A stretch of 60,439 bases of DNA from Candidatus Bipolaricaulota bacterium. Its GTDB lineage: Bacteria > Bipolaricaulota > Bipolaricaulia > Bipolaricaulales > Bipolaricaulaceae. Shown one piece after another: positions 1 through 60,439 of this stretch (positions are counted from its first letter, which is position 1; every line of letters starts with the position of its first letter). The DNA is taken from assembly GCA_026418075.1 (NCBI GenBank), contig JAOACA010000004.1, forward strand, positions 1 to 60,439. Reading direction: 5' to 3'. The translations under genes and the position numbers were made by a program. The notes below the pieces were generated by a model, which made no database searches, was not told the DNA's origin, and worked only from the letters and a program-made list of their open reading frames with translations.

Positions 1-600
1 GTGGAGGTGGACCTGATCCTCCTCGGCGGCCGCTCGGTGGACTTCTTGGCCCGGGTGGGGCCGGGGGACCGGGTCGCCGTCTACCCTCCGTTCCGGAACT
101 TGGACATCTCGCCCCTCCGGCGGATTGCGCGGGGGCCGGCCCGGCCGGCGTTCGTCCTCGATGGTCACCTCGGCCGTCTGGCCCGGCTCCTCCGGCTCCT
201 CGGCCTTGACGCCCTCCACTCCAACGGCTACGGGGACGAGGAGCTCGTCGCGGTGGCCCGGGCCGAGGGCCGGGTCGTCCTCACCCGGGACCGGGAGCTC
301 CTCAAGCGGTCGGCGGTCGAGCACGGCTACTGGGTCCGCGCCTCCGAACCTGTGGCCCAGGCCCGGGAGGTCCTCCAGCGGTTCCGGCTCGAGGGCTCCC
401 TCGCCCCGTTCACCCGCTGCCTCCTCTGCAACGGGTCTCTCCGGGAGGCCTCCAAGGACGAGGTGGCCGGGGAGGTTCCGCCCCGGGTCGCGGCGTGGCG
501 GGAGGCGTACCTCCGCTGCGCGGGGTGCGGGAAGGTGTACTGGGAGGGGACCCACCACCCCCGGCTTCGGGAGCTCGTCTCCCGGATCCTCGCTACCTGA
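1..600 (+). CDS. Mut7-C RNase-domain protein, 5' end cut by window edge
   Basis: The visible 199 residues hold a C-terminal Mut7-C domain (PIN-like putative RNase; DUF82 family). Residues about 48-120 contain the phrase FVLDGHLGRLARLLRLLGLD and later VLTRDRELL, both typical of the family. A zinc-ribbon follows, with CLLCNG near residue 140 and CAGCGK near residue 172. The first 40 residues look like the end of the ThiS/MoaD-like ubiquitin fold that often precedes Mut7-C, so the GTG at base 1 is probably internal and the gene begins upstream. Its TGA stop overlaps the convergent GNAT gene by 8 bp. The RNase activity is inferred from fold and has not been shown for this protein. Confidence 0.8.
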   Translation: MEVDLILLGGRSVDFLARVGPGDRVAVYPPFRNLDISPLRRIARGPARPAFVLDGHLGRLARLLRLLGLDALHSNGYGDEELVAVARAEGRVVLTRDRELLKRSAVEHGYWVRASEPVAQAREVLQRFRLEGSLAPFTRCLLCNGSLREASKDEVAGEVPPRVAAWREAYLRCAGCGKVYWEGTHHPRLRELVSRILAT

Positions 601-1141
601 GGTCGAGGCGGAGGAGGGGGAACTCCGGGTCGTCCCGGAGGATTCGGAACCCGCGGCGGAGGTAGAACTCCGCCGGCCCGGACGGGTTCTCGGCGCTCCC
701 CTTCCGGCCGAAGGTCTCGACGGCGGGGACTCCCCGCCCCCGAAGCTCTGCCAGGATGTCCGCAAGGAGAAGGGTTCCCCAACCCCGGCCCTGGTGGGCG
801 GGATCGGGGAAGAAGAGGCAGGCGAGGAAGACCGCGTCCGCGCTCGCCGGGCCCGCGGGGTAGCTCCGGACGTTGGGGAGGAGGGCCGGGGGCGCGTACT
901 GGGCGTAGCCCACCGCGCGCCCTTCCGCGTAGAGGATGCGGCCGCAGGGGCCGAACTCCCCCTCCACGCGGCGGACCCAGGCCCTCTTCCGCGCGAGGTT
1001 CTCGCCCATGTCCCCTGGGGTGGGCTTGACGGGGAGCTCAGGGTGCTCCCAGTAGAGGCAGTGCTTGCAGCTCCAGGGGTGGGCCCCCCACTCCGGGGCA
1101 TCGGCCAAGTTCTGCTCCGTGAGCGGGGCGATCTCGATCAT
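593..1141 (-). CDS. GNAT family N-acetyltransferase
   Basis: This 182-residue protein has the GNAT core. The acetyl-CoA pyrophosphate loop is visible as HQGRGWGTLLL (about residues 115-125), followed by the family's C-terminal FYLRRGF segment. An N-terminal Cys/Trp-rich stretch (WSCKHCLYWEHPE) is a signature of a GNAT subfamily often left as hypothetical. The ATG at 1141 overlaps the tlyA stop in an ATGA arrangement, which favours translational coupling over the longer in-frame ORF that would run back through tlyA. The acyl acceptor is unknown. It is the last gene of the minus-strand operon that starts at 6362. Confidence 0.8.
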   Translation of the reverse strand: MIEIAPLTEQNLADAPEWGAHPWSCKHCLYWEHPELPVKPTPGDMGENLARKRAWVRRVEGEFGPCGRILYAEGRAVGYAQYAPPALLPNVRSYPAGPASADAVFLACLFFPDPAHQGRGWGTLLLADILAELRGRGVPAVETFGRKGSAENPSGPAEFYLRRGFRILRDDPEFPLLRLDLR

Positions 1142-1869
1142 TGACCTGTCCGGAGGTAGAGGAAGAACTCCTGGTTTCCCGCGGGCCCCCGGAGGGGCGA
1201 GGGCGCGGACCCAACCACGGTCCAGCCGAGTTCGGCTTGCGCGAAGGCGGCGATCCCCTGGACCGCGGCCTCCTGGACCGCCGGGTCGCGGACGACCCCC
1301 CGCCGCACCGTCTCCCGCCCGGCCTCGAACTGGGGCTTCACCAAGGCCAGCACCTCCCCCCCTGGCTTCACCACTCCGCCCAGCGGGGGAAGGACGAGCC
1401 GGAGCGAGATGAACGAGACGTCCACGGTCGCGAGGTCCACGCGCTCCCCGAGGTCCTCGGGCCGGAGGTAGCGGGCGTTCAGGCCCTCCTTCACCACGAC
1501 CCGGGGGTCGTTCCGGAGCCTCCAGTCGAGCTGCCCGCGCCCGACGTCCACCGCGTACACCTTCGCCGCCCCGTGCTGGAGGAGGCAGTCCGTGAACCCA
1601 CCCGTCGAGGCCCCCACATCGAGGCACACCTTGCCCGCGGGATCCACGCCAAACGCTCGGAGCGCCCCCTCGAGCTTCTCCCCGCCCCGGGACGCGTACC
1701 GGGCCGGGGAGAGGACCTCGAGCGGCGCGTCGATGGGCACCTGAACGCCCGGCTTGTCGAGGAGTTGCCCCCCGACCCGGACCCGGCCGGCCCGGATCAG
1801 GGCCTGGGCTTGGGAGCGGGAGGGGGCGAGTCCCTGCTGGACGAGGAGGACGTCCAGCCGCTCCTTCAT
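1138..1869 (-). CDS. tlyA: TlyA family rRNA 2'-O-methyltransferase
   Basis: At 243 residues this matches the family length. An N-terminal S4 RNA-binding domain (MKERLDVLLVQQGLAPSRSQ onward, residues 1-60) precedes a FtsJ/RrmJ-type methyltransferase. The SAM-binding loop is DVGASTGGFTDCLL (about residues 83-96), and the catalytic core motif VDVSFISL lies near residue 146. ASRGGEKLEGAL, before the SAM loop, is the usual TlyA linker. Family members 2'-O-methylate 16S and/or 23S rRNA cytidines, and some were described as haemolysins. The ATG at 1869 overlaps the aminotransferase stop (ATGA), and the stop overlaps the GNAT start. Confidence 0.93.
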   Translation of the reverse strand: MKERLDVLLVQQGLAPSRSQAQALIRAGRVRVGGQLLDKPGVQVPIDAPLEVLSPARYASRGGEKLEGALRAFGVDPAGKVCLDVGASTGGFTDCLLQHGAAKVYAVDVGRGQLDWRLRNDPRVVVKEGLNARYLRPEDLGERVDLATVDVSFISLRLVLPPLGGVVKPGGEVLALVKPQFEAGRETVRRGVVRDPAVQEAAVQGIAAFAQAELGWTVVGSAPSPLRGPAGNQEFFLYLRTGQ

Positions 1870-3086
1870 CCCCTTTCCGCCGCCTGGGCGGCCGGGAGGC
1901 GGCTGAACTGAGCCAGCCCGTCGGCGAGGACCGCGCACGCCCGCCGGAGGCTCTCCTCTTTGAGCACGTACGCCGCCCGGGCCTCGTCCCGCCCCAGCCC
2001 CGGGGTCACGTAGAACCCCGCCCCCGGGGCGAGCATCACCGTCTCCGGCCCCGGGTAGTCCGTGAGCATCCAGCGGATGAACGCCTCGGAGTCCTCCACG
2101 GGAAGGCCCATCATCACGTAGAACGCCCCCTCGGGGACGCGGAACGTGACCCCCGGGATCTCCCGGAGAAGGGAGCAGAACAGGTCCCGCCGGCGGTGGT
2201 ACTCCCCGATCATCTCCTGGACCACCCGCTGGTGGTCGGGGTCGGCCATGAACGCGACCAGGCCCAGCTGCTCGAACGTCGGGGCCGAGAGGCGGATCGT
2301 GGCGCACTTCATCGCCGCCGCCATCACGTCCCGGTTGTGGGAGATGAGGGCCCCGACCCGGGCCCCACAGGCGGAAAGCCGCTTCGAGATCGAGTCCACG
2401 AGGATGACCCGGTCCCGGACCTCGGGGAAGGAGAGAAGGCTCGTGTGGGTCCCATCGTAGACGAACTCCCGGTACACCTCGTCGGAGATGATGAACAGGT
2501 CCCGCTTGAGGGCGAGGTCCACCACCATCTCCAGTTCCTTGCGGGTGTAGACGACGCCTGTCGGGTTCCCGGGGTGGGAGAACAGGATCGCCTTCGTCCG
2601 GGGGGTGACGAGGGCTTCGATCTCCGGGCGGGGGGGGAGGTGGAACCCGTCCGCGCGGTGGGTGGTGATGGGGACGATCTCCACGTTCGTGAGCCGGGCG
2701 TAGCCGAGGTAGTTGGGGTAGAAGGGCTGCGGGACCAGGACCTGGTCCCCGGGGTCGCAGGCGATGGTGAGGGCAAAGGTGATCCCCTCCGAGCCCCCGA
2801 TCGTGATGAGGACCTCCTCCTTCGTCACCTGGAGGCCGCACTCCCCGTAGTAGCGGACAATCGCCTCGATCGCCTCGGGGATCCCGGGAGACGGGGCGTA
2901 GTCCAGGACCTCGACCTTGGCCTCGCGGACCCCGCGCATGAACGCCTCCGGGGTCGGGATGTCCGGCTGGCCGATGTTGAGGTGGTAGACCTTTTTGCCC
3001 CGCTTCCGGGCTTCCACCGCCAAGGGGTACAGGCGGCGGATGGGAGAAGCGGGGGCGGCCAGGCTGCGCGCCGATGGCTTAGGCAT
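1866..3086 (-). CDS. Class I/II PLP-dependent aminotransferase
   Basis: This 406-residue fold-type I aminotransferase resembles the aspartate aminotransferase group. HPGNPTG (171-177) supplies the PLP-ring Asn, SDEVYREF (201-208) the Asp and Tyr, and SISKRLSACGARVG (232-245) the Schiff-base Lys235. The N-terminal LNIGQPDIPTPEAF is typical of broad-specificity AAT-I enzymes. The amino donor and acceptor cannot be told from sequence. The stop overlaps tlyA by four bases and the ATG at 3086 overlaps the preceding gene's end by eight, so it is internal to the operon. Confidence 0.9.
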   Translation of the reverse strand: MPKPSARSLAAPASPIRRLYPLAVEARKRGKKVYHLNIGQPDIPTPEAFMRGVREAKVEVLDYAPSPGIPEAIEAIVRYYGECGLQVTKEEVLITIGGSEGITFALTIACDPGDQVLVPQPFYPNYLGYARLTNVEIVPITTHRADGFHLPPRPEIEALVTPRTKAILFSHPGNPTGVVYTRKELEMVVDLALKRDLFIISDEVYREFVYDGTHTSLLSFPEVRDRVILVDSISKRLSACGARVGALISHNRDVMAAAMKCATIRLSAPTFEQLGLVAFMADPDHQRVVQEMIGEYHRRRDLFCSLLREIPGVTFRVPEGAFYVMMGLPVEDSEAFIRWMLTDYPGPETVMLAPGAGFYVTPGLGRDEARAAYVLKEESLRRACAVLADGLAQFSRLPAAQAAERG

Positions 3087-3735
3087 AGTTGAGAACCCAC
3101 ACCTCCTTCTGGGCGGGAAGGGACCCCGGGGTGATCTCCACCGTGGACTTCTTCAGGCGCTTCGTGGGAAGCCCGACGGCGTCCAGGAACTCCTCCACCG
3201 GGCGGATGGGCCAGTCCTTCACCGCTTCGGTCCGGTAGTGCATCGGGATCACGACCCGCAGGCGGGGGAGGGACCGCACGACCTCGGTCGCTTCCTTCGG
3301 GCCGACGGTGAAGTGGCCGCCCACGGGGAGGAGGGCGACCTCCACGTCGGAGAGGAACTTGAGCTGCTCGGCGTTCAGGGTGTGGCCGAGGTCCCCGAAG
3401 TGGGCCACCGTCACCCCGTCCACGGTGAACTTGAAGATCACGTCCCCGCCGCGGTCCCGGCCCCCTTTGGGGTCGTGGAACGCGGCGATCCCCCGGAACG
3501 GGATCCCCCGCACCGTCCGCTCCCCGATCCCCCGTACGACCTCGGGAGAGCCTTCCACCCGGCCCACGGCGTTGTGGTCGAAGTGGTCGTGGGACACGGT
3601 CACGATGTGGGCCGGGCCCTTGGGGGCCGTGTACGGAACGCTCTCGTCGTAGGGGTCGGTCACGATCACCGTTCCGTCGCTTGCTTCGATCCGGAAGCAG
3701 GCATGGCCGAGCCACTGGAGCTTCACCGGAGCCAC
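3079..3735 (-). CDS. Metallo-beta-lactamase-fold hydrolase (UlaG/UPF0173-like)
   Basis: This 218-residue protein carries the metal-binding motif VSHDHFDH (about residues 47-54). Further ligands lie in FGDLGHT and PMHYRT, and GGHFTVGPKEA is the family's characteristic glycine-rich turn. This pattern fits the short UlaG-like/UPF0173 zinc hydrolases, which lack the RNase-type CASP region. No substrate can be assigned. It sits 13 bp after ddl and overlaps the aminotransferase start by 8 bp in the same operon. Confidence 0.85.
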   Translation of the reverse strand: MAPVKLQWLGHACFRIEASDGTVIVTDPYDESVPYTAPKGPAHIVTVSHDHFDHNAVGRVEGSPEVVRGIGERTVRGIPFRGIAAFHDPKGGRDRGGDVIFKFTVDGVTVAHFGDLGHTLNAEQLKFLSDVEVALLPVGGHFTVGPKEATEVVRSLPRLRVVIPMHYRTEAVKDWPIRPVEEFLDAVGLPTKRLKKSTVEITPGSLPAQKEVWVLNYA

Positions 3736-3748
3736 CTCCGGGGAGACT

Positions 3749-4705
3749 CTACCCGAGGGGGGCCCCCGACGGCAACCGGGCGAGGGCCCGCTGGAGAAGG
3801 AGCTCCACGAGCTCGTCGTAGGGGAGGCCGGCGGCTTGGGCGGCGCGGGGGAACAGGGAGAGCTCGGTGAACCCAGGCAAGGTGTTCACCTCAAGGAGGT
3901 AGGGGGTCCCATCCGGGGCGAGGCGGAAGTCGGCCCGGGCGAGGTCCCGGCACCCGAGGAGCCCGTACGCCTCCCGGGCGATCCCCTGGATCCGGGCCGC
4001 GACCTCGGGGTCGAGGGGCGCCGGGCACAGGGCCTCGCACTCCCCCGGGGTGTACTTCGCCCGCCAGTCAAAGAGAGGCCCCGCTTTCGGCCGGAGCTCG
4101 ACGAGGGGCAGAGCCTGGAGGCCGGTCTCGGTCTCCAGAAGCCCCGCGGTGAGCTCCCGGCCGGGGATGAATTTCTCGGCGAGGAACTCCCCGTATTGGG
4201 TGAGGAGCTCGTCTGCCCGCGCCTTCAGCGCTCTGGGGTCGGCCACGAGGTGGACCCCCACGCTCGACCCCTCCCGGCGGGGCTTGAGGACGAGGGGGAA
4301 CCCCAGCGCCTCCGCCCGGGCAAGCCACGGCTCGAGGGCGTCGCCCGTGCAGTGAAGCCAGTCCGGGACGGGGATTCCTTTCCCCTGAAACGCCCGCCGC
4401 GACTCCGCCTTGTCCATGGCCAGGGCCGAGGCGAGGGGCCCCGAGCCGACGTAGGGCTTCCCCAGGAGGTCGAGGAGGAGCTGGACCGTCCCGTCCTCGC
4501 CCTCCCCCCCGTGGAGGACGTTGAACACCGCGTCGAACGGTTTTAGGCGCTGGGGAAGGCCGTCGTAGGTGTCGATCACCAGGAGTTCGGCGGTCCAGCC
4601 CCGGCGGACGAGGGCAGCGTGGACCCCCGTCCCCGAGCGGAGGGACACCTCCCGCTCGGCCGAGGTCCCCCCGCACAGGACGGCGACCCGTGGACTGCGC
4701 GTCAT
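3749..4705 (-). CDS. ddl: D-alanine--D-alanine ligase
   Basis: The 318-residue protein makes the D-Ala-D-Ala dipeptide for peptidoglycan precursors. The N-terminal domain has VAVLCGGTSAEREVSLRSG. The ATP-grasp domain has KPRREGSSVGV (about residues 142-152), DFRLAPDGTPYLLEVN and the omega-end NTLPGFT. The length is normal. It shows that the organism makes cross-linked murein. It lies mid-operon between xth (69 bp upstream) and the metallo-beta-lactamase-fold gene. No cell-wall genes neighbour it here. Confidence 0.95.
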   Translation of the reverse strand: MTRSPRVAVLCGGTSAEREVSLRSGTGVHAALVRRGWTAELLVIDTYDGLPQRLKPFDAVFNVLHGGEGEDGTVQLLLDLLGKPYVGSGPLASALAMDKAESRRAFQGKGIPVPDWLHCTGDALEPWLARAEALGFPLVLKPRREGSSVGVHLVADPRALKARADELLTQYGEFLAEKFIPGRELTAGLLETETGLQALPLVELRPKAGPLFDWRAKYTPGECEALCPAPLDPEVAARIQGIAREAYGLLGCRDLARADFRLAPDGTPYLLEVNTLPGFTELSLFPRAAQAAGLPYDELVELLLQRALARLPSGAPLG

Positions 4706-4774
4706 GCCGCGATCCTGGGCCAGGATTGGGGGGAGGGCAAGGGCGCTCGTCCGCGGGTCCCGCCGCGGGGGTCC

Positions 4775-5554
4775 CTAGAGGCCGAACTCGGCCACGAGGA
4801 ACGTGTGGTCCGACGGCTTCTCCATCCGCCGGGCCTCCCGGTCGATCCAGGATCGCACGGACTTCTCGGCCAGGGGCGGGGTGGCCCAGATGTGGTCCAC
4901 CCGCCACCCCACGTTCCGCTCGAGGGCCCCGCGGACTCGGTAGTCCCAGAACGTGTACTGCCCCGGCTCCCCCGGGTGGTGCCGGCGGAACACGTCCACA
5001 AACCCCCACGCGCGGACCCGCTCCAGGGCCGCCCGGGCCTCGGGGTGGAAGTCCACGTGGTCCCGGAGGCCTTTCGGGTCGTGGACGTCGATCTCCTCCG
5101 GGGCGACGTTGAGGTCCCCGCAGAGGAGGAGGGGTTCCCGCGGGGAGAAGTGGCGCGCGAAGTAGGCCCGCAGCCGTTCCAGCCACTCGAGCTTGTAGGC
5201 GAAGAGGGGGGAGTCGGGGGACTGGCCCTGGGGGACGTAGGCGTTGACGATCGGGATCCCCCGGACGGTGGCCTGGACGAGGCGGGCCTCGTCGGGCGGG
5301 CCGCCATCGTCGAGGCCGAAGCGGACGTCCTGGGGCGGGGCGAGGCTTGCGATCGCCACCCCGGCATGGGCCTTCTGGCCCCGGAACACCACGTGGTACC
5401 CCTGCTCCCGGAAGAACCCCTCGGGGAAGTCCGGGTCCTGGACCTTCGTCTCCTGAAGGCAGAGGACGTCGGGCCGCTCCCGCCGGAGCCACGCCGCAAG
5501 GAGGGGAAGCCGGGACCGGACGGAGTTGGCGTTGAACGTGGCGACCTTGAACAC
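4775..5554 (-). CDS. xth: Exodeoxyribonuclease III / AP endonuclease
   Basis: The 259-residue protein belongs to the EEP nuclease family, which cleaves at abasic sites and degrades DNA 3'-5'. Visible motifs, in order, are [18 protein letters not shown] (metal-binding Glu), [31 protein letters not shown] and the C-terminal [10 protein letters not shown], which holds the catalytic Asp-His. Length and motif order are those of bacterial ExoIII. It starts 7 bp after the stop of the nitrilase-type gene and is presumably co-transcribed with it. Confidence 0.94.
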
Positions 5555-5561
5555 GGCGCCC

Positions 5562-6362
5562 CTATTCTACGAGGCGGCGGTAGAACGCGGGCCTCCGGTC
5601 GGCGAGGACGTCGTTCAGGCGGGTCAGCCGCTTGTCCCGCGCCCGGAGGGGGTCGATCTCCACAGCCTTGGCCTCCTCCCCGTCCTGCGGGGCCTGCAGG
5701 AGAACGTCACCGTTTGGAGCCACCACCTGGGACAGGCCGGTGAAGTGGAGGGTTTCCCCGGTTCGGGCCTCGGCCCCGATCCGGTTGGCGGTTACGGTGA
5801 ACACCCGGTTCTCCAGGGCCCGGACCCGCATCGTGAGCTGCCCCAGGCCGGGCATGACGAGGTTCGCCGGGTGGGCGATGAGGTCCGCGCCGAGGAGGGC
5901 GAGGGCCCGCGCCGCCTCGGGGAAGAGGTGGTCGTAGCAGACGAGGAGCCCGACGCGGGCCGGGCCGACCTCGGCCACCGAAAACGGGAGGTCCCCCGGG
6001 GCGAAGAGGTTCTTCTCCTCGTAGAACAGGTGGACCTTGCGGTACCGGGCGACGAGGCCTCCCGGCCCGACGAGCACGGCCGCGTTGTAGACCCGCCCGT
6101 CGGCCTCTTCCGCGATCCCGGCGGCGAGGTGGCACCCCCGCTCCCGGGCCAGGGCGACGAGGCGGCGGGTCGTGGGGCCGCCGGGAACCGGCTCGGCAAG
6201 CTCGGAAAGCTCCCCGGCCGATCGGAACTGGTACCCGGTCGAGAAGAGCTCGGGGAGGACCCACAGGTCGGCCGGTTCAGAGGCGAGGAGCTCCGCGACC
6301 CTCGCCAGGTTCCGCCGGACCTCTCCAAACTCCGGGGCGAACTGGACGTAGCCCACGCGCAT
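5562..6362 (-). CDS. Carbon-nitrogen hydrolase (nitrilase superfamily amidase)
   Basis: This 266-residue protein has the nitrilase-superfamily triad: Glu38 in LPELFSTGY, Lys109 in RYRKVHLF and Cys142 in [11 protein letters not shown]. The partner glutamate is in the EEKNLF region. It hydrolyses an amide or nitrile C-N bond, but the substrate class (omega-amidase, carbamoylputrescine or other) is not resolvable. The ATG at 6362 was chosen because MRVGYVQF is the conserved start of the fold. The longer in-frame ORF overlaps the divergent zincin gene. No Shine-Dalgarno is visible, but a TAGAGT box lies 7 nt upstream, so it probably leads the seven-gene operon as a leaderless message. Confidence 0.9.
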
Positions 6363-6369
6363 GCCCCGA

Positions 6370-6375
6370 ACTCTA
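6370..6375 (-). promoter_or_regulatory. Candidate -10 box for the 6362-593 operon
   Basis: On the minus strand this reads TAGAGT and ends 7 nt before the ATG at 6362. No purine-rich ribosome site lies between. A good -35 match is not obvious at the usual distance (TGGAGG with 16 bp spacing is the best). The position would put transcription initiation at or next to the start codon. Confidence 0.45.
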
Positions 6376-6557
6376 CCGGATCGCAGCCCCCCCTCCAGGG
6401 GAGAGCGCCGCAACCCTCTCTCCGACGGGGGCCTTCGAGCGGAGCGGCTGCGGGGCCGGCTCCCAGGCTTGCCCTCGCGGCGTGCGGTACCGATCAGGCT
6501 CGCGGGGTCGGCCGGAACGTACCCTTGGGGTGGGCAGTGGAGTACGATCGGGCACAG

Positions 6558-7346
6558 ATGGAGGTCCTGCGGGAGAGGTTCGAGGAGCTGGTCCGGGAAG
6601 CCCTCGCCGAGCTTCCGGAGGGGTTTCAACGGTACCTGAACGGGCTCGAGGTCCGGGTCGAGGACTACCCCGACGACGAGCTCATGCGGGAGTGGGGCCT
6701 CGTTCCCCCCGACTACCCGTTTGGGATGTACGACGGCCCGGCCCTCCCCGACGTGGACACCCCGGGGGACTTCCCAGGCACGATCGTCCTCTTCCAGCGG
6801 CCCCTTGAGCAGTGGTGCCGGGACGAGGACGAGCTTCGGGACCAGATCCGGCGGACGGTGTACCACGAGCTCGGGCACCGGTTCGGGTTTTCCGACGAGG
6901 GGATGCTCGATGAGCTCCGGGGCGGGGTGGGGGACCATTGGACGGAGGAAGAACGCCGGGCGGAGGCCGTGCGGCACCTCCGCCAGGCGGAGGGAGACCT
7001 CGCCGCGGCGCAGGCCCTCCTCGTCCAGGGCCACCCCGATTGGGCCCTCGACGCGGCCCTCGTCGCCTCCGATCGGGCCCTCCGGGCGTACCTCCTCGCC
7101 CGCGGGGCCGACCCCGAGGCGATCGGCTACGACGGGATCCCCGAGCTCCTCGCCCGCGCCGCCCGCCTTGATCCCTCCTTCCGCCGGTTCCGCCCCCTCC
7201 TCCGCCTGAACGGGGTCTCCCTGGACATGGGGGATCCCGGGGCGCCGCCACCCCGGGACCGGGTCCGGCCCAAGGCGGCCGAAGAGGCCGTGGACCACGC
7301 CGGGGACCTCGTCGGAGAGGCCCGCGCGGCCCTGGAGGCACGGTGA
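6558..7346 (+). CDS. Zincin (MMP-like) peptidase fused to a HEPN-like helical domain
   Basis: The protein has 262 residues from ATG 6558; an in-frame GTG at 6537 is an alternative start. Residues 1-125 match the short Zincin_1 metallopeptidase family (PF06262 type). The metal site VYHELGHRFGFSDEGML has HELGH at 103-107 and a downstream acidic residue in place of a third His. Residues about 134-215 look like a HEPN helical bundle: AEGDLAAAQALL, WALDAALVASDRALRAYLL, then PELLARAARL. The RX4-6H motif of HEPN ribonucleases is absent, so the domain is more likely a binding module. The tail is charged. The TGA overlaps the GTG of the macro-domain gene (GTGA), indicating translational coupling. Peptidase activity is inferred. 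This domain pairing is not one I recognise as common. Confidence 0.75.
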   Translation: MEVLRERFEELVREALAELPEGFQRYLNGLEVRVEDYPDDELMREWGLVPPDYPFGMYDGPALPDVDTPGDFPGTIVLFQRPLEQWCRDEDELRDQIRRTVYHELGHRFGFSDEGMLDELRGGVGDHWTEEERRAEAVRHLRQAEGDLAAAQALLVQGHPDWALDAALVASDRALRAYLLARGADPEAIGYDGIPELLARAARLDPSFRRFRPLLRLNGVSLDMGDPGAPPPRDRVRPKAAEEAVDHAGDLVGEARAALEAR

Positions 7347-7906
7347 CGGAGCGGTTTGAGATCGAGGTCGCCGGGGCCCGGCTCGTCCTCCTCCGGGGGG
7401 ACATCACCGAGCAGGAGGTCGACGCGATTGTGAACTCCGCGAACCCAGCCCTCACTCCCGGGGGCGGGGTGTCGGGGGCGATCCACCGGGCCGGTGGGCA
7501 AGAGCTCACGCGGGCGTGCGCCGCCGTCCGCCGGGAGCGGGGGCCCCTCTCCCCGGGGGAGGCCGTCCTCACCCCCGCGGGGAACCTCCGGGCACGGTGG
7601 GTGGTTCACACCGTGGGCCCGATCTGGAGGGGCGGGCGACACGGGGAGGCGGAGCTCCTCGCCCGGGCCTACCGGGCGTCCCTGGAGCTTGCCCTCGCCC
7701 ACGGGGCCCGCTCGGTTGCGTTCCCGAGCATCTCCACCGGGGTCTACGGTTACCCGGTCGAGAAGGCGGCCCCCGTGGCCCTGGGGGCGATCCGGAGGTT
7801 CCTTGAGGAGAACCCGGGGGGGCTTACCGAGGTCCGGCTCGTCCTCTTCTCGGCTGCCGACTTCGCCGCCTACCGCGCGACGTGGGAGAAGCTAGCGCGG
7901 GGGTGA
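7343..7906 (+). CDS. Macro-domain protein (ADP-ribose binding/hydrolysing)
   Basis: This 187-residue stand-alone macro domain resembles YmdB and MacroD proteins. NSANPALTPGGGVSGAIHRAGG (two overlapping blocks near residues 32-53) forms the ADP-ribose diphosphate loop with the catalytic-site Asn. PSISTGVYGYPVEKAA (about 130-145) is the second loop. Family members bind ADP-ribose and many remove O-acetyl-ADP-ribose or mono-ADP-ribose. The GTG start overlaps the zincin-HEPN stop. The two proteins may act together, for example one modifying and one sensing or reversing, but that is inference. The 3' end overlaps the convergent secreted-protein gene by 15 bp. Confidence 0.92.
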   Translation: MTERFEIEVAGARLVLLRGDITEQEVDAIVNSANPALTPGGGVSGAIHRAGGQELTRACAAVRRERGPLSPGEAVLTPAGNLRARWVVHTVGPIWRGGRHGEAELLARAYRASLELALAHGARSVAFPSISTGVYGYPVEKAAPVALGAIRRFLEENPGGLTEVRLVLFSAADFAAYRATWEKLARG

Positions 7907-8323
7907 ACCAAGCTCCCCGGGACCGGCCTGGAAGGAGAGGCGGAGGGTGAGGTTCCCCAGGGCAAGCTCGACGGAGACGAACCCGCTTTGGAGGACGGGG
8001 CTTGACGTGGCCCACAGGCTGGATCCCGCTCGGGCGAACCGGGCCGCGGGGGGAAGGAGGACCGACGCCCCGGCTTCCACCGTCCAGGCCCCGAACCGGG
8101 CTTCCAAGGTCAGGGAGTGGACGCTCGGCCCGCGGAGGGTGGGATCGAATGTGCTTGCGAGCTGCCAGCCCGGGCCGGTGAGGTGGAGGGTGAACGCGGA
8201 GGAGAGGGAGACCCCCTGCGAACTGAAAGTTAGGCTCGACGTCCACCATCCGGACATCCCCTGCCCCAGGCCCGCCGCCCCGAGGAGGGCGACGAGTGCA
8301 CCCAATGTCCCGAGCTTCTTCAT
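7892..8323 (-). CDS. Small secreted protein of unknown function
   Basis: I do not recognise this 143-residue protein. It begins with a signal peptide (Lys-Lys, then a Leu/Ala/Gly core ending near residue 20 at LGQG). The mature part is rich in Ser, Thr, Leu and alternating hydrophobic residues (for example LTFSSQGVSLSSAFTLHL), which suggests beta-strands of an exported or outer-surface protein. The ATG at 8323 is preceded by a strong GGAGGGGAG site. Minus-strand TACCAT 19-24 nt upstream may be its -10. It shares a short divergent promoter region with the next gene. Confidence 0.6.
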   Translation of the reverse strand: MKKLGTLGALVALLGAAGLGQGMSGWWTSSLTFSSQGVSLSSAFTLHLTGPGWQLASTFDPTLRGPSVHSLTLEARFGAWTVEAGASVLLPPAARFARAGSSLWATSSPVLQSGFVSVELALGNLTLRLSFQAGPGELGSPPR

Positions 8324-8413
8324 CTCCCCTCCTTGGGCGGGATGGTACCACGGCGAGGCCTGGCGGGCGAAGCCCCCTCCCTGGGGTACACTGCGCGCCG
8401 GAGGTGAGGTGGT

Positions 8414-8866
8414 ATGGTGAAGATCGCGGTCGTGGTCCTGGCCGCAGCCGTTGCAGGTTTCCCGGCCATGGCCGAGGTCCCGCGGCACACGGTGGCCTTG
8501 GAGTTCGTCGGGGGGGCGGTGGGCGGCTATGCCGGGGGGGCCCTCGGGGCCCTCGCCCTCTCCTGGGCCCTGTCCCGGGGCTACACCGGCTGGGAGTCGC
8601 TGGTCCGGGTGATCCTTGGAGCGTACCTCGGGTTCTTCGGGGGCTCGATCGCCGGGGCGAGCCTGGGGGTGATTGGGGTGGGGACCCTCCTTGGGGTCGA
8701 GGGGAACGTCGGCCTGACCGTCCTCGGGGCCGCCGTCGGGACGGGCCTCTCGTTTGGGATCGGGTTCACCCTCCAGGTGCCCGAGGCCGTGCTCCCGTTC
8801 GGGCCCCTCCTCTCCGCCGCCGGGGCCACCGCCGGGTTCAACGTCGGGGCCCGGGCCCGGAGGTAG
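8414..8866 (+). CDS. Small glycine-rich membrane protein of unknown function
   Basis: At 150 residues, this protein has an N-terminal signal-like segment (VVVLAAAVAGFPAMA). Four further hydrophobic stretches follow, with repeated GG/GA small-residue packing (GGAVGGYAGGALGALAL, GAYLGFFGGSIAGASLGVIG, GLTVLGAAVGTGLSFGIGF). The pattern resembles glycine-zipper inner-membrane proteins. No catalytic motif is visible. The ATG at 8414 follows GGAGGTGAGG (8400-8409), and TACACT (8387-8392) is a plausible -10. Confidence 0.55.
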   Translation: MVKIAVVVLAAAVAGFPAMAEVPRHTVALEFVGGAVGGYAGGALGALALSWALSRGYTGWESLVRVILGAYLGFFGGSIAGASLGVIGVGTLLGVEGNVGLTVLGAAVGTGLSFGIGFTLQVPEAVLPFGPLLSAAGATAGFNVGARARR

Positions 8867-8923
8867 GCGGGGCGGAAACGTTTGGCTACAATCCGACCCC
8901 CGGCGCTGAGCCGGGAGTGAGCC

Positions 8924-10129
8924 ATGCCCCAACGGGTCTCTCGTCTGCGAGCCCTCCCGCGGAACATCTGGGCGGCGAGCGCCACGAGCTTCCTCATGGA
9001 CATCGCCAGCGAAATGGTCGTCCACCTCCTCCCCCTCTTCCTCGCCAGCGTCCTCCAGGTGGGGACGGCCGTGATCGGGGTGATCGAGGGCGTGGCCGAG
9101 TCCACCGCTTCGGTCCTCAAGGTGTTCTCGGGCTGGATCTCGGATCGGCTGGGGAGGCGGAAGGGCCTGGCCGTGGCGGGCTACGCGCTTTCGGCGGCGG
9201 CGAAGCCCCTCCTCCTCCTCGCCGGCTCGTGGGGGGCGGTGGCGGGAGCACGGTGGGCGGATCGGGTGGGGAAGGGGATCCGGACCGCGCCCCGGGACGC
9301 CTTGGTGGCGGACTCGGTTGACCCGGGGCGCCGAGGGCTCGCGTTTGGGCTCCACCGGGCGGCGGACACCGCCGGGGCCCTGCTGGGGGTCCTCGGGGCG
9401 TTGGCCGCGGTGTGGGTGGTGCAGGGGGGGAGAGGGACGCTCACCGCGGGGGCTTTCCGCACGGTGGTCCTGGTCAGCGTGGTCCCGGCCGTCCTCGCCG
9501 TCCTCGTCCTCGCCCTGGGAGCCCGGGAGGTCCGGCCCGGCCGCGCCGAGGCGAGGCCCCCGATTCGGTTCCGGTCGCTCGGGCGCCCGTTCCTTGGGTT
9601 CCTCCTCATCGTGGGGCTCTTTGAGCTCGGGAACTCGGCCGATGCGTTCCTCGTCCTGCGGGCCCAGAGTCTGGGGGTCGGTGTGCTGGGGATCCTCGGG
9701 ATGCTTGCCGCGTTCAACCTCGTCTACGCCCTCGTCTCGACCCCGGCGGGTTCCCTCTCCGATCGGATCCCGCGCCGGGCGGTGATCGTGGGGGGGTGGC
9801 TCCTCTACGCCGCGATCTACCTTGGGCTAGGGCTGGCCGGGGCGGTGTGGAACATGTGGGTCCTCTACCTCGCCTACGGGGCCTACTACGGGGCCGCCTA
9901 CGGGACGGCCAAGGCCCTCGTGGCCGATCTCGTCCCGGCGGAGCTCCGGGGGACGGCGTACGGGAGCTACAGCCTCGTCGTGGGGGCCCTCGACCTCCCG
10001 GCGTCGGTGATCGCCGGGTTCCTATGGGAGTCCTTCGGCCCGCGGGCCCCGTTCTTCTTCGGGGCGGCGTTAGCCCTCCTCGCTGCCGGGGCGCTTGCGC
10101 TGTGGGTTCCTCGGCGGGAGGCCAGCTAG
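8924..10129 (+). CDS. MFS transporter
   Basis: This 401-residue protein has about twelve hydrophobic helices. The MFS loop-2 signature is visible as GWISDRLGRRKGLAVAGY (about residues 68-85), with a second-half counterpart at GSLSDRIPRRAVIVGG. The family includes drug and metabolite exporters, and the substrate is not predictable. TACAAT (8887-8892) lies about 30 nt upstream, with GGGAGTGAG as the ribosome site. Its TAG stop is part of a CTAG shared with the convergent M20 gene. Confidence 0.88.
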   Translation: MPQRVSRLRALPRNIWAASATSFLMDIASEMVVHLLPLFLASVLQVGTAVIGVIEGVAESTASVLKVFSGWISDRLGRRKGLAVAGYALSAAAKPLLLLAGSWGAVAGARWADRVGKGIRTAPRDALVADSVDPGRRGLAFGLHRAADTAGALLGVLGALAAVWVVQGGRGTLTAGAFRTVVLVSVVPAVLAVLVLALGAREVRPGRAEARPPIRFRSLGRPFLGFLLIVGLFELGNSADAFLVLRAQSLGVGVLGILGMLAAFNLVYALVSTPAGSLSDRIPRRAVIVGGWLLYAAIYLGLGLAGAVWNMWVLYLAYGAYYGAAYGTAKALVADLVPAELRGTAYGSYSLVVGALDLPASVIAGFLWESFGPRAPFFFGAALALLAAGALALWVPRREAS

Positions 10130-11520
10130 GCCGCCGCCTGGAGAAGCCGGGTGTAGAACAGGACCGCTTTCCCTAGGGCGTCGACGGCGATCCGCTCGTC
10201 GGTCCCGTGGATCCGGGCCATGTCCCCCCGGGCGAGGAGGACGGGGATGAACCGGAACGCCCCCTCCGCGAGCGGGGCGTAGTAGCGGGCGTCCGTGGCC
10301 CCGACGACGAGGCTCGGGGCGACGACCGTTCCCGGGAAGAGCTCCCGAACGATTCTGGACAGCTCCTGGAACGCCACCGTCCGCGTCGAGCTCACGGGGG
10401 AGGGGTTCCAGCCCTCGGAGGCAGGCGCGACCTCGACCTTTGGCCCGACGACCCGCCGGACCCGGGCCAGGGCCCCCTCCACGGTCTCCCCGGGGAGGAG
10501 GCGGAGGTTGGCCCGCGCCTCTGCCGTCTGGGGGACGACGTTCTCCTTCGTCCCGGCCTGGAGGATCGTCACCGCGGTGGTGGTCTGGACGAGGGCCGCC
10601 GTGGTGGGGTTCCGGGTCATCGCCCGCGCGAGGAGGGGCCCGGTGAGCCCGAGCTGGGCGAACAGAATCCGCTGGGGGAAGGGCATCGCCGGGGCGACGG
10701 CGGCGAGCAGGCTCCGGGTCGGCTCCCGCAGCCGGGGCGGGAACGGGCTCCGCTCCAGGCGCCGCAGGGCCCGGGCGAGGCTGAGAACGGCGTTCTCCCG
10801 GGGGGGCATCGCCGAGTGGCCACCCCGGCCCCGGGCGGTGAGGCGCACGGTCAGGTACCCCTTCTCCGCGACGCCCACCATCGCCACCGGGGCCCGGGCC
10901 CCCGGGACCGCCCCCTCGGCGAGGATCGCCCCGCCCTCGTCGAGAACCCAGGACAGGCGCACACCCCGGGCGGAAAGGAGCGCGGCGATCCCCCGGGCGC
11001 CTTGGCGCCCCGAGACCTCCTCGTCGTGGCCGAAGGCGAGGTACACCGTTCGCCGGGGGCGGAACCCCGCCGCAAGGAGGGCCTCCACGGCGGCCAAGAT
11101 CGCGACCACGCTCCCCTTCGTGTCCAGCGCCCCGCGCCCCCACACGAACCCGTCGGCGATCGCCCCGGAGAACGGGGGGTGGGTCCACTTCCCCTCCGTC
11201 CCCGGCTCCACCGGGACCACGTCGAGGTGGCCCATGAGGAGCGCGGGGGGGAGCGCGGGCTCGGTCCCTTCCCAGGTGTAGAGGAGGCTGTGCTCGGCAA
11301 CCGGTTCCAGCTTGAGCTGAGTGTGGACGCGGGGGAACGACTGGGCGAAGACGGCCCGGAGGGCGGCGAACGGCTGGGGGTCAAATTGGGCCGGGTCCTG
11401 ATGGGAGATCGTGGGGCACCGGATCGCCTCCCCCAGGGTCTCGGCCACCTGGGCCGGATCGATCCGGATATCCCCCGTCGAATCTTTTCCCGAGGGTGCC
11501 TCCGCTTTGTGCTTTGCCAT
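10126..11520 (-). CDS. M20 family metallopeptidase (CPS1/PM20D1-like)
   Basis: This 464-residue dizinc hydrolase has a metal-binding His in LLMGHLDVVPVEPG, the bridging Asp in GRGALDTKG, and the catalytic and metal-binding Glu pair in GHDEEVSGRQGARG. A dimerisation lid region precedes a final metal ligand near GTDERI. The HLDVVP phrasing is closest to the Gly-X carboxypeptidase/PM20D1 branch, whose members cleave C-terminal or N-acyl amino-acid bonds. The ATG at 11520 follows GGAGGGGAC. The longer ORF start would cross the tRNA and is rejected. Confidence 0.88.
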   Translation of the reverse strand: MAKHKAEAPSGKDSTGDIRIDPAQVAETLGEAIRCPTISHQDPAQFDPQPFAALRAVFAQSFPRVHTQLKLEPVAEHSLLYTWEGTEPALPPALLMGHLDVVPVEPGTEGKWTHPPFSGAIADGFVWGRGALDTKGSVVAILAAVEALLAAGFRPRRTVYLAFGHDEEVSGRQGARGIAALLSARGVRLSWVLDEGGAILAEGAVPGARAPVAMVGVAEKGYLTVRLTARGRGGHSAMPPRENAVLSLARALRRLERSPFPPRLREPTRSLLAAVAPAMPFPQRILFAQLGLTGPLLARAMTRNPTTAALVQTTTAVTILQAGTKENVVPQTAEARANLRLLPGETVEGALARVRRVVGPKVEVAPASEGWNPSPVSSTRTVAFQELSRIVRELFPGTVVAPSLVVGATDARYYAPLAEGAFRFIPVLLARGDMARIHGTDERIAVDALGKAVLFYTRLLQAAA

Positions 11521-11540
11521 CGTCCCCTCCTTGGCCGGCG

Positions 11541-11569
11541 AGGGTAGTGGACGCCGGGGCGATCGGCAA
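11541..11569 (-). promoter_or_regulatory. Sigma-70-type promoter for the M20 peptidase gene
   Basis: The minus strand reads TTGCCG, 17 bp, then TACCCT. The ATG with its Shine-Dalgarno follows about 20 nt further on. Both hexamers and the spacing are close to consensus. Confidence 0.6.
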
Positions 11570-11576
11570 CTGCCCG

Positions 11577-11606
11577 TTGGCGGGGGGGGAGGCGGGGGGG
11601 TACCAT
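11577..11606 (+). promoter_or_regulatory. Promoter for tRNA-Pro(GGG)
   Basis: TTGGCG and TACCAT are separated by an 18-bp, almost pure G tract. The -10 ends 9 nt before the mature 5' end of the tRNA, so initiation would be only a few bases upstream of it. It is interleaved head-to-head with the M20 promoter. Confidence 0.5.
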
Positions 11607-11615
11607 TCCCGTGGG

Positions 11616-11692
11616 CGGAGCGTAGCGCAGCCTGGTAGCGCACTGGCATGGGGGGCCAGGGGTCAGCGGTTCAAATCCGCTCGCTCCGACCA
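11616..11692 (+). tRNA. tRNA-Pro, anticodon GGG
   Basis: A full cloverleaf can be folded from 77 nt. Acceptor CGGAGCG pairs with CGCTCCG, a GCGC/GCGC D-stem is present, and the anticodon stem CTGGC/GCCAG has loop ATGGGGG with anticodon GGG at 11650-11652. The T-arm is AGCGG TTCAAAT CCGCT. Discriminator A and an encoded CCA complete it. It decodes CCC, a heavily used proline codon in this window. Confidence 0.97.
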
Positions 11693-11698
11693 GGACCG

Positions 11699-11721
11699 CG
11701 CCGCCTTCGGGGCGGCGTTTT
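11699..11721 (+). terminator. Rho-independent terminator after tRNA-Pro(GGG)
   Basis: A 7-bp stem CGCCGCC/GGCGGCG with a 5-nt loop is followed directly by TTTT. It starts 7 nt after the tRNA CCA end and ends 6 nt before the next ATG. The glycosyltransferase gene therefore needs its own start signal or read-through. Confidence 0.85.
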
Positions 11722-11727
11722 GTTGGG

Positions 11728-12846
11728 ATGATCCGGGTCGGCTTTCTCATGTCGGACACAGGAGGCGGCCACCGCGCCGCCGGGCGGGCCATCGAGGCCG
11801 CGCTAGGGTACCGCTACCCGGGGAAGTTCACCTGCGAGTACTTCGACGTCTTCCGCCGCTGCGGGCTCCCCCCGGCCCGCTGGGCCCCGGAGATCTACCC
11901 CCGCTGGGTCGCCCTCCACCAGCCGTCCTACGACCTGTTTGTGTCGCTCATGGACCGCTTGTTCGCAAGCCGCCTCGGCCGCCGGGGGCTTCCGGCGTGG
12001 ACCGTCCGGAGGGCCCCGTGCCGGCGGGCGATGGAGGGGTGGGACGTGGCCGTCGTCCTCCACGCCGCGTTCAGCTCCTACGCCGTGGCCGTCCGCCGGC
12101 GGGTCAGCCGGCCGATTCCCCTCCTTGGGGTGATCACGGACATGGCCTCCCCCCACAGCGGCTGGTACCACCCCGGCCTCGATCGGCTCCTCGTCCCCAC
12201 CCCAAGCGCGGTGGAGAAGGGGGTCGCCCTCGGGGTCCCCCGGGAGAAGATCCGCCTCGTGGGCCACCCCGCCCACCCCAAGTTCACCCTTCTCGCGAAG
12301 GCCCAGGCCGAGGCGCGGGCCGAGCTCGGCTGGAGGCCGGACCTCGTCACGGCCCTCGTGGTGAGCGGGGCCGAGGGGATGGGGGGGATCGAGGGGCTCG
12401 CCCGGGCCCTCGATGGCCTCCCCGTGCAACTGGCGGTTGTGGCCGGCCGGAACGAGGCCGCGGCGGCCCGGCTCCGGGCTTCCCCGTGGCGCTCCCCCGC
12501 CCACGTCTACGGGTTCGTCACGAACATGGAGCTTCTCATGCGGGGGGCGGACCTCCTCATCGGGAAGCCCGGCCCGGGGGTGATCGCCGAGGCGGCAATC
12601 CTGGGCCTCCCGATGATCCTGACCGGTGGGATGGTGAACGAGATGGCCAACGTCGGGTTCGTGACCGAGGCCGGGGCCGGGGTCTACGCCCGGACCCCGG
12701 ACGAGGTCCGGGCCGTCCTCGCCGACTGGGCCGCCCGCCCCGACGAGCTCCGCCGCCGGAAGGAGAACACCCGAAAGATCGCCTACCCCCAGGCCTCGTT
12801 TGAGATCGCCGATGAAATCGCCCGCCTCGTCGGGGTCTCCCCCTAG
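11728..12846 (+). CDS. MGDG-synthase-like lipid glycosyltransferase (GT28 family)
   Basis: The 372-residue protein matches the monogalactosyldiacylglycerol-synthase/processive diacylglycerol glucosyltransferase group. The N-terminal acceptor domain starts MIRVGFLMSDTGGGHRAAG. The C-terminal GT28 domain has LVVSGAEGMGG, VYGFVTNMELLMRGADLLI and the donor-binding GKPGPGVIAEA (about residues 277-287). It probably transfers a sugar from UDP-sugar to diacylglycerol or a related lipid at the inner membrane face. No clear ribosome site precedes the ATG, which lies just past the tRNA terminator. MIRVGF must be included because it is the first beta-strand. Confidence 0.82.
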   Translation: MIRVGFLMSDTGGGHRAAGRAIEAALGYRYPGKFTCEYFDVFRRCGLPPARWAPEIYPRWVALHQPSYDLFVSLMDRLFASRLGRRGLPAWTVRRAPCRRAMEGWDVAVVLHAAFSSYAVAVRRRVSRPIPLLGVITDMASPHSGWYHPGLDRLLVPTPSAVEKGVALGVPREKIRLVGHPAHPKFTLLAKAQAEARAELGWRPDLVTALVVSGAEGMGGIEGLARALDGLPVQLAVVAGRNEAAAARLRASPWRSPAHVYGFVTNMELLMRGADLLIGKPGPGVIAEAAILGLPMILTGGMVNEMANVGFVTEAGAGVYARTPDEVRAVLADWAARPDELRRRKENTRKIAYPQASFEIADEIARLVGVSP

Positions 12847-13237
12847 GCGCTCGCCCCGGCGGGGGATCCTCGCCCTGGCCGGGCTCCTCTGCCTGGGGCT
12901 CGCCATTTTGGGGTGGGTCCTCCCCATCGTCCCGGCGACCCCGTTCCTCCTCCTCGCGGCGTGGCTCTTTGCCCGGAGCTCGCCGCGCCTCCACCGCTGG
13001 CTCCGGGAGAACCGCCTGTTCGGCCGGTACCTCCGGGACTACGCGGACGGCCGGGGGCTCCCCTGGACGTGGAAGGTAGGGGCCCTCGTCCTCATCTGGA
13101 GCTCGGTGGCCCTGTCCCTGGCGTTGTTCGCCCGGGCGTGGTGGCTCCGCCTCCTCATCCTCGGGATGGCCGCCGGGGTCTCCTGGTACCTCCTCCGCCT
13201 CCCCACCCCCCCGCGGAACGGGAACGGCGGTCAGTAG
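12812..13237 (+). CDS. DUF454 (YbaN-like) inner-membrane protein
   Basis: This 141-residue protein has the DUF454 pattern: a first helix with GWVLPIVPATPFLLLAAWLFARSSP, then the amphipathic HRWLRENRLFGRYLRDY, then two more membrane helices. The family has no established function. The ATG at 12812 lies 35 nt inside the glycosyltransferase gene, and no start codon exists in this frame after that gene's stop, so the overlap is real. A TTG at 12800 is the only alternative. The 3' end overlaps the convergent ABC permease gene by 7 bp. Confidence 0.8.
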   Translation: MKSPASSGSPPRRSPRRGILALAGLLCLGLAILGWVLPIVPATPFLLLAAWLFARSSPRLHRWLRENRLFGRYLRDYADGRGLPWTWKVGALVLIWSSVALSLALFARAWWLRLLILGMAAGVSWYLLRLPTPPRNGNGGQ

Positions 13238-14010
13238 TGGGCGAGAAGCCCGCGGTCCTTGGCAATTCCCTCGAACGCCCGGAACACCCCAAGCCCGAGG
13301 AAGAGGTAGAACGCCGCCGTGCCCGCAAGCGCAAGGAGGTCCACGGCGGGCAGGGTCGCGAGAGTCTCTCCGTCCACCATCACCCGCCGGAGGAGCCTCG
13401 TTCCGAGCGCGAGGGGAAGCGCCTTCCCCCACGGGGCATCCGCCGGCAGGGCCACCAGGGCCACGAACAGGAACTGGAGGATCTGGAAGAACGCCTGGAT
13501 CCGCTTGTAGACGAGGGCCAACCCGGCCATGGCAAACCCAATCCCGTACACCGGGGCCACGGTGAGGAGAAGGAGGGGCAGGAGCGTCCCCACGGGGAAC
13601 CGGAGAACCCGGCCCGTGGTGAGCATCATGAGCCCAAGGAGCACCGCCACCCAAAACAGGCTCACCAGGAACGAGGACACGATCCAGGACGCGCTCACAA
13701 ACCGGAACCCTTGGGGCGACATGTAGAGCTGCTCCAGGGTCCCCTGCTGGGCCTCCCGCATGAGCTCCCAGGACAGGTCGGAATAAGCGATGATCGCAAA
13801 CGTCCACACGAGGTATCCCACCACGAGCCCCTCGAGCCCCTCGCCAAACAGGTTCACCCCAAGCCCCTGGGCGTAGCGGGCCCCGGCGAAGAGGAGGAGG
13901 AACACGATGTAGAGCGTGGCCAGGCTCGACAGGGTGTTCAAGGGGTACCGTTTGAGCTCGATCAGGAACCGCACGAGCACCGCTTGAAATGTCCAGAAGT
14001 ACCTCATCAT
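13231..14010 (-). CDS. ABC-2 type exporter permease
   Basis: At 259 residues with six predicted membrane helices, this is an ABC-2 permease. The first helix follows a short amphipathic start (MMRYFWTFQAVLVRFLIELKR); SWELMREAQQGTLEQLYMSP is the conserved ABC-2 cytoplasmic stretch before helix 3. It pairs with the ATPase whose stop overlaps its ATG (14007-14010). The substrate is unknown; drugs, lipids and polymers are all exported by relatives. Confidence 0.88.
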   Translation of the reverse strand: MMRYFWTFQAVLVRFLIELKRYPLNTLSSLATLYIVFLLLFAGARYAQGLGVNLFGEGLEGLVVGYLVWTFAIIAYSDLSWELMREAQQGTLEQLYMSPQGFRFVSASWIVSSFLVSLFWVAVLLGLMMLTTGRVLRFPVGTLLPLLLLTVAPVYGIGFAMAGLALVYKRIQAFFQILQFLFVALVALPADAPWGKALPLALGTRLLRRVMVDGETLATLPAVDLLALAGTAAFYLFLGLGVFRAFEGIAKDRGLLAHY

Positions 14011-14981
14011 GCCCCCCGCACGATCCGCAGGAACACGTCCTCGAGGTCCGGCTCGACGCGGGTCACGCCCTCCACGGCGACCCCGGCCTCGCGCAAGGCG
14101 TCCATCAGGGCGTAGACGTCCTTCTCCGGCGGGAGCTCGACCTCGAGGGCCCGCTCGGCGTCAAGCGTCCGCAGCGCCGGGAGCCGCTCCACTAGCCGGG
14201 CCCGGGCCTCCGCGGAAAGCCCGTCCCGCAGGCTCACCCGGTACGCCGTCGTCCGGAAGAGGGCGAGGAGGCTCGGGACCGAGTCGTCGGCCACGACCCG
14301 CCCCCGGGCGAGGATGATCACCCGCCGGCAGGTGTCCTCGACGACCCCCATGTCGTGGGAGGAGAGGAGGACGGTCTTCCCCTCGCCCGAGGCGAGCATG
14401 CGGATCATCCCCCGGAGCTCGTGGCTCGTCTCGACGTCAAGCCCGAGCGTGGGCTCGTCGAGGAGGAGGACCGGAGTCTCCTTCACCAGGGCGCAGGCCA
14501 GGGCGAGCTTCTGCTTCATCCCCTGGGAGAGGAGGTTCGCCGTCGTCCGCCGCTTCTCCTGGAGCCCAAACCGGGCCACGAGCTCGGCCGTCCGCCGCCG
14601 GGCCTCCCGGGGGGACAGCCCCTGGAGCCCGGCGAAGAACCGGAGGTTCTCCTCGACCGAGAGCCGCCAGTACACGTTCCGGGAACCCTCGAGGAGCGCG
14701 GCCACCTGCCGGGCGACCTCGGGCCGGGAGGAGGGAACGCCTCCCACCTCGGCCCGACCCGACGTCGGGCGAAGGAGCCCGCACAGGATCTTGATCGCGG
14801 TCGTCTTCCCCGCCCCGTTGGCCCCTAGTAACCCAACGATCTCCCCCTCCCCGACCCGGAACGAAATCCCCGCAAGGGCCCGCACCGGCCCCTTCCGGGT
14901 CGGGTAGTCCTTCACTAGGTCTTCCACGAGGATCGCGTCCAGGGTCGCCCGTACGTGCCTCCTCCTCGGCTCGGGGTTCAA
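14007..14981 (-). CDS. ABC-2 exporter ATP-binding protein
   Basis: This 324-residue ATPase has a Walker A GANGAGKTTAIK (about residues 54-65), the signature LLSQGMKQKLALA, Walker B VLLLDEPTLGLD and switch His in LLSSHD. A C-terminal domain of about 90 residues after position 230 is typical of the DrrA/CcmA-like exporters. LSQGM replaces the usual LSGGQ, as in several members of this subgroup. It starts 9 bp after yjbQ and overlaps the permease gene, forming a three-gene unit. Confidence 0.92.
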   Translation of the reverse strand: MNPEPRRRHVRATLDAILVEDLVKDYPTRKGPVRALAGISFRVGEGEIVGLLGANGAGKTTAIKILCGLLRPTSGRAEVGGVPSSRPEVARQVAALLEGSRNVYWRLSVEENLRFFAGLQGLSPREARRRTAELVARFGLQEKRRTTANLLSQGMKQKLALACALVKETPVLLLDEPTLGLDVETSHELRGMIRMLASGEGKTVLLSSHDMGVVEDTCRRVIILARGRVVADDSVPSLLALFRTTAYRVSLRDGLSAEARARLVERLPALRTLDAERALEVELPPEKDVYALMDALREAGVAVEGVTRVEPDLEDVFLRIVRGA

Positions 14982-14990
14982 GGGAGTCCG

Positions 14991-15362
14991 TCACCGCCCC
15001 ACGTACACGTAGAGGAGCCGCTCGGCCGGGCCGCCGAACTCGTAGAAGTAGATCCGCTGGTCGTCCCCAAGGACCATCCGGCCCTGCTCCACCACGCCGA
15101 CCTCGGTGGGGGCGACGAACGCGGCCTTCGTGTGCTGGGGAGCCTCCCGGTCGGGGTTGATCGCCTCGAGGAACGCGTCGAGCTTGGGGGCCTCCGGCTC
15201 CTCGAGGGCCCGGTGGATGCTCACCGCGGCCGCGTCGTGGGGGACGTAGAGGATCACGAACCCCTCCCGGACCCCGGACTCGGCCACCGCCCTCTGGACC
15301 TCGGCCGTGACGTCGTAGGCCTCCTCGCGCGCCGTTGTCCGAACGTGGATCTTCTTGAGCAC
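14991..15362 (-). CDS. YjbQ / UPF0047 family protein
   Basis: At 123 residues this is close to the usual family size. VPHDAAAVSIHRAL (about residues 40-53) corresponds to the conserved His/Thr-rich motif, HTKAAF to the central His, and LGDDQRIYFYEF to the characteristic C-terminal strand. Family members have been linked to thiamin-phosphate synthesis rescue, but the true role is unsettled. The start is GTG at 15362 behind AAGGAGGGG. Minus-strand TAGGAT (plus positions 15382-15387) is a likely -10. It leads the ABC-2 exporter operon. Confidence 0.8.
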   Translation of the reverse strand: MLKKIHVRTTAREEAYDVTAEVQRAVAESGVREGFVILYVPHDAAAVSIHRALEEPEAPKLDAFLEAINPDREAPQHTKAAFVAPTEVGVVEQGRMVLGDDQRIYFYEFGGPAERLLYVYVGR

Positions 15363-15401
15363 ATCCCCTCCTTGGTCGGCAATCCTACCGCACCGTGGCG
15401 G

Positions 15402-15429
15402 TTGACAGGGGCGCCCCCGGCGGTACGCT
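15402..15429 (+). promoter_or_regulatory. Strong promoter for the NYN-domain gene
   Basis: A perfect -35 TTGACA (15402-15407), 16 bp and TACGCT (15424-15429) precede the AGGAGG at 15442-15447 and the GTG at 15455. It lies in the short divergent gap with yjbQ. Confidence 0.75.
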
Positions 15430-15454
15430 TCATCGTCTTTCAGGAGGCACCGAC

Positions 15455-15997
15455 GTGGTCAAGCTTGCCGTGCTTGTGGATGTGCAGAACCTGCAGGAGA
15501 CGTTCGAGCGGCAGGGGTACGAGGTCCGCTACGACGCCCTCAAGGAGTTCATCAAGCGCCAGTACGGGCTGGAGGAGCGGGAGGTGAAGTTCCTCGCCTT
15601 CATCCCCCACCGCCGGGACGATGAACGGCGGATCCGGCTCCTCGATGCCCTGTCCTTCATGGGGTTCCGGGTGGTGGCGAAAACCGTGCGGGAGCACGCC
15701 GACGGGGGGATGAAGGCGAACATGGACACTGAACTTGTGCTGGAGGCGGTGAACCTGATGCCGAGCGTGGAGGGGTTCGTCCTCGTGACCGGGGACTCCG
15801 ACTTCGTGGCCCTGGTCGACCACCTGAGCCGGCACGGGAAGCGGGTGGCCGTCCTGGGGCCCGGCCGCGGCTCGACCTCGGTCGAGCTCATCCGCGCTGC
15901 GGATCAGTTCCAAAACCTCGACGAGATCCCCGGCGTGGTCCTCGCCCGCTTCCCCCAGGAGCCCCCCAACGGTCCCCGACCCGAGCCCACCCCCTAG
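15455..15997 (+). CDS. NYN-domain (LabA/DUF88) putative RNase
   Basis: The 180-residue protein is a PIN-fold NYN domain. LAVLVDVQNL (residues 4-13) gives the first acidic residue and the NYN-type Asn. NMDTELVLEAV (about 90-100) supplies the middle Asp, and VLVTGDSDFVALVDHL (about 110-125) the paired acidic residues. Relatives are single-strand RNases or RNA-binding regulators. GTG 15455 is chosen because AGGAGG sits 7 nt upstream, and the longer ORF start would lie before the promoter. The last residues are Pro-rich. Its stop lies in a CTAG shared with the convergent ZIP gene. Confidence 0.85.
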   Translation: MVKLAVLVDVQNLQETFERQGYEVRYDALKEFIKRQYGLEEREVKFLAFIPHRRDDERRIRLLDALSFMGFRVVAKTVREHADGGMKANMDTELVLEAVNLMPSVEGFVLVTGDSDFVALVDHLSRHGKRVAVLGPGRGSTSVELIRAADQFQNLDEIPGVVLARFPQEPPNGPRPEPTP

Positions 15998-16737
15998 CCG
16001 AGCAGGGTGTCCAGCAGGGTCATCACCATGAACCCCAGGACGAGGCCCCCCGTGGCCGGAAACTCGTGTCCCCGGCGGTGGGACTCGGGGATGATCTCGT
16101 CGGAGATCACGTACAGCATGGCCCCGGCGGCGAAGGCGAGGGCGTAGGGGAGGATCCCCGCCGCGGCCCCCACCGCGGCGGCCCCGACGGCCCCGGCCAG
16201 GGGCTCGGCCAGCCCGGTGGCCGTGGCGATGAGGAGCGCCTTCGCCCGGGAGTAGCCCTCCCCGACGAGGGGAAGCGCCACGGCCAGGCCCTCGGGGAGG
16301 TTCTGAAGACCGATTCCAGCCGCGAGAACCAGGCCCCCGGCCACGTCCCCCGCCCCGAACCCCACCCCCACCGCGAGGCCCTCGGGGAAGTTGTGGATCG
16401 TCACCGCAAACGCAAACAGCCACACCTTCGTGAGCCGACTCCGGGGCCCCTCCCGGCCGTGGAGGACGTGGAGGTGGGGGGTGAGCTTGTCGGCGAGGAC
16501 GAGGAGCGCCACCCCGAGGAGGAACCCCGCCACCGCCCGCCACGGCCCCCCGGCCTCGATCGCCGGAAGGAGGAGGGAGAAAAACGTCGCCCCAAGCATC
16601 ACCCCCGCCGCGAACCCGAGCATCCCATCCGTGACCCGCTCGGACGGCTTCAGGCGGAAGAGGACGGGGAGCGCTCCGACCCCGGTGGCGAGGCCCGCGG
16701 CGAGGGACGCCAGGGCCCCGAGCGCAAGCGGGCTCAC
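15994..16737 (-). CDS. ZIP family divalent metal transporter
   Basis: The protein has 247 residues and eight predicted helices. Helix IV has HNFPEGLAVGVGFGAG and helix V has GIGLQNLPEGLAVALP, the paired metal-site motifs of ZIP carriers for zinc, iron or manganese uptake. A His-containing loop (LTPHLHVLHGREG) lies between helices III and IV. The start is GTG 16737 behind GGGAGGC, overlapping the hydrolase stop as GTGA. The longer ORF start would run 16 residues into the hydrolase gene. Confidence 0.9.
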   Translation of the reverse strand: MSPLALGALASLAAGLATGVGALPVLFRLKPSERVTDGMLGFAAGVMLGATFFSLLLPAIEAGGPWRAVAGFLLGVALLVLADKLTPHLHVLHGREGPRSRLTKVWLFAFAVTIHNFPEGLAVGVGFGAGDVAGGLVLAAGIGLQNLPEGLAVALPLVGEGYSRAKALLIATATGLAEPLAGAVGAAAVGAAAGILPYALAFAAGAMLYVISDEIIPESHRRGHEFPATGGLVLGFMVMTLLDTLLG

Positions 16738-17561
16738 GCCTCCCTCCCGCAGTGCGCCTCCAGCCACGCCCCGACGTCCTCCCACACCCGCTCCTTCCCC
16801 AGCTCGTTCAGGACCTCATGGAGGAACCCACCGTACACGTGGAGGGTCTTGTCCCTGGACCCGGCGGAGGCGAGGAGCCGGCGGGCGGCGGCGGGGCTCG
16901 CCACCGGGTCCGCCTCCCCGTGGAGGACGAGGAGGGGGAGGGCGAGCTTCGGTGCCCCAGCGAGGGCCTCGCGCTGGGCCCGGAGGACCTCGGCGAACCA
17001 GCGGGCGGTGGCCCGCTTGAGGACGAGGGGGTCCCGGTCGTAGGCCGCGGCGGCCTCCGGGTCGTGGGTCCCCAGCTCCCCCCGGAGGCCGCTTGGGGTC
17101 GAGAAGGTGGGCCAGATCCGCGAAAGGGCGGGCGCGAGGACGCGCTTCCACCGCGGGAGGGGCATCCCAAGCTCAAGGAACGGGGCGCTCAGGATGAGGC
17201 CGGAAAAGTCCCCGTTCCGGGTCTGGGCGTAGCGCAGCGCGATCAGGCCCCCGAGGGAGTGGCCGAGGAGGAACAGGGGCTGGCCGCGGGCCTCCGTGGC
17301 GGCGAAGGCGTGGAGGGCGGCGACGTCGCGGAGGTAGTCCGCAAAGGTTCGGATGTGCCCGCGGCGGCCGGGGCTCTGGCCGTGGCCGCGGAGGTCGCAG
17401 GCGGCAGCGCTCCAGCCCCGGCTGTTGAGCCACCGGGCGAACGCCTCGTAGCGCCCGGAGTGCTCCCCGTAGCCGTGGACGATCGCCACCCAGCCCCTCC
17501 CGTCGGCGGGCCAAACCCGCAGGGCCAACCGCACCCCATCCTCCGTCCGAAGTTCGTCCAC
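16734..17561 (-). CDS. Alpha/beta hydrolase, monoacylglycerol-lipase-like
   Basis: From GTG 17561 this is 275 residues. It has the serine-hydrolase phrases of the lysophospholipase/monoacylglycerol lipase group: IVHGYGEHSGRYEAFA, nucleophile Ser in LLGHSLGGLIALRYA, catalytic Asp in LHGEADPVAS and His in GGFLHEVLNE. It likely releases fatty acids from glycerides at the membrane. GTG 17561 is preferred over GTG 17588 because TAGAAT lies 11 nt before it and between the two candidates. It is coupled to the ZIP gene by a GTGA overlap. Confidence 0.85.
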   Translation of the reverse strand: MDELRTEDGVRLALRVWPADGRGWVAIVHGYGEHSGRYEAFARWLNSRGWSAAACDLRGHGQSPGRRGHIRTFADYLRDVAALHAFAATEARGQPLFLLGHSLGGLIALRYAQTRNGDFSGLILSAPFLELGMPLPRWKRVLAPALSRIWPTFSTPSGLRGELGTHDPEAAAAYDRDPLVLKRATARWFAEVLRAQREALAGAPKLALPLLVLHGEADPVASPAAARRLLASAGSRDKTLHVYGGFLHEVLNELGKERVWEDVGAWLEAHCGREA

Positions 17562-17572
17562 GCGCGTCCCCG

Positions 17573-17578
17573 ATTCTA
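17573..17578 (-). promoter_or_regulatory. Candidate -10 box for the hydrolase-ZIP operon
   Basis: The minus strand reads TAGAAT, 11 nt before the GTG at 17561 and inside the longer annotated ORF. No good -35 is seen. It lies back-to-back with the nfeD promoter. Confidence 0.4.
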
Positions 17579-17590
17579 GCCCCGACACGG

Positions 17591-17619
17591 TGGTCAGGCG
17601 GGGCTCCCAGACCTAGAAT
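17591..17619 (+). promoter_or_regulatory. Promoter of nfeD-floA
   Basis: TGGTCA, a 17-bp spacer and TAGAAT (17614-17619) end only 6 nt before the ATG at 17626. There is no room for a Shine-Dalgarno, so the message should be leaderless. Confidence 0.6.
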
Positions 17620-17625
17620 GATCGT

Positions 17626-18939
17626 ATGCGGACGAGCGGAGTTCTCGGGCTAATGCTCCTGGCCGCGGCCCTCGCGGCTTCGGGAGCCGAGGTGTGGGTC
17701 CTCCGGATCGACGGGGAGATCGGCCGGGGGACGGTGTCCTACCTCCGGAAGGGCCTGGCCGAGGCTGAAGGGTCGGCGGCGGTGGTGATCGAGTTCGCCA
17801 CGCCCGGAGGGTACCTCGACGCCGCGATCGCCTGCCGGGACCTCCTCCTCGGGGCCCGGGTCCGGACGATCGCCTACGTGAACCGGGAGGCGTACTCGGC
17901 AGGGGCGCTTCTGGCGCTGGCCTGCGCGCGGATCTACTTTGCCCCGGGCGGGGTGATGGGGGCGGCGACCCCGGTGTACTTCGACTCCGCTGGAGAGCTG
18001 CGGACCGCGCCCGAGAAGACGATGTCCGCGGTGCGGGCCCTGTTCCGGGCCACGGCCGAGGAGCGAGGGCGGGACCCCCGCGTGGCCGAGGCGATGGTGG
18101 ATCCCGAGGTCGAGGTCCCCGGCCTCGTGGAACGGGGAAAGCTCCTCACCCTCACCGCCAAGTCTGCCGCGGAGTGGGGGTACGCCGACGGGGAGGCGGC
18201 GGCCCGGGAGCTCCTCCTCGCCCCGGAGGGCTTGGCCGGGGCTCGGGTTCAGGAGTTCGCGCCGCGGTGGGTGGACGGGGCGGTCTCGGCCCTCACCGCC
18301 CCGGGCGTGGCGGCCCTCCTCATCATCGTGGGGCTCCTTGGGCTCGTCTGGGAGCTCCTCACCCCGGGGTTTGGGCTCCCCGGGGCGGTGGGCCTGGGGG
18401 CCCTCGCCCTCTTCTTCTGGGCCCACTACCTCGCCGGCCTTGCCGGCTGGGAGACGATCGTCCTCCTCGGGGCGGGGATCGTGGCCCTGGTCCTCGAGGT
18501 GTTCGTGTTCACGGCGACCGACTTTGGGCTGGCGGGGATCGCGGGACTCGTCCTCATCGGGCTCGGGCTGTACCGGGGGATGACGGGCCCGTTCACGAGC
18601 CCGGCCCAGGCCACGACCGCCCTCGCCGTGGTCACCGTGGCCCTCCTCGGGACGATCGTTGCCTCGGCGGTGATCCTCACGCGCCTTCCTCGATCGCGGC
18701 TCCGGCTCGGGGGGACGATCCTTCAGGAGGCGATCCGTGGCCGGGCCACCGAACCCTCCGTCGGGGTCGGGCGGACCGGGGTGGCCCTCACCGACCTCCA
18801 CCCCGCGGGAAGCGCGAGGTTCGATGGGGAGCGGGTGGACGTCGTGGCCGACGGAGAGTTCATCCCCAAAGGGACGCCCATCGTGATCGTGCGGGACGAG
18901 GGGTACCGCAAAGTCGTGCGCCCCGCGAAGGAGGAGTAG
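17626..18939 (+). CDS. nfeD: NfeD-family membrane serine protease (long form)
   Basis: The 437-residue protein starts with a signal peptide. A ClpP-like domain (about 22-215) carries a Ser-Lys dyad: Ser91 in REAYSAGALLALAC and Lys131 in APEKTMSAVRA. Four or five membrane helices follow (225-350), then a C-terminal OB-fold NfeD domain (about 375-437). Related long NfeD proteins cleave stomatin/prohibitin-type proteins. The flotillin gene begins at the very next base, so the two are one transcription unit and probably partners in membrane-domain quality control. Confidence 0.93.
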   Translation: MRTSGVLGLMLLAAALAASGAEVWVLRIDGEIGRGTVSYLRKGLAEAEGSAAVVIEFATPGGYLDAAIACRDLLLGARVRTIAYVNREAYSAGALLALACARIYFAPGGVMGAATPVYFDSAGELRTAPEKTMSAVRALFRATAEERGRDPRVAEAMVDPEVEVPGLVERGKLLTLTAKSAAEWGYADGEAAARELLLAPEGLAGARVQEFAPRWVDGAVSALTAPGVAALLIIVGLLGLVWELLTPGFGLPGAVGLGALALFFWAHYLAGLAGWETIVLLGAGIVALVLEVFVFTATDFGLAGIAGLVLIGLGLYRGMTGPFTSPAQATTALAVVTVALLGTIVASAVILTRLPRSRLRLGGTILQEAIRGRATEPSVGVGRTGVALTDLHPAGSARFDGERVDVVADGEFIPKGTPIVIVRDEGYRKVVRPAKEE

Positions 18940-19941
18940 ATGGAAGGGATTGGCCTGTTCGTGCTCATTGGGCTGGCGGTTATCGTCCTTTGGCTCTTTT
19001 TCTACTTCGTCCCGGTGGGGCTGTGGATCTCGGCCCTCGCCGCCGGGGTCCCCGTGGGTCCGGTCACGTTCATCGGGATGCGGCTGCGCAAGGTGAGCCC
19101 CCACCGGGTGATCAACCCGATGATCGCGGCGTGGAAGGCGGGGATTCGGCTCACCACCTCCGAGCTGGAGGCCCACTACCTCGCGGGGGGGAACGTGGAG
19201 CGGGTGGTGCGGGCCCTCATCTCGGCGGACAAAGCCGGGATCGCCCTGGGGTTCCAGCGCGCGGCGGCGATCGACCTCGCCGGACGGGACGTCTACGACG
19301 CGGTGGCGATGAGCGTCAACCCCCGGGTGATCGAGACCCCCAAGGTCGCCGCGGTGGCCAAAGACGGGATCGAGCTCCTCGCCGTGGCCAAGATCACCGT
19401 TCGGGCGAACATCGAGCGCCTGGTGGGCGGGGCCACCGAGGCCACCGTGATTGCCCGGGTCGGGGAGGGGATCGTGTCCGCGATCGGCTCGGCCAACTCC
19501 CACAAGGAGGTCCTGGAGAACCCCGACTCGATCTCGAAGCTCGTGCTCGCCAAGGGGCTCGACGCGGGGACGGCGTTCGAGATCCTCTCCATCGACATCG
19601 CCGACGTGGACGTGGGGCGGAACATCGGGGCCGAGCTCCAGACCGCCCAGGCCGAGGCCGACCTCAAGGTGGCCCGGGCGAAGGCCGAGGAGCGGCGGGC
19701 GATGGCGATTGCCAGAGAGCAGGAGATGAAGGCCCTCGTCGAGGAGCGCCGAGCCGCCGTGGTCGAGGCCGAAGCCGAGATCCCCCGGGCGATGGCCGAG
19801 GCGTTCCGGAAGGGGAACCTCGGGATCATGGACTACTACCGGCTGCGGAACATCCAGGCCGACACCGCGATGCGGGAGGGGCTGGCGCGCCCTCCGGAGG
19901 AGAAGCGGGGCCCGGAGGAGCCGCCGGGGGGGAAGCGGTGA
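18940..19941 (+). CDS. floA: Flotillin-like protein FloA
   Basis: The 333-residue protein has an N-terminal membrane hairpin (residues 5-45), a PHB/SPFH-like domain with [14 protein letters not shown] and [21 protein letters not shown], then a long Ala/Glu/Arg coiled coil (about 225-290). Bacterial FloA proteins scaffold ordered membrane microdomains. The length matches the UPF0365 family. The ATG directly abuts the nfeD stop codon. The stop overlaps the GTG of a small ORF. Confidence 0.95.
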
Positions 19942-20069
19942 GCGGGGGGCTGACGGAGCGGATCCGGGAGCTCCTCCGGGAGGACCCGCGGCTTGCCCTC
20001 GTTCTGGGGGAGGTCCTGGGGCCCCCGGTGGGGGCGCGGGGCTCTCCGGAGCGGACCGGGGACGCCTAA
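19938..20069 (+). CDS. Possible 43-residue protein coupled to floA
   Basis: The GTG at 19938 overlaps the floA TGA as GTGA, the arrangement used repeatedly in this window for coupled genes. The product would be a short charged helix ([22 protein letters not shown]) with a Gly/Pro tail. I do not recognise it. Codon use matches its neighbours. It could equally be a chance open frame. Confidence 0.4.
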
Positions 20070-20236
20070 ACGGAGCCGGAAGTTCAAGACGCGGTCATGA
20101 AGCTTCGTCCCTATGTGCGCTTCCGAGGCTCTGCGGGTTCTCCATGGGTCCCTCGCAGGACCTCTATCCTCGGGGAGGATGATCCGGGCGCGTGGGATGC
20201 CTAGCCCGCTTCCCTACCATCCTCAAGATACGCGAG
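20070..20236 (+). other. Non-coding stretch with stacked inverted repeats
   Basis: No gene is visible here. Local hairpins can be drawn: GGGTCC/GGACCT near 20149-20166, a perfect ATCCTC/GAGGAT near 20166-20181, and CGGGC/GCCCG after that. They lead into the terminator at 20237-20264. The region could be the 3' untranslated part of the floA message or an independent structured RNA. It does not show the sequence hallmarks of SRP RNA, tmRNA or RNase P RNA. Confidence 0.35.
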
Positions 20237-20264
20237 GGGCCCCGACCGGGGCCCTTTTTCTTTT
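20237..20264 (+). terminator. Rho-independent terminator
   Basis: A 7-bp G+C stem GGGCCCC/GGGGCCC with loop GACC is followed by TTTTTCTTTT. It is the strongest terminator in the window. It closes the nfeD-floA unit or a small RNA upstream. Confidence 0.88.
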
Positions 20265-20353
20265 CAAGCGCCACGACGGGGAGGGCCGAGTTGGCTGCGC
20301 CCCTGGGCATATACTCTGCCTCGCCCCTTTCAGGGCATTGGAGGTGGCCACGC

Positions 20354-20905
20354 ATGAATCCACAGGAGTTCACGGCACGGATGAAGCTCGCGGGAGCGTT
20401 GGCGATCCTGAGCGCGGTCCTGGGGGTACCCTCCTTCATCCTCTCGTGGGTTACGGCACGGGGCGGGGGCGGACTCCTCCTTGCCGATCGGATCCTCTCC
20501 CTGGTCCTCCTCGGTTCCGGTCTTTACATCCTGTACTCCTTGGGCGTCCTCGCCCGTTACCGCTACGGGACCGACGAGCTGGACGGGTGGCTTGCCGGGA
20601 TCGCCGTGGGCCTCGGGGTGACGTGGATTGTGGGGCTATTCGATCTTCCGCTGGCCCTTTCCGTCATCGTGCTCATTGCCTGGGGGGCGGTGCTGATCGG
20701 CTTTGGGGTGAAGCTTGTGCGCTTCGGGGGAGCGCGGGGCGTCCAGCTGGTCCGGGCGCTTGGGGTGGTGGACATCGTCGGGGGTATCTTCGCCGCCTCC
20801 GTGGTTCTGGCGCTCCTTCTGCCGTTGGCGTCGCTGGCCGGCTCGGTGGTTGAGGCGCTCCTGTTTTTCGAGGTCTCCCAAGCTTCTCCGCCTGCCGCGG
20901 GATAG
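20354..20905 (+). CDS. Multi-pass membrane protein of unknown function
   Basis: The 183-residue protein has five or six hydrophobic helices and short polar loops (GTDELDGW after helix 2). No enzyme or transporter motif is visible and I do not recognise the family. The ATG at 20354 follows GGAGGTGG at 20340-20347, and TATACT (20310-20315) is a good -10. The longer in-frame ORF would start before the terminator and is rejected. It stands alone between the floA terminator and the dehydrogenase pair. Confidence 0.65.
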   Translation: MNPQEFTARMKLAGALAILSAVLGVPSFILSWVTARGGGGLLLADRILSLVLLGSGLYILYSLGVLARYRYGTDELDGWLAGIAVGLGVTWIVGLFDLPLALSVIVLIAWGAVLIGFGVKLVRFGGARGVQLVRALGVVDIVGGIFAASVVLALLLPLASLAGSVVEALLFFEVSQASPPAAG

Positions 20906-21011
20906 GCGGCGCGACCTTTCGGCGCATGACGGCGCGGGAAGGGCCCGGTAAGATCGGGCCCGATGCCGGGATGCCTGCGTGACGCCGCTTCCGCCCCCAA
21001 GGAGGGGTCCG

Positions 21012-23093
21012 GTGAGGCTTGAGCGCCACCCCATCCTCCCCGTCGAGCGGGGAGAACCGTTCCCCTTCACGTTTGCCGGCCGGGAGCTCCTCGCCTACCC
21101 GGGGGAGACGATCGCCGCGGCCCTCTTTGCCCATGGAATCAGGGTCTTTGGCCACCACCCCAAGGACGGCGCGCCCCAGGGGATCTTCTGCGCCAACGGC
21201 CAGTGCGCCCAGTGCCTCGTCCTCGCCGATGGCCTCCCCGTCAAGGCGTGCATGACGGCTGTTCGGCCGGGGATGGCTGTCCTCCCGGCCGACGGGCTCC
21301 CCGAGCTTCCCCGCGTTCCCACCCCTCCCCCGCTGCGGGAGATCGGCCGGGTCGAGGTCCCGGTGTTGATCATCGGCGGGGGACCGGCGGGGCTGTCGGC
21401 GGCGATCGAGCTTGGGATGCGGGGGATCCAGACCCTCCTTGTGGACGACAAGGCGCGCCTGGGGGGCAAGCTCGTCCTCCAGACCCACCGGTTTTTCGGG
21501 TCCACGGAGGCCGTCTACGCCGGAACGCGGGGGATCGACATCGCCGCGCGCCTGGCGGCCGAGGTGCGGGCCCTCACCTCCGTCGAAGTGTGGCTCGACA
21601 CCGTGGCCCTCGCCGTCTACAGCGACGGCTGGGTCGGGGTCCTCCGGGAGGGGCGGAGCTACGTCCTCGTCCGGCCGGAGGTCCTCCTCGTGGCCACAGG
21701 TGCTCGAGAAAAGTCCCTCCTCTTCCGGGGAAACACCCTCCCCGGGGTCTACGGGGCGGGGGCGTTCCAGACCCTCGTGAACCGGGACCTCGTCCGGGCC
21801 GCGGAGCGGCTGTTCATCGTCGGGGGAGGGAACGTCGGGCTCATCGCAGGGTACCACGCCCTCCAGGCCGGGATCGCGGTCGTGGGCCTGGCGGAGGTCC
21901 TCCCCGAGTGCGGGGGGTACAAGGTCCACCGGGACAAGCTCGCCCGCCTCGGGGTCCCGATCTTCACCTCCCACACGATCCTCTCCGCGAACGGCCGCGA
22001 CGGGGTGGAGTCGGTCACGATCGCCCGGGTGGACGGGCGGTTCCAGCCGATCCCGGGGACGGAGAAGACGTTCCCCTGCGACACGGTCCTCGTGGCGGTT
22101 GGGCTGGATCCGGTGGACGAGTTCTACCGGAAGGCGAAGGAGTTTGGGATGAGGGCGTTTGCGGCGGGCGACGCCCAGGAGATCGCCGAGGCCTCGGCGG
22201 CGATCTTCTCCGGGAAGATCGCGGGCCGGCGGATCGCCCACGCCCTGGGGTTCCCCGGGGTCGTCGTCCCCCCGGAGTGGGAGACGACCCTCGAGGTCCT
22301 GAAATCCCGCCCCGGGGCCCGGCGGGAGCCGGGCGGGGAACTGCCGACCCAGGGCGTGGTCCCCGTCCTCCACTGCCACGAGGAGATCCCGTGCAACCCC
22401 TGCGCCTCGGTCTGCCCTCAGGGGCTCCTCCGGGTCGACCCCGCGGACATCCGGAAGACCCCGGAGTTCCGTCTGGAAAATGGAAAGGCATGCCTGGGCT
22501 GCGAGCGGTGCGTCGTTGTCTGCCCGGGGCTGGCGATCACCCTGGTGGACTACCGGAAGGACCCCGAGCACCCCACGGTCACGGTTCCCCACGAGCTCGG
22601 GGCGGAGGCGACCCCCGTGGGGGCGAAGGTCGCCCTGGTGAGCGCCGCGGGCGAGATCCTTGGGGAGGCGGAGGTCCGGGAGGTCCGGGCGACCCCCCGG
22701 AACGACCGGACGGTCCTCGTGAAGCTCATTGTCCCAAAGGAGATCGCTCCGAACGTGGCAGGGATCCGGCTGACGGCCCGGTGGGGGGAGGAGCCCCTTC
22801 CGGAGGCGGTGGAGAGTCTTGCCGACGACGAGATCGTCTGCCGGTGCGAGCGGGTGACGGCCGGGGAGATTCGGGCCCTGATCCGGGCCGGGTTCCGGGA
22901 CATGAACGCGATCAAGGCGGTGACGCGGTCCGGGATGGGGGCGTGCGGGGGGAAGACCTGCGGTCCGCTTCTCAAGCGCCTGTTCCGGGAGGAGGGGGTG
23001 TCCCCAGACGAGGTCACGGACTACGTGGGCCGGCCGCTGTTCATGGAGGTGCCGCTCGGGATCTTTGCCGGAGCGGAGCTGCCCGATGGCTAG
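21012..23093 (+). CDS. Fused [2Fe-2S]-FAD/NAD-[4Fe-4S]-BFD oxidoreductase, dye-linked dehydrogenase large subunit
   Basis: The 693-residue protein has four domains in order. A plant-type [2Fe-2S] ferredoxin has Cys60, 65, 68 and 80. A pyridine-nucleotide-disulfide-type FAD domain follows, with GGGPAGLSAA near 122 and a second nucleotide site GGGNVGLIAGY. A bacterial ferredoxin segment (about 455-510) has CHEEIPCNPCASVCPQG and CLGCERCVVVCPG. A BFD-like [2Fe-2S] domain has Cys610, 612, 645 and 650. Relatives (opine oxidases, HcnAB, proline and hydroxyproline dehydrogenases) keep these parts as separate subunits. GTG 21012 is preferred because AAGGAGG sits 6 nt upstream; GTG 20979 is possible. 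It pairs with the overlapping DAO-type gene, and together they should oxidise an amino or imino acid and pass electrons to an unknown acceptor. Confidence 0.85.
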   Translation: MRLERHPILPVERGEPFPFTFAGRELLAYPGETIAAALFAHGIRVFGHHPKDGAPQGIFCANGQCAQCLVLADGLPVKACMTAVRPGMAVLPADGLPELPRVPTPPPLREIGRVEVPVLIIGGGPAGLSAAIELGMRGIQTLLVDDKARLGGKLVLQTHRFFGSTEAVYAGTRGIDIAARLAAEVRALTSVEVWLDTVALAVYSDGWVGVLREGRSYVLVRPEVLLVATGAREKSLLFRGNTLPGVYGAGAFQTLVNRDLVRAAERLFIVGGGNVGLIAGYHALQAGIAVVGLAEVLPECGGYKVHRDKLARLGVPIFTSHTILSANGRDGVESVTIARVDGRFQPIPGTEKTFPCDTVLVAVGLDPVDEFYRKAKEFGMRAFAAGDAQEIAEASAAIFSGKIAGRRIAHALGFPGVVVPPEWETTLEVLKSRPGARREPGGELPTQGVVPVLHCHEEIPCNPCASVCPQGLLRVDPADIRKTPEFRLENGKACLGCERCVVVCPGLAITLVDYRKDPEHPTVTVPHELGAEATPVGAKVALVSAAGEILGEAEVREVRATPRNDRTVLVKLIVPKEIAPNVAGIRLTARWGEEPLPEAVESLADDEIVCRCERVTAGEIRALIRAGFRDMNAIKAVTRSGMGACGGKTCGPLLKRLFREEGVSPDEVTDYVGRPLFMEVPLGIFAGAELPDG

Positions 23094-24237
23094 CTACGAC
23101 GTCGTGGTCGTCGGGGCGGGGAGCGTGGGGACGCCCGCGGCCCTCGCCCTCGCTGAGGCCGGCCTCCGGGTCCTCGTCGTCGAGGCCCGCCCGAGCGTGG
23201 GCCAGGGCTCGAACAAGGCGGCGATCGGGGGCGTCCGGGCCACCCACTCCGATCCGGCCAAGATCCGCCTCGGCCGCCGCTCGATCGAGATCGTCTCGAC
23301 CTGGAAGGAGGCCCGGGGCGAGGAGATCGAGTGGCGAAGCGGGGGCTACGTGTTCGTGGCCTACACCCCCCGGGAGGAGAAGCTCCTCAAGGACCTCCTC
23401 GTCGTCCAGCACCGCTACGGCCTGGAGATCGAGTGGCTCGACGCCCGGGGCCTTCTCGAGGTCGTCCCCGACCTCAACCCCGAGGGGCTTCTCGGGGGGA
23501 CCTACAGCCCGGGGGACGGCCATCTCTCGCCCCTCCTCCTCGTCCACGCCTACTACCGGGAGGCCACGAAGGCCGGGGCGGAGTTCCGCTTCCGGGAGCG
23601 GGTCACGGGGATCGAGGTCCGGGGGGGGCGCGTCCGGGCGGTGGTCACGGACCGGGGGCGGTACGAGGCGCCCGTCGTGGTCAACGCCGCCGGGGCGTGG
23701 GCGAGGGAGATCGGGCGGCTTGTGGGGGAGGAGCACCCAGTGGTCCCCGATTCCCACGAGGCCGGGGTGACGGAGCCCGTGGCCCACTTCCTCGACCCGA
23801 TGATCGTCGACATCCGGCCTGTTCCGGGGTCCTCGAACTACTACTTCCACCAGCTTGCCTCAGGCCAGCTCACGTTCTGCATCTCTCCCAGTCCTCCCAT
23901 CGTTGGGGAGGACTGCCGGGAGACGAGCGCGTTCCTCCCGATGGTCGCCCGGCGGATGGTGGAGCTCATGCCGAGGCTGGTGAACGTGCGCGTTCGGCGG
24001 ACGTGGCGGGGGCTTTATCCGATGACCCCGGACGGGTCCCCGCTCGTGGGCTGGTCGTCGGAGGTCGCGGGGTACGCGGTGGCGATTGGGATGTGCGGGC
24101 AGGGGGTGATGCTCGGGCCAGCGGTGGGGGAGCTCCTCGGGCGCCTGATCACCGATTCCCTCCTCCCCGGGGACCGCGAGGTCCTGGAGCTCCTCTCCCC
24201 CAGCCGCTCCTTCGCCGCTCAGGAAGCCCTCAAGTAG
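23086..24237 (+). CDS. DAO-family FAD oxidoreductase, small catalytic subunit
   Basis: This 383-residue protein is of the D-amino-acid/sarcosine oxidase type. The dinucleotide-binding VVVVGAGSVGTPAALALAEAG is at residues 6-26, NKAAIGGVRATH near 45 matches the FAD-attachment and active-site region of sarcosine/proline dehydrogenase beta subunits, and the C-terminal MTPDGSPLVGW and GMCGQGVMLGPAVGE close the FAD site. The ATG at 23086 overlaps the large-subunit stop by 8 nt, so the two form a complex. Substrate candidates are proline, hydroxyproline, sarcosine, glycine or opines, and sequence alone does not choose between them. Confidence 0.87.
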   Translation: MASYDVVVVGAGSVGTPAALALAEAGLRVLVVEARPSVGQGSNKAAIGGVRATHSDPAKIRLGRRSIEIVSTWKEARGEEIEWRSGGYVFVAYTPREEKLLKDLLVVQHRYGLEIEWLDARGLLEVVPDLNPEGLLGGTYSPGDGHLSPLLLVHAYYREATKAGAEFRFRERVTGIEVRGGRVRAVVTDRGRYEAPVVVNAAGAWAREIGRLVGEEHPVVPDSHEAGVTEPVAHFLDPMIVDIRPVPGSSNYYFHQLASGQLTFCISPSPPIVGEDCRETSAFLPMVARRMVELMPRLVNVRVRRTWRGLYPMTPDGSPLVGWSSEVAGYAVAIGMCGQGVMLGPAVGELLGRLITDSLLPGDREVLELLSPSRSFAAQEALK

Positions 24238-24457
24238 GGCCTCGGCCGAGGTAGGTGGAACGCCCCCATCCCCTGGGAAGAGGGCAAGCACTCTAGTTCC
24301 CTCCCCCTCGATGGGGGAAGGAGAGGGTGGTGCGAAACCGCAAGCCTCTTCCCTATCCCCAACGCACCGCCTGACCCAGGGACGCCGGCTGCTCCGTCAG
24401 GTATGGACCAGCAACCCGCTGTTCCTGCCCCGTGCAGCAGTTCAGACGGAGACAGTG
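24238..24457. other. Intergenic stretch with a short palindrome
   Basis: No gene is seen. TCCCCC/GGGGGA flanks TCGAT at 24302-24318 inside a longer purine/pyrimidine-mirrored run (about 24295-24327). It may be a weak bidirectional terminator between the converging dehydrogenase and membrane-protein genes, or a dispersed repeat. Only one copy is in this window. Confidence 0.3.
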
Positions 24458-24889
24458 CTAGCGATGGGCTGGGGCTTGGGACCTCCACCGCAGGGCTCGA
24501 CCGAGTCCAGCAACGAGGGCCCAAACAACGGGCAATGCCCCCAGGGAGAGGGTGACCGGGCGGGTCATGAACCGTGCCACCGCCGAGGTGAGCGCGGGGA
24601 CCAAGGGCTTCAGGAGAACCAGAGCGAGGAGCCAAAGGTACGCAACTCCGAACAGCACAACCGTGGTTGGGGTAGGACGACGCCGGCCGGGCGAAACGCG
24701 CGGGGAGAGAACCAGCACAAGGAGCGCTGTCAACCCGACCCCCGGCAGCACCTTCCAGTCCACGTCCGGCGCCAACCCCAGGAGCGTTGTGTACACAAAC
24801 GCCAGGGTCCAGCCCCCAACGGTGCGGCGCCACCGAACATGGTCGGTGCTCGCGGTACAGTCCCGCCCCTTGCGGACTTCGGCTGGCAT
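24458..24889 (-). CDS. Small membrane protein of unknown function
   Basis: At 143 residues, this has four hydrophobic helices: WTLAFVYTTLLGL, VGLTALLVLVLS, VVLFGVAYLWLLALVLLKPL and LGALPVVWALVAGLG. Charged residues near the N-terminus favour an inside start. I do not recognise the family. The ATG at 24889 is chosen over the longer ORF because a good promoter ends 8 nt upstream of it. The flanking DNA has less biased base composition than its neighbours, which may mean recent arrival or relaxed selection. Confidence 0.5.
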   Translation of the reverse strand: MPAEVRKGRDCTASTDHVRWRRTVGGWTLAFVYTTLLGLAPDVDWKVLPGVGLTALLVLVLSPRVSPGRRRPTPTTVVLFGVAYLWLLALVLLKPLVPALTSAVARFMTRPVTLSLGALPVVWALVAGLGRALRWRSQAPAHR

Positions 24890-24897
24890 CACGGGGT

Positions 24898-24925
24898 ATT
24901 CTACAAGACGGGACGGCCTCGTGAA
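24898..24925 (-). promoter_or_regulatory. Promoter for the 24889 membrane protein
   Basis: The minus strand reads TTCACG, 16 bp, TAGAAT, then 8 nt to the ATG. There is no ribosome site, so the message would be leaderless. Confidence 0.5.
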
Positions 24926-25261
24926 CGAGCCTCGCCCATAAGGGTGCTCGCACGGCCTTCCGGGCCAGCCCACCGGAGGGCGGGGCGGGGGCCGGTGGCT
25001 ACCTAGTCCTGGGAAGACGGAGCATCAGAGCGCGACGGACCCCAAACTCAACGTGGGTAACTCAGCGCCGAACTTCGTCCTCGCCTCGGGCGAGGGAAGG
25101 CCCGTCTGCCCCTTCGACTCCGAGTACAATGGCGCCTGCTTCACTGCCCCGCGGCGGGGACTCCTGGCTGCAGCGCGCAGGCATGCGCCCTCCGGGACCT
25201 CCACCCCGACGTTTCGTAGGAGAGTATGACGCGATGGGGTTAGGACCTCAGCGGCAATTCG
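24926..25261. other. Non-coding, low-density stretch
   Basis: I see no supportable gene on either strand. A 7-bp hairpin CCTCGCC/GGCGAGG lies at 25079-25095, and a TACAAT box at 25125-25130 points rightwards without a gene behind it. Codon-like periodicity is lost here, so it may be decayed coding sequence. Confidence 0.35.
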
Positions 25262-25278
25262 AGCCAGGCTCCCTGGCT
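25262..25278 (-). terminator. Terminator-like hairpin after the M32 gene
   Basis: AGCCAGG/CCTGGCT with a 3-nt loop overlaps the M32 stop codon on the minus strand. There is no clear T-tract after it, so it may be a Rho-dependent end or an RNA-stabilising hairpin. Confidence 0.4.
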
Positions 25279-26758
25279 ACAGCCCGTAGACCTCCCCGTA
25301 CTTCCGGCGGACGTAGCGGAGGAACGGCTCCGGGGACAGCCCCTCCCCGGTCACCCGCCGGCACAGCTCCTCGGGGAGGTACACCTGCCCGTGGCGGTGG
25401 ACCTTCTCCCGCAGCCACTCCCGGATCGGGAGGAACTCCCCCCGCGCCACCTTCCCCCAGAGGTCGGGGATCTCCCGCGCCGCCGCCTCGGTGAGCTGGG
25501 CCGCGTAGAGGTTCCCCAGCGCGTAGGACGGGAAGTACCCGAACATCCCCCCCGACCAGTGGACGTCCTGGAGCACCCCTCGGGCGTCGTCGGGGGGCAC
25601 GACCCCCAGGTACTCCCCCATCGCCCGGTTCCACCGCGCGGGAAGCTCGTCCACCGGGAGCCTCCCCTCGACGAGCTCCACCTCGAGCTCGAACCGGAGG
25701 CAGATGTGGAGGTTGTAGGTCACCTCGTCGGCCTCGACCCGGATGAACGAAGGCCCGGCCCGGTTCACGTGCCGCCACACGTCCTCGGGGGACGTCCCCC
25801 GGAGGGCCGGGAAGTGGCGGACGAGGTGGGGGTGGGCGAACTGCCAAAACGGAAGGCTTCGACCGATTTGGTTCTCCCAGAACCGGGACTGGGACTCGTG
25901 GATCCCGAATGAGGCCCCGCCGGAGAGCCCGGTCCAGGCAAGCGCAGGGTCGACCCCCTGGCCGTAGAGGGCGTGGCCCCCCTCGTGGAGGGCCCCGAAG
26001 AGGGAAGAGAAGGGGTCCTCCTCCCGGTACCGGTTCGTGACCCGGACGTCCCCCGGCCCGACCCCGATCGTGAACGGGTGGACCGAGTCGTCGAGCCGTC
26101 CCGCGGAGAAGTCGTAGCCGATCCAGAGGAGGGCCTCCCGGCAGAACCGCCTCTGGGCGTCCACCGGGTACCGGCCCCCCGGAAGGGGGTGCGGGGGAGT
26201 CCCCCGGGCGAGCTCCTTCAAGAACGCTGTAAGCTCCCGGCGCAGCGTCCCGAGGATCTCCCGGAGCCGAGACGCCGTCATCCCCGGCTCGTACTCCTCG
26301 ACCAGGGCGTCGTAGGGGCTCTCCGCGTAGCCGATGAGGCGGGCGATCTCCCGGACGAGGTCCACGACCTCGGCGAGGTGGGGGCGGAACAGGGCGAAGT
26401 CGGAGGCGGCCTTGGCCCTCTCCCAGACGTGCTCGGCCCGCGCAGTCGTCTCGACGAACCGCTGGTAGAGGTCGGGGGGGATCGCCCGGTGGCGGGTGTG
26501 GTTCCGCTTCCAGACCCGGACGAGGGCCCGGTCGACCTCGGAGGCCGCCTCCCGCTCGGCCTCGCGGAGGAGCTCGGCCATCCGGTCGGAGATGAGCCGC
26601 TCGAACGCCAGGCGCTCGAGCCGCCCCAGGACCTTGGCCCGGGCCTCGGCCCCCTTCTCCGGCATCCCCGTCCGCTGGTCCCACGCGGCCAGGGCCGCCG
26701 CGGCGGAGATCTCCTCCGTCTCCCGTACGTACTCCCGCAGCGCCGGAAGGGCGGCCAT
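25277..26758 (-). CDS. M32 family metallocarboxypeptidase (Taq type)
   Basis: The 493-residue enzyme has the M32 zinc site ALHEGGHALYGQGVD (HEGGH at 258-262) with the downstream Glu in GIHESQSRFWEN. DSVHPFTIG and the C-terminal GYFPSYALGNLYAAQL are also family hallmarks. M32 enzymes remove C-terminal residues broadly and are common in thermophiles. The ATG at 26758 shares one base with the PmbA stop; a GTG directly before it at 26761 is an alternative. It is the last gene of the minus operon starting at 31411. Confidence 0.94.
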   Translation of the reverse strand: MAALPALREYVRETEEISAAAALAAWDQRTGMPEKGAEARAKVLGRLERLAFERLISDRMAELLREAEREAASEVDRALVRVWKRNHTRHRAIPPDLYQRFVETTARAEHVWERAKAASDFALFRPHLAEVVDLVREIARLIGYAESPYDALVEEYEPGMTASRLREILGTLRRELTAFLKELARGTPPHPLPGGRYPVDAQRRFCREALLWIGYDFSAGRLDDSVHPFTIGVGPGDVRVTNRYREEDPFSSLFGALHEGGHALYGQGVDPALAWTGLSGGASFGIHESQSRFWENQIGRSLPFWQFAHPHLVRHFPALRGTSPEDVWRHVNRAGPSFIRVEADEVTYNLHICLRFELEVELVEGRLPVDELPARWNRAMGEYLGVVPPDDARGVLQDVHWSGGMFGYFPSYALGNLYAAQLTEAAAREIPDLWGKVARGEFLPIREWLREKVHRHGQVYLPEELCRRVTGEGLSPEPFLRYVRRKYGEVYGL

Positions 26759-28110
26759 CACATCCGCTCCGTCCGACCGGTGAAGGTGAACTTCGCGATC
26801 CGCACCTTGGGAACGAGGTACGCTCCAAACCCCTCCCCGTGGGTGATGAGCCGCTGGGCGTTCCCCACCGCCTCGACGAGGGACAGGGCCCGCAGCCCCG
26901 ACTCCGTGGCCCGGAGGTCCTCCACCGCCCCGACGACCCGCCCCCGTTCAACGAGGAACGTCCCGTCCCGGGTCATCATCGTCATCACCCCGCGCATGGG
27001 GTCCACGGGCCGGGCGTAGTGGAACCGGGTCACGAGGAGCCCCCGCTCGACCCCGGAGAGGAGCTCCCCATCGCTCGCCGTACCCGGCTCCATCACGATG
27101 TGGGTGGGCATGGGGGACCAGCCGGCAGCGGGGGGAGGAAGGGCGTGGCCGGTGGAGCTCGCCCCCATCAGGGTCGCGGTCCGGGTGTCGTGGACCACCC
27201 CCTCGGCCACCCCGGCCCGGAAGAAGTACACCCGCTGCTTGGGCATCCCCTCGAAGTCGAACGGCATCCGGGCCGTCTTGGGATGGAGGCCGTCGTCGTA
27301 GACGGTCACGCGCTCGGAGACGAGCTTCTCCCCGAACTTCCCGAGGAAGAAGCTCCGCTTCTCCAGGACCGCCCGGGCGGAGAACCCCATCGAGGAGAGC
27401 ATGCCCAGAAGGGTGGCCACCGCCGGCTCCTCGAGGACCACGGTGTACTCCCCGGGCTCGAGGGGAACCCGCTTCTCCGAGGCCTGGGCCTTCGCGAGGG
27501 CCCGCCCCGCCGGCTCCTCGGGGACGAACTCCGCGAGGCGAGACCCCGAGAACTCAGCGTACCCTGAGCCCCCGGACTTCCCCAGGACCACGGTCACGAA
27601 CCGGACCGAGGACGTCCGGTGGTAGACGTCGACCCCCCGGGAGGTGCGGACCCAGATCTCCGCCCCTCCGGTGGCGAGGGCCCCGGAGGCGTTGAACCCC
27701 GCCTCGGCCGCGCCCCGGACGGCCCGGGCCACGAGGGCCGCCCGCTCGGTCGGGGTCGCGTTCCACGTCGCCTCGTCCCAGTCCCCGACCTCGGTCACGA
27801 GCTTCGGCTCCGGGGGGGCGTAGCCCGCTTCCTTCGTCTGGGCCCTCGCCACCGCCGCCGCCTGGGACGCCGCCCGGGAAAGGCCCCGTGCCGTGAGGTC
27901 GTTCGTCGTCACCACCCCGAACTTCCCGTCCACCCACGCCTTCACGTGGACCGTCCGGTCGACCGAGGCCACGTTCTGGTGGATCGCGCACCCCGTGAAC
28001 CGGGTCAGCTCCTCCCGGCTCCGGATCGCCACGATCTCCAGCTCATCGGCCACCTTCTTCTTGAGAACCCCGTCGAGCAACGCTTCGACCTGCACCGTTC
28101 CCCCTTTCAA
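26758..28110 (-). CDS. pmbA: PmbA/TldE-type protein of the TldD/PmbA family
   Basis: The 450-residue protein lacks the HExxxH zinc motif of TldD and matches the TldE/PmbA side of the pair: TARGLSRAASQAAAVARAQ near residue 75, then GEYTVVLEEPAVATLLGML, DDGLHPKTARMPFDFEGMPKQ (as overlapping phrases around 280) and GVMTMMTRDGTFLVERGRVVG. TldE normally forms a heterodimeric protease with TldD that degrades unfolded peptides. No TldD gene lies in this window. Its start overlaps the NAD kinase stop. Confidence 0.85.
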   Translation of the reverse strand: MKGGTVQVEALLDGVLKKKVADELEIVAIRSREELTRFTGCAIHQNVASVDRTVHVKAWVDGKFGVVTTNDLTARGLSRAASQAAAVARAQTKEAGYAPPEPKLVTEVGDWDEATWNATPTERAALVARAVRGAAEAGFNASGALATGGAEIWVRTSRGVDVYHRTSSVRFVTVVLGKSGGSGYAEFSGSRLAEFVPEEPAGRALAKAQASEKRVPLEPGEYTVVLEEPAVATLLGMLSSMGFSARAVLEKRSFFLGKFGEKLVSERVTVYDDGLHPKTARMPFDFEGMPKQRVYFFRAGVAEGVVHDTRTATLMGASSTGHALPPPAAGWSPMPTHIVMEPGTASDGELLSGVERGLLVTRFHYARPVDPMRGVMTMMTRDGTFLVERGRVVGAVEDLRATESGLRALSLVEAVGNAQRLITHGEGFGAYLVPKVRIAKFTFTGRTERM

Positions 28111-28892
28111 CCTGACCAGCCAAGCTTATCCCGGAGCCGGGCGAAGAAGGGCTCCGTCCCCGGAAGCCGGAGGAGGACCGTCTCCGCCGGCGCCCGCCGC
28201 ACCACCGCTGCCTCCCCGGGCCGAAGGTCGCCCGCCACTTCCCCATCGAGGAGGAGCCGGGTCGCGTGGGGAGCCCGGACCACGACCTCGGCCCCGTCGG
28301 GGACGACCAGGGGCCGGAGCCCGAGCCGATGGGGCGCGAGGGGGACGAGGAGGAAGACAGAGGCCCCGGGGGCAACCACCGGGCCTCCCGCGGCGAGGGC
28401 GTAGGCCGTGCTCCCCGTGGGCGTGGCCACCACGAGGCCGTCCCCATCGAGGGCCATCGCTTTCGCCCCATCCACGAGCACCTCGAGGCTCGTGAACCCC
28501 ATCCGTTCCGCGCCCACGAAGGCCGCGTCGTTCAGCGCGCTTCCGCGGCCGACGACGAGGAGGCGCGTCCGCCGCTCGGCCTGGGCCCGCCCTTCGGCCA
28601 CGTCGGCGAGGGCCCCTTCGATCCCCGCGGCATCGGCCGCGGCGAGGAACCCCAACCCGCCAGCGTTCACGGCCAGGATCGGGGTCTCCCGGGGGTAGGC
28701 GAGGGCCCCGGCCCGGAGAAGCGTCCCGTCCCCCCCCACCGCCACCACGAGGTCCGCCGCGCCGAGCTCCCCGCCCCGGTGGACCTCCGCCGGGATTCCC
28801 CGGCCCCGGCACCAGATAAGGCCCCGCTCCACCGCGGCCGCGGCCGCCGGCCGGGACGGGTTGTGGACGAAGAGAACCTTCCTAAGCTCCAC
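28107..28892 (-). CDS. nadK: NAD kinase
   Basis: The 261-residue enzyme phosphorylates NAD to NADP. The GGDGT motif is in VVAVGGDGTLLRAG (about residues 50-63). NAGGLGFL, LNDAAF and ATPTGSTAYALAAGGP follow in the standard order. It sits between the ABC importer permease gene (11-bp overlap) and pmbA (4-bp overlap), so its expression is tied to a transport and peptidase operon. Confidence 0.95.
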   Translation of the reverse strand: MELRKVLFVHNPSRPAAAAAVERGLIWCRGRGIPAEVHRGGELGAADLVVAVGGDGTLLRAGALAYPRETPILAVNAGGLGFLAAADAAGIEGALADVAEGRAQAERRTRLLVVGRGSALNDAAFVGAERMGFTSLEVLVDGAKAMALDGDGLVVATPTGSTAYALAAGGPVVAPGASVFLLVPLAPHRLGLRPLVVPDGAEVVVRAPHATRLLLDGEVAGDLRPGEAAVVRRAPAETVLLRLPGTEPFFARLRDKLGWSG

Positions 28893-29667
28893 CCCGCGCT
28901 CCCACGAACTTCCACCGGCACAAGAACCGCTCCAGGAGCTCCAAGACCACGTAGAAGAGGAGCCCCAGGAGCGCCAGGCCCACCACCCCCGCCAGGGAGA
29001 TGTCCCCCCGGAACGTGTAGTACTCGATAAAGCGGCCCAACCCCCCTCCCGGCCCGAGGAGGACCCCGAGCTTCGTCTCCGCGATGTAGAGCATCGTGAT
29101 CCCCAAGCCGACGGACACCCGCGCCGCGGTGAGGACGCTCGGGAGGGTCGCGGGGAGGACGACGTGGCGGTAGATCTGCCACCGGGTCGCCCCGGCGGAC
29201 CGGACCGCGGTCACGTGGGAGGGAACGATGTACTTCGCCGCCCCCTGGGCGGCAACGACGACCTGGAAGAAGAGGGCCATCACCACGACCACCAGCCGCA
29301 CCACTTCCCCCAGACCAAACGCGAGGTAGAGGAAGAGGAGGAGGGCCACCGGGGGCATCGGGTAGAGGAGGTAGATGAGGGGCGAAAGGTACTGGTCCAG
29401 CCGGCGTTCAAACCCTACCGCCAGCCCCAAGGGAAGGCCCAGGAGAAACGCCACGGCAAGGGCGATGAGGAACCGGAGGGCCGAGGTGCCGAAGGCGCTT
29501 GCCAAGGTGCCGATGTTCTCCACCGCAGCGGCGAACGTGACCCCCGGGGTGGGGAGGATCTCCCGCTCCCGAATCGTCTCCAGAAGCCAGGACACACCCC
29601 ACCACAGCCCGATCACCACCCCCACGGCGAGGAGGTAGGAGAGCGCCTGGCGGAAGGTCCGCGTCAT
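28882..29667 (-). CDS. NitT/TauT-type ABC importer permease
   Basis: This 261-residue permease has six helices. The EAA-type cytoplasmic loop SAGATRWQIYRHVVLPATLPSVL (two overlapping phrases near residue 160) is that of SsuC/TauC/NrtB permeases. The start is ATG 29667, whose first four bases overlap the ATPase stop. Relatives import nitrate, sulfonates, taurine, riboflavin or pyrimidine precursors. Confidence 0.92.
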   Translation of the reverse strand: MTRTFRQALSYLLAVGVVIGLWWGVSWLLETIREREILPTPGVTFAAAVENIGTLASAFGTSALRFLIALAVAFLLGLPLGLAVGFERRLDQYLSPLIYLLYPMPPVALLLFLYLAFGLGEVVRLVVVVMALFFQVVVAAQGAAKYIVPSHVTAVRSAGATRWQIYRHVVLPATLPSVLTAARVSVGLGITMLYIAETKLGVLLGPGGGLGRFIEYYTFRGDISLAGVVGLALLGLLFYVVLELLERFLCRWKFVGARGGA

Positions 29668-30398
29668 GCCCCGTTCCCCCCGAGGACCTGGCGGAGGTGG
29701 GCCACCTGGGCGGCGAACTCCGGGGTCCCCCGGTACCCCGGTTCCCCCATCCCCGGGTTCTCGATCACCTCGGCCACCCGCGCCGGACGGGCGGAGAGCA
29801 CATAGATTCGCCTCCCCAGGAACACCGCCTCCTCCATGTCGTGGGTCACGAGGACCCCCGTGAACCCCATCTCCCACCATAGCCCCAGGATGAGGTTCTG
29901 GATGTGCTCACGCGTGATGGAGTCGAGGTTGGCCGTCGGCTCGTCCATGAGCATCACCCGGGGCTGGAGGGCGAGGGCCCGGGCGATCCCTACCCGTCGC
30001 TTCATCCCCTCGGAGAGTTCGCTCGGGTACCGCTTCTCGAACCCGGCCAGGCCGAGGTCGGCGAGGACCTGGTCCGCCGAATCCTTGCGCCCTTGGAGCC
30101 GCAAGGCAAGCTCAGCGTTCTGGCGGACGGTCTTCCAGGGGAGGAGCCCCGCGTCCTGGAGGATGAGGGCCACGTCCCGGCGGACCCCCCGCACCTCCTC
30201 CCCGTGGACCCGGACCCGGCCGGCCGTGGGGCGGAGAAGCCCTGCCAACACAAAAAGCAGCGTGGACTTCCCGCACCCGGAGGGACCGACCACGGAGACG
30301 AGCTCGTAGGTGTCCACCTCCATGGACAGCCCGGCCACGGCGGGGACCGAGGTCTCCCCGCGGCCGTAAACCACGGTCAGGCCGTCGACCTCGATCAT
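29664..30398 (-). CDS. NitT/TauT-type ABC importer ATPase
   Basis: The 244-residue protein has Walker A GPSGCGKSTLLF (about residues 38-49), a Q-loop at LILQDAGLLPW, signature LSEGMKRRVGIARAL, Walker B VMLMDEPTANLD and switch His in LVTHDMEEAVFLG. LSEGM in place of LSGGM/Q is a mild variation. It overlaps both neighbouring transporter genes by four bases. Confidence 0.94.
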   Translation of the reverse strand: MIEVDGLTVVYGRGETSVPAVAGLSMEVDTYELVSVVGPSGCGKSTLLFVLAGLLRPTAGRVRVHGEEVRGVRRDVALILQDAGLLPWKTVRQNAELALRLQGRKDSADQVLADLGLAGFEKRYPSELSEGMKRRVGIARALALQPRVMLMDEPTANLDSITREHIQNLILGLWWEMGFTGVLVTHDMEEAVFLGRRIYVLSARPARVAEVIENPGMGEPGYRGTPEFAAQVAHLRQVLGGNGA

Positions 30399-31411
30399 CC
30401 CGGAGGGGGGACGACCGCGGTCTCGTACGGGATTGGGGTCCGGAGGTACTTCTTCCCCACCGCCCAGGCCACGACCCGCTCGTAGACCGCCCGGGAGACG
30501 GCCTCGGGATAGGAGAACCTCGGGATGGCGATCGACGCGATCGAGCGCTCGATTTGGGCCCGGACCTCGGGGTCGGTGGCCGTCTCCGGGCCCCCGCCGG
30601 GGAAGAAGAGGTCCACCGCGAGGGGGAGCGCCGCGGCCACGATCGCGTCCCGGTCCGCGCCGTTGAACCGGTCCACCGCCCGCCGCACGGCCCGGAAAAA
30701 GCCGGCCAGAACCGGGGACCCCAACAGGACTCGCCGGACAACGATCACCTCGGGGGGGACGTCCGCCCCGGGAACCCAGCGCAGCACGGTAAGCGTCGGT
30801 TTACCGGGGTAGTCGTAGGTCAGGATGTAGTTCACGTAAGGCTGCGGGAGCGCCCCCACGGGGACCATCCCAAGGAGCGTCCACGAGGCGTTGTTGAGGA
30901 GGTTGTCCTGGCCGATGTAGAGGTCCGCGGGGACGGTCACGCCGGCCTTCCGGAACAGCTCATCGGCCACGAACTCGAGGTCCGACTGCCGGGGGAGGGC
31001 GATTTGGACCCGCCCCCCGCCGCGGACCCGGGCCACGAGGTCGTCCCACGTCAGGATCCGGGAGTAGGCCGGCGGGGTGATGAACGCAAGATGCGGCGTC
31101 TCCGGCTCGGGCACGAACGCCGTCCCGGCGATGACCGCCGCCTGGGGGGCGCTCGCCAGAAGCAGGAGCGCCCCGGTGAGGTCGGTGACCACGAGGTCCA
31201 CCTGCCCGGCCTGGAACGCCAGCAGCCGGTCCCGCTGGCTCGGAAGAGGCACAAGTTCCACCGTCACCCCTTCCCCCCGGAACAGCCCCCACGCCACCCC
31301 CATCACGATCGGGACGGCGCCCGTCGCCGGGGGGAGGGAGACCTTGAGGGAAGAGGAGACGCCCGAAAGAGAAACCGCGGCCAAAACCGCAAGGATGCCC
31401 AGGGTCCGCAT
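30395..31411 (-). CDS. NMT1/SsuA-like ABC substrate-binding protein
   Basis: The 338-residue protein has a signal peptide (MRTLGILAVLAAVSLSG) with no lipobox Cys, then a type-2 periplasmic binding fold. VSLPPATGAVPIVMGVAWGLF is strand 1 and its loop, FQAGQVDLVVTDLTGALLL is the NMT1 core, and a hinge and second lobe follow. The missing lipobox suggests a free periplasmic protein or one retained by its uncleaved signal. It leads the six-gene operon from a leaderless promoter ending 8 nt upstream. Confidence 0.85.
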   Translation of the reverse strand: MRTLGILAVLAAVSLSGVSSSLKVSLPPATGAVPIVMGVAWGLFRGEGVTVELVPLPSQRDRLLAFQAGQVDLVVTDLTGALLLLASAPQAAVIAGTAFVPEPETPHLAFITPPAYSRILTWDDLVARVRGGGRVQIALPRQSDLEFVADELFRKAGVTVPADLYIGQDNLLNNASWTLLGMVPVGALPQPYVNYILTYDYPGKPTLTVLRWVPGADVPPEVIVVRRVLLGSPVLAGFFRAVRRAVDRFNGADRDAIVAAALPLAVDLFFPGGGPETATDPEVRAQIERSIASIAIPRFSYPEAVSRAVYERVVAWAVGKKYLRTPIPYETAVVPPPG

Positions 31412-31419
31412 GGCGCGGG

Positions 31420-31449
31420 ATTGTACCGCACGGGAAGAAGCGGGAGCAA
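31420..31449 (-). promoter_or_regulatory. Promoter of the 31411-25277 operon
   Basis: The minus strand reads TTGCTC, 18 bp, TACAAT, then 8 nt (CCCGCGCC) to the ATG. No Shine-Dalgarno is present. It occupies the whole gap after the histone-deacetylase-fold gene. Confidence 0.65.
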
Positions 31450-31450
31450 T

Positions 31451-32290
31451 CTAGCGGGGGGGCGGACTTCCCTCCTGGAGCCCCTGGAGGAGCGCGTCGG
31501 CGGCCGGGCCCATGACCTCCGGGACGTACCCTCCCTCCAACACAAGGTAGGTGGGAAGCCCCGTGCCTCCCAGGACGGAACCGATGTCGTAAAACGCGTC
31601 GACCTCCAGGCCCAGGGAGGCAAGGGGGTCGTCCCGGTAGGTGTCGAAGCCCGCGGAGATCGCGAGCTCCTCGTGGCCGGGGCCGGCCGCGGCCAAGGCC
31701 TGCTCGAGGGTCTCGACGTAGAGCCGCTTTCCGCAGCGGGGAGGGAGGGGGTAGTTGAGGCAGTTCCCCCGCGGGACGTGGCCCGTCCCGGGGTAGTTGT
31801 ACATCCGATGGAGGGAGATGTAGGTCACGAGCGGGTCCCCGTGGAACACCTCCTCGGTTCCGTTGCCGTGGTGGCCGTCGATGTCCACGACCAGGGTCCG
31901 CTTCCCCGACTTCCGTACCGCCACAGCGATGTTGTTGTAGTAGCAAAAACCCCCGAGGAAGTCCGGCCCGGCGTGGTGGCCGGGGGGGCGGAGGATGGAG
32001 AACCCGCGCCGCTCCTGGGCGAGGAGGGCCCCTCCCGCGGCGAGGCGGGCGTAGAAGTCGATCTCCGGGTAGGCGGGGCAGTCCGGGTCGTAGAAATCCC
32101 GCTCCCGGACCCGCCGAAGGTGGGCGGGGGTGTGGACCCGGAGGAGGTCCTCGTCTGCGGCCGGGGCGGGTTCGAGGAAGGGGTAGCCCTTCCGGGCGAG
32201 GTACTCCTGGAGGGCCCGGACCCGGGCCGGCCCCTCGGGATGGCCCACGGTGTGGTACTCCAGGCACCGCTCGCTGAAAATGATCTCCAT
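31451..32290 (-). CDS. Histone-deacetylase-fold amidohydrolase (AcuC/acetylpolyamine hydrolase-like)
   Basis: At 279 residues it is compact for a family that often exceeds 340. It keeps the catalytic set: the His pair in RPPGHHAGPDFLGG, zinc ligands in VVDIDGHHGNGTEEVF and SAGFDTYRDDPLA, and the C-terminal LVLEGGY tyrosine. Likely substrates are acetylated polyamines, small acetyl-amides or acetyl-lysine. The ATG shares its first bases with the ATG of the divergent maf gene (CATG), and a good promoter lies inside the maf coding sequence. Confidence 0.88.
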   Translation of the reverse strand: MEIIFSERCLEYHTVGHPEGPARVRALQEYLARKGYPFLEPAPAADEDLLRVHTPAHLRRVRERDFYDPDCPAYPEIDFYARLAAGGALLAQERRGFSILRPPGHHAGPDFLGGFCYYNNIAVAVRKSGKRTLVVDIDGHHGNGTEEVFHGDPLVTYISLHRMYNYPGTGHVPRGNCLNYPLPPRCGKRLYVETLEQALAAAGPGHEELAISAGFDTYRDDPLASLGLEVDAFYDIGSVLGGTGLPTYLVLEGGYVPEVMGPAADALLQGLQEGSPPPR

Positions 32291-32879
32291 GCCGCCGGAT
32301 TATGGGAAATCCCCGTCCACGGGACAACGGCTGATCCTCGCCTCGGGCTCCCCCCGCCGGGTCGAGCTCCTCCGCCTCCTCGTCCCGGAGTTTGCGGTCC
32401 TCCCCCCGGAGGTCGAGGAGGGGGCGATCGCTTCGCCTGCCGACCTCCTCCGGGCCGCCCGCCGCAAGGCGGCGTGGGCGCGGGAGCGGGTCCCGGAAGG
32501 GATCGTGGTCGCCGCGGACACGGGGGTGTTCCGGGATGGAGTTCCCTACGGGAAGCCCCGGGATCTCGCGGAGGCACGGGCGTTCCTCCGGGCCCTGTCC
32601 GGCGGTTGGCACTCCGTGTTCACCGGGCTCGTTGTGGCCGGGAGGGAGCGCCGGGAGGCCCTCGTCGAGACCCGGGTCCTGTTCAAGCCCCTGGACGAGG
32701 CGGAGATCGCGGACTACCTCGCCCGGGAGGAGGTGCTGGACAAGGCCGGGGCGTACGCGATCCAGGGGCGGGCGGCGGCGTTTGCCCTCCGGATCGAGGG
32801 GGAGTACACGAACGTCGTCGGCCTCCCCCTGGCCACCCTGGACCGCCTCCTCCGGGAGGTGGGGTGGAGGCGGGGATGA
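32289..32879 (+). CDS. maf: Maf-family nucleoside triphosphate pyrophosphatase
   Basis: From ATG 32289 this is 196 residues. LILASGSPRRVELLRLL (about 14-30) is the Maf nucleotide-binding start, VVAADTGVF holds the metal Asp, GKPRDLAEARAFLRALSG the central helix, and DKAGAYAIQGRAA with GEYTNVVGLPL the C-terminal signature. Maf enzymes remove non-canonical or UTP/CTP nucleotides. The exact start is uncertain because no ribosome site is visible, and the only in-frame ATG near the conserved core is the one shared with the divergent gene. Confidence 0.88.
   Translation: MPPDYGKSPSTGQRLILASGSPRRVELLRLLVPEFAVLPPEVEEGAIASPADLLRAARRKAAWARERVPEGIVVAADTGVFRDGVPYGKPRDLAEARAFLRALSGGWHSVFTGLVVAGRERREALVETRVLFKPLDEAEIADYLAREEVLDKAGAYAIQGRAAAFALRIEGEYTNVVGLPLATLDRLLREVGWRRG
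32299..32327 (-). promoter_or_regulatory. Promoter of the histone-deacetylase-fold gene
   Basis: The minus strand reads TTGTCC, 17 bp, CATAAT, then 8 nt to the ATG at 32290. It lies inside the first codons of maf. The spacing implies a leaderless transcript. Confidence 0.6.
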
Positions 32880-33775
32880 GGCCGAGCTACCTCCGCCTTT
32901 CCCCGCGGGAGCTTCAGGCCCGGGCAGAGGCCCTCGCCGAGCTTGCCTCCCCGTGCCGGCTCTGCCCGCGGAACTGCGGAGCCCGGCGGGACCGGGGGGA
33001 GCGCGGGTTCTGCCGCGCGGGGCTCCTCCCGTGGGTGGCCTCGTTTGGCCCCCATTTCGGGGAAGAGCGGGTCCTCGTCGGGGGCGGGGGCTCGGGAACC
33101 GTGTTCCTCTCCGGCTGCAACTTGGGCTGCCTCTTCTGCCAAAACTTCTCGATCTCCCACCTCGGGGAGGGGGAGGAGATCCCGGTCGAGGAGCTTGCGC
33201 GGATCCTCCTCCACCTCCAGGAGATCGGGTGCGCAAACGCGAACTTCGTCACCCCCACCCACCAGGCGCCCCAGGTCGTGGCAGCCCTCGCCCGCGCCGC
33301 CGAGGAGGGCCTGGCGCTTCCCGTCGTCTGGAACTGCGGGGGGTACGAGTCGGTCGAGGCCCTGCGGCTCCTGGAGGGAGTCGTGGACATCTACATGCCC
33401 GACTTCAAGTACGGGGAGAGCGGGGTGGGGGCGCGCCTGTCCGGGGTCCCGGACTACCCCGCGCGGGCCAAGGAGGCCCTCCGGGAGATGCACCGCCAGG
33501 TGGGGGACCTCGTGGTCGAGGGCGGGGTCGCGGTGCGGGGGCTCCTCGTCCGCCACCTCGTCCTCCCCGAGGGGCTCTCGGGGACCGAGGCCGTCCTCCG
33601 CTTCCTCCGGGACGAGATCTCCCCGGACACGTTCGTGAACCTGATGGCCCAGTACTACCCGGCTGGACGGGCATGGGAGGTCCCGGAGCTCCGCCGGAGG
33701 ATCACCCGCGACGAGTTCGCACACGCCCTCCGCCTGGCGCGGGAGCTCGGGCTTTCCCGGGCCGGGCCGGCCTGA
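32876..33775 (+). CDS. PflA-like radical SAM protein
   Basis: The 299-residue protein has the radical-SAM cluster motif as LSGCNLGCLFCQNFSIS (Cys81, 85, 88), followed by NFVTPTHQAPQV and the YMPDFKYG segment of the COG1313 (PflX) group. An N-terminal four-Cys ribbon (CRLCPRNCG and GFCRAG; Cys27, 30, 34, 46) is usual in that group. Its substrate is unknown. The ATG overlaps the maf stop as ATGA, so the two are co-translated. Confidence 0.88.
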   Translation: MRPSYLRLSPRELQARAEALAELASPCRLCPRNCGARRDRGERGFCRAGLLPWVASFGPHFGEERVLVGGGGSGTVFLSGCNLGCLFCQNFSISHLGEGEEIPVEELARILLHLQEIGCANANFVTPTHQAPQVVAALARAAEEGLALPVVWNCGGYESVEALRLLEGVVDIYMPDFKYGESGVGARLSGVPDYPARAKEALREMHRQVGDLVVEGGVAVRGLLVRHLVLPEGLSGTEAVLRFLRDEISPDTFVNLMAQYYPAGRAWEVPELRRRITRDEFAHALRLARELGLSRAGPA

Positions 33776-33824
33776 GCTGGCGGTCCAGGCCCGCATCGGG
33801 CAAGATCCCTCCCAAGGAGGCACG

Positions 33825-34901
33825 ATGCGCATCTCCCATGTGAAGCTCTTCGTCCCAGGCCCGATCGAGGTCCGTCCGGAGGTCCTCCAGGCGATGGCCA
33901 CGCCCCAGATCTACCACCGAACCCCGGAGTTCCGGCAGCTCTACAGCGATCTCCAGACCAAGCTCCGGAAGTTCCTCTATACCGAGCAACCGGTCCTTCT
34001 CTTTGCTTCCTCGTCCACGGGGGCGATGGAGGCCGCGGTCCGGAACTGCGTGGGGAAGCGGGTCCTCCACGTGGTGAACGGGGCGTTCGCCAAGCGGTGG
34101 TACGAGATCAGCCAGGCGTGCGGGATCCCGGCCGACGCGTTGGAGATCCCGTGGGAGAAGGCAGCGAGGCCGGCGGAGATCGCCGCCCGCCTCAAGGGTG
34201 GCCAGTACGACGCGGTGGCCGTGGTCTACAACGAGACCTCCACCGGGCTCATGAACCCCCTCCCCGAGATCGCCGCCGCGGTCCGGGAGTTCCCCGACGT
34301 CCTCCTCCTCGTGGACGCGGTGACGGCGATGGGGGGCGTGAAGATCGAGTTCGACAAACTGGGTTTGGACGTGTGCCTGGCCGGGGTCCAGAAGTGCTTT
34401 GGCCTTCCCCCCGGGCTCACGGTGTGTGCCGTCTCCGAGCGGGCGATCCGGCGGGCGGAGGCGGTGAAGCCCAAGACCTACTACTTCAGCTTCCCGGTCA
34501 TGCTCAAATCCCACGAGAAGAACGAGACCCCAGCCACCCCTTCGGTCCCCCACCTCTTCGCCCTGAACGTGCAGCTCGAGTACTTCTTCGAGGAGGGGCT
34601 CGAGCGGCGGTTCGCCCGCCACGCGGAGATGGCCGCCGTCGTCCAGGCTTGGGCCAAGAAGCACTTCGACGTCTACCCCGAGGAGGGGTACTGGTCGAAG
34701 ACGGTGACCTGCATCAAGAACACCCGGGGGATCTCGGTGGATGCCCTCAACAAGACGCTCATCGCCCAGTACGGCCTGCGGATCTCCAACGGGTACGGGG
34801 ACCTGCGGGAGAAGACGTTCCGGATCGCCCACATGGGGGACCTCACCCTCCCCGACGTTCGGGGGGTCCTCGCGGCGATCGAAGAGGTCCTCAAGCTGTG
34901 A
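33825..34901 (+). CDS. Class V aminotransferase (serine/alanine-glyoxylate type)
   Basis: The 358-residue PLP enzyme starts KLFVPGPIEVRPEVL and has SSSTGAMEAAV (phosphate-binding loop), ETSTGLMNPL, VDAVTAMGG and the Schiff-base Lys in LAGVQKCFGLPPG (about residue 190). Enzymes of this type next to serA are thought to supply the amination step in serine formation, or to interconvert serine and pyruvate/glyoxylate. AAGGAGG is 6 nt upstream. It opens the serine cluster. Confidence 0.88.
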   Translation: MRISHVKLFVPGPIEVRPEVLQAMATPQIYHRTPEFRQLYSDLQTKLRKFLYTEQPVLLFASSSTGAMEAAVRNCVGKRVLHVVNGAFAKRWYEISQACGIPADALEIPWEKAARPAEIAARLKGGQYDAVAVVYNETSTGLMNPLPEIAAAVREFPDVLLLVDAVTAMGGVKIEFDKLGLDVCLAGVQKCFGLPPGLTVCAVSERAIRRAEAVKPKTYYFSFPVMLKSHEKNETPATPSVPHLFALNVQLEYFFEEGLERRFARHAEMAAVVQAWAKKHFDVYPEEGYWSKTVTCIKNTRGISVDALNKTLIAQYGLRISNGYGDLREKTFRIAHMGDLTLPDVRGVLAAIEEVLKL

Positions 34902-34911
34902 GGAGGGGGCG

Positions 34912-35820
34912 ATGAAGGTCCTGATCTGCGATCCTGTGGACGAGAAGGCCCTCGGGCGCCTGCGGGAGGCGGGGCTCTCCGTGACCGTCCGGACCGGGAT
35001 GACCCCGGAGGAGCTCGCGGCGGAGCTGGGGAAGGGGTACGACGCGGTTGTCGTCCGGTCGGCGACGAAGGTCCGCAAGGGGGCCATCGACGCGGCACGG
35101 GGCCTTCGGCTCATCGTCCGGGCCGGGGTCGGCCTCGACAACGTCGACGCCGAGTACGCCCAAGCGAAGGGGATCGAGGTCCTCAACACCCCCAAGGCGA
35201 GTTCCGACTCGGTGGCCGAGCTCGCGCTGGCCCACATGTTCGCCCTTGCCCGGTCCCTGCCCCAGGCCACCCAGTCCCTCCGGGAGGGCAAGTGGGACAA
35301 GAAGTCGTTTGTGGGGATCGAGCTCCAGGGGAAGACCCTCGGGGTGGTGGGGATCGGGCGGATCGGCCAGGCCCTGGCCCGGCGGGCCCTCGCGCTGGGG
35401 ATGAAGGTTGTGGCGTTTGACAAGTTCGTCGCGGCGTCCCCCCTTCCCGGGGTGCGGATGGTCCCCCTGGACGAGCTCCTCCGGGTAAGCGACTTTGTGA
35501 GCCTCCACGTCCCCCCGGATCCGGCCGGCCCGGTGATCGGGGCCCGGGAGCTCGCCCGGATGAAGGACGGGGCGTACCTCATCAACTGCGCCCGGGGGGA
35601 GGTGGTGGACGAGGCGGCGCTCCTCCAGGCCCTCAACTCGGGGAAGCTTGCCGGGGCTGGCCTGGACGTGTTCGCCGTCGAGCCCCCCACAAACACCGAG
35701 CTCCTCCGCCACCCCAAGGTGACCCTCACCCCCCACATCGGGGCCCAGACGAAGGAGGCCCAGGAGCGGATCGGGGACGAGCTCGTGGAGCTCCTCCTCG
35801 CCCGGGCGGGAAAGGGGTAG
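34912..35820 (+). CDS. serA: D-3-phosphoglycerate dehydrogenase, short form
   Basis: The 302-residue D-2-hydroxyacid dehydrogenase has the NAD-binding VVGIGRIGQALARRA (about residues 142-156), catalytic Arg in NCARGEVVDEAALL, Glu in LDVFAVEPP and His in LTPHIGAQT. VRAGVGLDNVD is typical of PGDH. It lacks the C-terminal ACT domain, so feedback inhibition by serine through that domain is not expected. AGGAGGGG precedes the ATG. It is flanked by the aminotransferase and DUF1015 genes. Confidence 0.93.
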   Translation: MKVLICDPVDEKALGRLREAGLSVTVRTGMTPEELAAELGKGYDAVVVRSATKVRKGAIDAARGLRLIVRAGVGLDNVDAEYAQAKGIEVLNTPKASSDSVAELALAHMFALARSLPQATQSLREGKWDKKSFVGIELQGKTLGVVGIGRIGQALARRALALGMKVVAFDKFVAASPLPGVRMVPLDELLRVSDFVSLHVPPDPAGPVIGARELARMKDGAYLINCARGEVVDEAALLQALNSGKLAGAGLDVFAVEPPTNTELLRHPKVTLTPHIGAQTKEAQERIGDELVELLLARAGKG

Positions 35821-35823
35821 GCG

Positions 35824-37122
35824 ATGGCGGTCGTCCACCCCTTCCGCGGGCTCCGCTATAACTCGCAGGCCGTGGAGGACCTGTCCCTCGTGGTGACGCA
35901 GCCCTACGACCGGATCGGCCCGGAGGAGGAGGCGGCCTACCTCCGCCGGTCCCCCTACGCCTACGTCCGGCTGATCGGGACGAAGGTCCCCCCCCAGGAC
36001 CCGGGGGACTACGCCCGCCGGGCGGCCCTCCTCCGCGAGTGGATCGAGAAGGGAGTTCTTGTCCACGACCCGGCACCCGGGGTCTACCTCTACCGCCAGT
36101 CCTTCCGCCACGACGGCCGGGAGCTCGTCCGGCAGGGGATCATCGCCCTCCTCGACCTTGCCCAAAGCGGGGCCAAGCCCCACGAGCGGACCCTCCGGGG
36201 CCCGAAAGAGGACCGGCTGAAGCTCTTTCGGGCCACCGAGGCCCACCTCGAGCACATCTTCCTCCTCTACCGGGACCCGGAGCGGCGGGCGACGCGGGCG
36301 GCGGAGGGGGCCGTGGGCTCCCGGGGTCCCGACGCCGTGGCCCGGGACGATTTTGGGAACCGCCACGAGCTCTGGTACATCCCCGATCGGGCGGCCGTGG
36401 CAGCGATTCAGGACGCCCTGAAGCCCCTGGAGCTCTACATCGCCGACGGCCACCACCGGTTCGAGACGGCGCAGGCGTTCATGCGGGAGTGCCTGGAGAA
36501 AGGGTGGCGGCCCGCCTCCCCCCAGAGCTTCACCGCCCTTCCCGTGACCCTCGTCAACGTGGCGGAGCCGGGGTGCGTGATCCGGCCCACCCCGCGGGTC
36601 CTCCGCCCCGGGGTCCCCTTCTCCCTGGCCACGTTCCTGAACAGGGTTCGGGAGCGGTTCGAGGTGGAGGGGCTCCCCTCCCTGGCCGCGGCCCGGGGGT
36701 TCCTCGCCCAGGCGGCCGGAAAGCGCCACGTCTTCGTCCTCTACGCCGAGGGAAAGTTCTCCGCCCTCACCCTCCGGTCCGCCCTCCGGCCCGAGGACCT
36801 CATCCCTGGGGAGCAGCCCCCGGCGTGGAAGCGGCTTGACGTCGCGGTCCTCCACAAGGGGATCCTCGAGCCCTTCCTGGGGATCGACGACGAGGTCCTC
36901 GCCCGCGGGACCCACCTCGACTACGCCCACACGGATGAGGAGGCGGTGGCGATGGTGGACTCCGGGAGGGGCCAGGCCGCGTTCCTCCTCAACCCGACCC
37001 GGGTGGAGGAGGTCCTCGCGATCGCCGACCTCGGGGCCTCCATGCCCCAGAAGTCCACGGACTTCTACCCCAAGCTCCTCTCCGGCCTTGTGGCGATGAC
37101 GATGGAGATCGAAAAGCCTTAG
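35824..37122 (+). CDS. DUF1015 family protein
   Basis: This 432-residue protein matches DUF1015 in length and motifs: HPFRGLRYN and VTQPYDRIGPEEEAAYLRRSPY at the start, LYIADGHHRFETAQAF mid-protein (about 202-217), and THLDYAHTDEEAVAMVDSG near the end. The biochemical role is not established, but it recurs beside serA in several anaerobes. The GHHRF motif suggests a hydrolase or metal site. It follows serA by 3 nt and ends at a strong terminator. Confidence 0.9.
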   Translation: MAVVHPFRGLRYNSQAVEDLSLVVTQPYDRIGPEEEAAYLRRSPYAYVRLIGTKVPPQDPGDYARRAALLREWIEKGVLVHDPAPGVYLYRQSFRHDGRELVRQGIIALLDLAQSGAKPHERTLRGPKEDRLKLFRATEAHLEHIFLLYRDPERRATRAAEGAVGSRGPDAVARDDFGNRHELWYIPDRAAVAAIQDALKPLELYIADGHHRFETAQAFMRECLEKGWRPASPQSFTALPVTLVNVAEPGCVIRPTPRVLRPGVPFSLATFLNRVRERFEVEGLPSLAAARGFLAQAAGKRHVFVLYAEGKFSALTLRSALRPEDLIPGEQPPAWKRLDVAVLHKGILEPFLGIDDEVLARGTHLDYAHTDEEAVAMVDSGRGQAAFLLNPTRVEEVLAIADLGASMPQKSTDFYPKLLSGLVAMTMEIEKP

Positions 37123-37139
37123 CCCCACGCGGAGGACGG

Positions 37140-37178
37140 CGCGGGGCCCGAGGGATCTGGCCCCGCGTTCGCCTTTTT
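37140..37178 (+). terminator. Terminator of the serine-biosynthesis operon
   Basis: A 9-bp stem CGCGGGGCC/GGCCCCGCG with a 10-nt loop is followed by TTCGCCTTTTT. It lies 17 bp after the DUF1015 stop and 9 bp before the end of the convergent small membrane gene. Confidence 0.85.
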
Positions 37179-37186
37179 CCCAGAGC

Positions 37187-37411
37187 CTAGATCCGGGCCA
37201 CGATCCCGAGGAGGGCGTGGAGGGTGGCCACGGCGGCGGCCGCGTAGGCGAGCCCGTGGTGGAGCCGGAGGGGGCGCCGGCGCTTGAGCCGGCGGGGGAG
37301 GGCCATCGACACCCCCGTGGCGAGGAGGAGCGCGTAGCTCAGGAGGCCCAGGTAGAACACCACCGGAAACGGCCCCAGCGGCCAGTACGCAATCTCCCTC
37401 AGGGTGTCCAT
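37187..37411 (-). CDS. 74-residue two-helix membrane protein, possible haem anchor
   Basis: Two membrane helices (FYLGLLSYALLLATGVSMAL and GLAYAAAAVATLHALLGIV) are separated by a basic loop. The second helix begins LHHG and ends LHALLG, so His residues sit about 13 apart, as in the haem-binding helices of ferric-reductase-like and cytochrome b561-like proteins. It is much shorter than those families. It directly follows the DOMON-domain gene, and DOMON proteins commonly work with b-type cytochromes. Haem binding is inference. Confidence 0.55.
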   Translation of the reverse strand: MDTLREIAYWPLGPFPVVFYLGLLSYALLLATGVSMALPRRLKRRRPLRLHHGLAYAAAAVATLHALLGIVARI

Positions 37412-37412
37412 C

Positions 37413-38321
37413 CTACTTCTCCAGGGTCATCCGCACCGAGCCCCGGGCCGAGTGGAGGGTGGTGAACGAGGTCGAGGAGCGGTGGTAGGCGAGGAGGACG
37501 GTGTAGGTCCTCCCCGGAACGAGGGCCTTGTCCTCGGGGTCGAGGCTATCGAGGGGGATCACGAACTCGACCGTCGTCCGCCCCCCGGAGACGGTCCCGG
37601 CCGCACGGAGGACGTCTTCCCGGCGGTCCCGGCGGTGGGAGGTCGTCCCCGACCCGAAGTGGTCCTCGATCGCGAGGCCCGAGGAGGTCACCGCGGCGAT
37701 CACGTAGTTCGCCCCCTGCATCCGGTTCACGGGATCGAACCCCGCTGAGACCCAGCCCGTGCCTGGGCTCCGCAGGGCGGCGTAGAGGACCACGAGCCCG
37801 TTCCGCCAGGAGAGGGCGACGCCGCTTCCCCCGTCCTGGACGGAGGACCGGTACTCCCCCTCCCCGAGGGCCCCATCAACGACCGGCCCAGCGGGACCAA
37901 GGCCGCGGACGAGGACGTAGTCCGCCCCAAGGATCTTCCCCTCCGGGGAGAAGCGGAGGTAGGAGTCCACGACCACGGGCCCCCGCTCCGTCGCGAGTTC
38001 CAGGGTCCCGTACACGAGACGGGCCTCGGGGATCGCCCGGGTCACGCCGGCCAAGGCGACCCCCCGAGCCGGGACCGCGGCGAAGAACGCCCGCCACGCC
38101 TGGAGGACGTCCCCTCCGTAGTGGAACCCGTCAACAGGGCCGCCGAGGAACGCGACCCCCGCTTCCGGGGCAAACCATGCGGCCACGGCCTCGGGACGGC
38201 CCGCTCCCACGTCGTCCCAGTGCCGGAGGGCCCACGCCAAGAGCTCCTCTCCTGTGGGCTCTGCTCCCAGCACCCCCACACCCACCAACGCGCTCAGCAA
38301 AAGCAGAACCGATGTGCGCAT
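37413..38321 (-). CDS. Secreted SnoaL-like plus DOMON-domain protein
   Basis: The 302-residue protein starts with a signal peptide (residues 1-19). A SnoaL/NTF2-like cone domain (about 22-130; ELLAWALRHWDDVGAGRPEAVAAWF) is followed by a DOMON-like beta-sandwich (about 140-302; VVDGALGEGEYRS, FDPVNRMQGANYVIAAV, VEFVIPLDSLD). DOMON modules bind haem or sugars. I do not know this exact pairing. The ATG at 38321 follows GGAGG, and the longer ORF start is rejected. It probably acts outside the membrane with the two-helix protein encoded 1 nt downstream. Confidence 0.7.
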   Translation of the reverse strand: MRTSVLLLLSALVGVGVLGAEPTGEELLAWALRHWDDVGAGRPEAVAAWFAPEAGVAFLGGPVDGFHYGGDVLQAWRAFFAAVPARGVALAGVTRAIPEARLVYGTLELATERGPVVVDSYLRFSPEGKILGADYVLVRGLGPAGPVVDGALGEGEYRSSVQDGGSGVALSWRNGLVVLYAALRSPGTGWVSAGFDPVNRMQGANYVIAAVTSSGLAIEDHFGSGTTSHRRDRREDVLRAAGTVSGGRTTVEFVIPLDSLDPEDKALVPGRTYTVLLAYHRSSTSFTTLHSARGSVRMTLEK

Positions 38322-38374
38322 CGTCCAGGCCTCCTTCGCCTCCCTCCCGCCGGGGGGTCTCCTAGGAAGAGGGC

Positions 38375-38432
38375 GGGGCGGAGGTGGGGACCTCCGCCCC
38401 TTGGGTGGGATCGCCGTGGGTGTGCCACGGCG
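38375..38432. repeat. Two adjacent perfect hairpins in an intergenic region
   Basis: The first is an 11-bp perfect stem (GGGGCGGAGGT/ACCTCCGCCCC) around a GGGG loop at 38375-38400. The second is an 8-bp stem (CGCCGTGG/CCACGGCG) around GTGTG at 38412-38432. Neither is followed by a T-tract on either strand. They lie between the divergent DOMON and carbonic anhydrase genes and could be structured leader RNA for one of them. Confidence 0.5.
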
Positions 38433-38485
38433 GGGGTGGCAGGCTTGACTCGCGGCGTCCAGGTTCTGGGGCCGCGCGTCAATCG

Positions 38486-38519
38486 TACTATCCCCCCGCC
38501 CTCTGCACAACCTGTGCAG
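38486..38519 (+). promoter_or_regulatory. -10 box and perfect palindrome before the carbonic anhydrase gene
   Basis: TACTAT at 38486-38491 (weak -35 TTCTGG 16 bp upstream) is followed 11 bp later by the exact inverted repeat CTGCACA-ACC-TGTGCAG (38503-38519). Such a site just downstream of a promoter is a typical repressor operator. The regulator is unknown. Confidence 0.45.
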
Positions 38520-38583
38520 CCCGTGTGGAGCTTCCGTGGAGGGGCCCGTTGCCGAAAGCCGTCCGTTCGCGGACGATCGGGCC

Positions 38584-39132
38584 ATGGACAAGGGCGAAGG
38601 GATCCGGCTTCTCCGGGAGGGAAACGAGCGCCACGCCCAGGGAGCCCACCGCCATCCCCGCCAGGACCCCGCGCGGCGGGCCGAGCTTGCCCAAGGCCAG
38701 CGGCCGTGGGCCGCGGTCCTGGGGTGCTCGGACTCCCGCGTCCCCCCGGAGATCGTGTTCGACCAGGGGCTCGGGGACCTGTTCGTCGTTCGGACGGCCG
38801 GCCACGTCTGCGACGGGGTGGCCCTGGCCAGCCTCCGCTACGCGGTGGACCACCTCGGGGTCGGGCTCGTGGTGGTCCTCGGGCACACCGGGTGCGGGGC
38901 GGTGAGGGCCGCGATCGAGGCCCCACCAGAAAACCCGGAAGACCCGCTGTGCGCGGCGATCCGGCCCGCGATCGAGCGGGCCCGCCTCGGCGGGGGGGAC
39001 CTTTACGCCGAGACCATCCGCCTTCATGTTCAGGGAACGGTGGCCGGGCTTCGCCGGGCGTTGGGCTCCCCCGCGGTGGTCGGCGCCGTCTACGACCTCG
39101 CCTCCGGCCGGGTCGAGTTTTTCGACCGCTAG
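38584..39132 (+). CDS. Beta-class carbonic anhydrase
   Basis: From ATG 38584 this is 182 residues. Zinc ligands and the active site are visible: VLGCSDSRVPPEIVFD (Cys and the Asp-Arg dyad), FVVRTAGH, and VVLGHTGCGAV (His and second Cys). It interconverts CO2 and bicarbonate. The GTG at 38536 would add 16 non-conserved residues, and the conserved start EGIRLLREGNERH favours 38584. The TAG stop sits in a CTAG shared with the convergent kinase gene. Confidence 0.9.
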   Translation: MDKGEGIRLLREGNERHAQGAHRHPRQDPARRAELAQGQRPWAAVLGCSDSRVPPEIVFDQGLGDLFVVRTAGHVCDGVALASLRYAVDHLGVGLVVVLGHTGCGAVRAAIEAPPENPEDPLCAAIRPAIERARLGGGDLYAETIRLHVQGTVAGLRRALGSPAVVGAVYDLASGRVEFFDR

Positions 39133-39671
39133 AACTGCTCGCCCACCACGCCCGAGAGCCAGCGCCAGGCCTCCTGGGGCGAGCGGAGCCGAATCACCGT
39201 GAGGTGGGCGTGCTCGGGCCGGGCGAGGAGCCCAGCGTACTCCCGCCTCCTCCGGCGGTGGGTCCGGATCGCCCAGAGGAGGATCGACTCCCGGGAGAGG
39301 AACGCCTGGCGGAGGGTCTCCCGGTTCCCGCTCCACAGCTCCTCCCGGCGGAGGGAGCGGCGGAGGGTGCGCCGGAGGAGCTGGAGGAAGACGCGCCAGA
39401 AGGGGTAGTCGAGCCACACCACCGTGTCCGCGCGTGCCCACACGATGTCGCGGACGGCGCTGTAGTTTCCGTCCACGACCCACGCCGGGGCGGCGGTTCG
39501 CTCTTCCACCAAGGCCCGCAGCTCGGGAACGGGCCGCCCCGTCCAGCCCGGAAGCCAGGCCAGGGCATCGAGCTCAATGAACGGGACTCCAAGCCCTTCG
39601 GCGAGGGCCCGGCCGAGGGTGGTCTTCCCCGCCCCCGTCGTCCCCACCACGCTGATCCGCCGCCCGGACAA
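39129..39671 (-). CDS. P-loop adenylate-kinase-like protein (FlaR/topology-modulation type)
   Basis: The 180-residue NTPase has Walker A VVGTTGAGKTTLGRAL (residues 8-23) followed by GVPFIELDALAWLPGW and WVVDGNYSAVRDIVWARADTVVWLDYP, the pattern of FlaR-type P-loop kinases. The lid is Arg-rich (about 100-140), as in nucleotide kinases. The substrate is not known. The start is uncertain: TTG 39671 just before the Walker strand is the best candidate, because no ATG or GTG lies in frame between it and the upstream gene. Confidence 0.75.
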   Translation of the reverse strand: MSGRRISVVGTTGAGKTTLGRALAEGLGVPFIELDALAWLPGWTGRPVPELRALVEERTAAPAWVVDGNYSAVRDIVWARADTVVWLDYPFWRVFLQLLRRTLRRSLRREELWSGNRETLRQAFLSRESILLWAIRTHRRRRREYAGLLARPEHAHLTVIRLRSPQEAWRWLSGVVGEQF

Positions 39672-39697
39672 CGTTGCCCCCAACCACCGGCCTTGCC

Positions 39698-40609
39698 TCA
39701 ACCCTGGATCAACGCTTGGATTTCGAGGGGCTCGCCCTTCTCCGGGGCCCGGACCAGATGGAGGGCCCCCGCCGGGCAGTGGAAGGCGCACACCCCGCAC
39801 CCCATGCACCTCGCCCCGTCCAGAACCGGTTGGCCGTCCCCCATCGCGATCGCCCCGAACGGGCACCGGGCGGCGCACGCCCCGCACCCCCGGCAGAGCG
39901 CGGCGTCGAGCGAGGCAACGTACCCGGACGGGGCGAGCATCGGCGTCCCGTGCCTCCAAGCTTGCATTGCCCCGCAACAGCACGGGCAGCAGTTGCAGAT
40001 CGCGTAGAACCGGCCGAGCATCGCGTCCTTGAAAAACGCGTGGTGGACGTGGCCCCGGTCCCGCTCGGCGCGAAGGATCGTCACCGCCTCGTCTTGGGTG
40101 ATCCACCGCGCGCGCCTGGGGTGGTGGTCAGCGACGAAGCTCGCAAACGGCTCGCCCACGATGAGGCAGACGTCCAAGGGGAGGCAGGGCTCGTCCCGGG
40201 CGGCCCGGCACGGGCACTCCAGGGCCACGATCCGGTCCGGCCCGCGGAGGACGATGTCCCGGGCGGTCGCGTAGGGAATGACCTTCTCCAGGTCCCGGAG
40301 CTCCACGTTCACGCGGAGGGTGACGAGCCCCTCAGCCGCGGAGGTGGGGACGACCTTGCCGTGGTAGGTGTCCGCGAAGCGCCGCCCGGCCTCGGCCCCC
40401 GTTCCGGAGCCAACGAGCAGCCGCGCCGCCCAACGGTGGAGGATCCGCAGCGGGCGGGACAGGGTCTCGGGGCGCGTGGCGGCCCGGATGTAGAGGTACG
40501 GCCACCGCGCGTAGACGTAGCCGTGGAGGAAGTCGCGCACCCGGTAGCCCGGCACGCGCCGCCCCTCCCGGACCAAGGCCCAAGTCGAGCGCCGAATCGG
40601 CCAGTTCAT
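39698..40609 (-). CDS. Cysteine-rich 2x[4Fe-4S] ferredoxin-like protein
   Basis: The 303-residue protein has two bacterial ferredoxin motifs at the C-terminus (CRGCGACAARCPFGA, about 239-253, and CMGCGVCAFHCPAGA, about 268-282). A dense Cys cluster precedes them: ICNCCPCCC (Cys205, 207, 208, 210, 211, 212), with further Cys at 132, 134, 142 and 148. The first 100 residues are Arg-rich and without Cys. Similar proteins with a CNCC-type cluster occur in anaerobes, but their role is unclear. The ATG at 40609 follows AGGAG. It lies 60 nt downstream of tRNA-Pro on the same strand and may be transcribed with it. Confidence 0.75.
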   Translation of the reverse strand: MNWPIRRSTWALVREGRRVPGYRVRDFLHGYVYARWPYLYIRAATRPETLSRPLRILHRWAARLLVGSGTGAEAGRRFADTYHGKVVPTSAAEGLVTLRVNVELRDLEKVIPYATARDIVLRGPDRIVALECPCRAARDEPCLPLDVCLIVGEPFASFVADHHPRRARWITQDEAVTILRAERDRGHVHHAFFKDAMLGRFYAICNCCPCCCGAMQAWRHGTPMLAPSGYVASLDAALCRGCGACAARCPFGAIAMGDGQPVLDGARCMGCGVCAFHCPAGALHLVRAPEKGEPLEIQALIQG

Positions 40610-40669
40610 CCTTCCGATGCTCCTCGCCCTCCCGAGCACGGGGACGGGGTGTACCCGGGGAGAAGAGGC

Positions 40670-40746
<77 letters not shown>

Positions 40747-40755
40747 GCTGCCCCT

Positions 40756-40783
40756 ACTCTACTCCCCCTCCGCGGGCCGTCAA
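40756..40783 (-). promoter_or_regulatory. Promoter of tRNA-Pro(TGG)
   Basis: The minus strand reads TTGACG, 16 bp, TAGAGT, with the -10 ending 9 nt before the mature 5' end of the tRNA. Confidence 0.7.
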
Positions 40784-40926
40784 GGGCGCCGTGGGCCAAG
40801 GGATCGCTGCTTGGGGGCAAGGGGCGGAAACGGGCAGGCGTAGGGCGGCCGCGGGAGCGCCCGTCGTCCGCGGAGGTCGAGGCGTGAGCCGCGCGCGGGC
40901 ACCTCCTTCCCTGACCCCGGGGGCCC

Positions 40927-40955
40927 TTGACGGGACCGGGGCCGCCCGCTATCCT
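40927..40955 (+). promoter_or_regulatory. Promoter of the liv / CoA-metabolism cluster
   Basis: TTGACG, exactly 17 bp, then TATCCT. About 60 nt of leader follow before the livH ATG at 41017, which has a GGGGGAGGCCGG ribosome site. It is the only clear promoter before the fifteen-gene run. The DNA between it and the tRNA promoter (40784-40926) shows no gene. Confidence 0.72.
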
Positions 40956-41016
40956 GAGAGATGATTCAGGTGTCATGGCCCGCCGCTGTGGCCCCTGAGG
41001 GGGAGGCCGGAAGACG

Positions 41017-41898
41017 ATGCTGGGACAGTTGGTCGTGAGCGGGCTCGCCGCCGGGAGCCTCTACGGGATCATGGCCCTCGGCCTCATCCTCATCTACAAG
41101 ACCACCCACATCCTCAACTTCGGCCAAGGCGACATGGTGATGTTCGCCACGTTCATCGCCTACCTCCTCCTCACCCTCTTCCGCTGGCCGTTCCCCGCCG
41201 CGGTTCTCGGGGCCATGGTCGCCGGCGCCCTCCTCGGGGCCCTCGTCGACCGCGGGGTCATGCGCTGGGCCCGGAACGCCCCGGTCACGAGCCTGTTCAT
41301 CGCCACCCTCGGGGTGGGGATGATCCTCCAGGCCGTGGCGGGCTGGATCTGGGGCTACGACACGAAACCCTTCCCCTACGCCCTCCGGGGGCGGCCCCTG
41401 TTCCTGGGGGACGTGGTCCTCCGCCAGCACGACCTCCTCGTCCTCGTGGTCACGGTCCTCATCTCCCTTGTGCTCTTCCTCCTGTTCAAGTTCACGAAGG
41501 TGGGGGTGGCGATGCGGGCCACGTCCCAGAACCGCCGGGCGGCGCAGCTCATGGGGATCAACGTTGGGCGGATCGGGACCCTGAGCTGGGCCCTGGGCCT
41601 GGGGATCGGGGCCCTGGCGGGGTGCCTGGTGGCCCCGATCGTGTACCTCGACCTCACCTCGATGATCCTCGTCATGATCAAGGCGATTGCCGCGGCGGTC
41701 CTCGGGGGGTTCACGAGCCTTCCCGGGGCGGTGGTGGGGGGGCTCCTCCTCGGGGTCATCGAGAACCTGTTCGGGGGCTACATGCCGAGCGCGATCGCCC
41801 CGTTGAAGACGACGTTCGTGTTCGTCCTCATCATCGTCGTCCTCGTCCTGCGGCCCCACGGGCTCCTCGGGGAGCGGACGGCGGGAGGCCACGGATGA
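41017..41898 (+). CDS. livH: Branched-chain amino-acid-type ABC permease LivH
   Basis: The 293-residue permease has about eight helices. GLAAGSLYGIMALGLILIYKT and LNFGQGDMVMFATFIAYLL are the standard LivH start, and AAVLGGFTSLPGAVVGGLLLGVIEN the C-terminal signature. Liv-type systems also import amides, urea, aromatic acids and dicarboxylates, so the name does not fix the substrate. It is coupled to livM by an ATGA overlap. Confidence 0.94.
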   Translation: MLGQLVVSGLAAGSLYGIMALGLILIYKTTHILNFGQGDMVMFATFIAYLLLTLFRWPFPAAVLGAMVAGALLGALVDRGVMRWARNAPVTSLFIATLGVGMILQAVAGWIWGYDTKPFPYALRGRPLFLGDVVLRQHDLLVLVVTVLISLVLFLLFKFTKVGVAMRATSQNRRAAQLMGINVGRIGTLSWALGLGIGALAGCLVAPIVYLDLTSMILVMIKAIAAAVLGGFTSLPGAVVGGLLLGVIENLFGGYMPSAIAPLKTTFVFVLIIVVLVLRPHGLLGERTAGGHG

Positions 41899-42878
41899 GG
41901 GGAGTCCTCTTCGCCCTCCTCCTCGTGGGGCTTCTTGCCGCGGTCCCCCTGTGGGCGAAGACGTACGACCTCTACCTCCTGAGCCTGGCTGCGGCCAACG
42001 TGATCGCGGCGGTCGGGCTGGCCCTCCTCACCGGGTTCACCGGCCAGCTCTCGATCGGGAACGCGGGGTTCCTGGCCATCGGGGCTTACGGCGCGGCCCT
42101 CATCGTGAAGCACCTCGGGGTGGAGTTCTGGGTGGCGATCCCCCTTGCGGGCCTTCTGAGTGGCCTTACCGGGTTCCTCCTCCTCATCCCCGCGCTGCGC
42201 CTGACCGCGATCTACCTCGCCATCGCCACGTTGGCGTTCGGAACCGCCGTCTCGGAGGCGCTCCCCCGGTGGGCGTCCGTGACGGGAGGATACCAGGGAA
42301 TGCGGGTTCCCCCGGCCCGGTTTCTCGGCTTGAACGTTCAAAACGACGTCGCGATGTTCTACCTCGCCCTGGCGGTCACGGTGGTCATGGTCCTCCTGGC
42401 GCGGAACCTCATCCGATCGCGCGTCGGCCGGGCGTTCATCGCGATCCGGGACAAGCCCGCCGCGGCCCAGGCCTGCGGGGTGAGCCTGACCCGGTACAAG
42501 GCCCTCGCCTTCTTCCTGAGCGCCCTGTTCACCGGGATCGCGGGCGGGCTCTACGCCCATGTGGTGGGGTACATCAGCCCCTCCGAGTTTGGCCTCGGAA
42601 AGTCCATCAACCTGTTCGTGATGATCGCCCTGGGGGGGATGGCCTCCCTTCCCGGGCCGGTCTTGGGCGCCGTGTTCCTCACCTACCTTCCCCACTGGCT
42701 GAGCGGGATCCGGGGGCTCCAGGACGTCCTCTACGGCGCGGCCCTCATCGGGATCGTGGTGTTCATGCCCTACGGGGCGTGGGGGTTTGTCCGGAAGTGG
42801 ACGGCCCCGGACAAGGTGGCCCGGCTTCCCCGGCCCGTCCGCGCCGCCGCGGAGTTCGTCCTCGGGAGGACCCGATGA
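41895..42878 (+). CDS. livM: Branched-chain amino-acid-type ABC permease LivM
   Basis: The 327-residue permease has the LivM hallmarks GLALLTGFTGQLSIGNAGFLAIGAYG (as overlapping phrases near residue 45), AIRDKPAAAQACGVSLTRYK and GGMASLPGPVLGAVFL. It completes the membrane pore with LivH. Its ATG overlaps the livH stop and its stop overlaps the livG ATG. Confidence 0.94.
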   Translation: MRGVLFALLLVGLLAAVPLWAKTYDLYLLSLAAANVIAAVGLALLTGFTGQLSIGNAGFLAIGAYGAALIVKHLGVEFWVAIPLAGLLSGLTGFLLLIPALRLTAIYLAIATLAFGTAVSEALPRWASVTGGYQGMRVPPARFLGLNVQNDVAMFYLALAVTVVMVLLARNLIRSRVGRAFIAIRDKPAAAQACGVSLTRYKALAFFLSALFTGIAGGLYAHVVGYISPSEFGLGKSINLFVMIALGGMASLPGPVLGAVFLTYLPHWLSGIRGLQDVLYGAALIGIVVFMPYGAWGFVRKWTAPDKVARLPRPVRAAAEFVLGRTR

Positions 42879-43651
42879 ACGCCCTCCTTTCCGTCTCCGG
42901 GCTCACCAAGCGGTTTGGGGGCCTGACCGCTGTGGACGGGCTCGACTTCTCCGTCGCGGAGGGCCAGATTGTGGGGCTCATCGGCCCCAACGGGGCGGGG
43001 AAGACGACGGTGTTCAACCTCATCTCCCGGCTCCTTGAGCCCAACGCCGGGGCCATCACGTTCGCGGGCCAGAACCTCCTCGCCTTCCCTCCTCACCGGG
43101 TGGTGACCCTTGGGATTGCCCGGACGTTTCAGAACCTGGGGCTGTTTCCGTACCTTTCGGTGCTGGACAACCTCCTCGTGGGCCGGCACCGCGGGTTCCG
43201 CGGGGGGGTGCTCCCCCTGGCCCTGGGGCTGGGCTGGGGGGAGGAGCGGCGGGCGCGGGAGGAGGCGCTGGGGGTGCTGCGGTCCTTCGGGATGGAGGCC
43301 CTCGCCCCGGCCCCGGCGTCCCTGCTCCCCTACGGGACCCAGAAGGCGGTGGAGCTCGTCCGGGCCCTCATGGCCCGGCCCCGGCTCCTCCTCCTCGATG
43401 AGCCCGTAGCCGGGATGAACGCCACCGAGACGGCGACCATGGCCCAGTTCATCCGCCGGATCCGGGACGAGCGGGGGGTGACCGTCCTCCTCGTCGAGCA
43501 CGACATGTCCCTCGTGATGGAGATCTGCGACCACATCGTGGTCCTCGACTTTGGGCGGAAGATCGCCGAGGGGCCGCCGGCGGAAATCCAGCGGAACCCC
43601 AGGGTGATCGAGGCCTACCTCGGGGAGGAGGTGGGGCGTGCTCGCCTGTGA
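42875..43651 (+). CDS. livG: Liv-type ABC ATPase LivG
   Basis: The 258-residue ATPase has Walker A GPNGAGKTTVFNL (about 37-49), ARTFQNLGLFPYLSVLDNLLVG (Q-loop, in overlapping phrases), Walker B LLLLDEPVAGMN and switch His in LLVEHDMSLVM. The usual signature LSGGQ reads LPYGTQK, as in many LivG proteins. GGGAGGA precedes the ATG. Confidence 0.95.
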   Translation: MNALLSVSGLTKRFGGLTAVDGLDFSVAEGQIVGLIGPNGAGKTTVFNLISRLLEPNAGAITFAGQNLLAFPPHRVVTLGIARTFQNLGLFPYLSVLDNLLVGRHRGFRGGVLPLALGLGWGEERRAREEALGVLRSFGMEALAPAPASLLPYGTQKAVELVRALMARPRLLLLDEPVAGMNATETATMAQFIRRIRDERGVTVLLVEHDMSLVMEICDHIVVLDFGRKIAEGPPAEIQRNPRVIEAYLGEEVGRARL

Positions 43652-44393
43652 GGGGGTGAACGCGTTCTACGGGCCGATCCACGCCCTGAAGGACGTCACG
43701 TTCGCCGTGGAGCGGGGGACGATCGTGGCGGTTCTCGGGGCCAACGGGGCGGGGAAGACGACCCTCATGAACACGATTTCCGGCCTTGTCCGGCCCCGGT
43801 CCGGGGCGATCCACCTCGACGGCCGGAGGATCGACCGGCTCGCGCCGGAGCGGATCGTCCGCCTGGGGGTGACCCAGGTCCCCGAGGGGCGGCAGCTGTT
43901 TCCCGACCTCACCGTGGCCGAGAACCTGCGGATGGGGGCGTACCTCCGGCGGGGAGCCGCGGTCCGTCAGGACTTGGCGGCGGTGCTGGAGCGGTTCCCG
44001 GCCCTGAAGGACCGGACGCGCCAGCTTGCTGGGACCCTCAGCGGAGGGGAGCAGCAGATGCTCGCCATCGGCCGGGCCCTCATGGCCCGGCCCCGCCTCC
44101 TCCTCCTCGACGAGCCCTCCCTCGGCCTATCCCCGATCCTCGTCCGGCAGCTCTTCCGGACCTTGGGGGAGCTCGGGCGGGAGGGCATTTCGATGGTCCT
44201 CGCCGAACAGAACGCCTACCTCTCCCTGGAGGTGGCCCAGATGGGGATCGTCCTTGAGACCGGTCGGGTAGCCCTCCAAGGTCCAAGCCCGGAGCTGCGT
44301 CAAACCGACCGGGTGCGGCAGCTGTACTTGGGTGTGCGGAGCGGGGACGTTTCCCCCCAAGGAGGTGGTGCGCCGGGAGGCAAAGGGACGTGA
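43638..44393 (+). CDS. livF: Liv-type ABC ATPase LivF
   Basis: The 251-residue ATPase has ANGAGKTTLMNT (Walker A), VPEGRQLFPDLTVAENL (LivF-specific), LSGGEQQMLAIGRALM, LLLLDEPSLGL and VLAEQN (switch). GTG 43638 lies 14 nt inside livG. The C-terminal 15 residues are Gly-rich and non-conserved. Confidence 0.95.
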   Translation: MLACEGVNAFYGPIHALKDVTFAVERGTIVAVLGANGAGKTTLMNTISGLVRPRSGAIHLDGRRIDRLAPERIVRLGVTQVPEGRQLFPDLTVAENLRMGAYLRRGAAVRQDLAAVLERFPALKDRTRQLAGTLSGGEQQMLAIGRALMARPRLLLLDEPSLGLSPILVRQLFRTLGELGREGISMVLAEQNAYLSLEVAQMGIVLETGRVALQGPSPELRQTDRVRQLYLGVRSGDVSPQGGGAPGGKGT

Positions 44394-44407
44394 GGAGCTA
44401 GGTCCGT

Positions 44408-44427
44408 GGAAAAGCGAATTCTTTTCC
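44408..44427 (+). other. AT-rich hairpin before the binding-protein gene
   Basis: A perfect 7-bp stem GGAAAAG/CTTTTCC with loop CGAATT sits between livF and the binding-protein gene, just before AAGGAGG at 44432. It is unlike the surrounding G+C-rich DNA. It could be an RNA-processing or stability element that raises binding-protein expression, or an internal terminator. Confidence 0.5.
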
Positions 44428-44444
44428 CAAAAAGGAGGAGTCCG

Positions 44445-45626
44445 ATGAAGCGCGTGCTCATTCTGGCAGTGGCGTGGGGGATGTTGGCCGCGGGGGCCCT
44501 GGGTCAGACCCCGGGGGTGACCGACACCACGATCAAGCTTGGATCGTTCATCGCCCAATCGGGTCCAGTGGCCGTGATCGGGATCCCGGTGATGAAGGGC
44601 GCCCAGGCCTGGTACAGCTATGTGAACGACGTGTTGGGGGGAATCCATGGGCGGAAGATTCAGTTCCTGGCCCTTGACGACGCGTTCAATCCCGCGAACA
44701 CCGTGGCGGTGGTGAAGCGGCTTGTGGAGCAGGAGAACATCTTCGCCCTCGTGAACCCGCTGGGGACGATCGGGATGGCCGCGGTGTGGAATTACATCCT
44801 GCAGAACAAGGTTCCCGTGGTCTCCCCGCACATGAACTGGCTCACTCTGGCTAGCCCGACGGTTTCCCACGTGTTTGCCCTCCAGCCGAACAACGAGTCG
44901 TTTGGGCGAGCCGCGGCCCAGTACGCGGTCCTGGAGACGAAGGCGAAGCGAATCGGGATCGCGGTGGTGGAGGACGCGATGGGCACCGAGCTCTTGAACT
45001 TCGCCCTCGACGAGCTCAAGTACTGGGGGCTCCAGCCCGTGGTCGTGGTGAAGTACCCGGGGACGGAGACGAACTTCAGCGCCTACGCCCAGGTCCTCCG
45101 GCAGAGCAAGGCCGAGGCGGTGCTCCTCTTCAGCTACCTTGCCGACGCGGCCAAGCTCATCGTGGAATGCGACCTTTTGGGGTACAAGCCCCAGTTCATT
45201 GGGATCAACACGATCACGCTGCAGCTGTTTGATCTGGCCGGGAAGGCCGCCGAGGGCGTGGTGTTCCCCGGGTTCGGGACGGACCCCCAGGATCCCACGA
45301 GCCCGGCCGCAGCGAAGATGCGGGAGATCTACGCCCGCTACTACCCGGGCGAGGTGATGAACGCCTACGCCATGATCGCGTTCGTCGGGGCCCAGCTGGT
45401 GACCAAGGCCCTTCAGGACGCTGGTCCGAACCTGACCCGGGAGGCGTTCATTGCCGCCCTCAACAAGGTCAAGGACTGGAACGCGGACGGGATGATCCCG
45501 CCCATCACCTACACTCCGGACGACCACTACGGGATCAAGACCCTGTGGATGAACCAGCTCAAGACGGTGGACGGGGTCCGGACCGCGGTGTTCCTCAAGG
45601 AGTGGAACTGGGCCGCTAACCGCTAA
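44445..45626 (+). CDS. Liv-type ABC substrate-binding protein
   Basis: The 393-residue protein has a signal peptide (MKRVLILAVAWGMLAAGALG, no lipobox Cys) and a type-1 periplasmic binding fold (GVTDTTIKLGSFIAQSGPVAVIG; NPLGTIGMAAVWNYI; VVEDAMGTELLNFALDELKYWG). ATG 44445 is chosen because AAGGAGG lies 6 nt upstream; an upstream in-frame GTG at 44406 would bury the signal peptide. Placement at the end of livHMGF and before CoA-ligase genes suggests the ligand is the compound those enzymes use. Confidence 0.9.
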   Translation: MKRVLILAVAWGMLAAGALGQTPGVTDTTIKLGSFIAQSGPVAVIGIPVMKGAQAWYSYVNDVLGGIHGRKIQFLALDDAFNPANTVAVVKRLVEQENIFALVNPLGTIGMAAVWNYILQNKVPVVSPHMNWLTLASPTVSHVFALQPNNESFGRAAAQYAVLETKAKRIGIAVVEDAMGTELLNFALDELKYWGLQPVVVVKYPGTETNFSAYAQVLRQSKAEAVLLFSYLADAAKLIVECDLLGYKPQFIGINTITLQLFDLAGKAAEGVVFPGFGTDPQDPTSPAAAKMREIYARYYPGEVMNAYAMIAFVGAQLVTKALQDAGPNLTREAFIAALNKVKDWNADGMIPPITYTPDDHYGIKTLWMNQLKTVDGVRTAVFLKEWNWAANR

Positions 45627-45635
45627 TAGGGGTGG

Positions 45636-45662
45636 GGGAGGGGTCGGTTCCCGGCCCCTCCC
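45636..45662 (+). terminator. Strong G+C hairpin between transporter and enzyme genes
   Basis: A 12-bp stem (one G-T pair) GGGAGGGGTCGG/CCGGCCCCTCCC with a TTC loop starts 10 nt after the binding-protein stop. Only a weak T-rich tail (CCCGTTCTT) follows, so it may attenuate rather than fully end transcription into the enzyme genes. Confidence 0.5.
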
Positions 45663-45697
45663 CTCCCGTTCTTGAGGGGGAGAGCAGGCAGGGGACG

Positions 45698-46744
45698 ATG
45701 GCGCACATCCACGAGCCCGTGGGCATCGTCAGCGTCGGGATGTACCTTCCCGAGCGGGTGATCACCGCCGCCGAGATCGCCGCCGAAAGCGGCCTTCCGG
45801 AGTGGGTGGTCCGGGAAAAGCTGGGGATCACCGAGAAGCGGATGGCCCCCCCCGACCTCCACCCCAACGCGATGGGGGTCCTCGCGGCGCAAGATTGCCT
45901 CTCCCGGTGCGACATCCCCCCCGAGGAGATCGACGTCGTCCTCTGCACCACCGAGGAGTGGCGGGAGTACCTCCTCTGGACCTCGGGGATCGACCTCGCC
46001 TACCAGATCGGGGCCACCCGGGCCTGGGGGATGGACCTCCACATGCGCTGTTGCACCACCGTGGCGGCGATGAAGATCGCCAAGGACATGATGCAGTCCG
46101 ACCCCGAGATCCGGACCGTCCTCATCGCGGGGGGATACCGGGTGGGGGACCTCATCAACTTCAAAAACCTCCGGACCACGTTTCTGTTCAACATCGGGGC
46201 TGGGGCGGGGGCGATGCTCCTCCGCCGCGGGTGGCCCCGAAACCACCTTCTCGGGTTTCACCTCATCACCGACGGCTCGATGAGCCGGGACGTGATTGTG
46301 CCTGCCAGCGGCACGGTCCAGTTCCCCACCGATGACGCGGTGGCCAAGGGCCTCTTTAAGTTCGACCTCGTGAACGAGGAGAAGATGAAGTCCCGTCTGA
46401 ACGAGGTCTCCATGGACAACTGGATGCGCTGCGTGGACGAGGCCCTGCGGAAAAGCGGGCGCACCCGGGAGGACGTGGACTTCCTCAACATGGTCCTCAT
46501 CAAGCCCTCGGGGTACCGGGACATGCTGGCGCGCCTGGGGCTCACCGAGGAGCACGGGGTGTACAACGACCGCTACGGTCACATCGGCGAGCAGGACACG
46601 ATCATCAACATCATCGAGGGGCTGAGGCTCGGGCGGCTCAAGGACGGGGACCTCATGGTCATGGTGGCGGCGGGGATTGGCTACGTGTGGGGCGCGGGCG
46701 TGGTCCGGTGGGGCCCGTGCCAGGAGGGGGATCGATGCGGCTAG
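45698..46744 (+). CDS. KASIII/HMG-CoA-synthase-like condensing enzyme with altered active site
   Basis: The 348-residue protein has a thiolase-superfamily fold of the FabH/HMG-CoA-synthase type: VGIVSVGMYLPERVITAAEIA, LGITEKRM, and the nucleophile region MRCCTTVAAMKIA with Cys118/Cys119. The two other FabH catalytic residues are changed. The HQAN His position is Lys269 (VLIKPSGYRD), and the GNTSA Asn position is His295 (DRYGHIGEQDT). It therefore probably does not do standard FabH chemistry; acyl transfer or C-C cleavage on CoA substrates is more likely. The ATG at 45698 follows CAGGGGACG. The stop overlaps the SDR gene by 10 nt. Confidence 0.8.
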   Translation: MAHIHEPVGIVSVGMYLPERVITAAEIAAESGLPEWVVREKLGITEKRMAPPDLHPNAMGVLAAQDCLSRCDIPPEEIDVVLCTTEEWREYLLWTSGIDLAYQIGATRAWGMDLHMRCCTTVAAMKIAKDMMQSDPEIRTVLIAGGYRVGDLINFKNLRTTFLFNIGAGAGAMLLRRGWPRNHLLGFHLITDGSMSRDVIVPASGTVQFPTDDAVAKGLFKFDLVNEEKMKSRLNEVSMDNWMRCVDEALRKSGRTREDVDFLNMVLIKPSGYRDMLARLGLTEEHGVYNDRYGHIGEQDTIINIIEGLRLGRLKDGDLMVMVAAGIGYVWGAGVVRWGPCQEGDRCG

Positions 46745-47499
46745 AGGGAAAGGTGGCCCTGATCACCGGTGGGGCGGCGGGGATTGGGCTTGCCACCGCG
46801 CGGCGGTTTGTGGAGGAGGGGGCGGTGGTGGCGTTCTGCGACGTCTCCTCCGAGGCGGGGGAACGGGCGGCAGCCGAGCTCGGGCCCCGGGCGAGCTTCC
46901 ACCGGGTGGACGTGACCGACGGGGCGGCGGTGGAGGCGTGGGTGGCCGAGGTCCACGGGAAACACGGCCGGATCGATATCCTCGTCAACAACGCCGGGAT
47001 CATCCGCGACCACCAGCTCGTGCGGGTCAAAGACGGGGAGATCGTGGGGCGGATGGCGGAGGCCGACTTCGACCTTGTGCTCGCGGTGAACCTCAAGGGG
47101 ACGTTCCTCTGCACCCGGGCCGTGGTCCCGATCATGATCCGCCAGCGCTCAGGCGTGATCCTCAACGCCTCGTCCATTGCGGGCTTGGATGGGAACTTCG
47201 GGCAGACGAACTACGTCGCCACCAAGGCGGGGATCGTGGGGATGACGAAAGTGTGGGCGCGGGAGCTTGGAAAGTACGGGATCCGGGTGAACGCCGTGGC
47301 CCCCGGGTTCACGGCCACCGAGATCCTCCGCACGATGCCGGAGAAGGTCCTCGAGGGGATCCGGTCCCGGACCCCGTTGGGGCGGCTGGGGGACCCCCGG
47401 GACATTGCCAACGCCTACCTGTTCCTCGCCTCGGACGAGGCCGCGTTCATCACCGGGGCTGTGCTTCGCGTGGACGGGGGGCTCGTCCTCGGGACCTGA
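46735..47499 (+). CDS. Short-chain dehydrogenase/reductase (FabG-like)
   Basis: The 254-residue SDR has cofactor loop GGAAGIGLA (residues 12-20), Asp in FCDVSS (favouring NAD), NNAGI, catalytic Ser in LNASSIAG, Tyr-Lys in NYVATKAG, and the C-terminal GAVLRVDGG. A short insert (QLVRVKDGEIVGRM) follows NNAGI. It likely interconverts a hydroxyacyl- and ketoacyl-CoA in the pathway. CAGGAGGGG precedes the ATG. Confidence 0.92.
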   Translation: MRLEGKVALITGGAAGIGLATARRFVEEGAVVAFCDVSSEAGERAAAELGPRASFHRVDVTDGAAVEAWVAEVHGKHGRIDILVNNAGIIRDHQLVRVKDGEIVGRMAEADFDLVLAVNLKGTFLCTRAVVPIMIRQRSGVILNASSIAGLDGNFGQTNYVATKAGIVGMTKVWARELGKYGIRVNAVAPGFTATEILRTMPEKVLEGIRSRTPLGRLGDPRDIANAYLFLASDEAAFITGAVLRVDGGLVLGT

Positions 47500-47510
47500 G
47501 GGAGGGCACC

Positions 47511-49028
47511 ATGGACGCCAGCCACCTCCTCCGCCGCCGGGCCGAGCTCACCCCGGACCGGATCGCTGTGGTCGACCGGTCTACGGGGGCCCGCCTCACC
47601 TACGCCGAGCTCAACCGGAGGGCGAACCGAGCCGCCCACTTCCTCCGGAGTCTTGGGGTGGGCAAGGGCGAGCGAATTTCGATCCTCGCCCACAACTCCC
47701 TCGTCTACCTCGACCTCCTCTACGCCGCCGGGAAGATCGGCGCGGTGTTTGCGCCCCTCAACTGGCGGCTTCAGGTTCCCGAGCTGGCCTACATCGTCCG
47801 CGACTGCTCCCCCAAGGTCCTCCTCGTGGGGCCGGAGTTCGCCCCCGCGGCCCAGGGCCTCCTCCAGGAAGCCCCAGTTCCCCATGTCGTGGGGATCGAG
47901 GGGGCGGCGATCGGGGAAGAATCCTACGAGGAGGCCGTGGCGAGGGCGGACGATTCCGAGCCTCCCACGCCCCCGCTCACCGGGGAAGACACCTACTTCC
48001 TCCTCTACACCTCGGGGACCACGGGACGCCCGAAAGGGGCGATGATCCCCCACCGCCAAGTCCTGTGGAACTGCATCAACACGGTCGCGAGCTGGAACCT
48101 GACCCAGGACGACGTTTCCCCGATCTTCCTCCCTCTCTTTCACGCCGGGGGGCTGTTTGCGTTTCTCACCCCGCTTCTCTACATCGGGGGCCGGATTGTC
48201 CTTCTCCGGACGTTTGAGCCGGAGGAGGTCCTCCGGGTGATCGAGGAGGAGGGGTGCACGGTGATCCTGGGGGTGCCCACGGTGTTTCGGATCCTTCTTG
48301 ACTCCCCAGGGTTTGAGCGGGCCGACTTCTCCCACGTGAAGTTCTTCATCAGCGGGGGGGCCCCGCTTCCGGTGGACCTTGTCCGGGAGTGGCGGGCGAA
48401 GAAGGGGGGCGTCTTCCGCCAGGGGTACGGCCTCACCGAGGTGGGCCCGAACTGCTTTTCCATGACCGACGAGGAGTCGGTCCGGAAGCTGGGGTCGGTG
48501 GGGAAGCCCATTTTCCACAGCGAGATGCGCCTGGTGAACGAGCGGGGGGAGGAAGGAGACCAGGGGGAGCTTCTCATCCGGGGACCCCATGTCTGCACCG
48601 GGTACTGGGGCCGGCCCGAGGCCACGGCCGAAGCCCTCCGGGACGGTTGGTTCCACACCGGGGACGTCGCCCGCCGGGACGCGGAGGGGTTCTACTACAT
48701 CGTGGGACGGGTGAAGGACATGATCATCAGCGGCGGGGAGAACATCTACGCCGCCGAGGTCGAGGCCGTCTTCCGCGAGCACCCGGCGGTCCAGGACGCG
48801 GCCTTGATCGGCATGCCCGACCCCAAGTGGGGGGAGGTGGGGCTGATGGTGGTCGTGCTCAAGAAAGGCGCGTCCGCCACCGCCGAGGAGCTCCAGGCGT
48901 TCTGCGGCGCGCGCCTGGCCAAGTACAAGGTCCCCAAGAAGGTCGTGTTCGCCGACGCCCTCCCCTACTCCTCCTACGGGAAAGTGATCAAGGCCGAGCT
49001 CCGGAAGCGCTACCTCGGGGAGGGGTGA
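47511..49028 (+). CDS. Acyl-CoA ligase (ANL superfamily), copy 1
   Basis: The 505-residue adenylating enzyme has P-loop YTSGTTGRPKGAM (about residues 166-178), GYGLTEVGPN, WFHTGDVARRD, GRVKDMIISGGENIYAAEVE and catalytic Lys in SYGKVIKAELR. It forms an acyl-AMP then acyl-CoA, with medium/long-chain or aromatic acids as typical substrates. It is followed 2 nt later by a second ligase of the same family, so the pathway handles two acids or two stages. Confidence 0.93.
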   Translation: MDASHLLRRRAELTPDRIAVVDRSTGARLTYAELNRRANRAAHFLRSLGVGKGERISILAHNSLVYLDLLYAAGKIGAVFAPLNWRLQVPELAYIVRDCSPKVLLVGPEFAPAAQGLLQEAPVPHVVGIEGAAIGEESYEEAVARADDSEPPTPPLTGEDTYFLLYTSGTTGRPKGAMIPHRQVLWNCINTVASWNLTQDDVSPIFLPLFHAGGLFAFLTPLLYIGGRIVLLRTFEPEEVLRVIEEEGCTVILGVPTVFRILLDSPGFERADFSHVKFFISGGAPLPVDLVREWRAKKGGVFRQGYGLTEVGPNCFSMTDEESVRKLGSVGKPIFHSEMRLVNERGEEGDQGELLIRGPHVCTGYWGRPEATAEALRDGWFHTGDVARRDAEGFYYIVGRVKDMIISGGENIYAAEVEAVFREHPAVQDAALIGMPDPKWGEVGLMVVVLKKGASATAEELQAFCGARLAKYKVPKKVVFADALPYSSYGKVIKAELRKRYLGEG

Positions 49029-49030
49029 GG

Positions 49031-50584
49031 ATGTACATCGGGGACTACCTCGGCCGGCGCGAGCTCTACTCCCCGGACGCGCTCGCCGTGGTCGACCACG
49101 GGAAGGATCCTCTCGTTCGGCTCACTTACCGGGAGATGAACGAGCGGGCGAACCGCCTGGCCCACTGGCTGGCCGAGGGTGCGGGGGTGAAGAAGGGGGA
49201 CCGGGTCTCGATCCTCGCCCGGGATGGCTACGAACACCTCGTCCTCTTCTTCGCCTGCGGGAAGCTCGGGGCGATCCACACCCCCCTCAACTGGCGCCTC
49301 CACCCCCGGGAGCTCTCCGCCCTGGTGGCGAAGACCACGCCCCGGGTCCTCGTCTACGATGAGGAGTTCCGGCCCGTGGCCGAGGAGCTCCGGCGGACCG
49401 CCCAGGCCGGCGTTCTTCAGGCCCTCCTCCACCTCGACGGCCCAGGGCTCCGGGGCTCGGTCCCCTGGCCGGAGGCCCTCGCCCGCTCCCCCACGACACC
49501 AGTGGAGTGCCCGAGCCTGGAAGCGGAGGACCCAGCCTGCATCCTGTTCACCGGCGGAACCACCGGGCTCCCCAAAGCCGTCCTCATCTCCCACCGCATG
49601 ATCGCCTGGAACGTCCTCAACACGATCATCCACGACCTCCGGCCTGGCGACGTGGTCCTCAACGTATTTCCTCTGTTCCACGCCGGGGGCCTCTTCTGCT
49701 ACTGGTCGTCCCAGGTCGTGCTCGGAAACACGACGATCCAGGTCCGCCGGTTCGACCCGGAGCAGGTCCTCGACCTCATCGAACGGGAGCGGGTGACGGT
49801 GTTTGCCGGGGTTCCGTCGATGTACCTCCTCCTCACCCAGGCCCCGAACTGGGAGCGGGCTGATCTTTCGAGCCTTCGGTTCTGCACAAGCGGGGGCGCC
49901 CCGCTCCCCGTTCCCCTGATCGAGAAGTACGTCCGGGAGAAGGGGGTGCGGTTCAAGCAGGGGTTTGGGATGACCGAGTTCGGGCCGGGGGTGTTCGCCC
50001 TGGCTGCCGAGGACGCCCTGCGCAAGGCGGGGAGCATTGGCCGCCCGAACTTCTTCGTCGACGCCCGGGTCGTGGACGACGAAAACCGCCCCGTGGGCCC
50101 GGGCGTCGTCGGGGAGCTCGTCCTCAAGGGGCCGTCCCTGTGCTCGGGCTACTTTGGCGACCCCGCGGCCACCGCCGAGCTCGTGGACGAGGAGGGGTAC
50201 TTCCACACCGGCGACCTCGTGACCTACGACGAGGAGCGCTACTTCTACGTCGTGGGCCGGAAAAAGGACATGTTCATCTCGGGAGGGGAGAACGTCTACC
50301 CCTTGGAGATCGAGGAGGTCCTCCACCGGCACCCCGCGGTGGCGACCTGCGCGGTGGTGGGGATTCCCGACCCGACCTGGGGGGAGGTGGGGGCGGCGTG
50401 CGTGGTCCTCAAGCCGGGGCACCGGGCTACAGCCGAGGAGCTCCTCGCCTACCTCCGGGACCACCTCGCCCGGTACAAGGTCCCCAAGAGGGTCGTGTTC
50501 CTCGACGCCCTCCCCCTCTCCGGGATGGGAAAACCCCTCAAGGACGAGCTCCGGAAGGGGCTCCTCGAAGGGAGGTACAAGTGA
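49031..50584 (+). CDS. Acyl-CoA ligase (ANL superfamily), copy 2
   Basis: The 517-residue enzyme is related to the preceding ligase but clearly diverged. Its P-loop reads FTGGTTGLPKAV, where Gly replaces the usual Ser. GFGMTEFGPG, YFHTGDLVTYD, GRKKDMFISGGENVYPLEIEE and the Lys in GMGKPLKDELR are otherwise standard. The GTGAGG spacer before its ATG serves as ribosome site. The stop overlaps the thiolase GTG. Confidence 0.92.
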   Translation: MYIGDYLGRRELYSPDALAVVDHGKDPLVRLTYREMNERANRLAHWLAEGAGVKKGDRVSILARDGYEHLVLFFACGKLGAIHTPLNWRLHPRELSALVAKTTPRVLVYDEEFRPVAEELRRTAQAGVLQALLHLDGPGLRGSVPWPEALARSPTTPVECPSLEAEDPACILFTGGTTGLPKAVLISHRMIAWNVLNTIIHDLRPGDVVLNVFPLFHAGGLFCYWSSQVVLGNTTIQVRRFDPEQVLDLIERERVTVFAGVPSMYLLLTQAPNWERADLSSLRFCTSGGAPLPVPLIEKYVREKGVRFKQGFGMTEFGPGVFALAAEDALRKAGSIGRPNFFVDARVVDDENRPVGPGVVGELVLKGPSLCSGYFGDPAATAELVDEEGYFHTGDLVTYDEERYFYVVGRKKDMFISGGENVYPLEIEEVLHRHPAVATCAVVGIPDPTWGEVGAACVVLKPGHRATAEELLAYLRDHLARYKVPKRVVFLDALPLSGMGKPLKDELRKGLLEGRYK

Positions 50585-51840
50585 GCGGGAAGCTGGGCCG
50601 GCCCGTGTGCCTCGTCGGCGCGGGGATGAGCAAGTTTGGGGCGTTTCCCGACAAGGATAGCCGCGACCTCTTTGTCGAAGCCTTCCAGGACCTCCGGGGG
50701 AGCGTGGACAAGGGGCTCGACCCCGGGGAGATCGAGGCCGTCTACCTCGGGAACTTTTCCAGCGACCTCTTCGAGCACCAGGGGCACCTCGCCCCGATCC
50801 TCGCCGACTGGGTTGGTCTCACCCCCCGGGCCGCGCTGCGGCTGGAGGACGCCTGCGCGAGCGGAGGCGTGACCCTCCGCCAGGCGGTCCTCGCCGTGGC
50901 CGCGGGGGCCTACGAGGTCGTCCTCGCCGCCGGGGTGGAACGGATGACCGCCCTCCCGACGGAGGCCGTCACGGATACCCTGGCGACAGCCGGTGACGTC
51001 CTGTACGAATTCCCGGCCGGATTCACGTTCCCCGGGTTCTACGCCGCCATGGCCACCGCCTACGCCGCCCGGTACGGGATGCCCTACGAGGCCCTGTGGG
51101 AGGTCGCGCGGAAGAACCACCTCCATGCTTCCCGCAACGACAAGGCCCAGTTCCCGATGACCATTCGGGAGATCATGGACCGGCGGATCGCGAAGGCGCG
51201 GGAGAAGGGGGGGCCGGTTCCGGGTTGGAAGGACGAACGGGAGTTCCTCCGGGATCCGGGGGCGAACCCGCCCGTGGCCTGGCCGCTCCGGCTCTTCGAC
51301 TGCTCCCCGATCACGGACGGGGCGGCGGCGGTCCTCGTGGTGGCGGAGGAGGTGGCCCGGCGGTTCACGGACCGGCCGGTGCGGGTCCTGGGAACGGGCC
51401 AGGCGAGCGACGCCTGCCTCTACGGTCGGGAGGACCTGACCTCCCTCCGGGCGGCCCGGGAGGCCGCGGCCCAGGCCTACACGGCCGCCGGGGTGAAACC
51501 GTCCCGGATTCGGCTTGCCGAGGTCCACGACTGCTTCACGATCGCCGAGGTCCTGGCCATCGAGGACCTCGGGTTCTTCCCCCCGGGTCAAGGCTGGCGG
51601 GCGACGGTCGACGGGGCCACCCGCTGGGACGGCCCGCTTCCGGTGAACACCTCGGGCGGGCTCAAGGCCAAGGGCCACCCCGTGGGGGCCTCGGGCGTGG
51701 CCCAGGCGGTGGAGCTCTGGAAGCAACTCCGGGGCGAGGCCGGGGCGCGCCAGGTCCCGGGGGACCCCGACGTGGCCCTCGCCCACAACGTGGGCGGCAC
51801 CGGCCAGACGTGCGTGGTCCACATCCTCGGAAGGGGGTAG
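50581..51840 (+). CDS. Thiolase-family protein (SCP-x/acetyl-CoA C-acyltransferase type)
   Basis: The 419-residue protein has nucleophile Cys92 in LRLEDACASGGVTLRQA, EVHDCFTIAE (His), GGLKAKGHPVGASG (His) and HNVGGTGQTC at the end. This is the lipid-transfer/SCP-x branch, whose members usually need a DUF35 partner, and that gene follows 2 nt later. It could cleave a ketoacyl-CoA, condense acyl-CoAs or act as an aldolase-type C-C lyase. GTG 50581 overlaps the ligase stop (GTGA). Confidence 0.9.
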   Translation: MSGKLGRPVCLVGAGMSKFGAFPDKDSRDLFVEAFQDLRGSVDKGLDPGEIEAVYLGNFSSDLFEHQGHLAPILADWVGLTPRAALRLEDACASGGVTLRQAVLAVAAGAYEVVLAAGVERMTALPTEAVTDTLATAGDVLYEFPAGFTFPGFYAAMATAYAARYGMPYEALWEVARKNHLHASRNDKAQFPMTIREIMDRRIAKAREKGGPVPGWKDEREFLRDPGANPPVAWPLRLFDCSPITDGAAAVLVVAEEVARRFTDRPVRVLGTGQASDACLYGREDLTSLRAAREAAAQAYTAAGVKPSRIRLAEVHDCFTIAEVLAIEDLGFFPPGQGWRATVDGATRWDGPLPVNTSGGLKAKGHPVGASGVAQAVELWKQLRGEAGARQVPGDPDVALAHNVGGTGQTCVVHILGRG

Positions 51841-51842
51841 CG

Positions 51843-52250
51843 ATGGCGAACGACGTCTTCACCCGCGCTGCGTGGGAGAGAGGCCTCGCCCAGGGGAAGC
51901 TCCTGGGGGTCCGCTGCGGGGACTGCGGGGCGGTGTCCGCCGTCCCCCGGGCCCTGTGCGCGGCCTGCCGCGGGGGAAACCTCGGGTGGGTGGAGCTTTC
52001 CGGCCGGGGGACGCTCGCAGCCTTCACCGTTGTCCACGTCCCTCCGACCCCCCTGTGCGCCGCGGGCTACGGCCGGGACAACCCCTACGCCGCGGCGGTC
52101 GTCCGCCTGGTCGAGGGACCGGCGATCACGGCGCGCCTGGTGGGGGTGGACGTCCGCCGCCCGGAGGGGATCCGGGTGGGGGCTCCCGTCCGGGCCGAGT
52201 TCCTCCGCGAGGGCGATCGGACCGTCCTCGCCTTCCGGCCGGAGGGCTAG
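51843..52250 (+). CDS. DUF35 Zn-ribbon/OB-fold partner of the thiolase
   Basis: The 135-residue protein has a rubredoxin-like zinc ribbon (GVRCGDCGAVSAVPRALCAACRG in overlapping phrases, about residues 22-44) followed by an OB-fold with GRGTLAAFTVVHVPPTP. DUF35 proteins form complexes with thiolases and HMG-CoA synthases and channel acyl-CoA. The pairing with the preceding thiolase is direct. Confidence 0.92.
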   Translation: MANDVFTRAAWERGLAQGKLLGVRCGDCGAVSAVPRALCAACRGGNLGWVELSGRGTLAAFTVVHVPPTPLCAAGYGRDNPYAAAVVRLVEGPAITARLVGVDVRRPEGIRVGAPVRAEFLREGDRTVLAFRPEG

Positions 52251-53059
52251 TGCCCCACGCCCGGGTCCACGGGGCCACCCTCTACTACGAAACCCACGGC
52301 TGGGAGGGGGACGCCGACGTCGTCGCCCTCCTGAACGGGGTCCTCATGAGCACGGCCGGTTGGGCGGCTCAAATCCGGCCCGTCAGCGCCCGCTACCGCC
52401 TCCTCCTCCACGACGGCCGGGGGATGTGGAAGTCGGAGCACCCGCCGGGTCCGTACTCCCTCGAGCTCCACGCCGACGACCTCGTCGGGCTCCTCGACCA
52501 CCTCGGGGTCGAGCGGGCCCACCTTGCGGGCATCTCCTATGGGGCAGAGATCGCCCTCACCTGCGCGCTCCGCCACCCAGATCGGGTGGCGAGCCTGTTC
52601 CTCTCCTCGGCGGTGGCGTGTCCCGACCCCCTCCTCCGGGCTCAGATCGAGTCCTGGGCGGCCGCCGCGGAGAGGGAGGACCCCGAGCTCCTGTGGCATC
52701 TCGTCTTCGCGGCGAGCTTCTCCCGGAGGTGGATCGAGGAGCACCCCGGGGAGCGGGAGGCGGGGGCCCGCCGGTACGCCTCCCTCGATTTCCGGGCCGC
52801 GGCCGAGCTCTTCCGGGCCTTCCTCCGCTACGATGTTTCAGAGGAGCTTGGGCGGGTCCGGGTCCCCACCCTCGTCCTCGTGGGGGAGGAAGACGCCCTC
52901 AAGCCCCCCCGGCACGCGGAGGCCCTGGCCCGGGGAATCCGGGGGGCGGAGTTCCTCGTCGTCCCCGGGGCGGGGCACGCCCTGTGCCTCGAGCGGCCCG
53001 GGGAGTTCAACACGGTCCTGTTGGGGTTTTTGGCCAAGCACGCCCGGGGACGGGCGTGA
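52250..53059 (+). CDS. Alpha/beta hydrolase (first of three)
   Basis: The 269-residue enzyme has nucleophile Ser in LAGISYGAEIAL, Asp in LVGEEDALKPP and His in GAGHALCLERP. The oxyanion-hole region reads LLNGVLMSTAGW rather than the common HGxP. The start is GTG 52250, which shares the final G of the DUF35 stop and follows GGCCGGAGGG. It resembles the 3-oxoadipate enol-lactonase group in phrasing, and ester, lactone or C-C bond substrates are all possible. Confidence 0.86.
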   Translation: MPHARVHGATLYYETHGWEGDADVVALLNGVLMSTAGWAAQIRPVSARYRLLLHDGRGMWKSEHPPGPYSLELHADDLVGLLDHLGVERAHLAGISYGAEIALTCALRHPDRVASLFLSSAVACPDPLLRAQIESWAAAAEREDPELLWHLVFAASFSRRWIEEHPGEREAGARRYASLDFRAAAELFRAFLRYDVSEELGRVRVPTLVLVGEEDALKPPRHAEALARGIRGAEFLVVPGAGHALCLERPGEFNTVLLGFLAKHARGRA

Positions 53060-53071
53060 GGAGGTGGGACG

Positions 53072-54133
53072 ATGGCGGTTCCGACGATCAAAGGGATCGA
53101 AGCGCGGACGGTGGAGACGCGGCGGCTCCGGACGCGGGTCCTCTTCTCCGGGCCCGCGGGCGGGGTACCGGTCCTCTTCCTCCACGGGAACCTCGCCTCC
53201 GCCACCTGGTGGGAGGAGACGATGCTCCGGCTCCCGAAGGGGTTCCGGGGGATCGCCCCCGACCAGCGGGGGTACGGGGAGGCGGACCCGGAGGCGAAGA
53301 TCGATGCCCGACGGGGCCTCGGGGACCTCGCGGATGACGCGGTGGCCCTCCTCGATCACCTCGGGGTCGAGAAGGCCCACGTGGTGGGGAGCTCGCTTGG
53401 GGGGAGCGTGGTCTGGCACCTCCTTGCCCGCTACCCGACGCGGCTCCTTTCGGCCGTCCTCGTGGCCCCGGGTTCCCCGTACGGGTTTGGGGGGACGAAG
53501 GACGAGCGGGGGACCCCGTGCGCGCCGGACTACGCCGGGTCCGGGGCGGGGCTTGTGAACCCCGAGCTCGTCCGGAGGCTTGCCGCAGGCGACCGGTCGA
53601 CGGAGAGCCTGTTTTCGCCCCGGTCGGCCCTGCGGAACCTCGTGTTCGGTCCCCCGTTTGTCCCCGCTCGGGAGGAGGACCTCCTCTCCGCCACCCTGTC
53701 CGTCCACCTTGGGGAACGGGACTACCCCGGGGACTTCGTCCCCTCGCCCCACTGGCCGTTTGTGGCCCCCGGGGTGTGGGGCCCGAACAACGCCCTCTCC
53801 CCCAAGTACGCCGTCCCGGCGCAGGAGATCATCGCCGCGCACCCCAAGGTCCCGGTCCTGTGGATCCGGGGCGGGAAGGACCTCGCGGTCTCCGATCAGG
53901 CGGCCTCGGACCCCGGGAACCTCGGGCGGATGGGGCTCCTGCCCGGCTGGCCGGGGATGGACGCCTACCCGCCCCAGCCGATGCTCAAGCAAACCCGGTA
54001 CGTCCTTGCGGAGTACGCGAAGGCGGGCGGCCGCTACGAGGAGGTCGTCCTCCCCGAGAGTGCCCACGTCCCGTTCCTCGATAACCCCGCGGGGTTCGAC
54101 CGGGCGTTCCACGCCCACCTCCTCCAGGGATGA
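53072..54133 (+). CDS. Alpha/beta hydrolase (tandem paralog A)
   Basis: This 353-residue protein is larger than the usual 270-300. VLFLHGNLASATWWEET gives the oxyanion hole, nucleophile Ser lies in VVGSSLGGSVVWHL, Asp in WIRGGKDLAVSD and His in PESAHVPFLDNP. The extra length is a cap insertion (about 150-260), including GFGGTKDERGTP and LSPKYAVPAQE. It is a tandem duplicate of the next gene, with long identical blocks throughout. It overlaps that gene by ATGA. Confidence 0.88.
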   Translation: MAVPTIKGIEARTVETRRLRTRVLFSGPAGGVPVLFLHGNLASATWWEETMLRLPKGFRGIAPDQRGYGEADPEAKIDARRGLGDLADDAVALLDHLGVEKAHVVGSSLGGSVVWHLLARYPTRLLSAVLVAPGSPYGFGGTKDERGTPCAPDYAGSGAGLVNPELVRRLAAGDRSTESLFSPRSALRNLVFGPPFVPAREEDLLSATLSVHLGERDYPGDFVPSPHWPFVAPGVWGPNNALSPKYAVPAQEIIAAHPKVPVLWIRGGKDLAVSDQAASDPGNLGRMGLLPGWPGMDAYPPQPMLKQTRYVLAEYAKAGGRYEEVVLPESAHVPFLDNPAGFDRAFHAHLLQG

Positions 54134-55206
54134 GCTACCGGTCCGCGATCCCGACCCTGGAGGGTGTCGAGGCCCGCTGGGTCGCGACCCCGCGCCTGGC
54201 GACCCGGGTCCTCTTCTCCGGCCCGGAGGACGGGGAGCCGGTCCTCTTCCTCCACGGGAACCTCTCCTCGGCCACGTGGTGGGAGGAGACGCTGGTCGCC
54301 CTTCCCCGACGCTTCCGGGGGATCGCCCCCGACCTGCGGGGGTTTGGGGAGGCCGATCCGGAGGCGGTGGTGGACGCGACGCGGGGGATGGGGGACTTCG
54401 CCGAGGACGCGATCGCCCTCCTGAATCACCTGCGGATCGAGCGGGCCCACCTCGTGGGGAACTCGCTTGGGGGGGTGATTGTCTACCACCTCCTCGCCCG
54501 CTACCCGGACCGGTGGTGGACGGCAACCCTGGTGGGCCCCGGGTCCCCCTACGGGTTCGGGGGGACGAAGGACGAGCGGGGGACGCCCTGGTTCCCTGAC
54601 TACGCCGGCTCGGGCGGGGGCCTGTTTAGCCCGAAGCTCATCGGGCGGATCGCGGCCCGGGACCGCTCGACCGAACACCGGTTCTCCCCCCGGAACGCCC
54701 TCCGCGACCTCGTCTACAAGCGGCCGTTCGTCCCTCCCCGGGAGGAGGCGATGCTCGACGCCCTGTTTCAGGTCCACCTCGGGGAGAAGGCCCTCCCGGG
54801 GGACGTCGTCCGAAGCCCGAACTGGCCGTACTTCGCCCCGGGGCGGTGGGGGGCGACGAACGCCCTCTCCCCCAAGTACCTCCTCCGCCCGGAGGAGCTC
54901 TGGCGGGCCGAGCCGAAGGTCCCCGTCCTGTGGGTCCGGGGGGCGGACGACGTGGCGATCTCCGACCGGGCGGCCTCGGATCCGGTGACGTTTGGGGAGA
55001 TGGGCCTCATCCCCGGCTGGCCCGGGCCCGAGGTCTGTCCCCATCAGCCGATGCTCAAGCAGACCCGGTACGCCTTGGAGCGGTATCAGGAGGCCGGGGG
55101 ACGGTACTGGGAGGTCGTGATCCCCGATTGCGGGCACGTGGCGTTCATCGAAAGGCCCCGGGAGTTCCACGCGGTCTTCCACGCCCACCTGCGGGGCGAG
55201 CTCTAG
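54130..55206 (+). CDS. Alpha/beta hydrolase (tandem paralog B)
   Basis: The 358-residue protein is colinear with the preceding hydrolase, sharing VLFLHGNL-SATWWEET, APGSPYGFGGTKDERGTP-like, LSPKY and MLKQTRY blocks. Its triad is Ser in LVGNSLGGVIVYHL, Asp in WVRGADDVAISD and His in DCGHVAFIERP. Both copies keep intact catalytic residues, so the duplication is likely functional, for two related substrates or a heteromer. Confidence 0.88.
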   Translation: MSYRSAIPTLEGVEARWVATPRLATRVLFSGPEDGEPVLFLHGNLSSATWWEETLVALPRRFRGIAPDLRGFGEADPEAVVDATRGMGDFAEDAIALLNHLRIERAHLVGNSLGGVIVYHLLARYPDRWWTATLVGPGSPYGFGGTKDERGTPWFPDYAGSGGGLFSPKLIGRIAARDRSTEHRFSPRNALRDLVYKRPFVPPREEAMLDALFQVHLGEKALPGDVVRSPNWPYFAPGRWGATNALSPKYLLRPEELWRAEPKVPVLWVRGADDVAISDRAASDPVTFGEMGLIPGWPGPEVCPHQPMLKQTRYALERYQEAGGRYWEVVIPDCGHVAFIERPREFHAVFHAHLRGEL

Positions 55207-55215
55207 GAGGAAGAG

Positions 55216-57111
55216 ATGAAGCTCACGTACGAAGAGGTGTACCGCCGCTCGATCGCCGACCCCGAGGGGTTCTGGGGGGAGGAGGCGGAGCGGCTCCATT
55301 GGTTTCGGAAGCCGGAGCAGATCCTGGACGCGAGCCAGGCCCCCTTCTTCCGCTGGTTCCCCGGGGGGGAGACGAACCTCTGCTACAACGCCGTCGACCG
55401 GCACGTCCTCGGGGGCCGGGGGGACAAGCCCGCGATCCTCTGGGAGAGCCCGGAGGCCGGTCGGAGCGCGGTCCTCACCTTCCGAGAGGTCCTGCGCGAG
55501 GTGAACCACTTCGCCGCGGTCCTCCAGAACCTGGGGGTCAGGAAGGGGGACCGCGTCCTCGTCTACATGCCAATGGTCCCCGAGGCCCTGATCGCGGTCC
55601 TCGCCTGCGTCCGGATCGGGGCGGTCCACTCCGTGGTCTTCGCCGGGTTCTCCGGGGAGGCCCTCGCCCACCGGATCGAGGACTCCGGGGCGCGGGTCGT
55701 CGTCACCGCCGACGCTGGCCTCCGCAAGGGAAAGCCCGTCGAGCTCAAGAAGATCGCCGACCGGGCCGTGGAGCTTGCCTCAACGAGGGTCGAGCACGTC
55801 GTGGTCCTTGACCGGGGGATCTCCCCCTGGGCAGCCGTTCCCGGCCGCGACGTCCGGTGGGACGAGGCGATGGCCGCTGCCAAGGACGCTGAGGTCCCGG
55901 CAGTCCCGGTGGAATCCACCGAACCGAGCTACATCCTCTACACCTCGGGGACAACGGGGAAGCCGAAAGGGGTGGTGCGGGACACGGGGGGGTACATGGT
56001 TGCCCTCCACACCTCGCTGCGCCTGATCTACGGCTGCGGGCCCGAGGACGTCTTCTGGTCTACCTCCGACATCGGGTGGGTCGTGGGCCACAGCTACATC
56101 ATCTACGGCCCCCTCCTCTACGGGATCCCGACCGTGGTTTACGAGGGGACGCCGGACAGCCCCCACCCCGGGATCTGGTGGGAGGTCGCGGCCAAGCACG
56201 GGGTGACGGTCCTCTTCTCCGCCCCCACGGCAATGCGGATGCTCCGGAAGTACCCCCCAAGCTGGGTCGAGCGCTACGACCTCGCGAAGCTCCGCCACGT
56301 GTTCCTCGCCGGGGAGCCCCTCGATGAGCCCACGTACCAGTGGGCTGTCGAGACCCTCAAGAAGCCGGTGGTGGACCACTACTGGCAGACCGAAAGCGGC
56401 TGGCCGATGATCACGAACCACATGGGCCTTCCGCCTCTGCCCTTCAAGCCCGGCTCTCCCACGAAGGCGGCGATCGGGTGGCGGCTCGAGGTGGTGGACG
56501 AGAAGGGGGATCCCCGGCCCGCCGGGGAACGGGGCTACCTTGTCGCCCATCCTCCGCTTCCCCCGGGGGCGCTCCAGACCCTGTGGCGGGACGACGAGCG
56601 GTACGTCGCAAGCTACTGGAACTACTTCGCTAAGTACGGGAAGAGGCTCTACTTCTCCGGGGACTACGCGATCCGGGATGAGGACGGCTACTTCCGGCTT
56701 CTGGGGAGAGCCGACGAGGTGATCAACGTCGCCGGTCACCGGATGGGGACCCGGGAGGTGGAAGAGGTCGTCTCCGCCCACCCGGCCGTGGCCGAGGTGT
56801 CCGCGATCGGGGTCGAGGACGAGATCAAGGGCGAGGCGATCGCGGTGTTCGTCGTCCTCAAGAAGGGGGTTGAGGAGACGGAGAAGCTCCACGGGGAGAT
56901 CGTGGGGCTCATCCGGGAGAACATCGGCCCCATCGCCACCCCAAAGGTCCTCCGCGTCGTCCCCCGCCTCCCCAAGACCCGGTCCGGGAAGGTCATGCGG
57001 CGGGTCCTCAAGGCGCTGTGCGAGGGGAAGGCGATGGGGGACCTGTCCACGATCGAGGACGGGGCGAGCGTGGACGAGGTCCGGGCGGCGTTGGAGGAGC
57101 TAGCCCACTAG
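55216..57111 (+). CDS. Propionate/acetate--CoA ligase
   Basis: The 631-residue enzyme is of the Acs/PrpE type: WFPGGETNLCYNAVDRH start, P-loop YTSGTTGKPKGVV, SDIGWVVGHSYIIYGPLL, DHYWQTESGWP (acyl-pocket Trp as in short-chain ligases), GRADEVINVAGHRMGT and the acetylatable Lys in KTRSGKVMRR. It is nearer propionyl-CoA synthetases in length and phrasing. AGGAGGAAG precedes the ATG. It ends the cluster and could recover a short-chain acid released by the hydrolases. Confidence 0.92.
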   Translation: MKLTYEEVYRRSIADPEGFWGEEAERLHWFRKPEQILDASQAPFFRWFPGGETNLCYNAVDRHVLGGRGDKPAILWESPEAGRSAVLTFREVLREVNHFAAVLQNLGVRKGDRVLVYMPMVPEALIAVLACVRIGAVHSVVFAGFSGEALAHRIEDSGARVVVTADAGLRKGKPVELKKIADRAVELASTRVEHVVVLDRGISPWAAVPGRDVRWDEAMAAAKDAEVPAVPVESTEPSYILYTSGTTGKPKGVVRDTGGYMVALHTSLRLIYGCGPEDVFWSTSDIGWVVGHSYIIYGPLLYGIPTVVYEGTPDSPHPGIWWEVAAKHGVTVLFSAPTAMRMLRKYPPSWVERYDLAKLRHVFLAGEPLDEPTYQWAVETLKKPVVDHYWQTESGWPMITNHMGLPPLPFKPGSPTKAAIGWRLEVVDEKGDPRPAGERGYLVAHPPLPPGALQTLWRDDERYVASYWNYFAKYGKRLYFSGDYAIRDEDGYFRLLGRADEVINVAGHRMGTREVEEVVSAHPAVAEVSAIGVEDEIKGEAIAVFVVLKKGVEETEKLHGEIVGLIRENIGPIATPKVLRVVPRLPKTRSGKVMRRVLKALCEGKAMGDLSTIEDGASVDEVRAALEELAH

Positions 57112-58051
57112 GAGCGCCCTCTTCCCCACCGCCCAGGAAAGAGGGCCCGGTAGTGGGTCTCCAAGCACTGGGTGATCTCTTCGGGTGTCGCCCCGCTGGG
57201 GACGACCTCCTGGACTGGTACGGGTTGGGCGAACCGGATCGTGGCCGGGCGCTGGTGAAGGACCCGGCGCTCGAAGCGGGCCACGGCCCCCGGCGCAAGC
57301 AGACGTTGACCCGGTGGGGTGAAAGGTTGAGCTCTTGGTAGGGCAAGAGGCGCAAGGGGTGAGCGGTGGCTCCCTGGAGGGCCTCGGCCACGATGTACCC
57401 GATCCCTGGGTACCACGGCCTTGCGCGGATGGGCCCGCCGGCCGGGGCGATGAGCACGCACCCTCCCTGGCGGAGGTGGAGAGCTCCTGCCCGAAGGGAG
57501 GCTCGGTTCCTTTCCCTCGAACTGGCGGGACGCCATCCGGTGACAATTTCCAGGAGCTTCGACTCCAGGAGGCCCCAGAGGTCCGTCCAGGTCCATCCCT
57601 GGAGGCCTGCCGAGGGGGTGGATACGGGGAGGGAATAGGGCGTGTAGCTCGGGAGGAAGTGGTGGACATACTCAACGGAGACGATCCGCAGGTCGGGCCG
57701 GTCCACCGCGGCGGCGACGAGGAACGGGGTGAGGAGGGAGAGGTGGTCCCCATAGACGAGGACTGGACCGGAGGCAAGGGCTTCTTGGGCGGCCTCCGGC
57801 ATCACCGCGTGCCACCTTTGGACGTACTTGTCGAGGAGCCACCGGCTGGCTTGGGCCAGGCCCTCCTCAGCGATTCGTCGGTCTAGTTCGGGGAGGACCT
57901 GGACGAACTCCTCCATCGGGTACAAGGCCTGGAAGAGGAGGAGGACAGGGGCGGAAAGAGGACGGCGCCGGGCCCGCACGTACTCCGCCCTCATCCGGTC
58001 CGGGTCCCCGGCCGCGAACGCGTCCCGCAGGGGGCCGAGGAGACGAGTCAT
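57108..58051 (-). pseudogene. Lysophospholipid-acyltransferase-like gene with a single-base frameshift
   Basis: Two overlapping minus-strand frames together give one 314-residue protein. The first 255 or so residues start MTRLLGPLRDAFAAG and include VLVYGDHLSLLTPFL (block-1-like, but lacking the Asp of HX4D) and APAGGPIRARPWYPGIGYIVAEAL. The end, after a -1 shift, reads RFAQPVPVQEVVP and EEITQCLETHYRALFPGR. The break falls at a run of five C (57287-57291; GGGGG on the coding strand), and one extra base restores the frame. It could be a real mutation, a sequencing error or -1 slippage at CGG-GGG. The start overlaps the hyuB stop, and the stop shares CTAG with the ligase gene. Confidence 0.6.
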
Positions 58052-59637
58052 GTCTGCTTCTCCCTCCTCTCGATTGGCCCGTGGCCGCCCCCGCCGGGGG
58101 TCCGGATGCTCAGGACCTCCCCGGGACGAAGGTCGAGCTCGGTCTTCCCGGGAAGGGGGATTTCTTTTCCATCCCGGATGAGGACGTTCTCCCCCGGGGC
58201 CCCAGGTTCCCCGCCCCCAAGGCCGTAGGGCCGCCCGACCCGCCGGTCGGAGAGGATCGAGGCGTGGGCGGTATGCCCAAGCGGGGTGAGGTCCCGCCGG
58301 ATCCCCCACCCGCCGTGGAACCTCCCCTTCCCCCCGGTCCCCGGCCGGAGCTCGTACCGCTCGACCCGCAGGGGGTAGGCAAGCTCGAGGGCCTCCACCG
58401 GGGTGTTCAGGGTGTTCGTCATCCCGGTGTGGACGCCGTGGGGGCCGTCCCCATCCGGCCGGGCCCCCGCCCCTCCCGCGATCGTCTCGTAGAACGCGTA
58501 CGGCCTCCCCGTCCGGGGGTCCGTCCCCCCGATCGCCACGTTGTTCATCGTCCCCTGCCCCGCCGCCGGGACCCGGTCCGGGACGAGTTGCGCGAGGGCC
58601 CCAAGGATCACGTCCACAATCCGCTGGGAGGTCTCGAGGTTCCCCCCTACGACGGGGGCGGGGGGCCGGGGGTTCACGATCGAGCCCGCGGGGGCGTGGA
58701 TCTCGATCGGGCGGTAGGGGCCGGCGCTCGGGGGGATCGTGGGGTCGGCGACGGCCCGGAGGGCGAAGTAGACGGCGGAGGCGGTCACGGCCAGCGGGGC
58801 GTTCACCGGCCCCCGGGCCTGGGGGGCCGAGCCGGCGAAGTCCACCCGCACCCGGTCCCCGCGGAGCTCGACCCGGACCCGGATCGGGAGGGGCCCGCTC
58901 CCCAGGCCGTCGTCGTCGAGGGCGTCCTCAAACTCCGCCACCCCCTGGGGCAGCCGGACGAGGGCCGCCCGCATCCGCCGCTCCCCGTAGTCGAGGATCT
59001 CCCGCATCCCCTCCGAGAGGAGCTCCTTCCCGTAGCGGAGGGCGAGCTCCTCGAGGCGGGCGATCCCCGTCTGGCAGGCGGCGTGCTGGGCCCGGAGGTC
59101 GCCCAGGCGCTCCTCCGGGGTCCGGACGTTGAGGAGGAGGAGCGCAAGGAGCTCCCGATCGAGCTCCCCCCTCCGCCAGAGGTGGACCGGGGGGATCCGC
59201 AGCCCCTCCCCGAACACGTCCCGCGCCCACGGGGACAGGCTCCCCGGGGAGGAGCCCCCGATGTCGGCGTGGTGGGCCCGGCAGGCGACGAACGCAAGAA
59301 GCTCCCCCCGAAAGAACGCGGGGGCGACGAACGTGACGTCGGGGAGGTGCGCGCCCCCGAGGTAGGGGTCGTTGAGGACGACCACGTCCCCCTCGGCCCA
59401 GTCCCGCACCGCGGCAAGAGCCGCCCCGACGGAGAACGGCATCGCCCCAAGGTGGACCGGGATCGACTCCGCCTGGGCCACGAGCGCGCCTTCAGGCGTA
59501 AACAGGGCTGAGGAGCAGTCCCGCCGCTCCTTGATGTTCGGGCTGTAGGCCGAGCGGACGAGGTTGGCGTTCATCTCCTCCGCGGCCCCGGCCAGGGCGT
59601 GGCGGAGGACCTCAAGCGCAAACGGATCGAGCCTCAT
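58048..59637 (-). CDS. hyuB: Hydantoinase B / oxoprolinase / acetone-carboxylase-type subunit
   Basis: The 529-residue protein matches HyuB: RSAYSPNIKERRDCSSALF at the N-terminus, GDVVVLNDPYLGGAHLPDVT and CRAHHADIGGSSPGS (metal-binding His), then YETIAGGAGARPDGDGPHGVHTGMTNTLNTP in overlapping phrases (about 375-405). Families with this subunit hydrolyse hydantoins or 5-oxoproline, or carboxylate ketones, using ATP. The start is coupled to hyuA by ATGA overlap. Confidence 0.92.
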   Translation of the reverse strand: MRLDPFALEVLRHALAGAAEEMNANLVRSAYSPNIKERRDCSSALFTPEGALVAQAESIPVHLGAMPFSVGAALAAVRDWAEGDVVVLNDPYLGGAHLPDVTFVAPAFFRGELLAFVACRAHHADIGGSSPGSLSPWARDVFGEGLRIPPVHLWRRGELDRELLALLLLNVRTPEERLGDLRAQHAACQTGIARLEELALRYGKELLSEGMREILDYGERRMRAALVRLPQGVAEFEDALDDDGLGSGPLPIRVRVELRGDRVRVDFAGSAPQARGPVNAPLAVTASAVYFALRAVADPTIPPSAGPYRPIEIHAPAGSIVNPRPPAPVVGGNLETSQRIVDVILGALAQLVPDRVPAAGQGTMNNVAIGGTDPRTGRPYAFYETIAGGAGARPDGDGPHGVHTGMTNTLNTPVEALELAYPLRVERYELRPGTGGKGRFHGGWGIRRDLTPLGHTAHASILSDRRVGRPYGLGGGEPGAPGENVLIRDGKEIPLPGKTELDLRPGEVLSIRTPGGGGHGPIERREKQT

Positions 59638-60439
59638 CCGACCTCCACGACGAGGACCCCGTGGGGGTCCACGGTCCCCCGGGATCCGGGGGGAAGAAGG
59701 GTTGTCGCATCAGACCCGAGGACGACCGCTGGGCCGGCGATCCCGTCGCCGGGGCGGAGCTCCGCCCGGTGGAGGACCCGTGTTCGCACGGGTCCCTCCC
59801 GGCCGAACCAGGCCTGAACTTCCTTTGGGTGGGGGGGCGGCGGGGGGAAGGCCGGGGCGAGCGCGGCCGGGGGAGCGGAGATGCTCGCCCGGACCCGCAG
59901 GGCGACGAGCTCCACGGGCTCCTCCGGGGCGGCGTGGCCGTACCGCCTCCGGTGGGCCTCGTGGAAGTCCCGCTCCAGCGCCGCCACCCACGCCGGGCCG
60001 ATCTCCCCGTCCGGGACGGGGACGTCGAGCTCGTGGGCCTGGCCCACGTAGCGGAGGGCGGCGACGGCGGTGAAGCGGAGGCCCTCCCGGAGCCCGGGGA
60101 GTCCATCGGCGGCCTCCCGCCGCAGGCGCCGTAGAAGCGCGGCGAGCTCGGCCGGGGCCAGATCCCGCAGCGGGCGGACGAGCCCCTGGCTCCGCTCGTG
60201 CCCGAGCTCGGCGAGGAGGAGTCCGAGGGCGGAGAGGACCCCGGCCGTGGGGGGGATGAGCACGGTGGGGATCCCGAGCCTCCGGGCGAGGGAAACCCCG
60301 TGGAGGGGCCCGGCCCCGCCGAAGGCAAGGAGCGCGAACTCCCGCGGGTCGTGCCCCCGCTCCACGGACACGACGCGAATCGCCCGCTCCATCGCCGCGT
60401 CGGCGACCTCGAGGATCCCCAGCGCCGCCTCCTCCACGG
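59634..60439 (-). CDS. hyuA: Hydantoinase A / acetone-carboxylase-type subunit, 5' part outside window
   Basis: Only the C-terminal 268 or so residues are visible. ALLAFGGAGPLHGVSLARRLGIPTVLIPPTAGVLSALGLLLAE in overlapping phrases is the conserved HyuA C-terminal ATPase-like motif, and GPAVVLGSDATTLLPPGSRG the final beta-domain. The full gene is normally about 650-700 codons, so more than half lies beyond 60439. It forms the ATP-dependent partner of HyuB. Confidence 0.9.
   Translation of the reverse strand, partial: VEEAALGILEVADAAMERAIRVVSVERGHDPREFALLAFGGAGPLHGVSLARRLGIPTVLIPPTAGVLSALGLLLAELGHERSQGLVRPLRDLAPAELAALLRRLRREAADGLPGLREGLRFTAVAALRYVGQAHELDVPVPDGEIGPAWVAALERDFHEAHRRRYGHAAPEEPVELVALRVRASISAPPAALAPAFPPPPPHPKEVQAWFGREGPVRTRVLHRAELRPGDGIAGPAVVLGSDATTLLPPGSRGTVDPHGVLVVEVG

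Follow-up and report, generated by a model that had tools for sequence, protein, structure and literature searches.

A conserved fifteen-gene importer and CoA-ligase cluster in Candidatus Bipolaricaulota, possibly a route for 3-hydroxy acids

A run of 15 genes from a small uncultured Candidatus Bipolaricaulota bacterium, analysed here within a 60,439-nt stretch of DNA (the window), may form a regulated operon for the breakdown of beta-hydroxy acids; the likeliest substrates would be (R)-3-hydroxyalkanoates, taken up free or as short oligoesters. We favour this reading tentatively. The substrate range would shrink to acids bearing a beta-hydroxy (or beta-oxo) group, probably of the (R)-3-hydroxyalkanoate type and perhaps delivered as oligoesters, and candidates would be 3-hydroxybutyrate, 3-hydroxyvalerate or oligoesters like those shed by the bacterial storage bioplastic PHB. 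The novel part of the operon is its type of KASIII-fold protein, in which the active site is altered. If the reading is true, Bipolaricaulota would gain a substrate class besides peptides, amino acids and sugars, fermenters would have a likely route to consume PHB breakdown products, and a new, testable ketosynthase-fold reaction would be at hand.

All 15 ORFs were present on the + strand, with neighbours spaced by −14 to +12 bases; only livF and the binding protein gene (51) and the latter and the KASIII-like gene (71) lie further apart. A sigma-70-type promoter (TTGACG-17-TATCCT, 40927..40955, + strand) precedes them, one of two promoter-like sites found by scanning 17 kb (shuffled sequence: mean 0.4, sd 0.6), and it is conserved in the five relatives whose contigs extend that far as well as in loci L145 and L146. 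It adjoins a conserved 21-bp palindromic operator (40955..40975, + strand; pattern TGA[CG]AnnTGAnTCAnnTGTCA), the left half of which is imperfect in the window's copy; the core of this operator is single-copy in 6/7 carrier genomes and in eight of the 14 genomes searched. A TetR-type regulator would probably repress the promoter through this site, and the single-copy operator together with such a regulator offers a handle for identifying the inducer. The complete set in unchanged order was recovered in four of six carrier relatives (G001, G002, G010, and G015; identities 62–92%), while the other two are cut by contig ends (G009 with seven genes, G011 with six). A similar, reshuffled set without PrpE is found in a Chloroflexota genome, and subsets also occur in Firmicutes and Bacteroidales. 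An earlier note, made from the letters and their open reading frames, had described a 15-gene run behind one promoter that would import, activate and cleave an acid: the ORFs, the gaps, and the conserved order and promoter bear out the run and support one apparent transcription unit, the protein families it named agree with the Pfam-type domain results, and the co-occurrence recurs across the carrier relatives and other loci with a KASIII-like gene (KAS loci, n = 76). The same note had held that homologous loci splitting the liv genes from the enzyme genes would speak against it, and such splitting does occur, both in G007, which keeps the operator, livHMG and a truncated livF and has none of the enzyme genes, and in 46/76 KAS loci, where no liv permease was seen within the DNA examined around each; 30 of these 46 carry a family read as a sodium-solute symporter. 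An acetophenone carboxylase pathway is not supported: hyuAB lie on the opposite strand, outside the transcription unit, and G007 retains hyuB though the enzyme genes are gone.

The importer comprises the permeases LivH (41017..41898) and LivM (41895..42878; both BPD_transp_2), the ATPases LivG (42875..43651) and LivF (43638..44393), which match the LivG/LivF models at scores under the cut-offs, and a Peripla_BP_6 binding protein (44445..45626). At the place of Glu226 of the leucine-binding protein, which we take to be the residue binding the ligand's amino group, the window's protein has Asn255, and neither Glu nor Asp occupies this alignment column in any of 30 related binding proteins, which speaks against a Leu/Ile/Val importer. 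Four proteins of the c24 type (L038, L039, L040, and L076) have an acidic residue one position further on, which counts against the 3-hydroxy-acid reading.

Ordinary beta-oxidation, already set aside in the earlier note, is unlikely, because no acyl-CoA dehydrogenase was found in 13 genomes and no crotonase in the seven carriers, the window's genome included. With that genome 86% complete its absences alone are no proof; G010 (99% complete), G011 and G015 (both 95%) likewise lack both enzymes, and the substrate should therefore arrive pre-oxidised at C3. An NAD-linked oxidation of such a substrate could be carried out by the FabG-type SDR (46735..47499; adh_short_C2), a FabG/PhaB-like protein (281 bits to FabG, cut-off 296) with Asp36, present in 50/53 aligned sequences, which presumably marks an NAD-type cofactor preference. 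Its score of 192 bits against NF009093, the model for 3-hydroxybutyrate dehydrogenase (cut-off 258), counts against the preferred reading. The same is true of the two ANL acyl-CoA ligases (47511..49028 and 49031..50584; AMP-binding), for which the best solved match is feruloyl-CoA synthetase (8weu/8wev; scores of 422 and 385 bits, the next-best protein reaching 357 and 300). Their closeness to that enzyme among solved structures would fit a module of the same logic acting on a different acid, one with an aryl or branched skeleton and a beta-hydroxy or beta-oxo group (3-aryl-3-hydroxypropanoate or a similar compound), and yielding an acyl-CoA for excretion or for use elsewhere, as would the service of thiolase and DUF35 pairs as benzoylsuccinyl-CoA thiolase, in which the thiolase BbsB pairs with BbsA; BbsB (7pxp) is among the solved matches of the window's thiolase. 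We consider this alternative unlikely: the feruloyl-CoA synthetase match may be family-level only, PHA-depolymerase equivalogs are present in related loci, and no protein of the HGD-D family, presumably of the benzoyl-CoA-reductase type, scored over the cut-off in nine genomes (the search was positive in 2/14 controls).

The thiolase (50581..51840; Thiolase_N/C) is of the archaeal/SCP-x type, passes the PRK06064 subfamily cut-off (427.8 vs 420 bits), has the nucleophile Cys and the GHP motif, and is directly followed by the gene of the DUF35 partner protein (51843..52250; zf-ChsH2 and OB). Its best solved match, 6esq, is a subunit of the archaeal complex, so that the KASIII-like protein, thiolase and DUF35 protein might instead form a three-part complex (archaeal thiolase/HMG-CoA synthase/DUF35- or PhlACB-like) for beta-diketones, acyl transfer, or HMG-like condensation or its reverse. 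The three genes stand in the order thiolase-DUF35-KAS in L037 and L145, and the KASIII-like protein retains Cys118 and Glu86/87 (the putative counterpart of the HMGCS Glu), unlike PhlA, which according to an excerpt of PMC6392133 lacks both the Cys and the Glu. The likeness to the archaeal system thus extends to a thiolase of the same type, a DUF35 protein and a KASIII/HMGCS-fold protein in one operon, here by gene adjacency only. However, the KASIII-like protein is no HMG-CoA synthase equivalog (34 bits, cut-off 353, on the archaeal model TIGR00748; 50/244 on PRK04262), an importer and ligases lie nearby, and most KAS loci have neither partner, with a window-type thiolase in 6/76 and DUF35 confined, among the loci examined, to those of Bipolaricaulota and Chloroflexota; a three-part complex therefore seems distinctly unlikely to us.

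The link of the preferred 3-hydroxy-acid reading to PHA comes from the alpha/beta hydrolases (Abhydrolase_1 for abh1 and abh2), of which the second (abh2, 53072..54133) and third (abh3, 54130..55206) are 65% identical. Their top NCBIfam match is the intracellular scl-PHA depolymerase (NF050089), which they match over residues ~30–147 only and at 73 and 71 bits, below the cut-off of 300; two clostridial relatives (L086 and L058) also stay under it (131 and 102 bits). The residues S112, D274 and H336 are invariant in 15/15 aligned relatives and give a Ser-Asp-His triad, in which D274 would be the catalytic Asp; such a triad is also common to many alpha/beta hydrolases. The predicted model of abh3 is nearest to B. 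thuringiensis PhaZ in VIA-align (Z 30.1/29.9, 271–273 residues, rmsd 2.6–2.8 Å; next entry Z 27.5). In Foldseek, esterases rank top and PhaZ third, which counts against the reading. In another hydrolase family (c17), 11 of 12 members pass the NF050089 cut-off and the twelfth reaches 298.3 of 300; it occurs in only 12/76 KAS loci (two of them, L081 and L082, near-identical), mostly in Firmicutes, and is absent from the window's locus. By these comparisons, the PHA link is drawn mostly from homologues in related clusters. PhaC was found in none of 11 genomes (the search was positive in only 1/14 controls, as fits a rare family), and the esters would therefore be of outside origin. The first hydrolase (abh1, 52250..53059) is PcaD-like, with 3-oxoadipate enol-lactonase as its best NCBIfam match, and abh1-like hydrolases (c11) recur in 24/76 KAS loci; this could point to a beta-keto acid in lactone or enol-lactone form, which abh1 would open before CoA activation and thiolysis as in the lower beta-ketoadipate pathway. 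We regard that route as improbable, given that abh1 scores 144.7 bits against a cut-off of 256 and that the SDR, abh2/3 and the PhaZ equivalogs of related loci would be left unexplained.

The KASIII-fold protein (45698..46744; ACP_syn_III) belongs to the NF005308/PRK06840 equivalog '3-oxoacyl-ACP synthase' (422.6 bits, cut-off 315) and reaches 111 bits on FabH (TIGR00747, cut-off 292). It resembles FabH in fold (VIA Z 36.3–38.4 among the matches listed) and in the nucleophile Cys, but the active-site His and Asn, which with the Cys are present in 14/14 FabH references, are replaced in all 74 aligned family members (c0), the window's having C118, V266 and H295 at these positions. The c0 family thus keeps the Cys, has no His at the FabH place, and carries a Lys and a His further on (C118, K269 and H295 are invariant), and its sister family c3 replaces the His/Asn pair differently (Cys-Thr-Tyr). 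By its residues, the window's "KASIII" is not a FabH: because the His/Asn pair is absent it is not expected to work as an ordinary condensing enzyme, and the active site speaks against the NCBI name, so that of the "KASIII-like enzyme" of the earlier note the fold and Cys stand and the FabH His/Asn pair does not. The protein would be a non-decarboxylating acyl-Cys enzyme with an unproven role in the pathway; it has no needed task in the 3-hydroxy-acid reading, which counts against that reading. More speculatively, and with considerable doubt, c0 and c3 could be catabolic ketosynthase-fold enzymes that load Cys118 with the acyl moiety of a 3-hydroxyacyl ester or free beta-oxo acid and then pass it on to CoA, saving the bond energy as a thioester, with Lys269 holding the free carboxylate, in an undescribed module spread over several phyla. 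Sharing four superfamilies (KASIII-like, ANL, alpha/beta hydrolase, SDR), the operon also recalls OleABCD-like olefin/beta-lactone biosynthesis. We find this highly improbable: OleA appears among the Foldseek matches of the KASIII-like protein from rank 34, but no entry of that name is among its 52 sequence matches (E ≤ 0.001), the window's SDR is of the classical FabG type whereas OleD is an extended-type SDR, and the importer and thiolase do not fit.

In the 3-hydroxy-acid pathway that we propose, the anion would be imported by LivHMGF and the binding protein, its ester or lactone bonds cut by hydrolases 2/3 and perhaps 1, and 3-hydroxyacyl-CoA made by the ANL ligases (ATP to AMP and PPi); the SDR would oxidise this to 3-oxoacyl-CoA, and thiolase with DUF35 would yield acetyl-CoA and acetyl- or propionyl-CoA. 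The last gene encodes an AMP-forming acetate/propionate-CoA ligase (PrpE/AcsA, 55216..57111; ACAS_N) that passes AcsA (TIGR02188; 728 vs 725 bits) and stays below the PrpE models (863/955 and 803/827 bits); it could re-activate short acids or, in reverse, recover ATP from acyl-CoA, AMP and PPi. The latter is described for Syntrophus Acs1 in an excerpt of PMC4992975, and the pyrophosphate cycling of Syntrophus aciditrophicus is alike in having AMP-forming acyl-CoA ligases beside an Acs/PrpE enzyme, whereas the Bipolaricaulota PrpE could run in either direction. PHB/(R)-3-hydroxybutyrate degradation is similar in its order of chemistry, PhaZ-like hydrolases, FabG/PhaB-like SDR and thiolase, whereas the genomes searched yielded no PHA synthase, hydrolases 2/3 score under the cut-off, and a Liv importer, DUF35 and the KASIII-like protein are added. 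Searches of the open-licence PMC literature turned up no such arrangement, in line with the earlier note, which knew of no described pathway with this content.

A module built around the KAS gene would extend across Bipolaricaulota, Chloroflexota, Firmicutes and Bacteroidota and reach haloarchaeal plasmids, where Liv alone lies alongside the KAS gene in the two loci opened. In several phyla the c0 gene recurs next to importers, CoA-activating enzymes, SDRs and hydrolases, and its surroundings differ among loci in their transporters and CoA-activation enzymes. In favour of the 3-hydroxy-acid reading, a c21 gene is present in 8/76 KAS loci, seven of them with GDxNPxH, which we take to be a hydratase motif, and the two of these seven that were scanned both match MaoC-type hydratases; the c21 gene of L039, with neither this motif nor a Pfam match, counts against the reading. 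Also in its favour, a CoA-transferase accompanies 55/76 KAS loci and a PhaA-like thiolase 32/76.

The 15-gene run described in the earlier note was confirmed at 41017-57111 on the + strand, where its genes, their order and the near-continuous overlap are all present: livHMGF, a binding protein, a KASIII-like protein (KAS), an SDR, two ANL ligases, a thiolase, DUF35, three alpha/beta hydrolases (abh1-3) and PrpE/Acs, with overlapping or abutting gene ends almost throughout and 71% GC. The MAG to which it belongs has 1.25 Mb and is 85.6% complete. In a search of 60 genomes, that of the window among them, six relatives encode a KAS 90–93% identical to the window's, and the remaining ones gave matches at 22–31% identity (two fragments at 26–38%) or none. 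In 100 genomes of the phylum, eight, again including the window's own, exceeded the curated cut-off of NF005308, the NCBIfam model for this KAS. The complete set of genes in the same order was found in G001 (locus L031), G002 (L032), G010 (L139) and G015 (L137 and L138), while the clusters of G009 (L033) and G011 (L034) stop at contig edges. Since few genomes carry the KAS, four carriers are whole and two are cut by contig edges, the cluster is patchy across genomes, yet complete wherever assembly permits. The view that it does not encode ordinary beta-oxidation was also borne out, as the genes of that pathway were not found genome-wide and it was rejected: acyl-CoA dehydrogenase was found in none of 13 genomes by a search positive in 9/14 control genomes, and crotonase in none of the seven carriers by a search positive in 13/14. 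One full-length crotonase is present in G005, which is not a carrier but has a related cassette, and G008 has a weak match below cut-off. Because no beta-oxidation genes were found, the substrate of the pathway should enter with oxygen already at C3.

The KAS model (pLDDT 93) has a KASIII fold and fold searches return the KASIII family, but the 50 matches listed are so closely spaced (Z 36.3–38.4) that the function is not chosen by fold. Active sites were compared in one alignment of members of 300–420 residues, comprising 74 window-type KAS (family c0, window included) and 38 of a sister family (c3); in alignment A1, 5 of 52 KAS stretches were left out due to a stop codon inside. FabH proteins of the phylum have Cys/His/Asn in 14/14 cases. 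All 74 c0 members, that of the window included, keep the Cys; where FabH has its His they have Leu/Val/Ile, followed three residues later by a Lys, and the Asn of FabH is replaced by a His. In all 38 c3 members these positions hold Cys, Thr and Tyr. The protein of G071 scores above the c0 cut-off and carries a Thr in place of the FabH His. In 66/74 c0 members, outside the window's clade, a His stands one residue past the FabH His position and may serve instead. The FabH His/Asn pair drives malonyl decarboxylation; as it is replaced in both families, neither c0 nor c3 should be a malonyl-using condensing enzyme, and a role of the KAS in fatty-acid synthesis was rejected on these residues. A KASIII/HMGCS-fold subunit can partner thiolase and DUF35, as described for PhlACB and the archaeal thiolase/HMGCS complex (PMC6392133).

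In one scan that reached into other phyla, 76 loci were obtained, which were retrieved via the KAS itself and ranked by similarity to that of the window, so that the counts tell what accompanies the KAS and not how frequent it is. ORF clustering assigned the KAS to c0 in 74/76 loci (L038 and L104 were missed), and the family counts are lower bounds (e.g., the SDR of L032 was seen by tblastn and is absent from SDR family c2). A CoA-transferase was present in at least 55 of the 76 loci, an SDR in at least 52, a c3 KAS in at least 39 and a PhaA-like thiolase in at least 32. Liv permeases lie near the KAS in 30 loci, and at least 30 others have family c9, which, read by eye, would be a sodium-solute symporter; no NCBIfam model matched c9 at the strict limit. 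Chloroflexota locus L037 contains KAS, SDR, both ligases, an abh2-like hydrolase, thiolase, DUF35 and liv in a gene order that differs from the window, and its binding protein is of another subtype. The plasmid search gave only 10 haloarchaeal records with a KAS (32–37% identical); in the two loci opened (L107 and L108), liv adjoins the KAS and no enzyme cluster was found. In these two, a Liv permease gene immediately precedes that of the KAS (36–37% identical). As a control for the link to liv, 20 stretches from relatives were chosen for KAS matches below cut-off, one of which (L149) is not a KAS locus. FabH with the PHQAN motif was found in 14/20, none of which had a liv permease; in L147, L148 and L154, liv permeases are present and the KAS is c3-like, L157 has a KAS of a further kind, and L163 gave no match.

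Regarding the substrate, the SDR is FabG/PhaB-like, and enzymes of this kind act on (R)-3-hydroxyacyl thioesters; the Asp that marks NAD-dependent SDRs is present in 50/53 sequences. Ser-Asp-His is conserved in abh2 and abh3, whose best NCBIfam match is the intracellular scl-PHA depolymerase, although the scores are far under its cut-off and the match covers only part of the chain. With the predicted structure of abh3 (pLDDT 90), VIA-align placed Bacillus thuringiensis PhaZ first (Z 30.1, next entry 27.5), and Foldseek placed it third after two esterases/hydrolases, CesB being first. In related KAS loci, 11 of 12 hydrolases of family c17 exceed the depolymerase cut-off (338–444 bits), and the twelfth, in L057, reaches 298.3 bits vs. 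a cut-off of 300; judged by record titles, the only one of the 12 loci from outside the Firmicutes and their relatives is L090 (Ichthyobacteriaceae), and L081 is nearly identical to L082. Relatives of abh2/3 in three clostridial KAS loci (L058, L086, and L102) are 37–39% identical over most of their length, and the two that were scanned against the depolymerase model reached 102 and 131 bits. Family c21 occurs in at least eight loci, with a GDxNPxH motif in 7/8; out of three scanned members, those of L049 and L054 match MaoC-type hydratases and that of L039 had no Pfam match. No PHA synthase was found in 11 genomes by a search positive in 1/14 controls. In the window's binding protein, Asn255 aligns with Glu226 of the leucine-binding protein, which holds the amino group. 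As this column has no acidic residue in any of 30 related binding proteins (four have one a position further on), the importer is probably not for amino acids. The earlier interpretation, import, activation and cleavage of an acid of unnamed class, is partly supported and narrowed, 3-hydroxyalkanoates now being a moderately likely substrate class.

In terms of energetics, the CoA-transferase of Firmicutes/Bacteroidales loci would stand where the window has AMP-forming ligases and PrpE/Acs. For Syntrophus, ATP formation by reverse running of Acs1 was reported, and the authors propose that PPi from AMP-forming ligases supplies it (PMC4992975). In a published reconstruction of Acetothermia, peptides, amino acids, and sugars are fermented, the products being acetate, formate, and hydrogen, and acetate and ATP are proposed to come from acetyl-CoA synthetases (PMC6092417). 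A phloroglucinol-type route is described as employing a beta-keto-acid cleavage enzyme and a CoA-transferase (PMC10470551). The one CoA-transferase member scanned from the KAS loci scored 313 bits vs. a cut-off of 675 for butyryl-CoA:acetate CoA-transferase.

A TTGACG-17-TAtgcT promoter is kept in all six loci that reach that far, the window's included, as well as in the locus variants of G005 and G007, and in all of these a 21-bp palindrome, TGA(C/G)AnnTGAnTCAnnTGTCA or a near variant, overlaps its end. The position of this putative operator suggests that it mediates repression of the promoter. With at most one mismatch, the core TGATTCAGGTGTCA occurs exactly once in each of 8/14 genomes, namely six of the seven carriers, at the operon promoter there, and G005 and G007, while the reversed core gave zero matches in the 14 genomes; the carrier with no match, G009, has a contig that starts within livF. 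A protein of ~415 residues with two TetR-like halves, assigned by reading its sequence, is encoded directly upstream in 7/8 loci, and a counterpart with 43% identity precedes the divergent cluster of G071; in the genome of the window its gene is on a separate contig (C27). A tRNA-Pro gene (40670-40746, - strand) occupies the spot where relatives have this gene. In L032 (contig C113 of G002) the regulator gene is broken into two reading frames by a frameshift or sequencing error. None of regulator, operator and KAS ortholog was found in G003, G004, and G008, and G006 has the regulator, with operator and KAS ortholog absent.

The earlier note had counted a split of liv from the enzyme genes in homologous loci against its reading, and such a split was found in G007 (L146), where the operator and livHMG are retained, livF is matched only to residue 180 and followed by hyuB, and the enzyme genes are missing. 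In G005, the operator, PrpE (79%) and hyuB are retained around a different cassette of thiolase-DUF35-KAS (25%), three SDRs, crotonase, hydrolase, binding protein, liv, and ligase. Its locus, L145, is a cassette swap between the shared operator and the PrpE/hyuB flank. Genome G040 combines a c3-type KAS with liv, a binding protein, an SDR (74%), the two ligases, thiolase, DUF35 and abh1, and gave no match to abh2/3. These variants help to tell the modules apart. Beyond PrpE in the window (58048-60437, - strand, convergent with the operon) are a hydantoinase/oxoprolinase-type B gene (hyuB; 287 bits vs. a cut-off of 1000 for the caprolactamase beta model) and a gene taken as A-like by position and eye, and hyuB also adjoins the cluster in G001, G002, G010, G015, G005, and G007. 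An acetophenone/benzoylacetate route through the neighbouring hyuAB was rejected, as these genes are on the - strand and hyuB stays in G007 after the loss of the enzyme genes. Elsewhere in the window, two adjacent genes (20979-24237, + strand) have starts that, by eye, resemble FAD-dependent amine-oxidase-type subunits.
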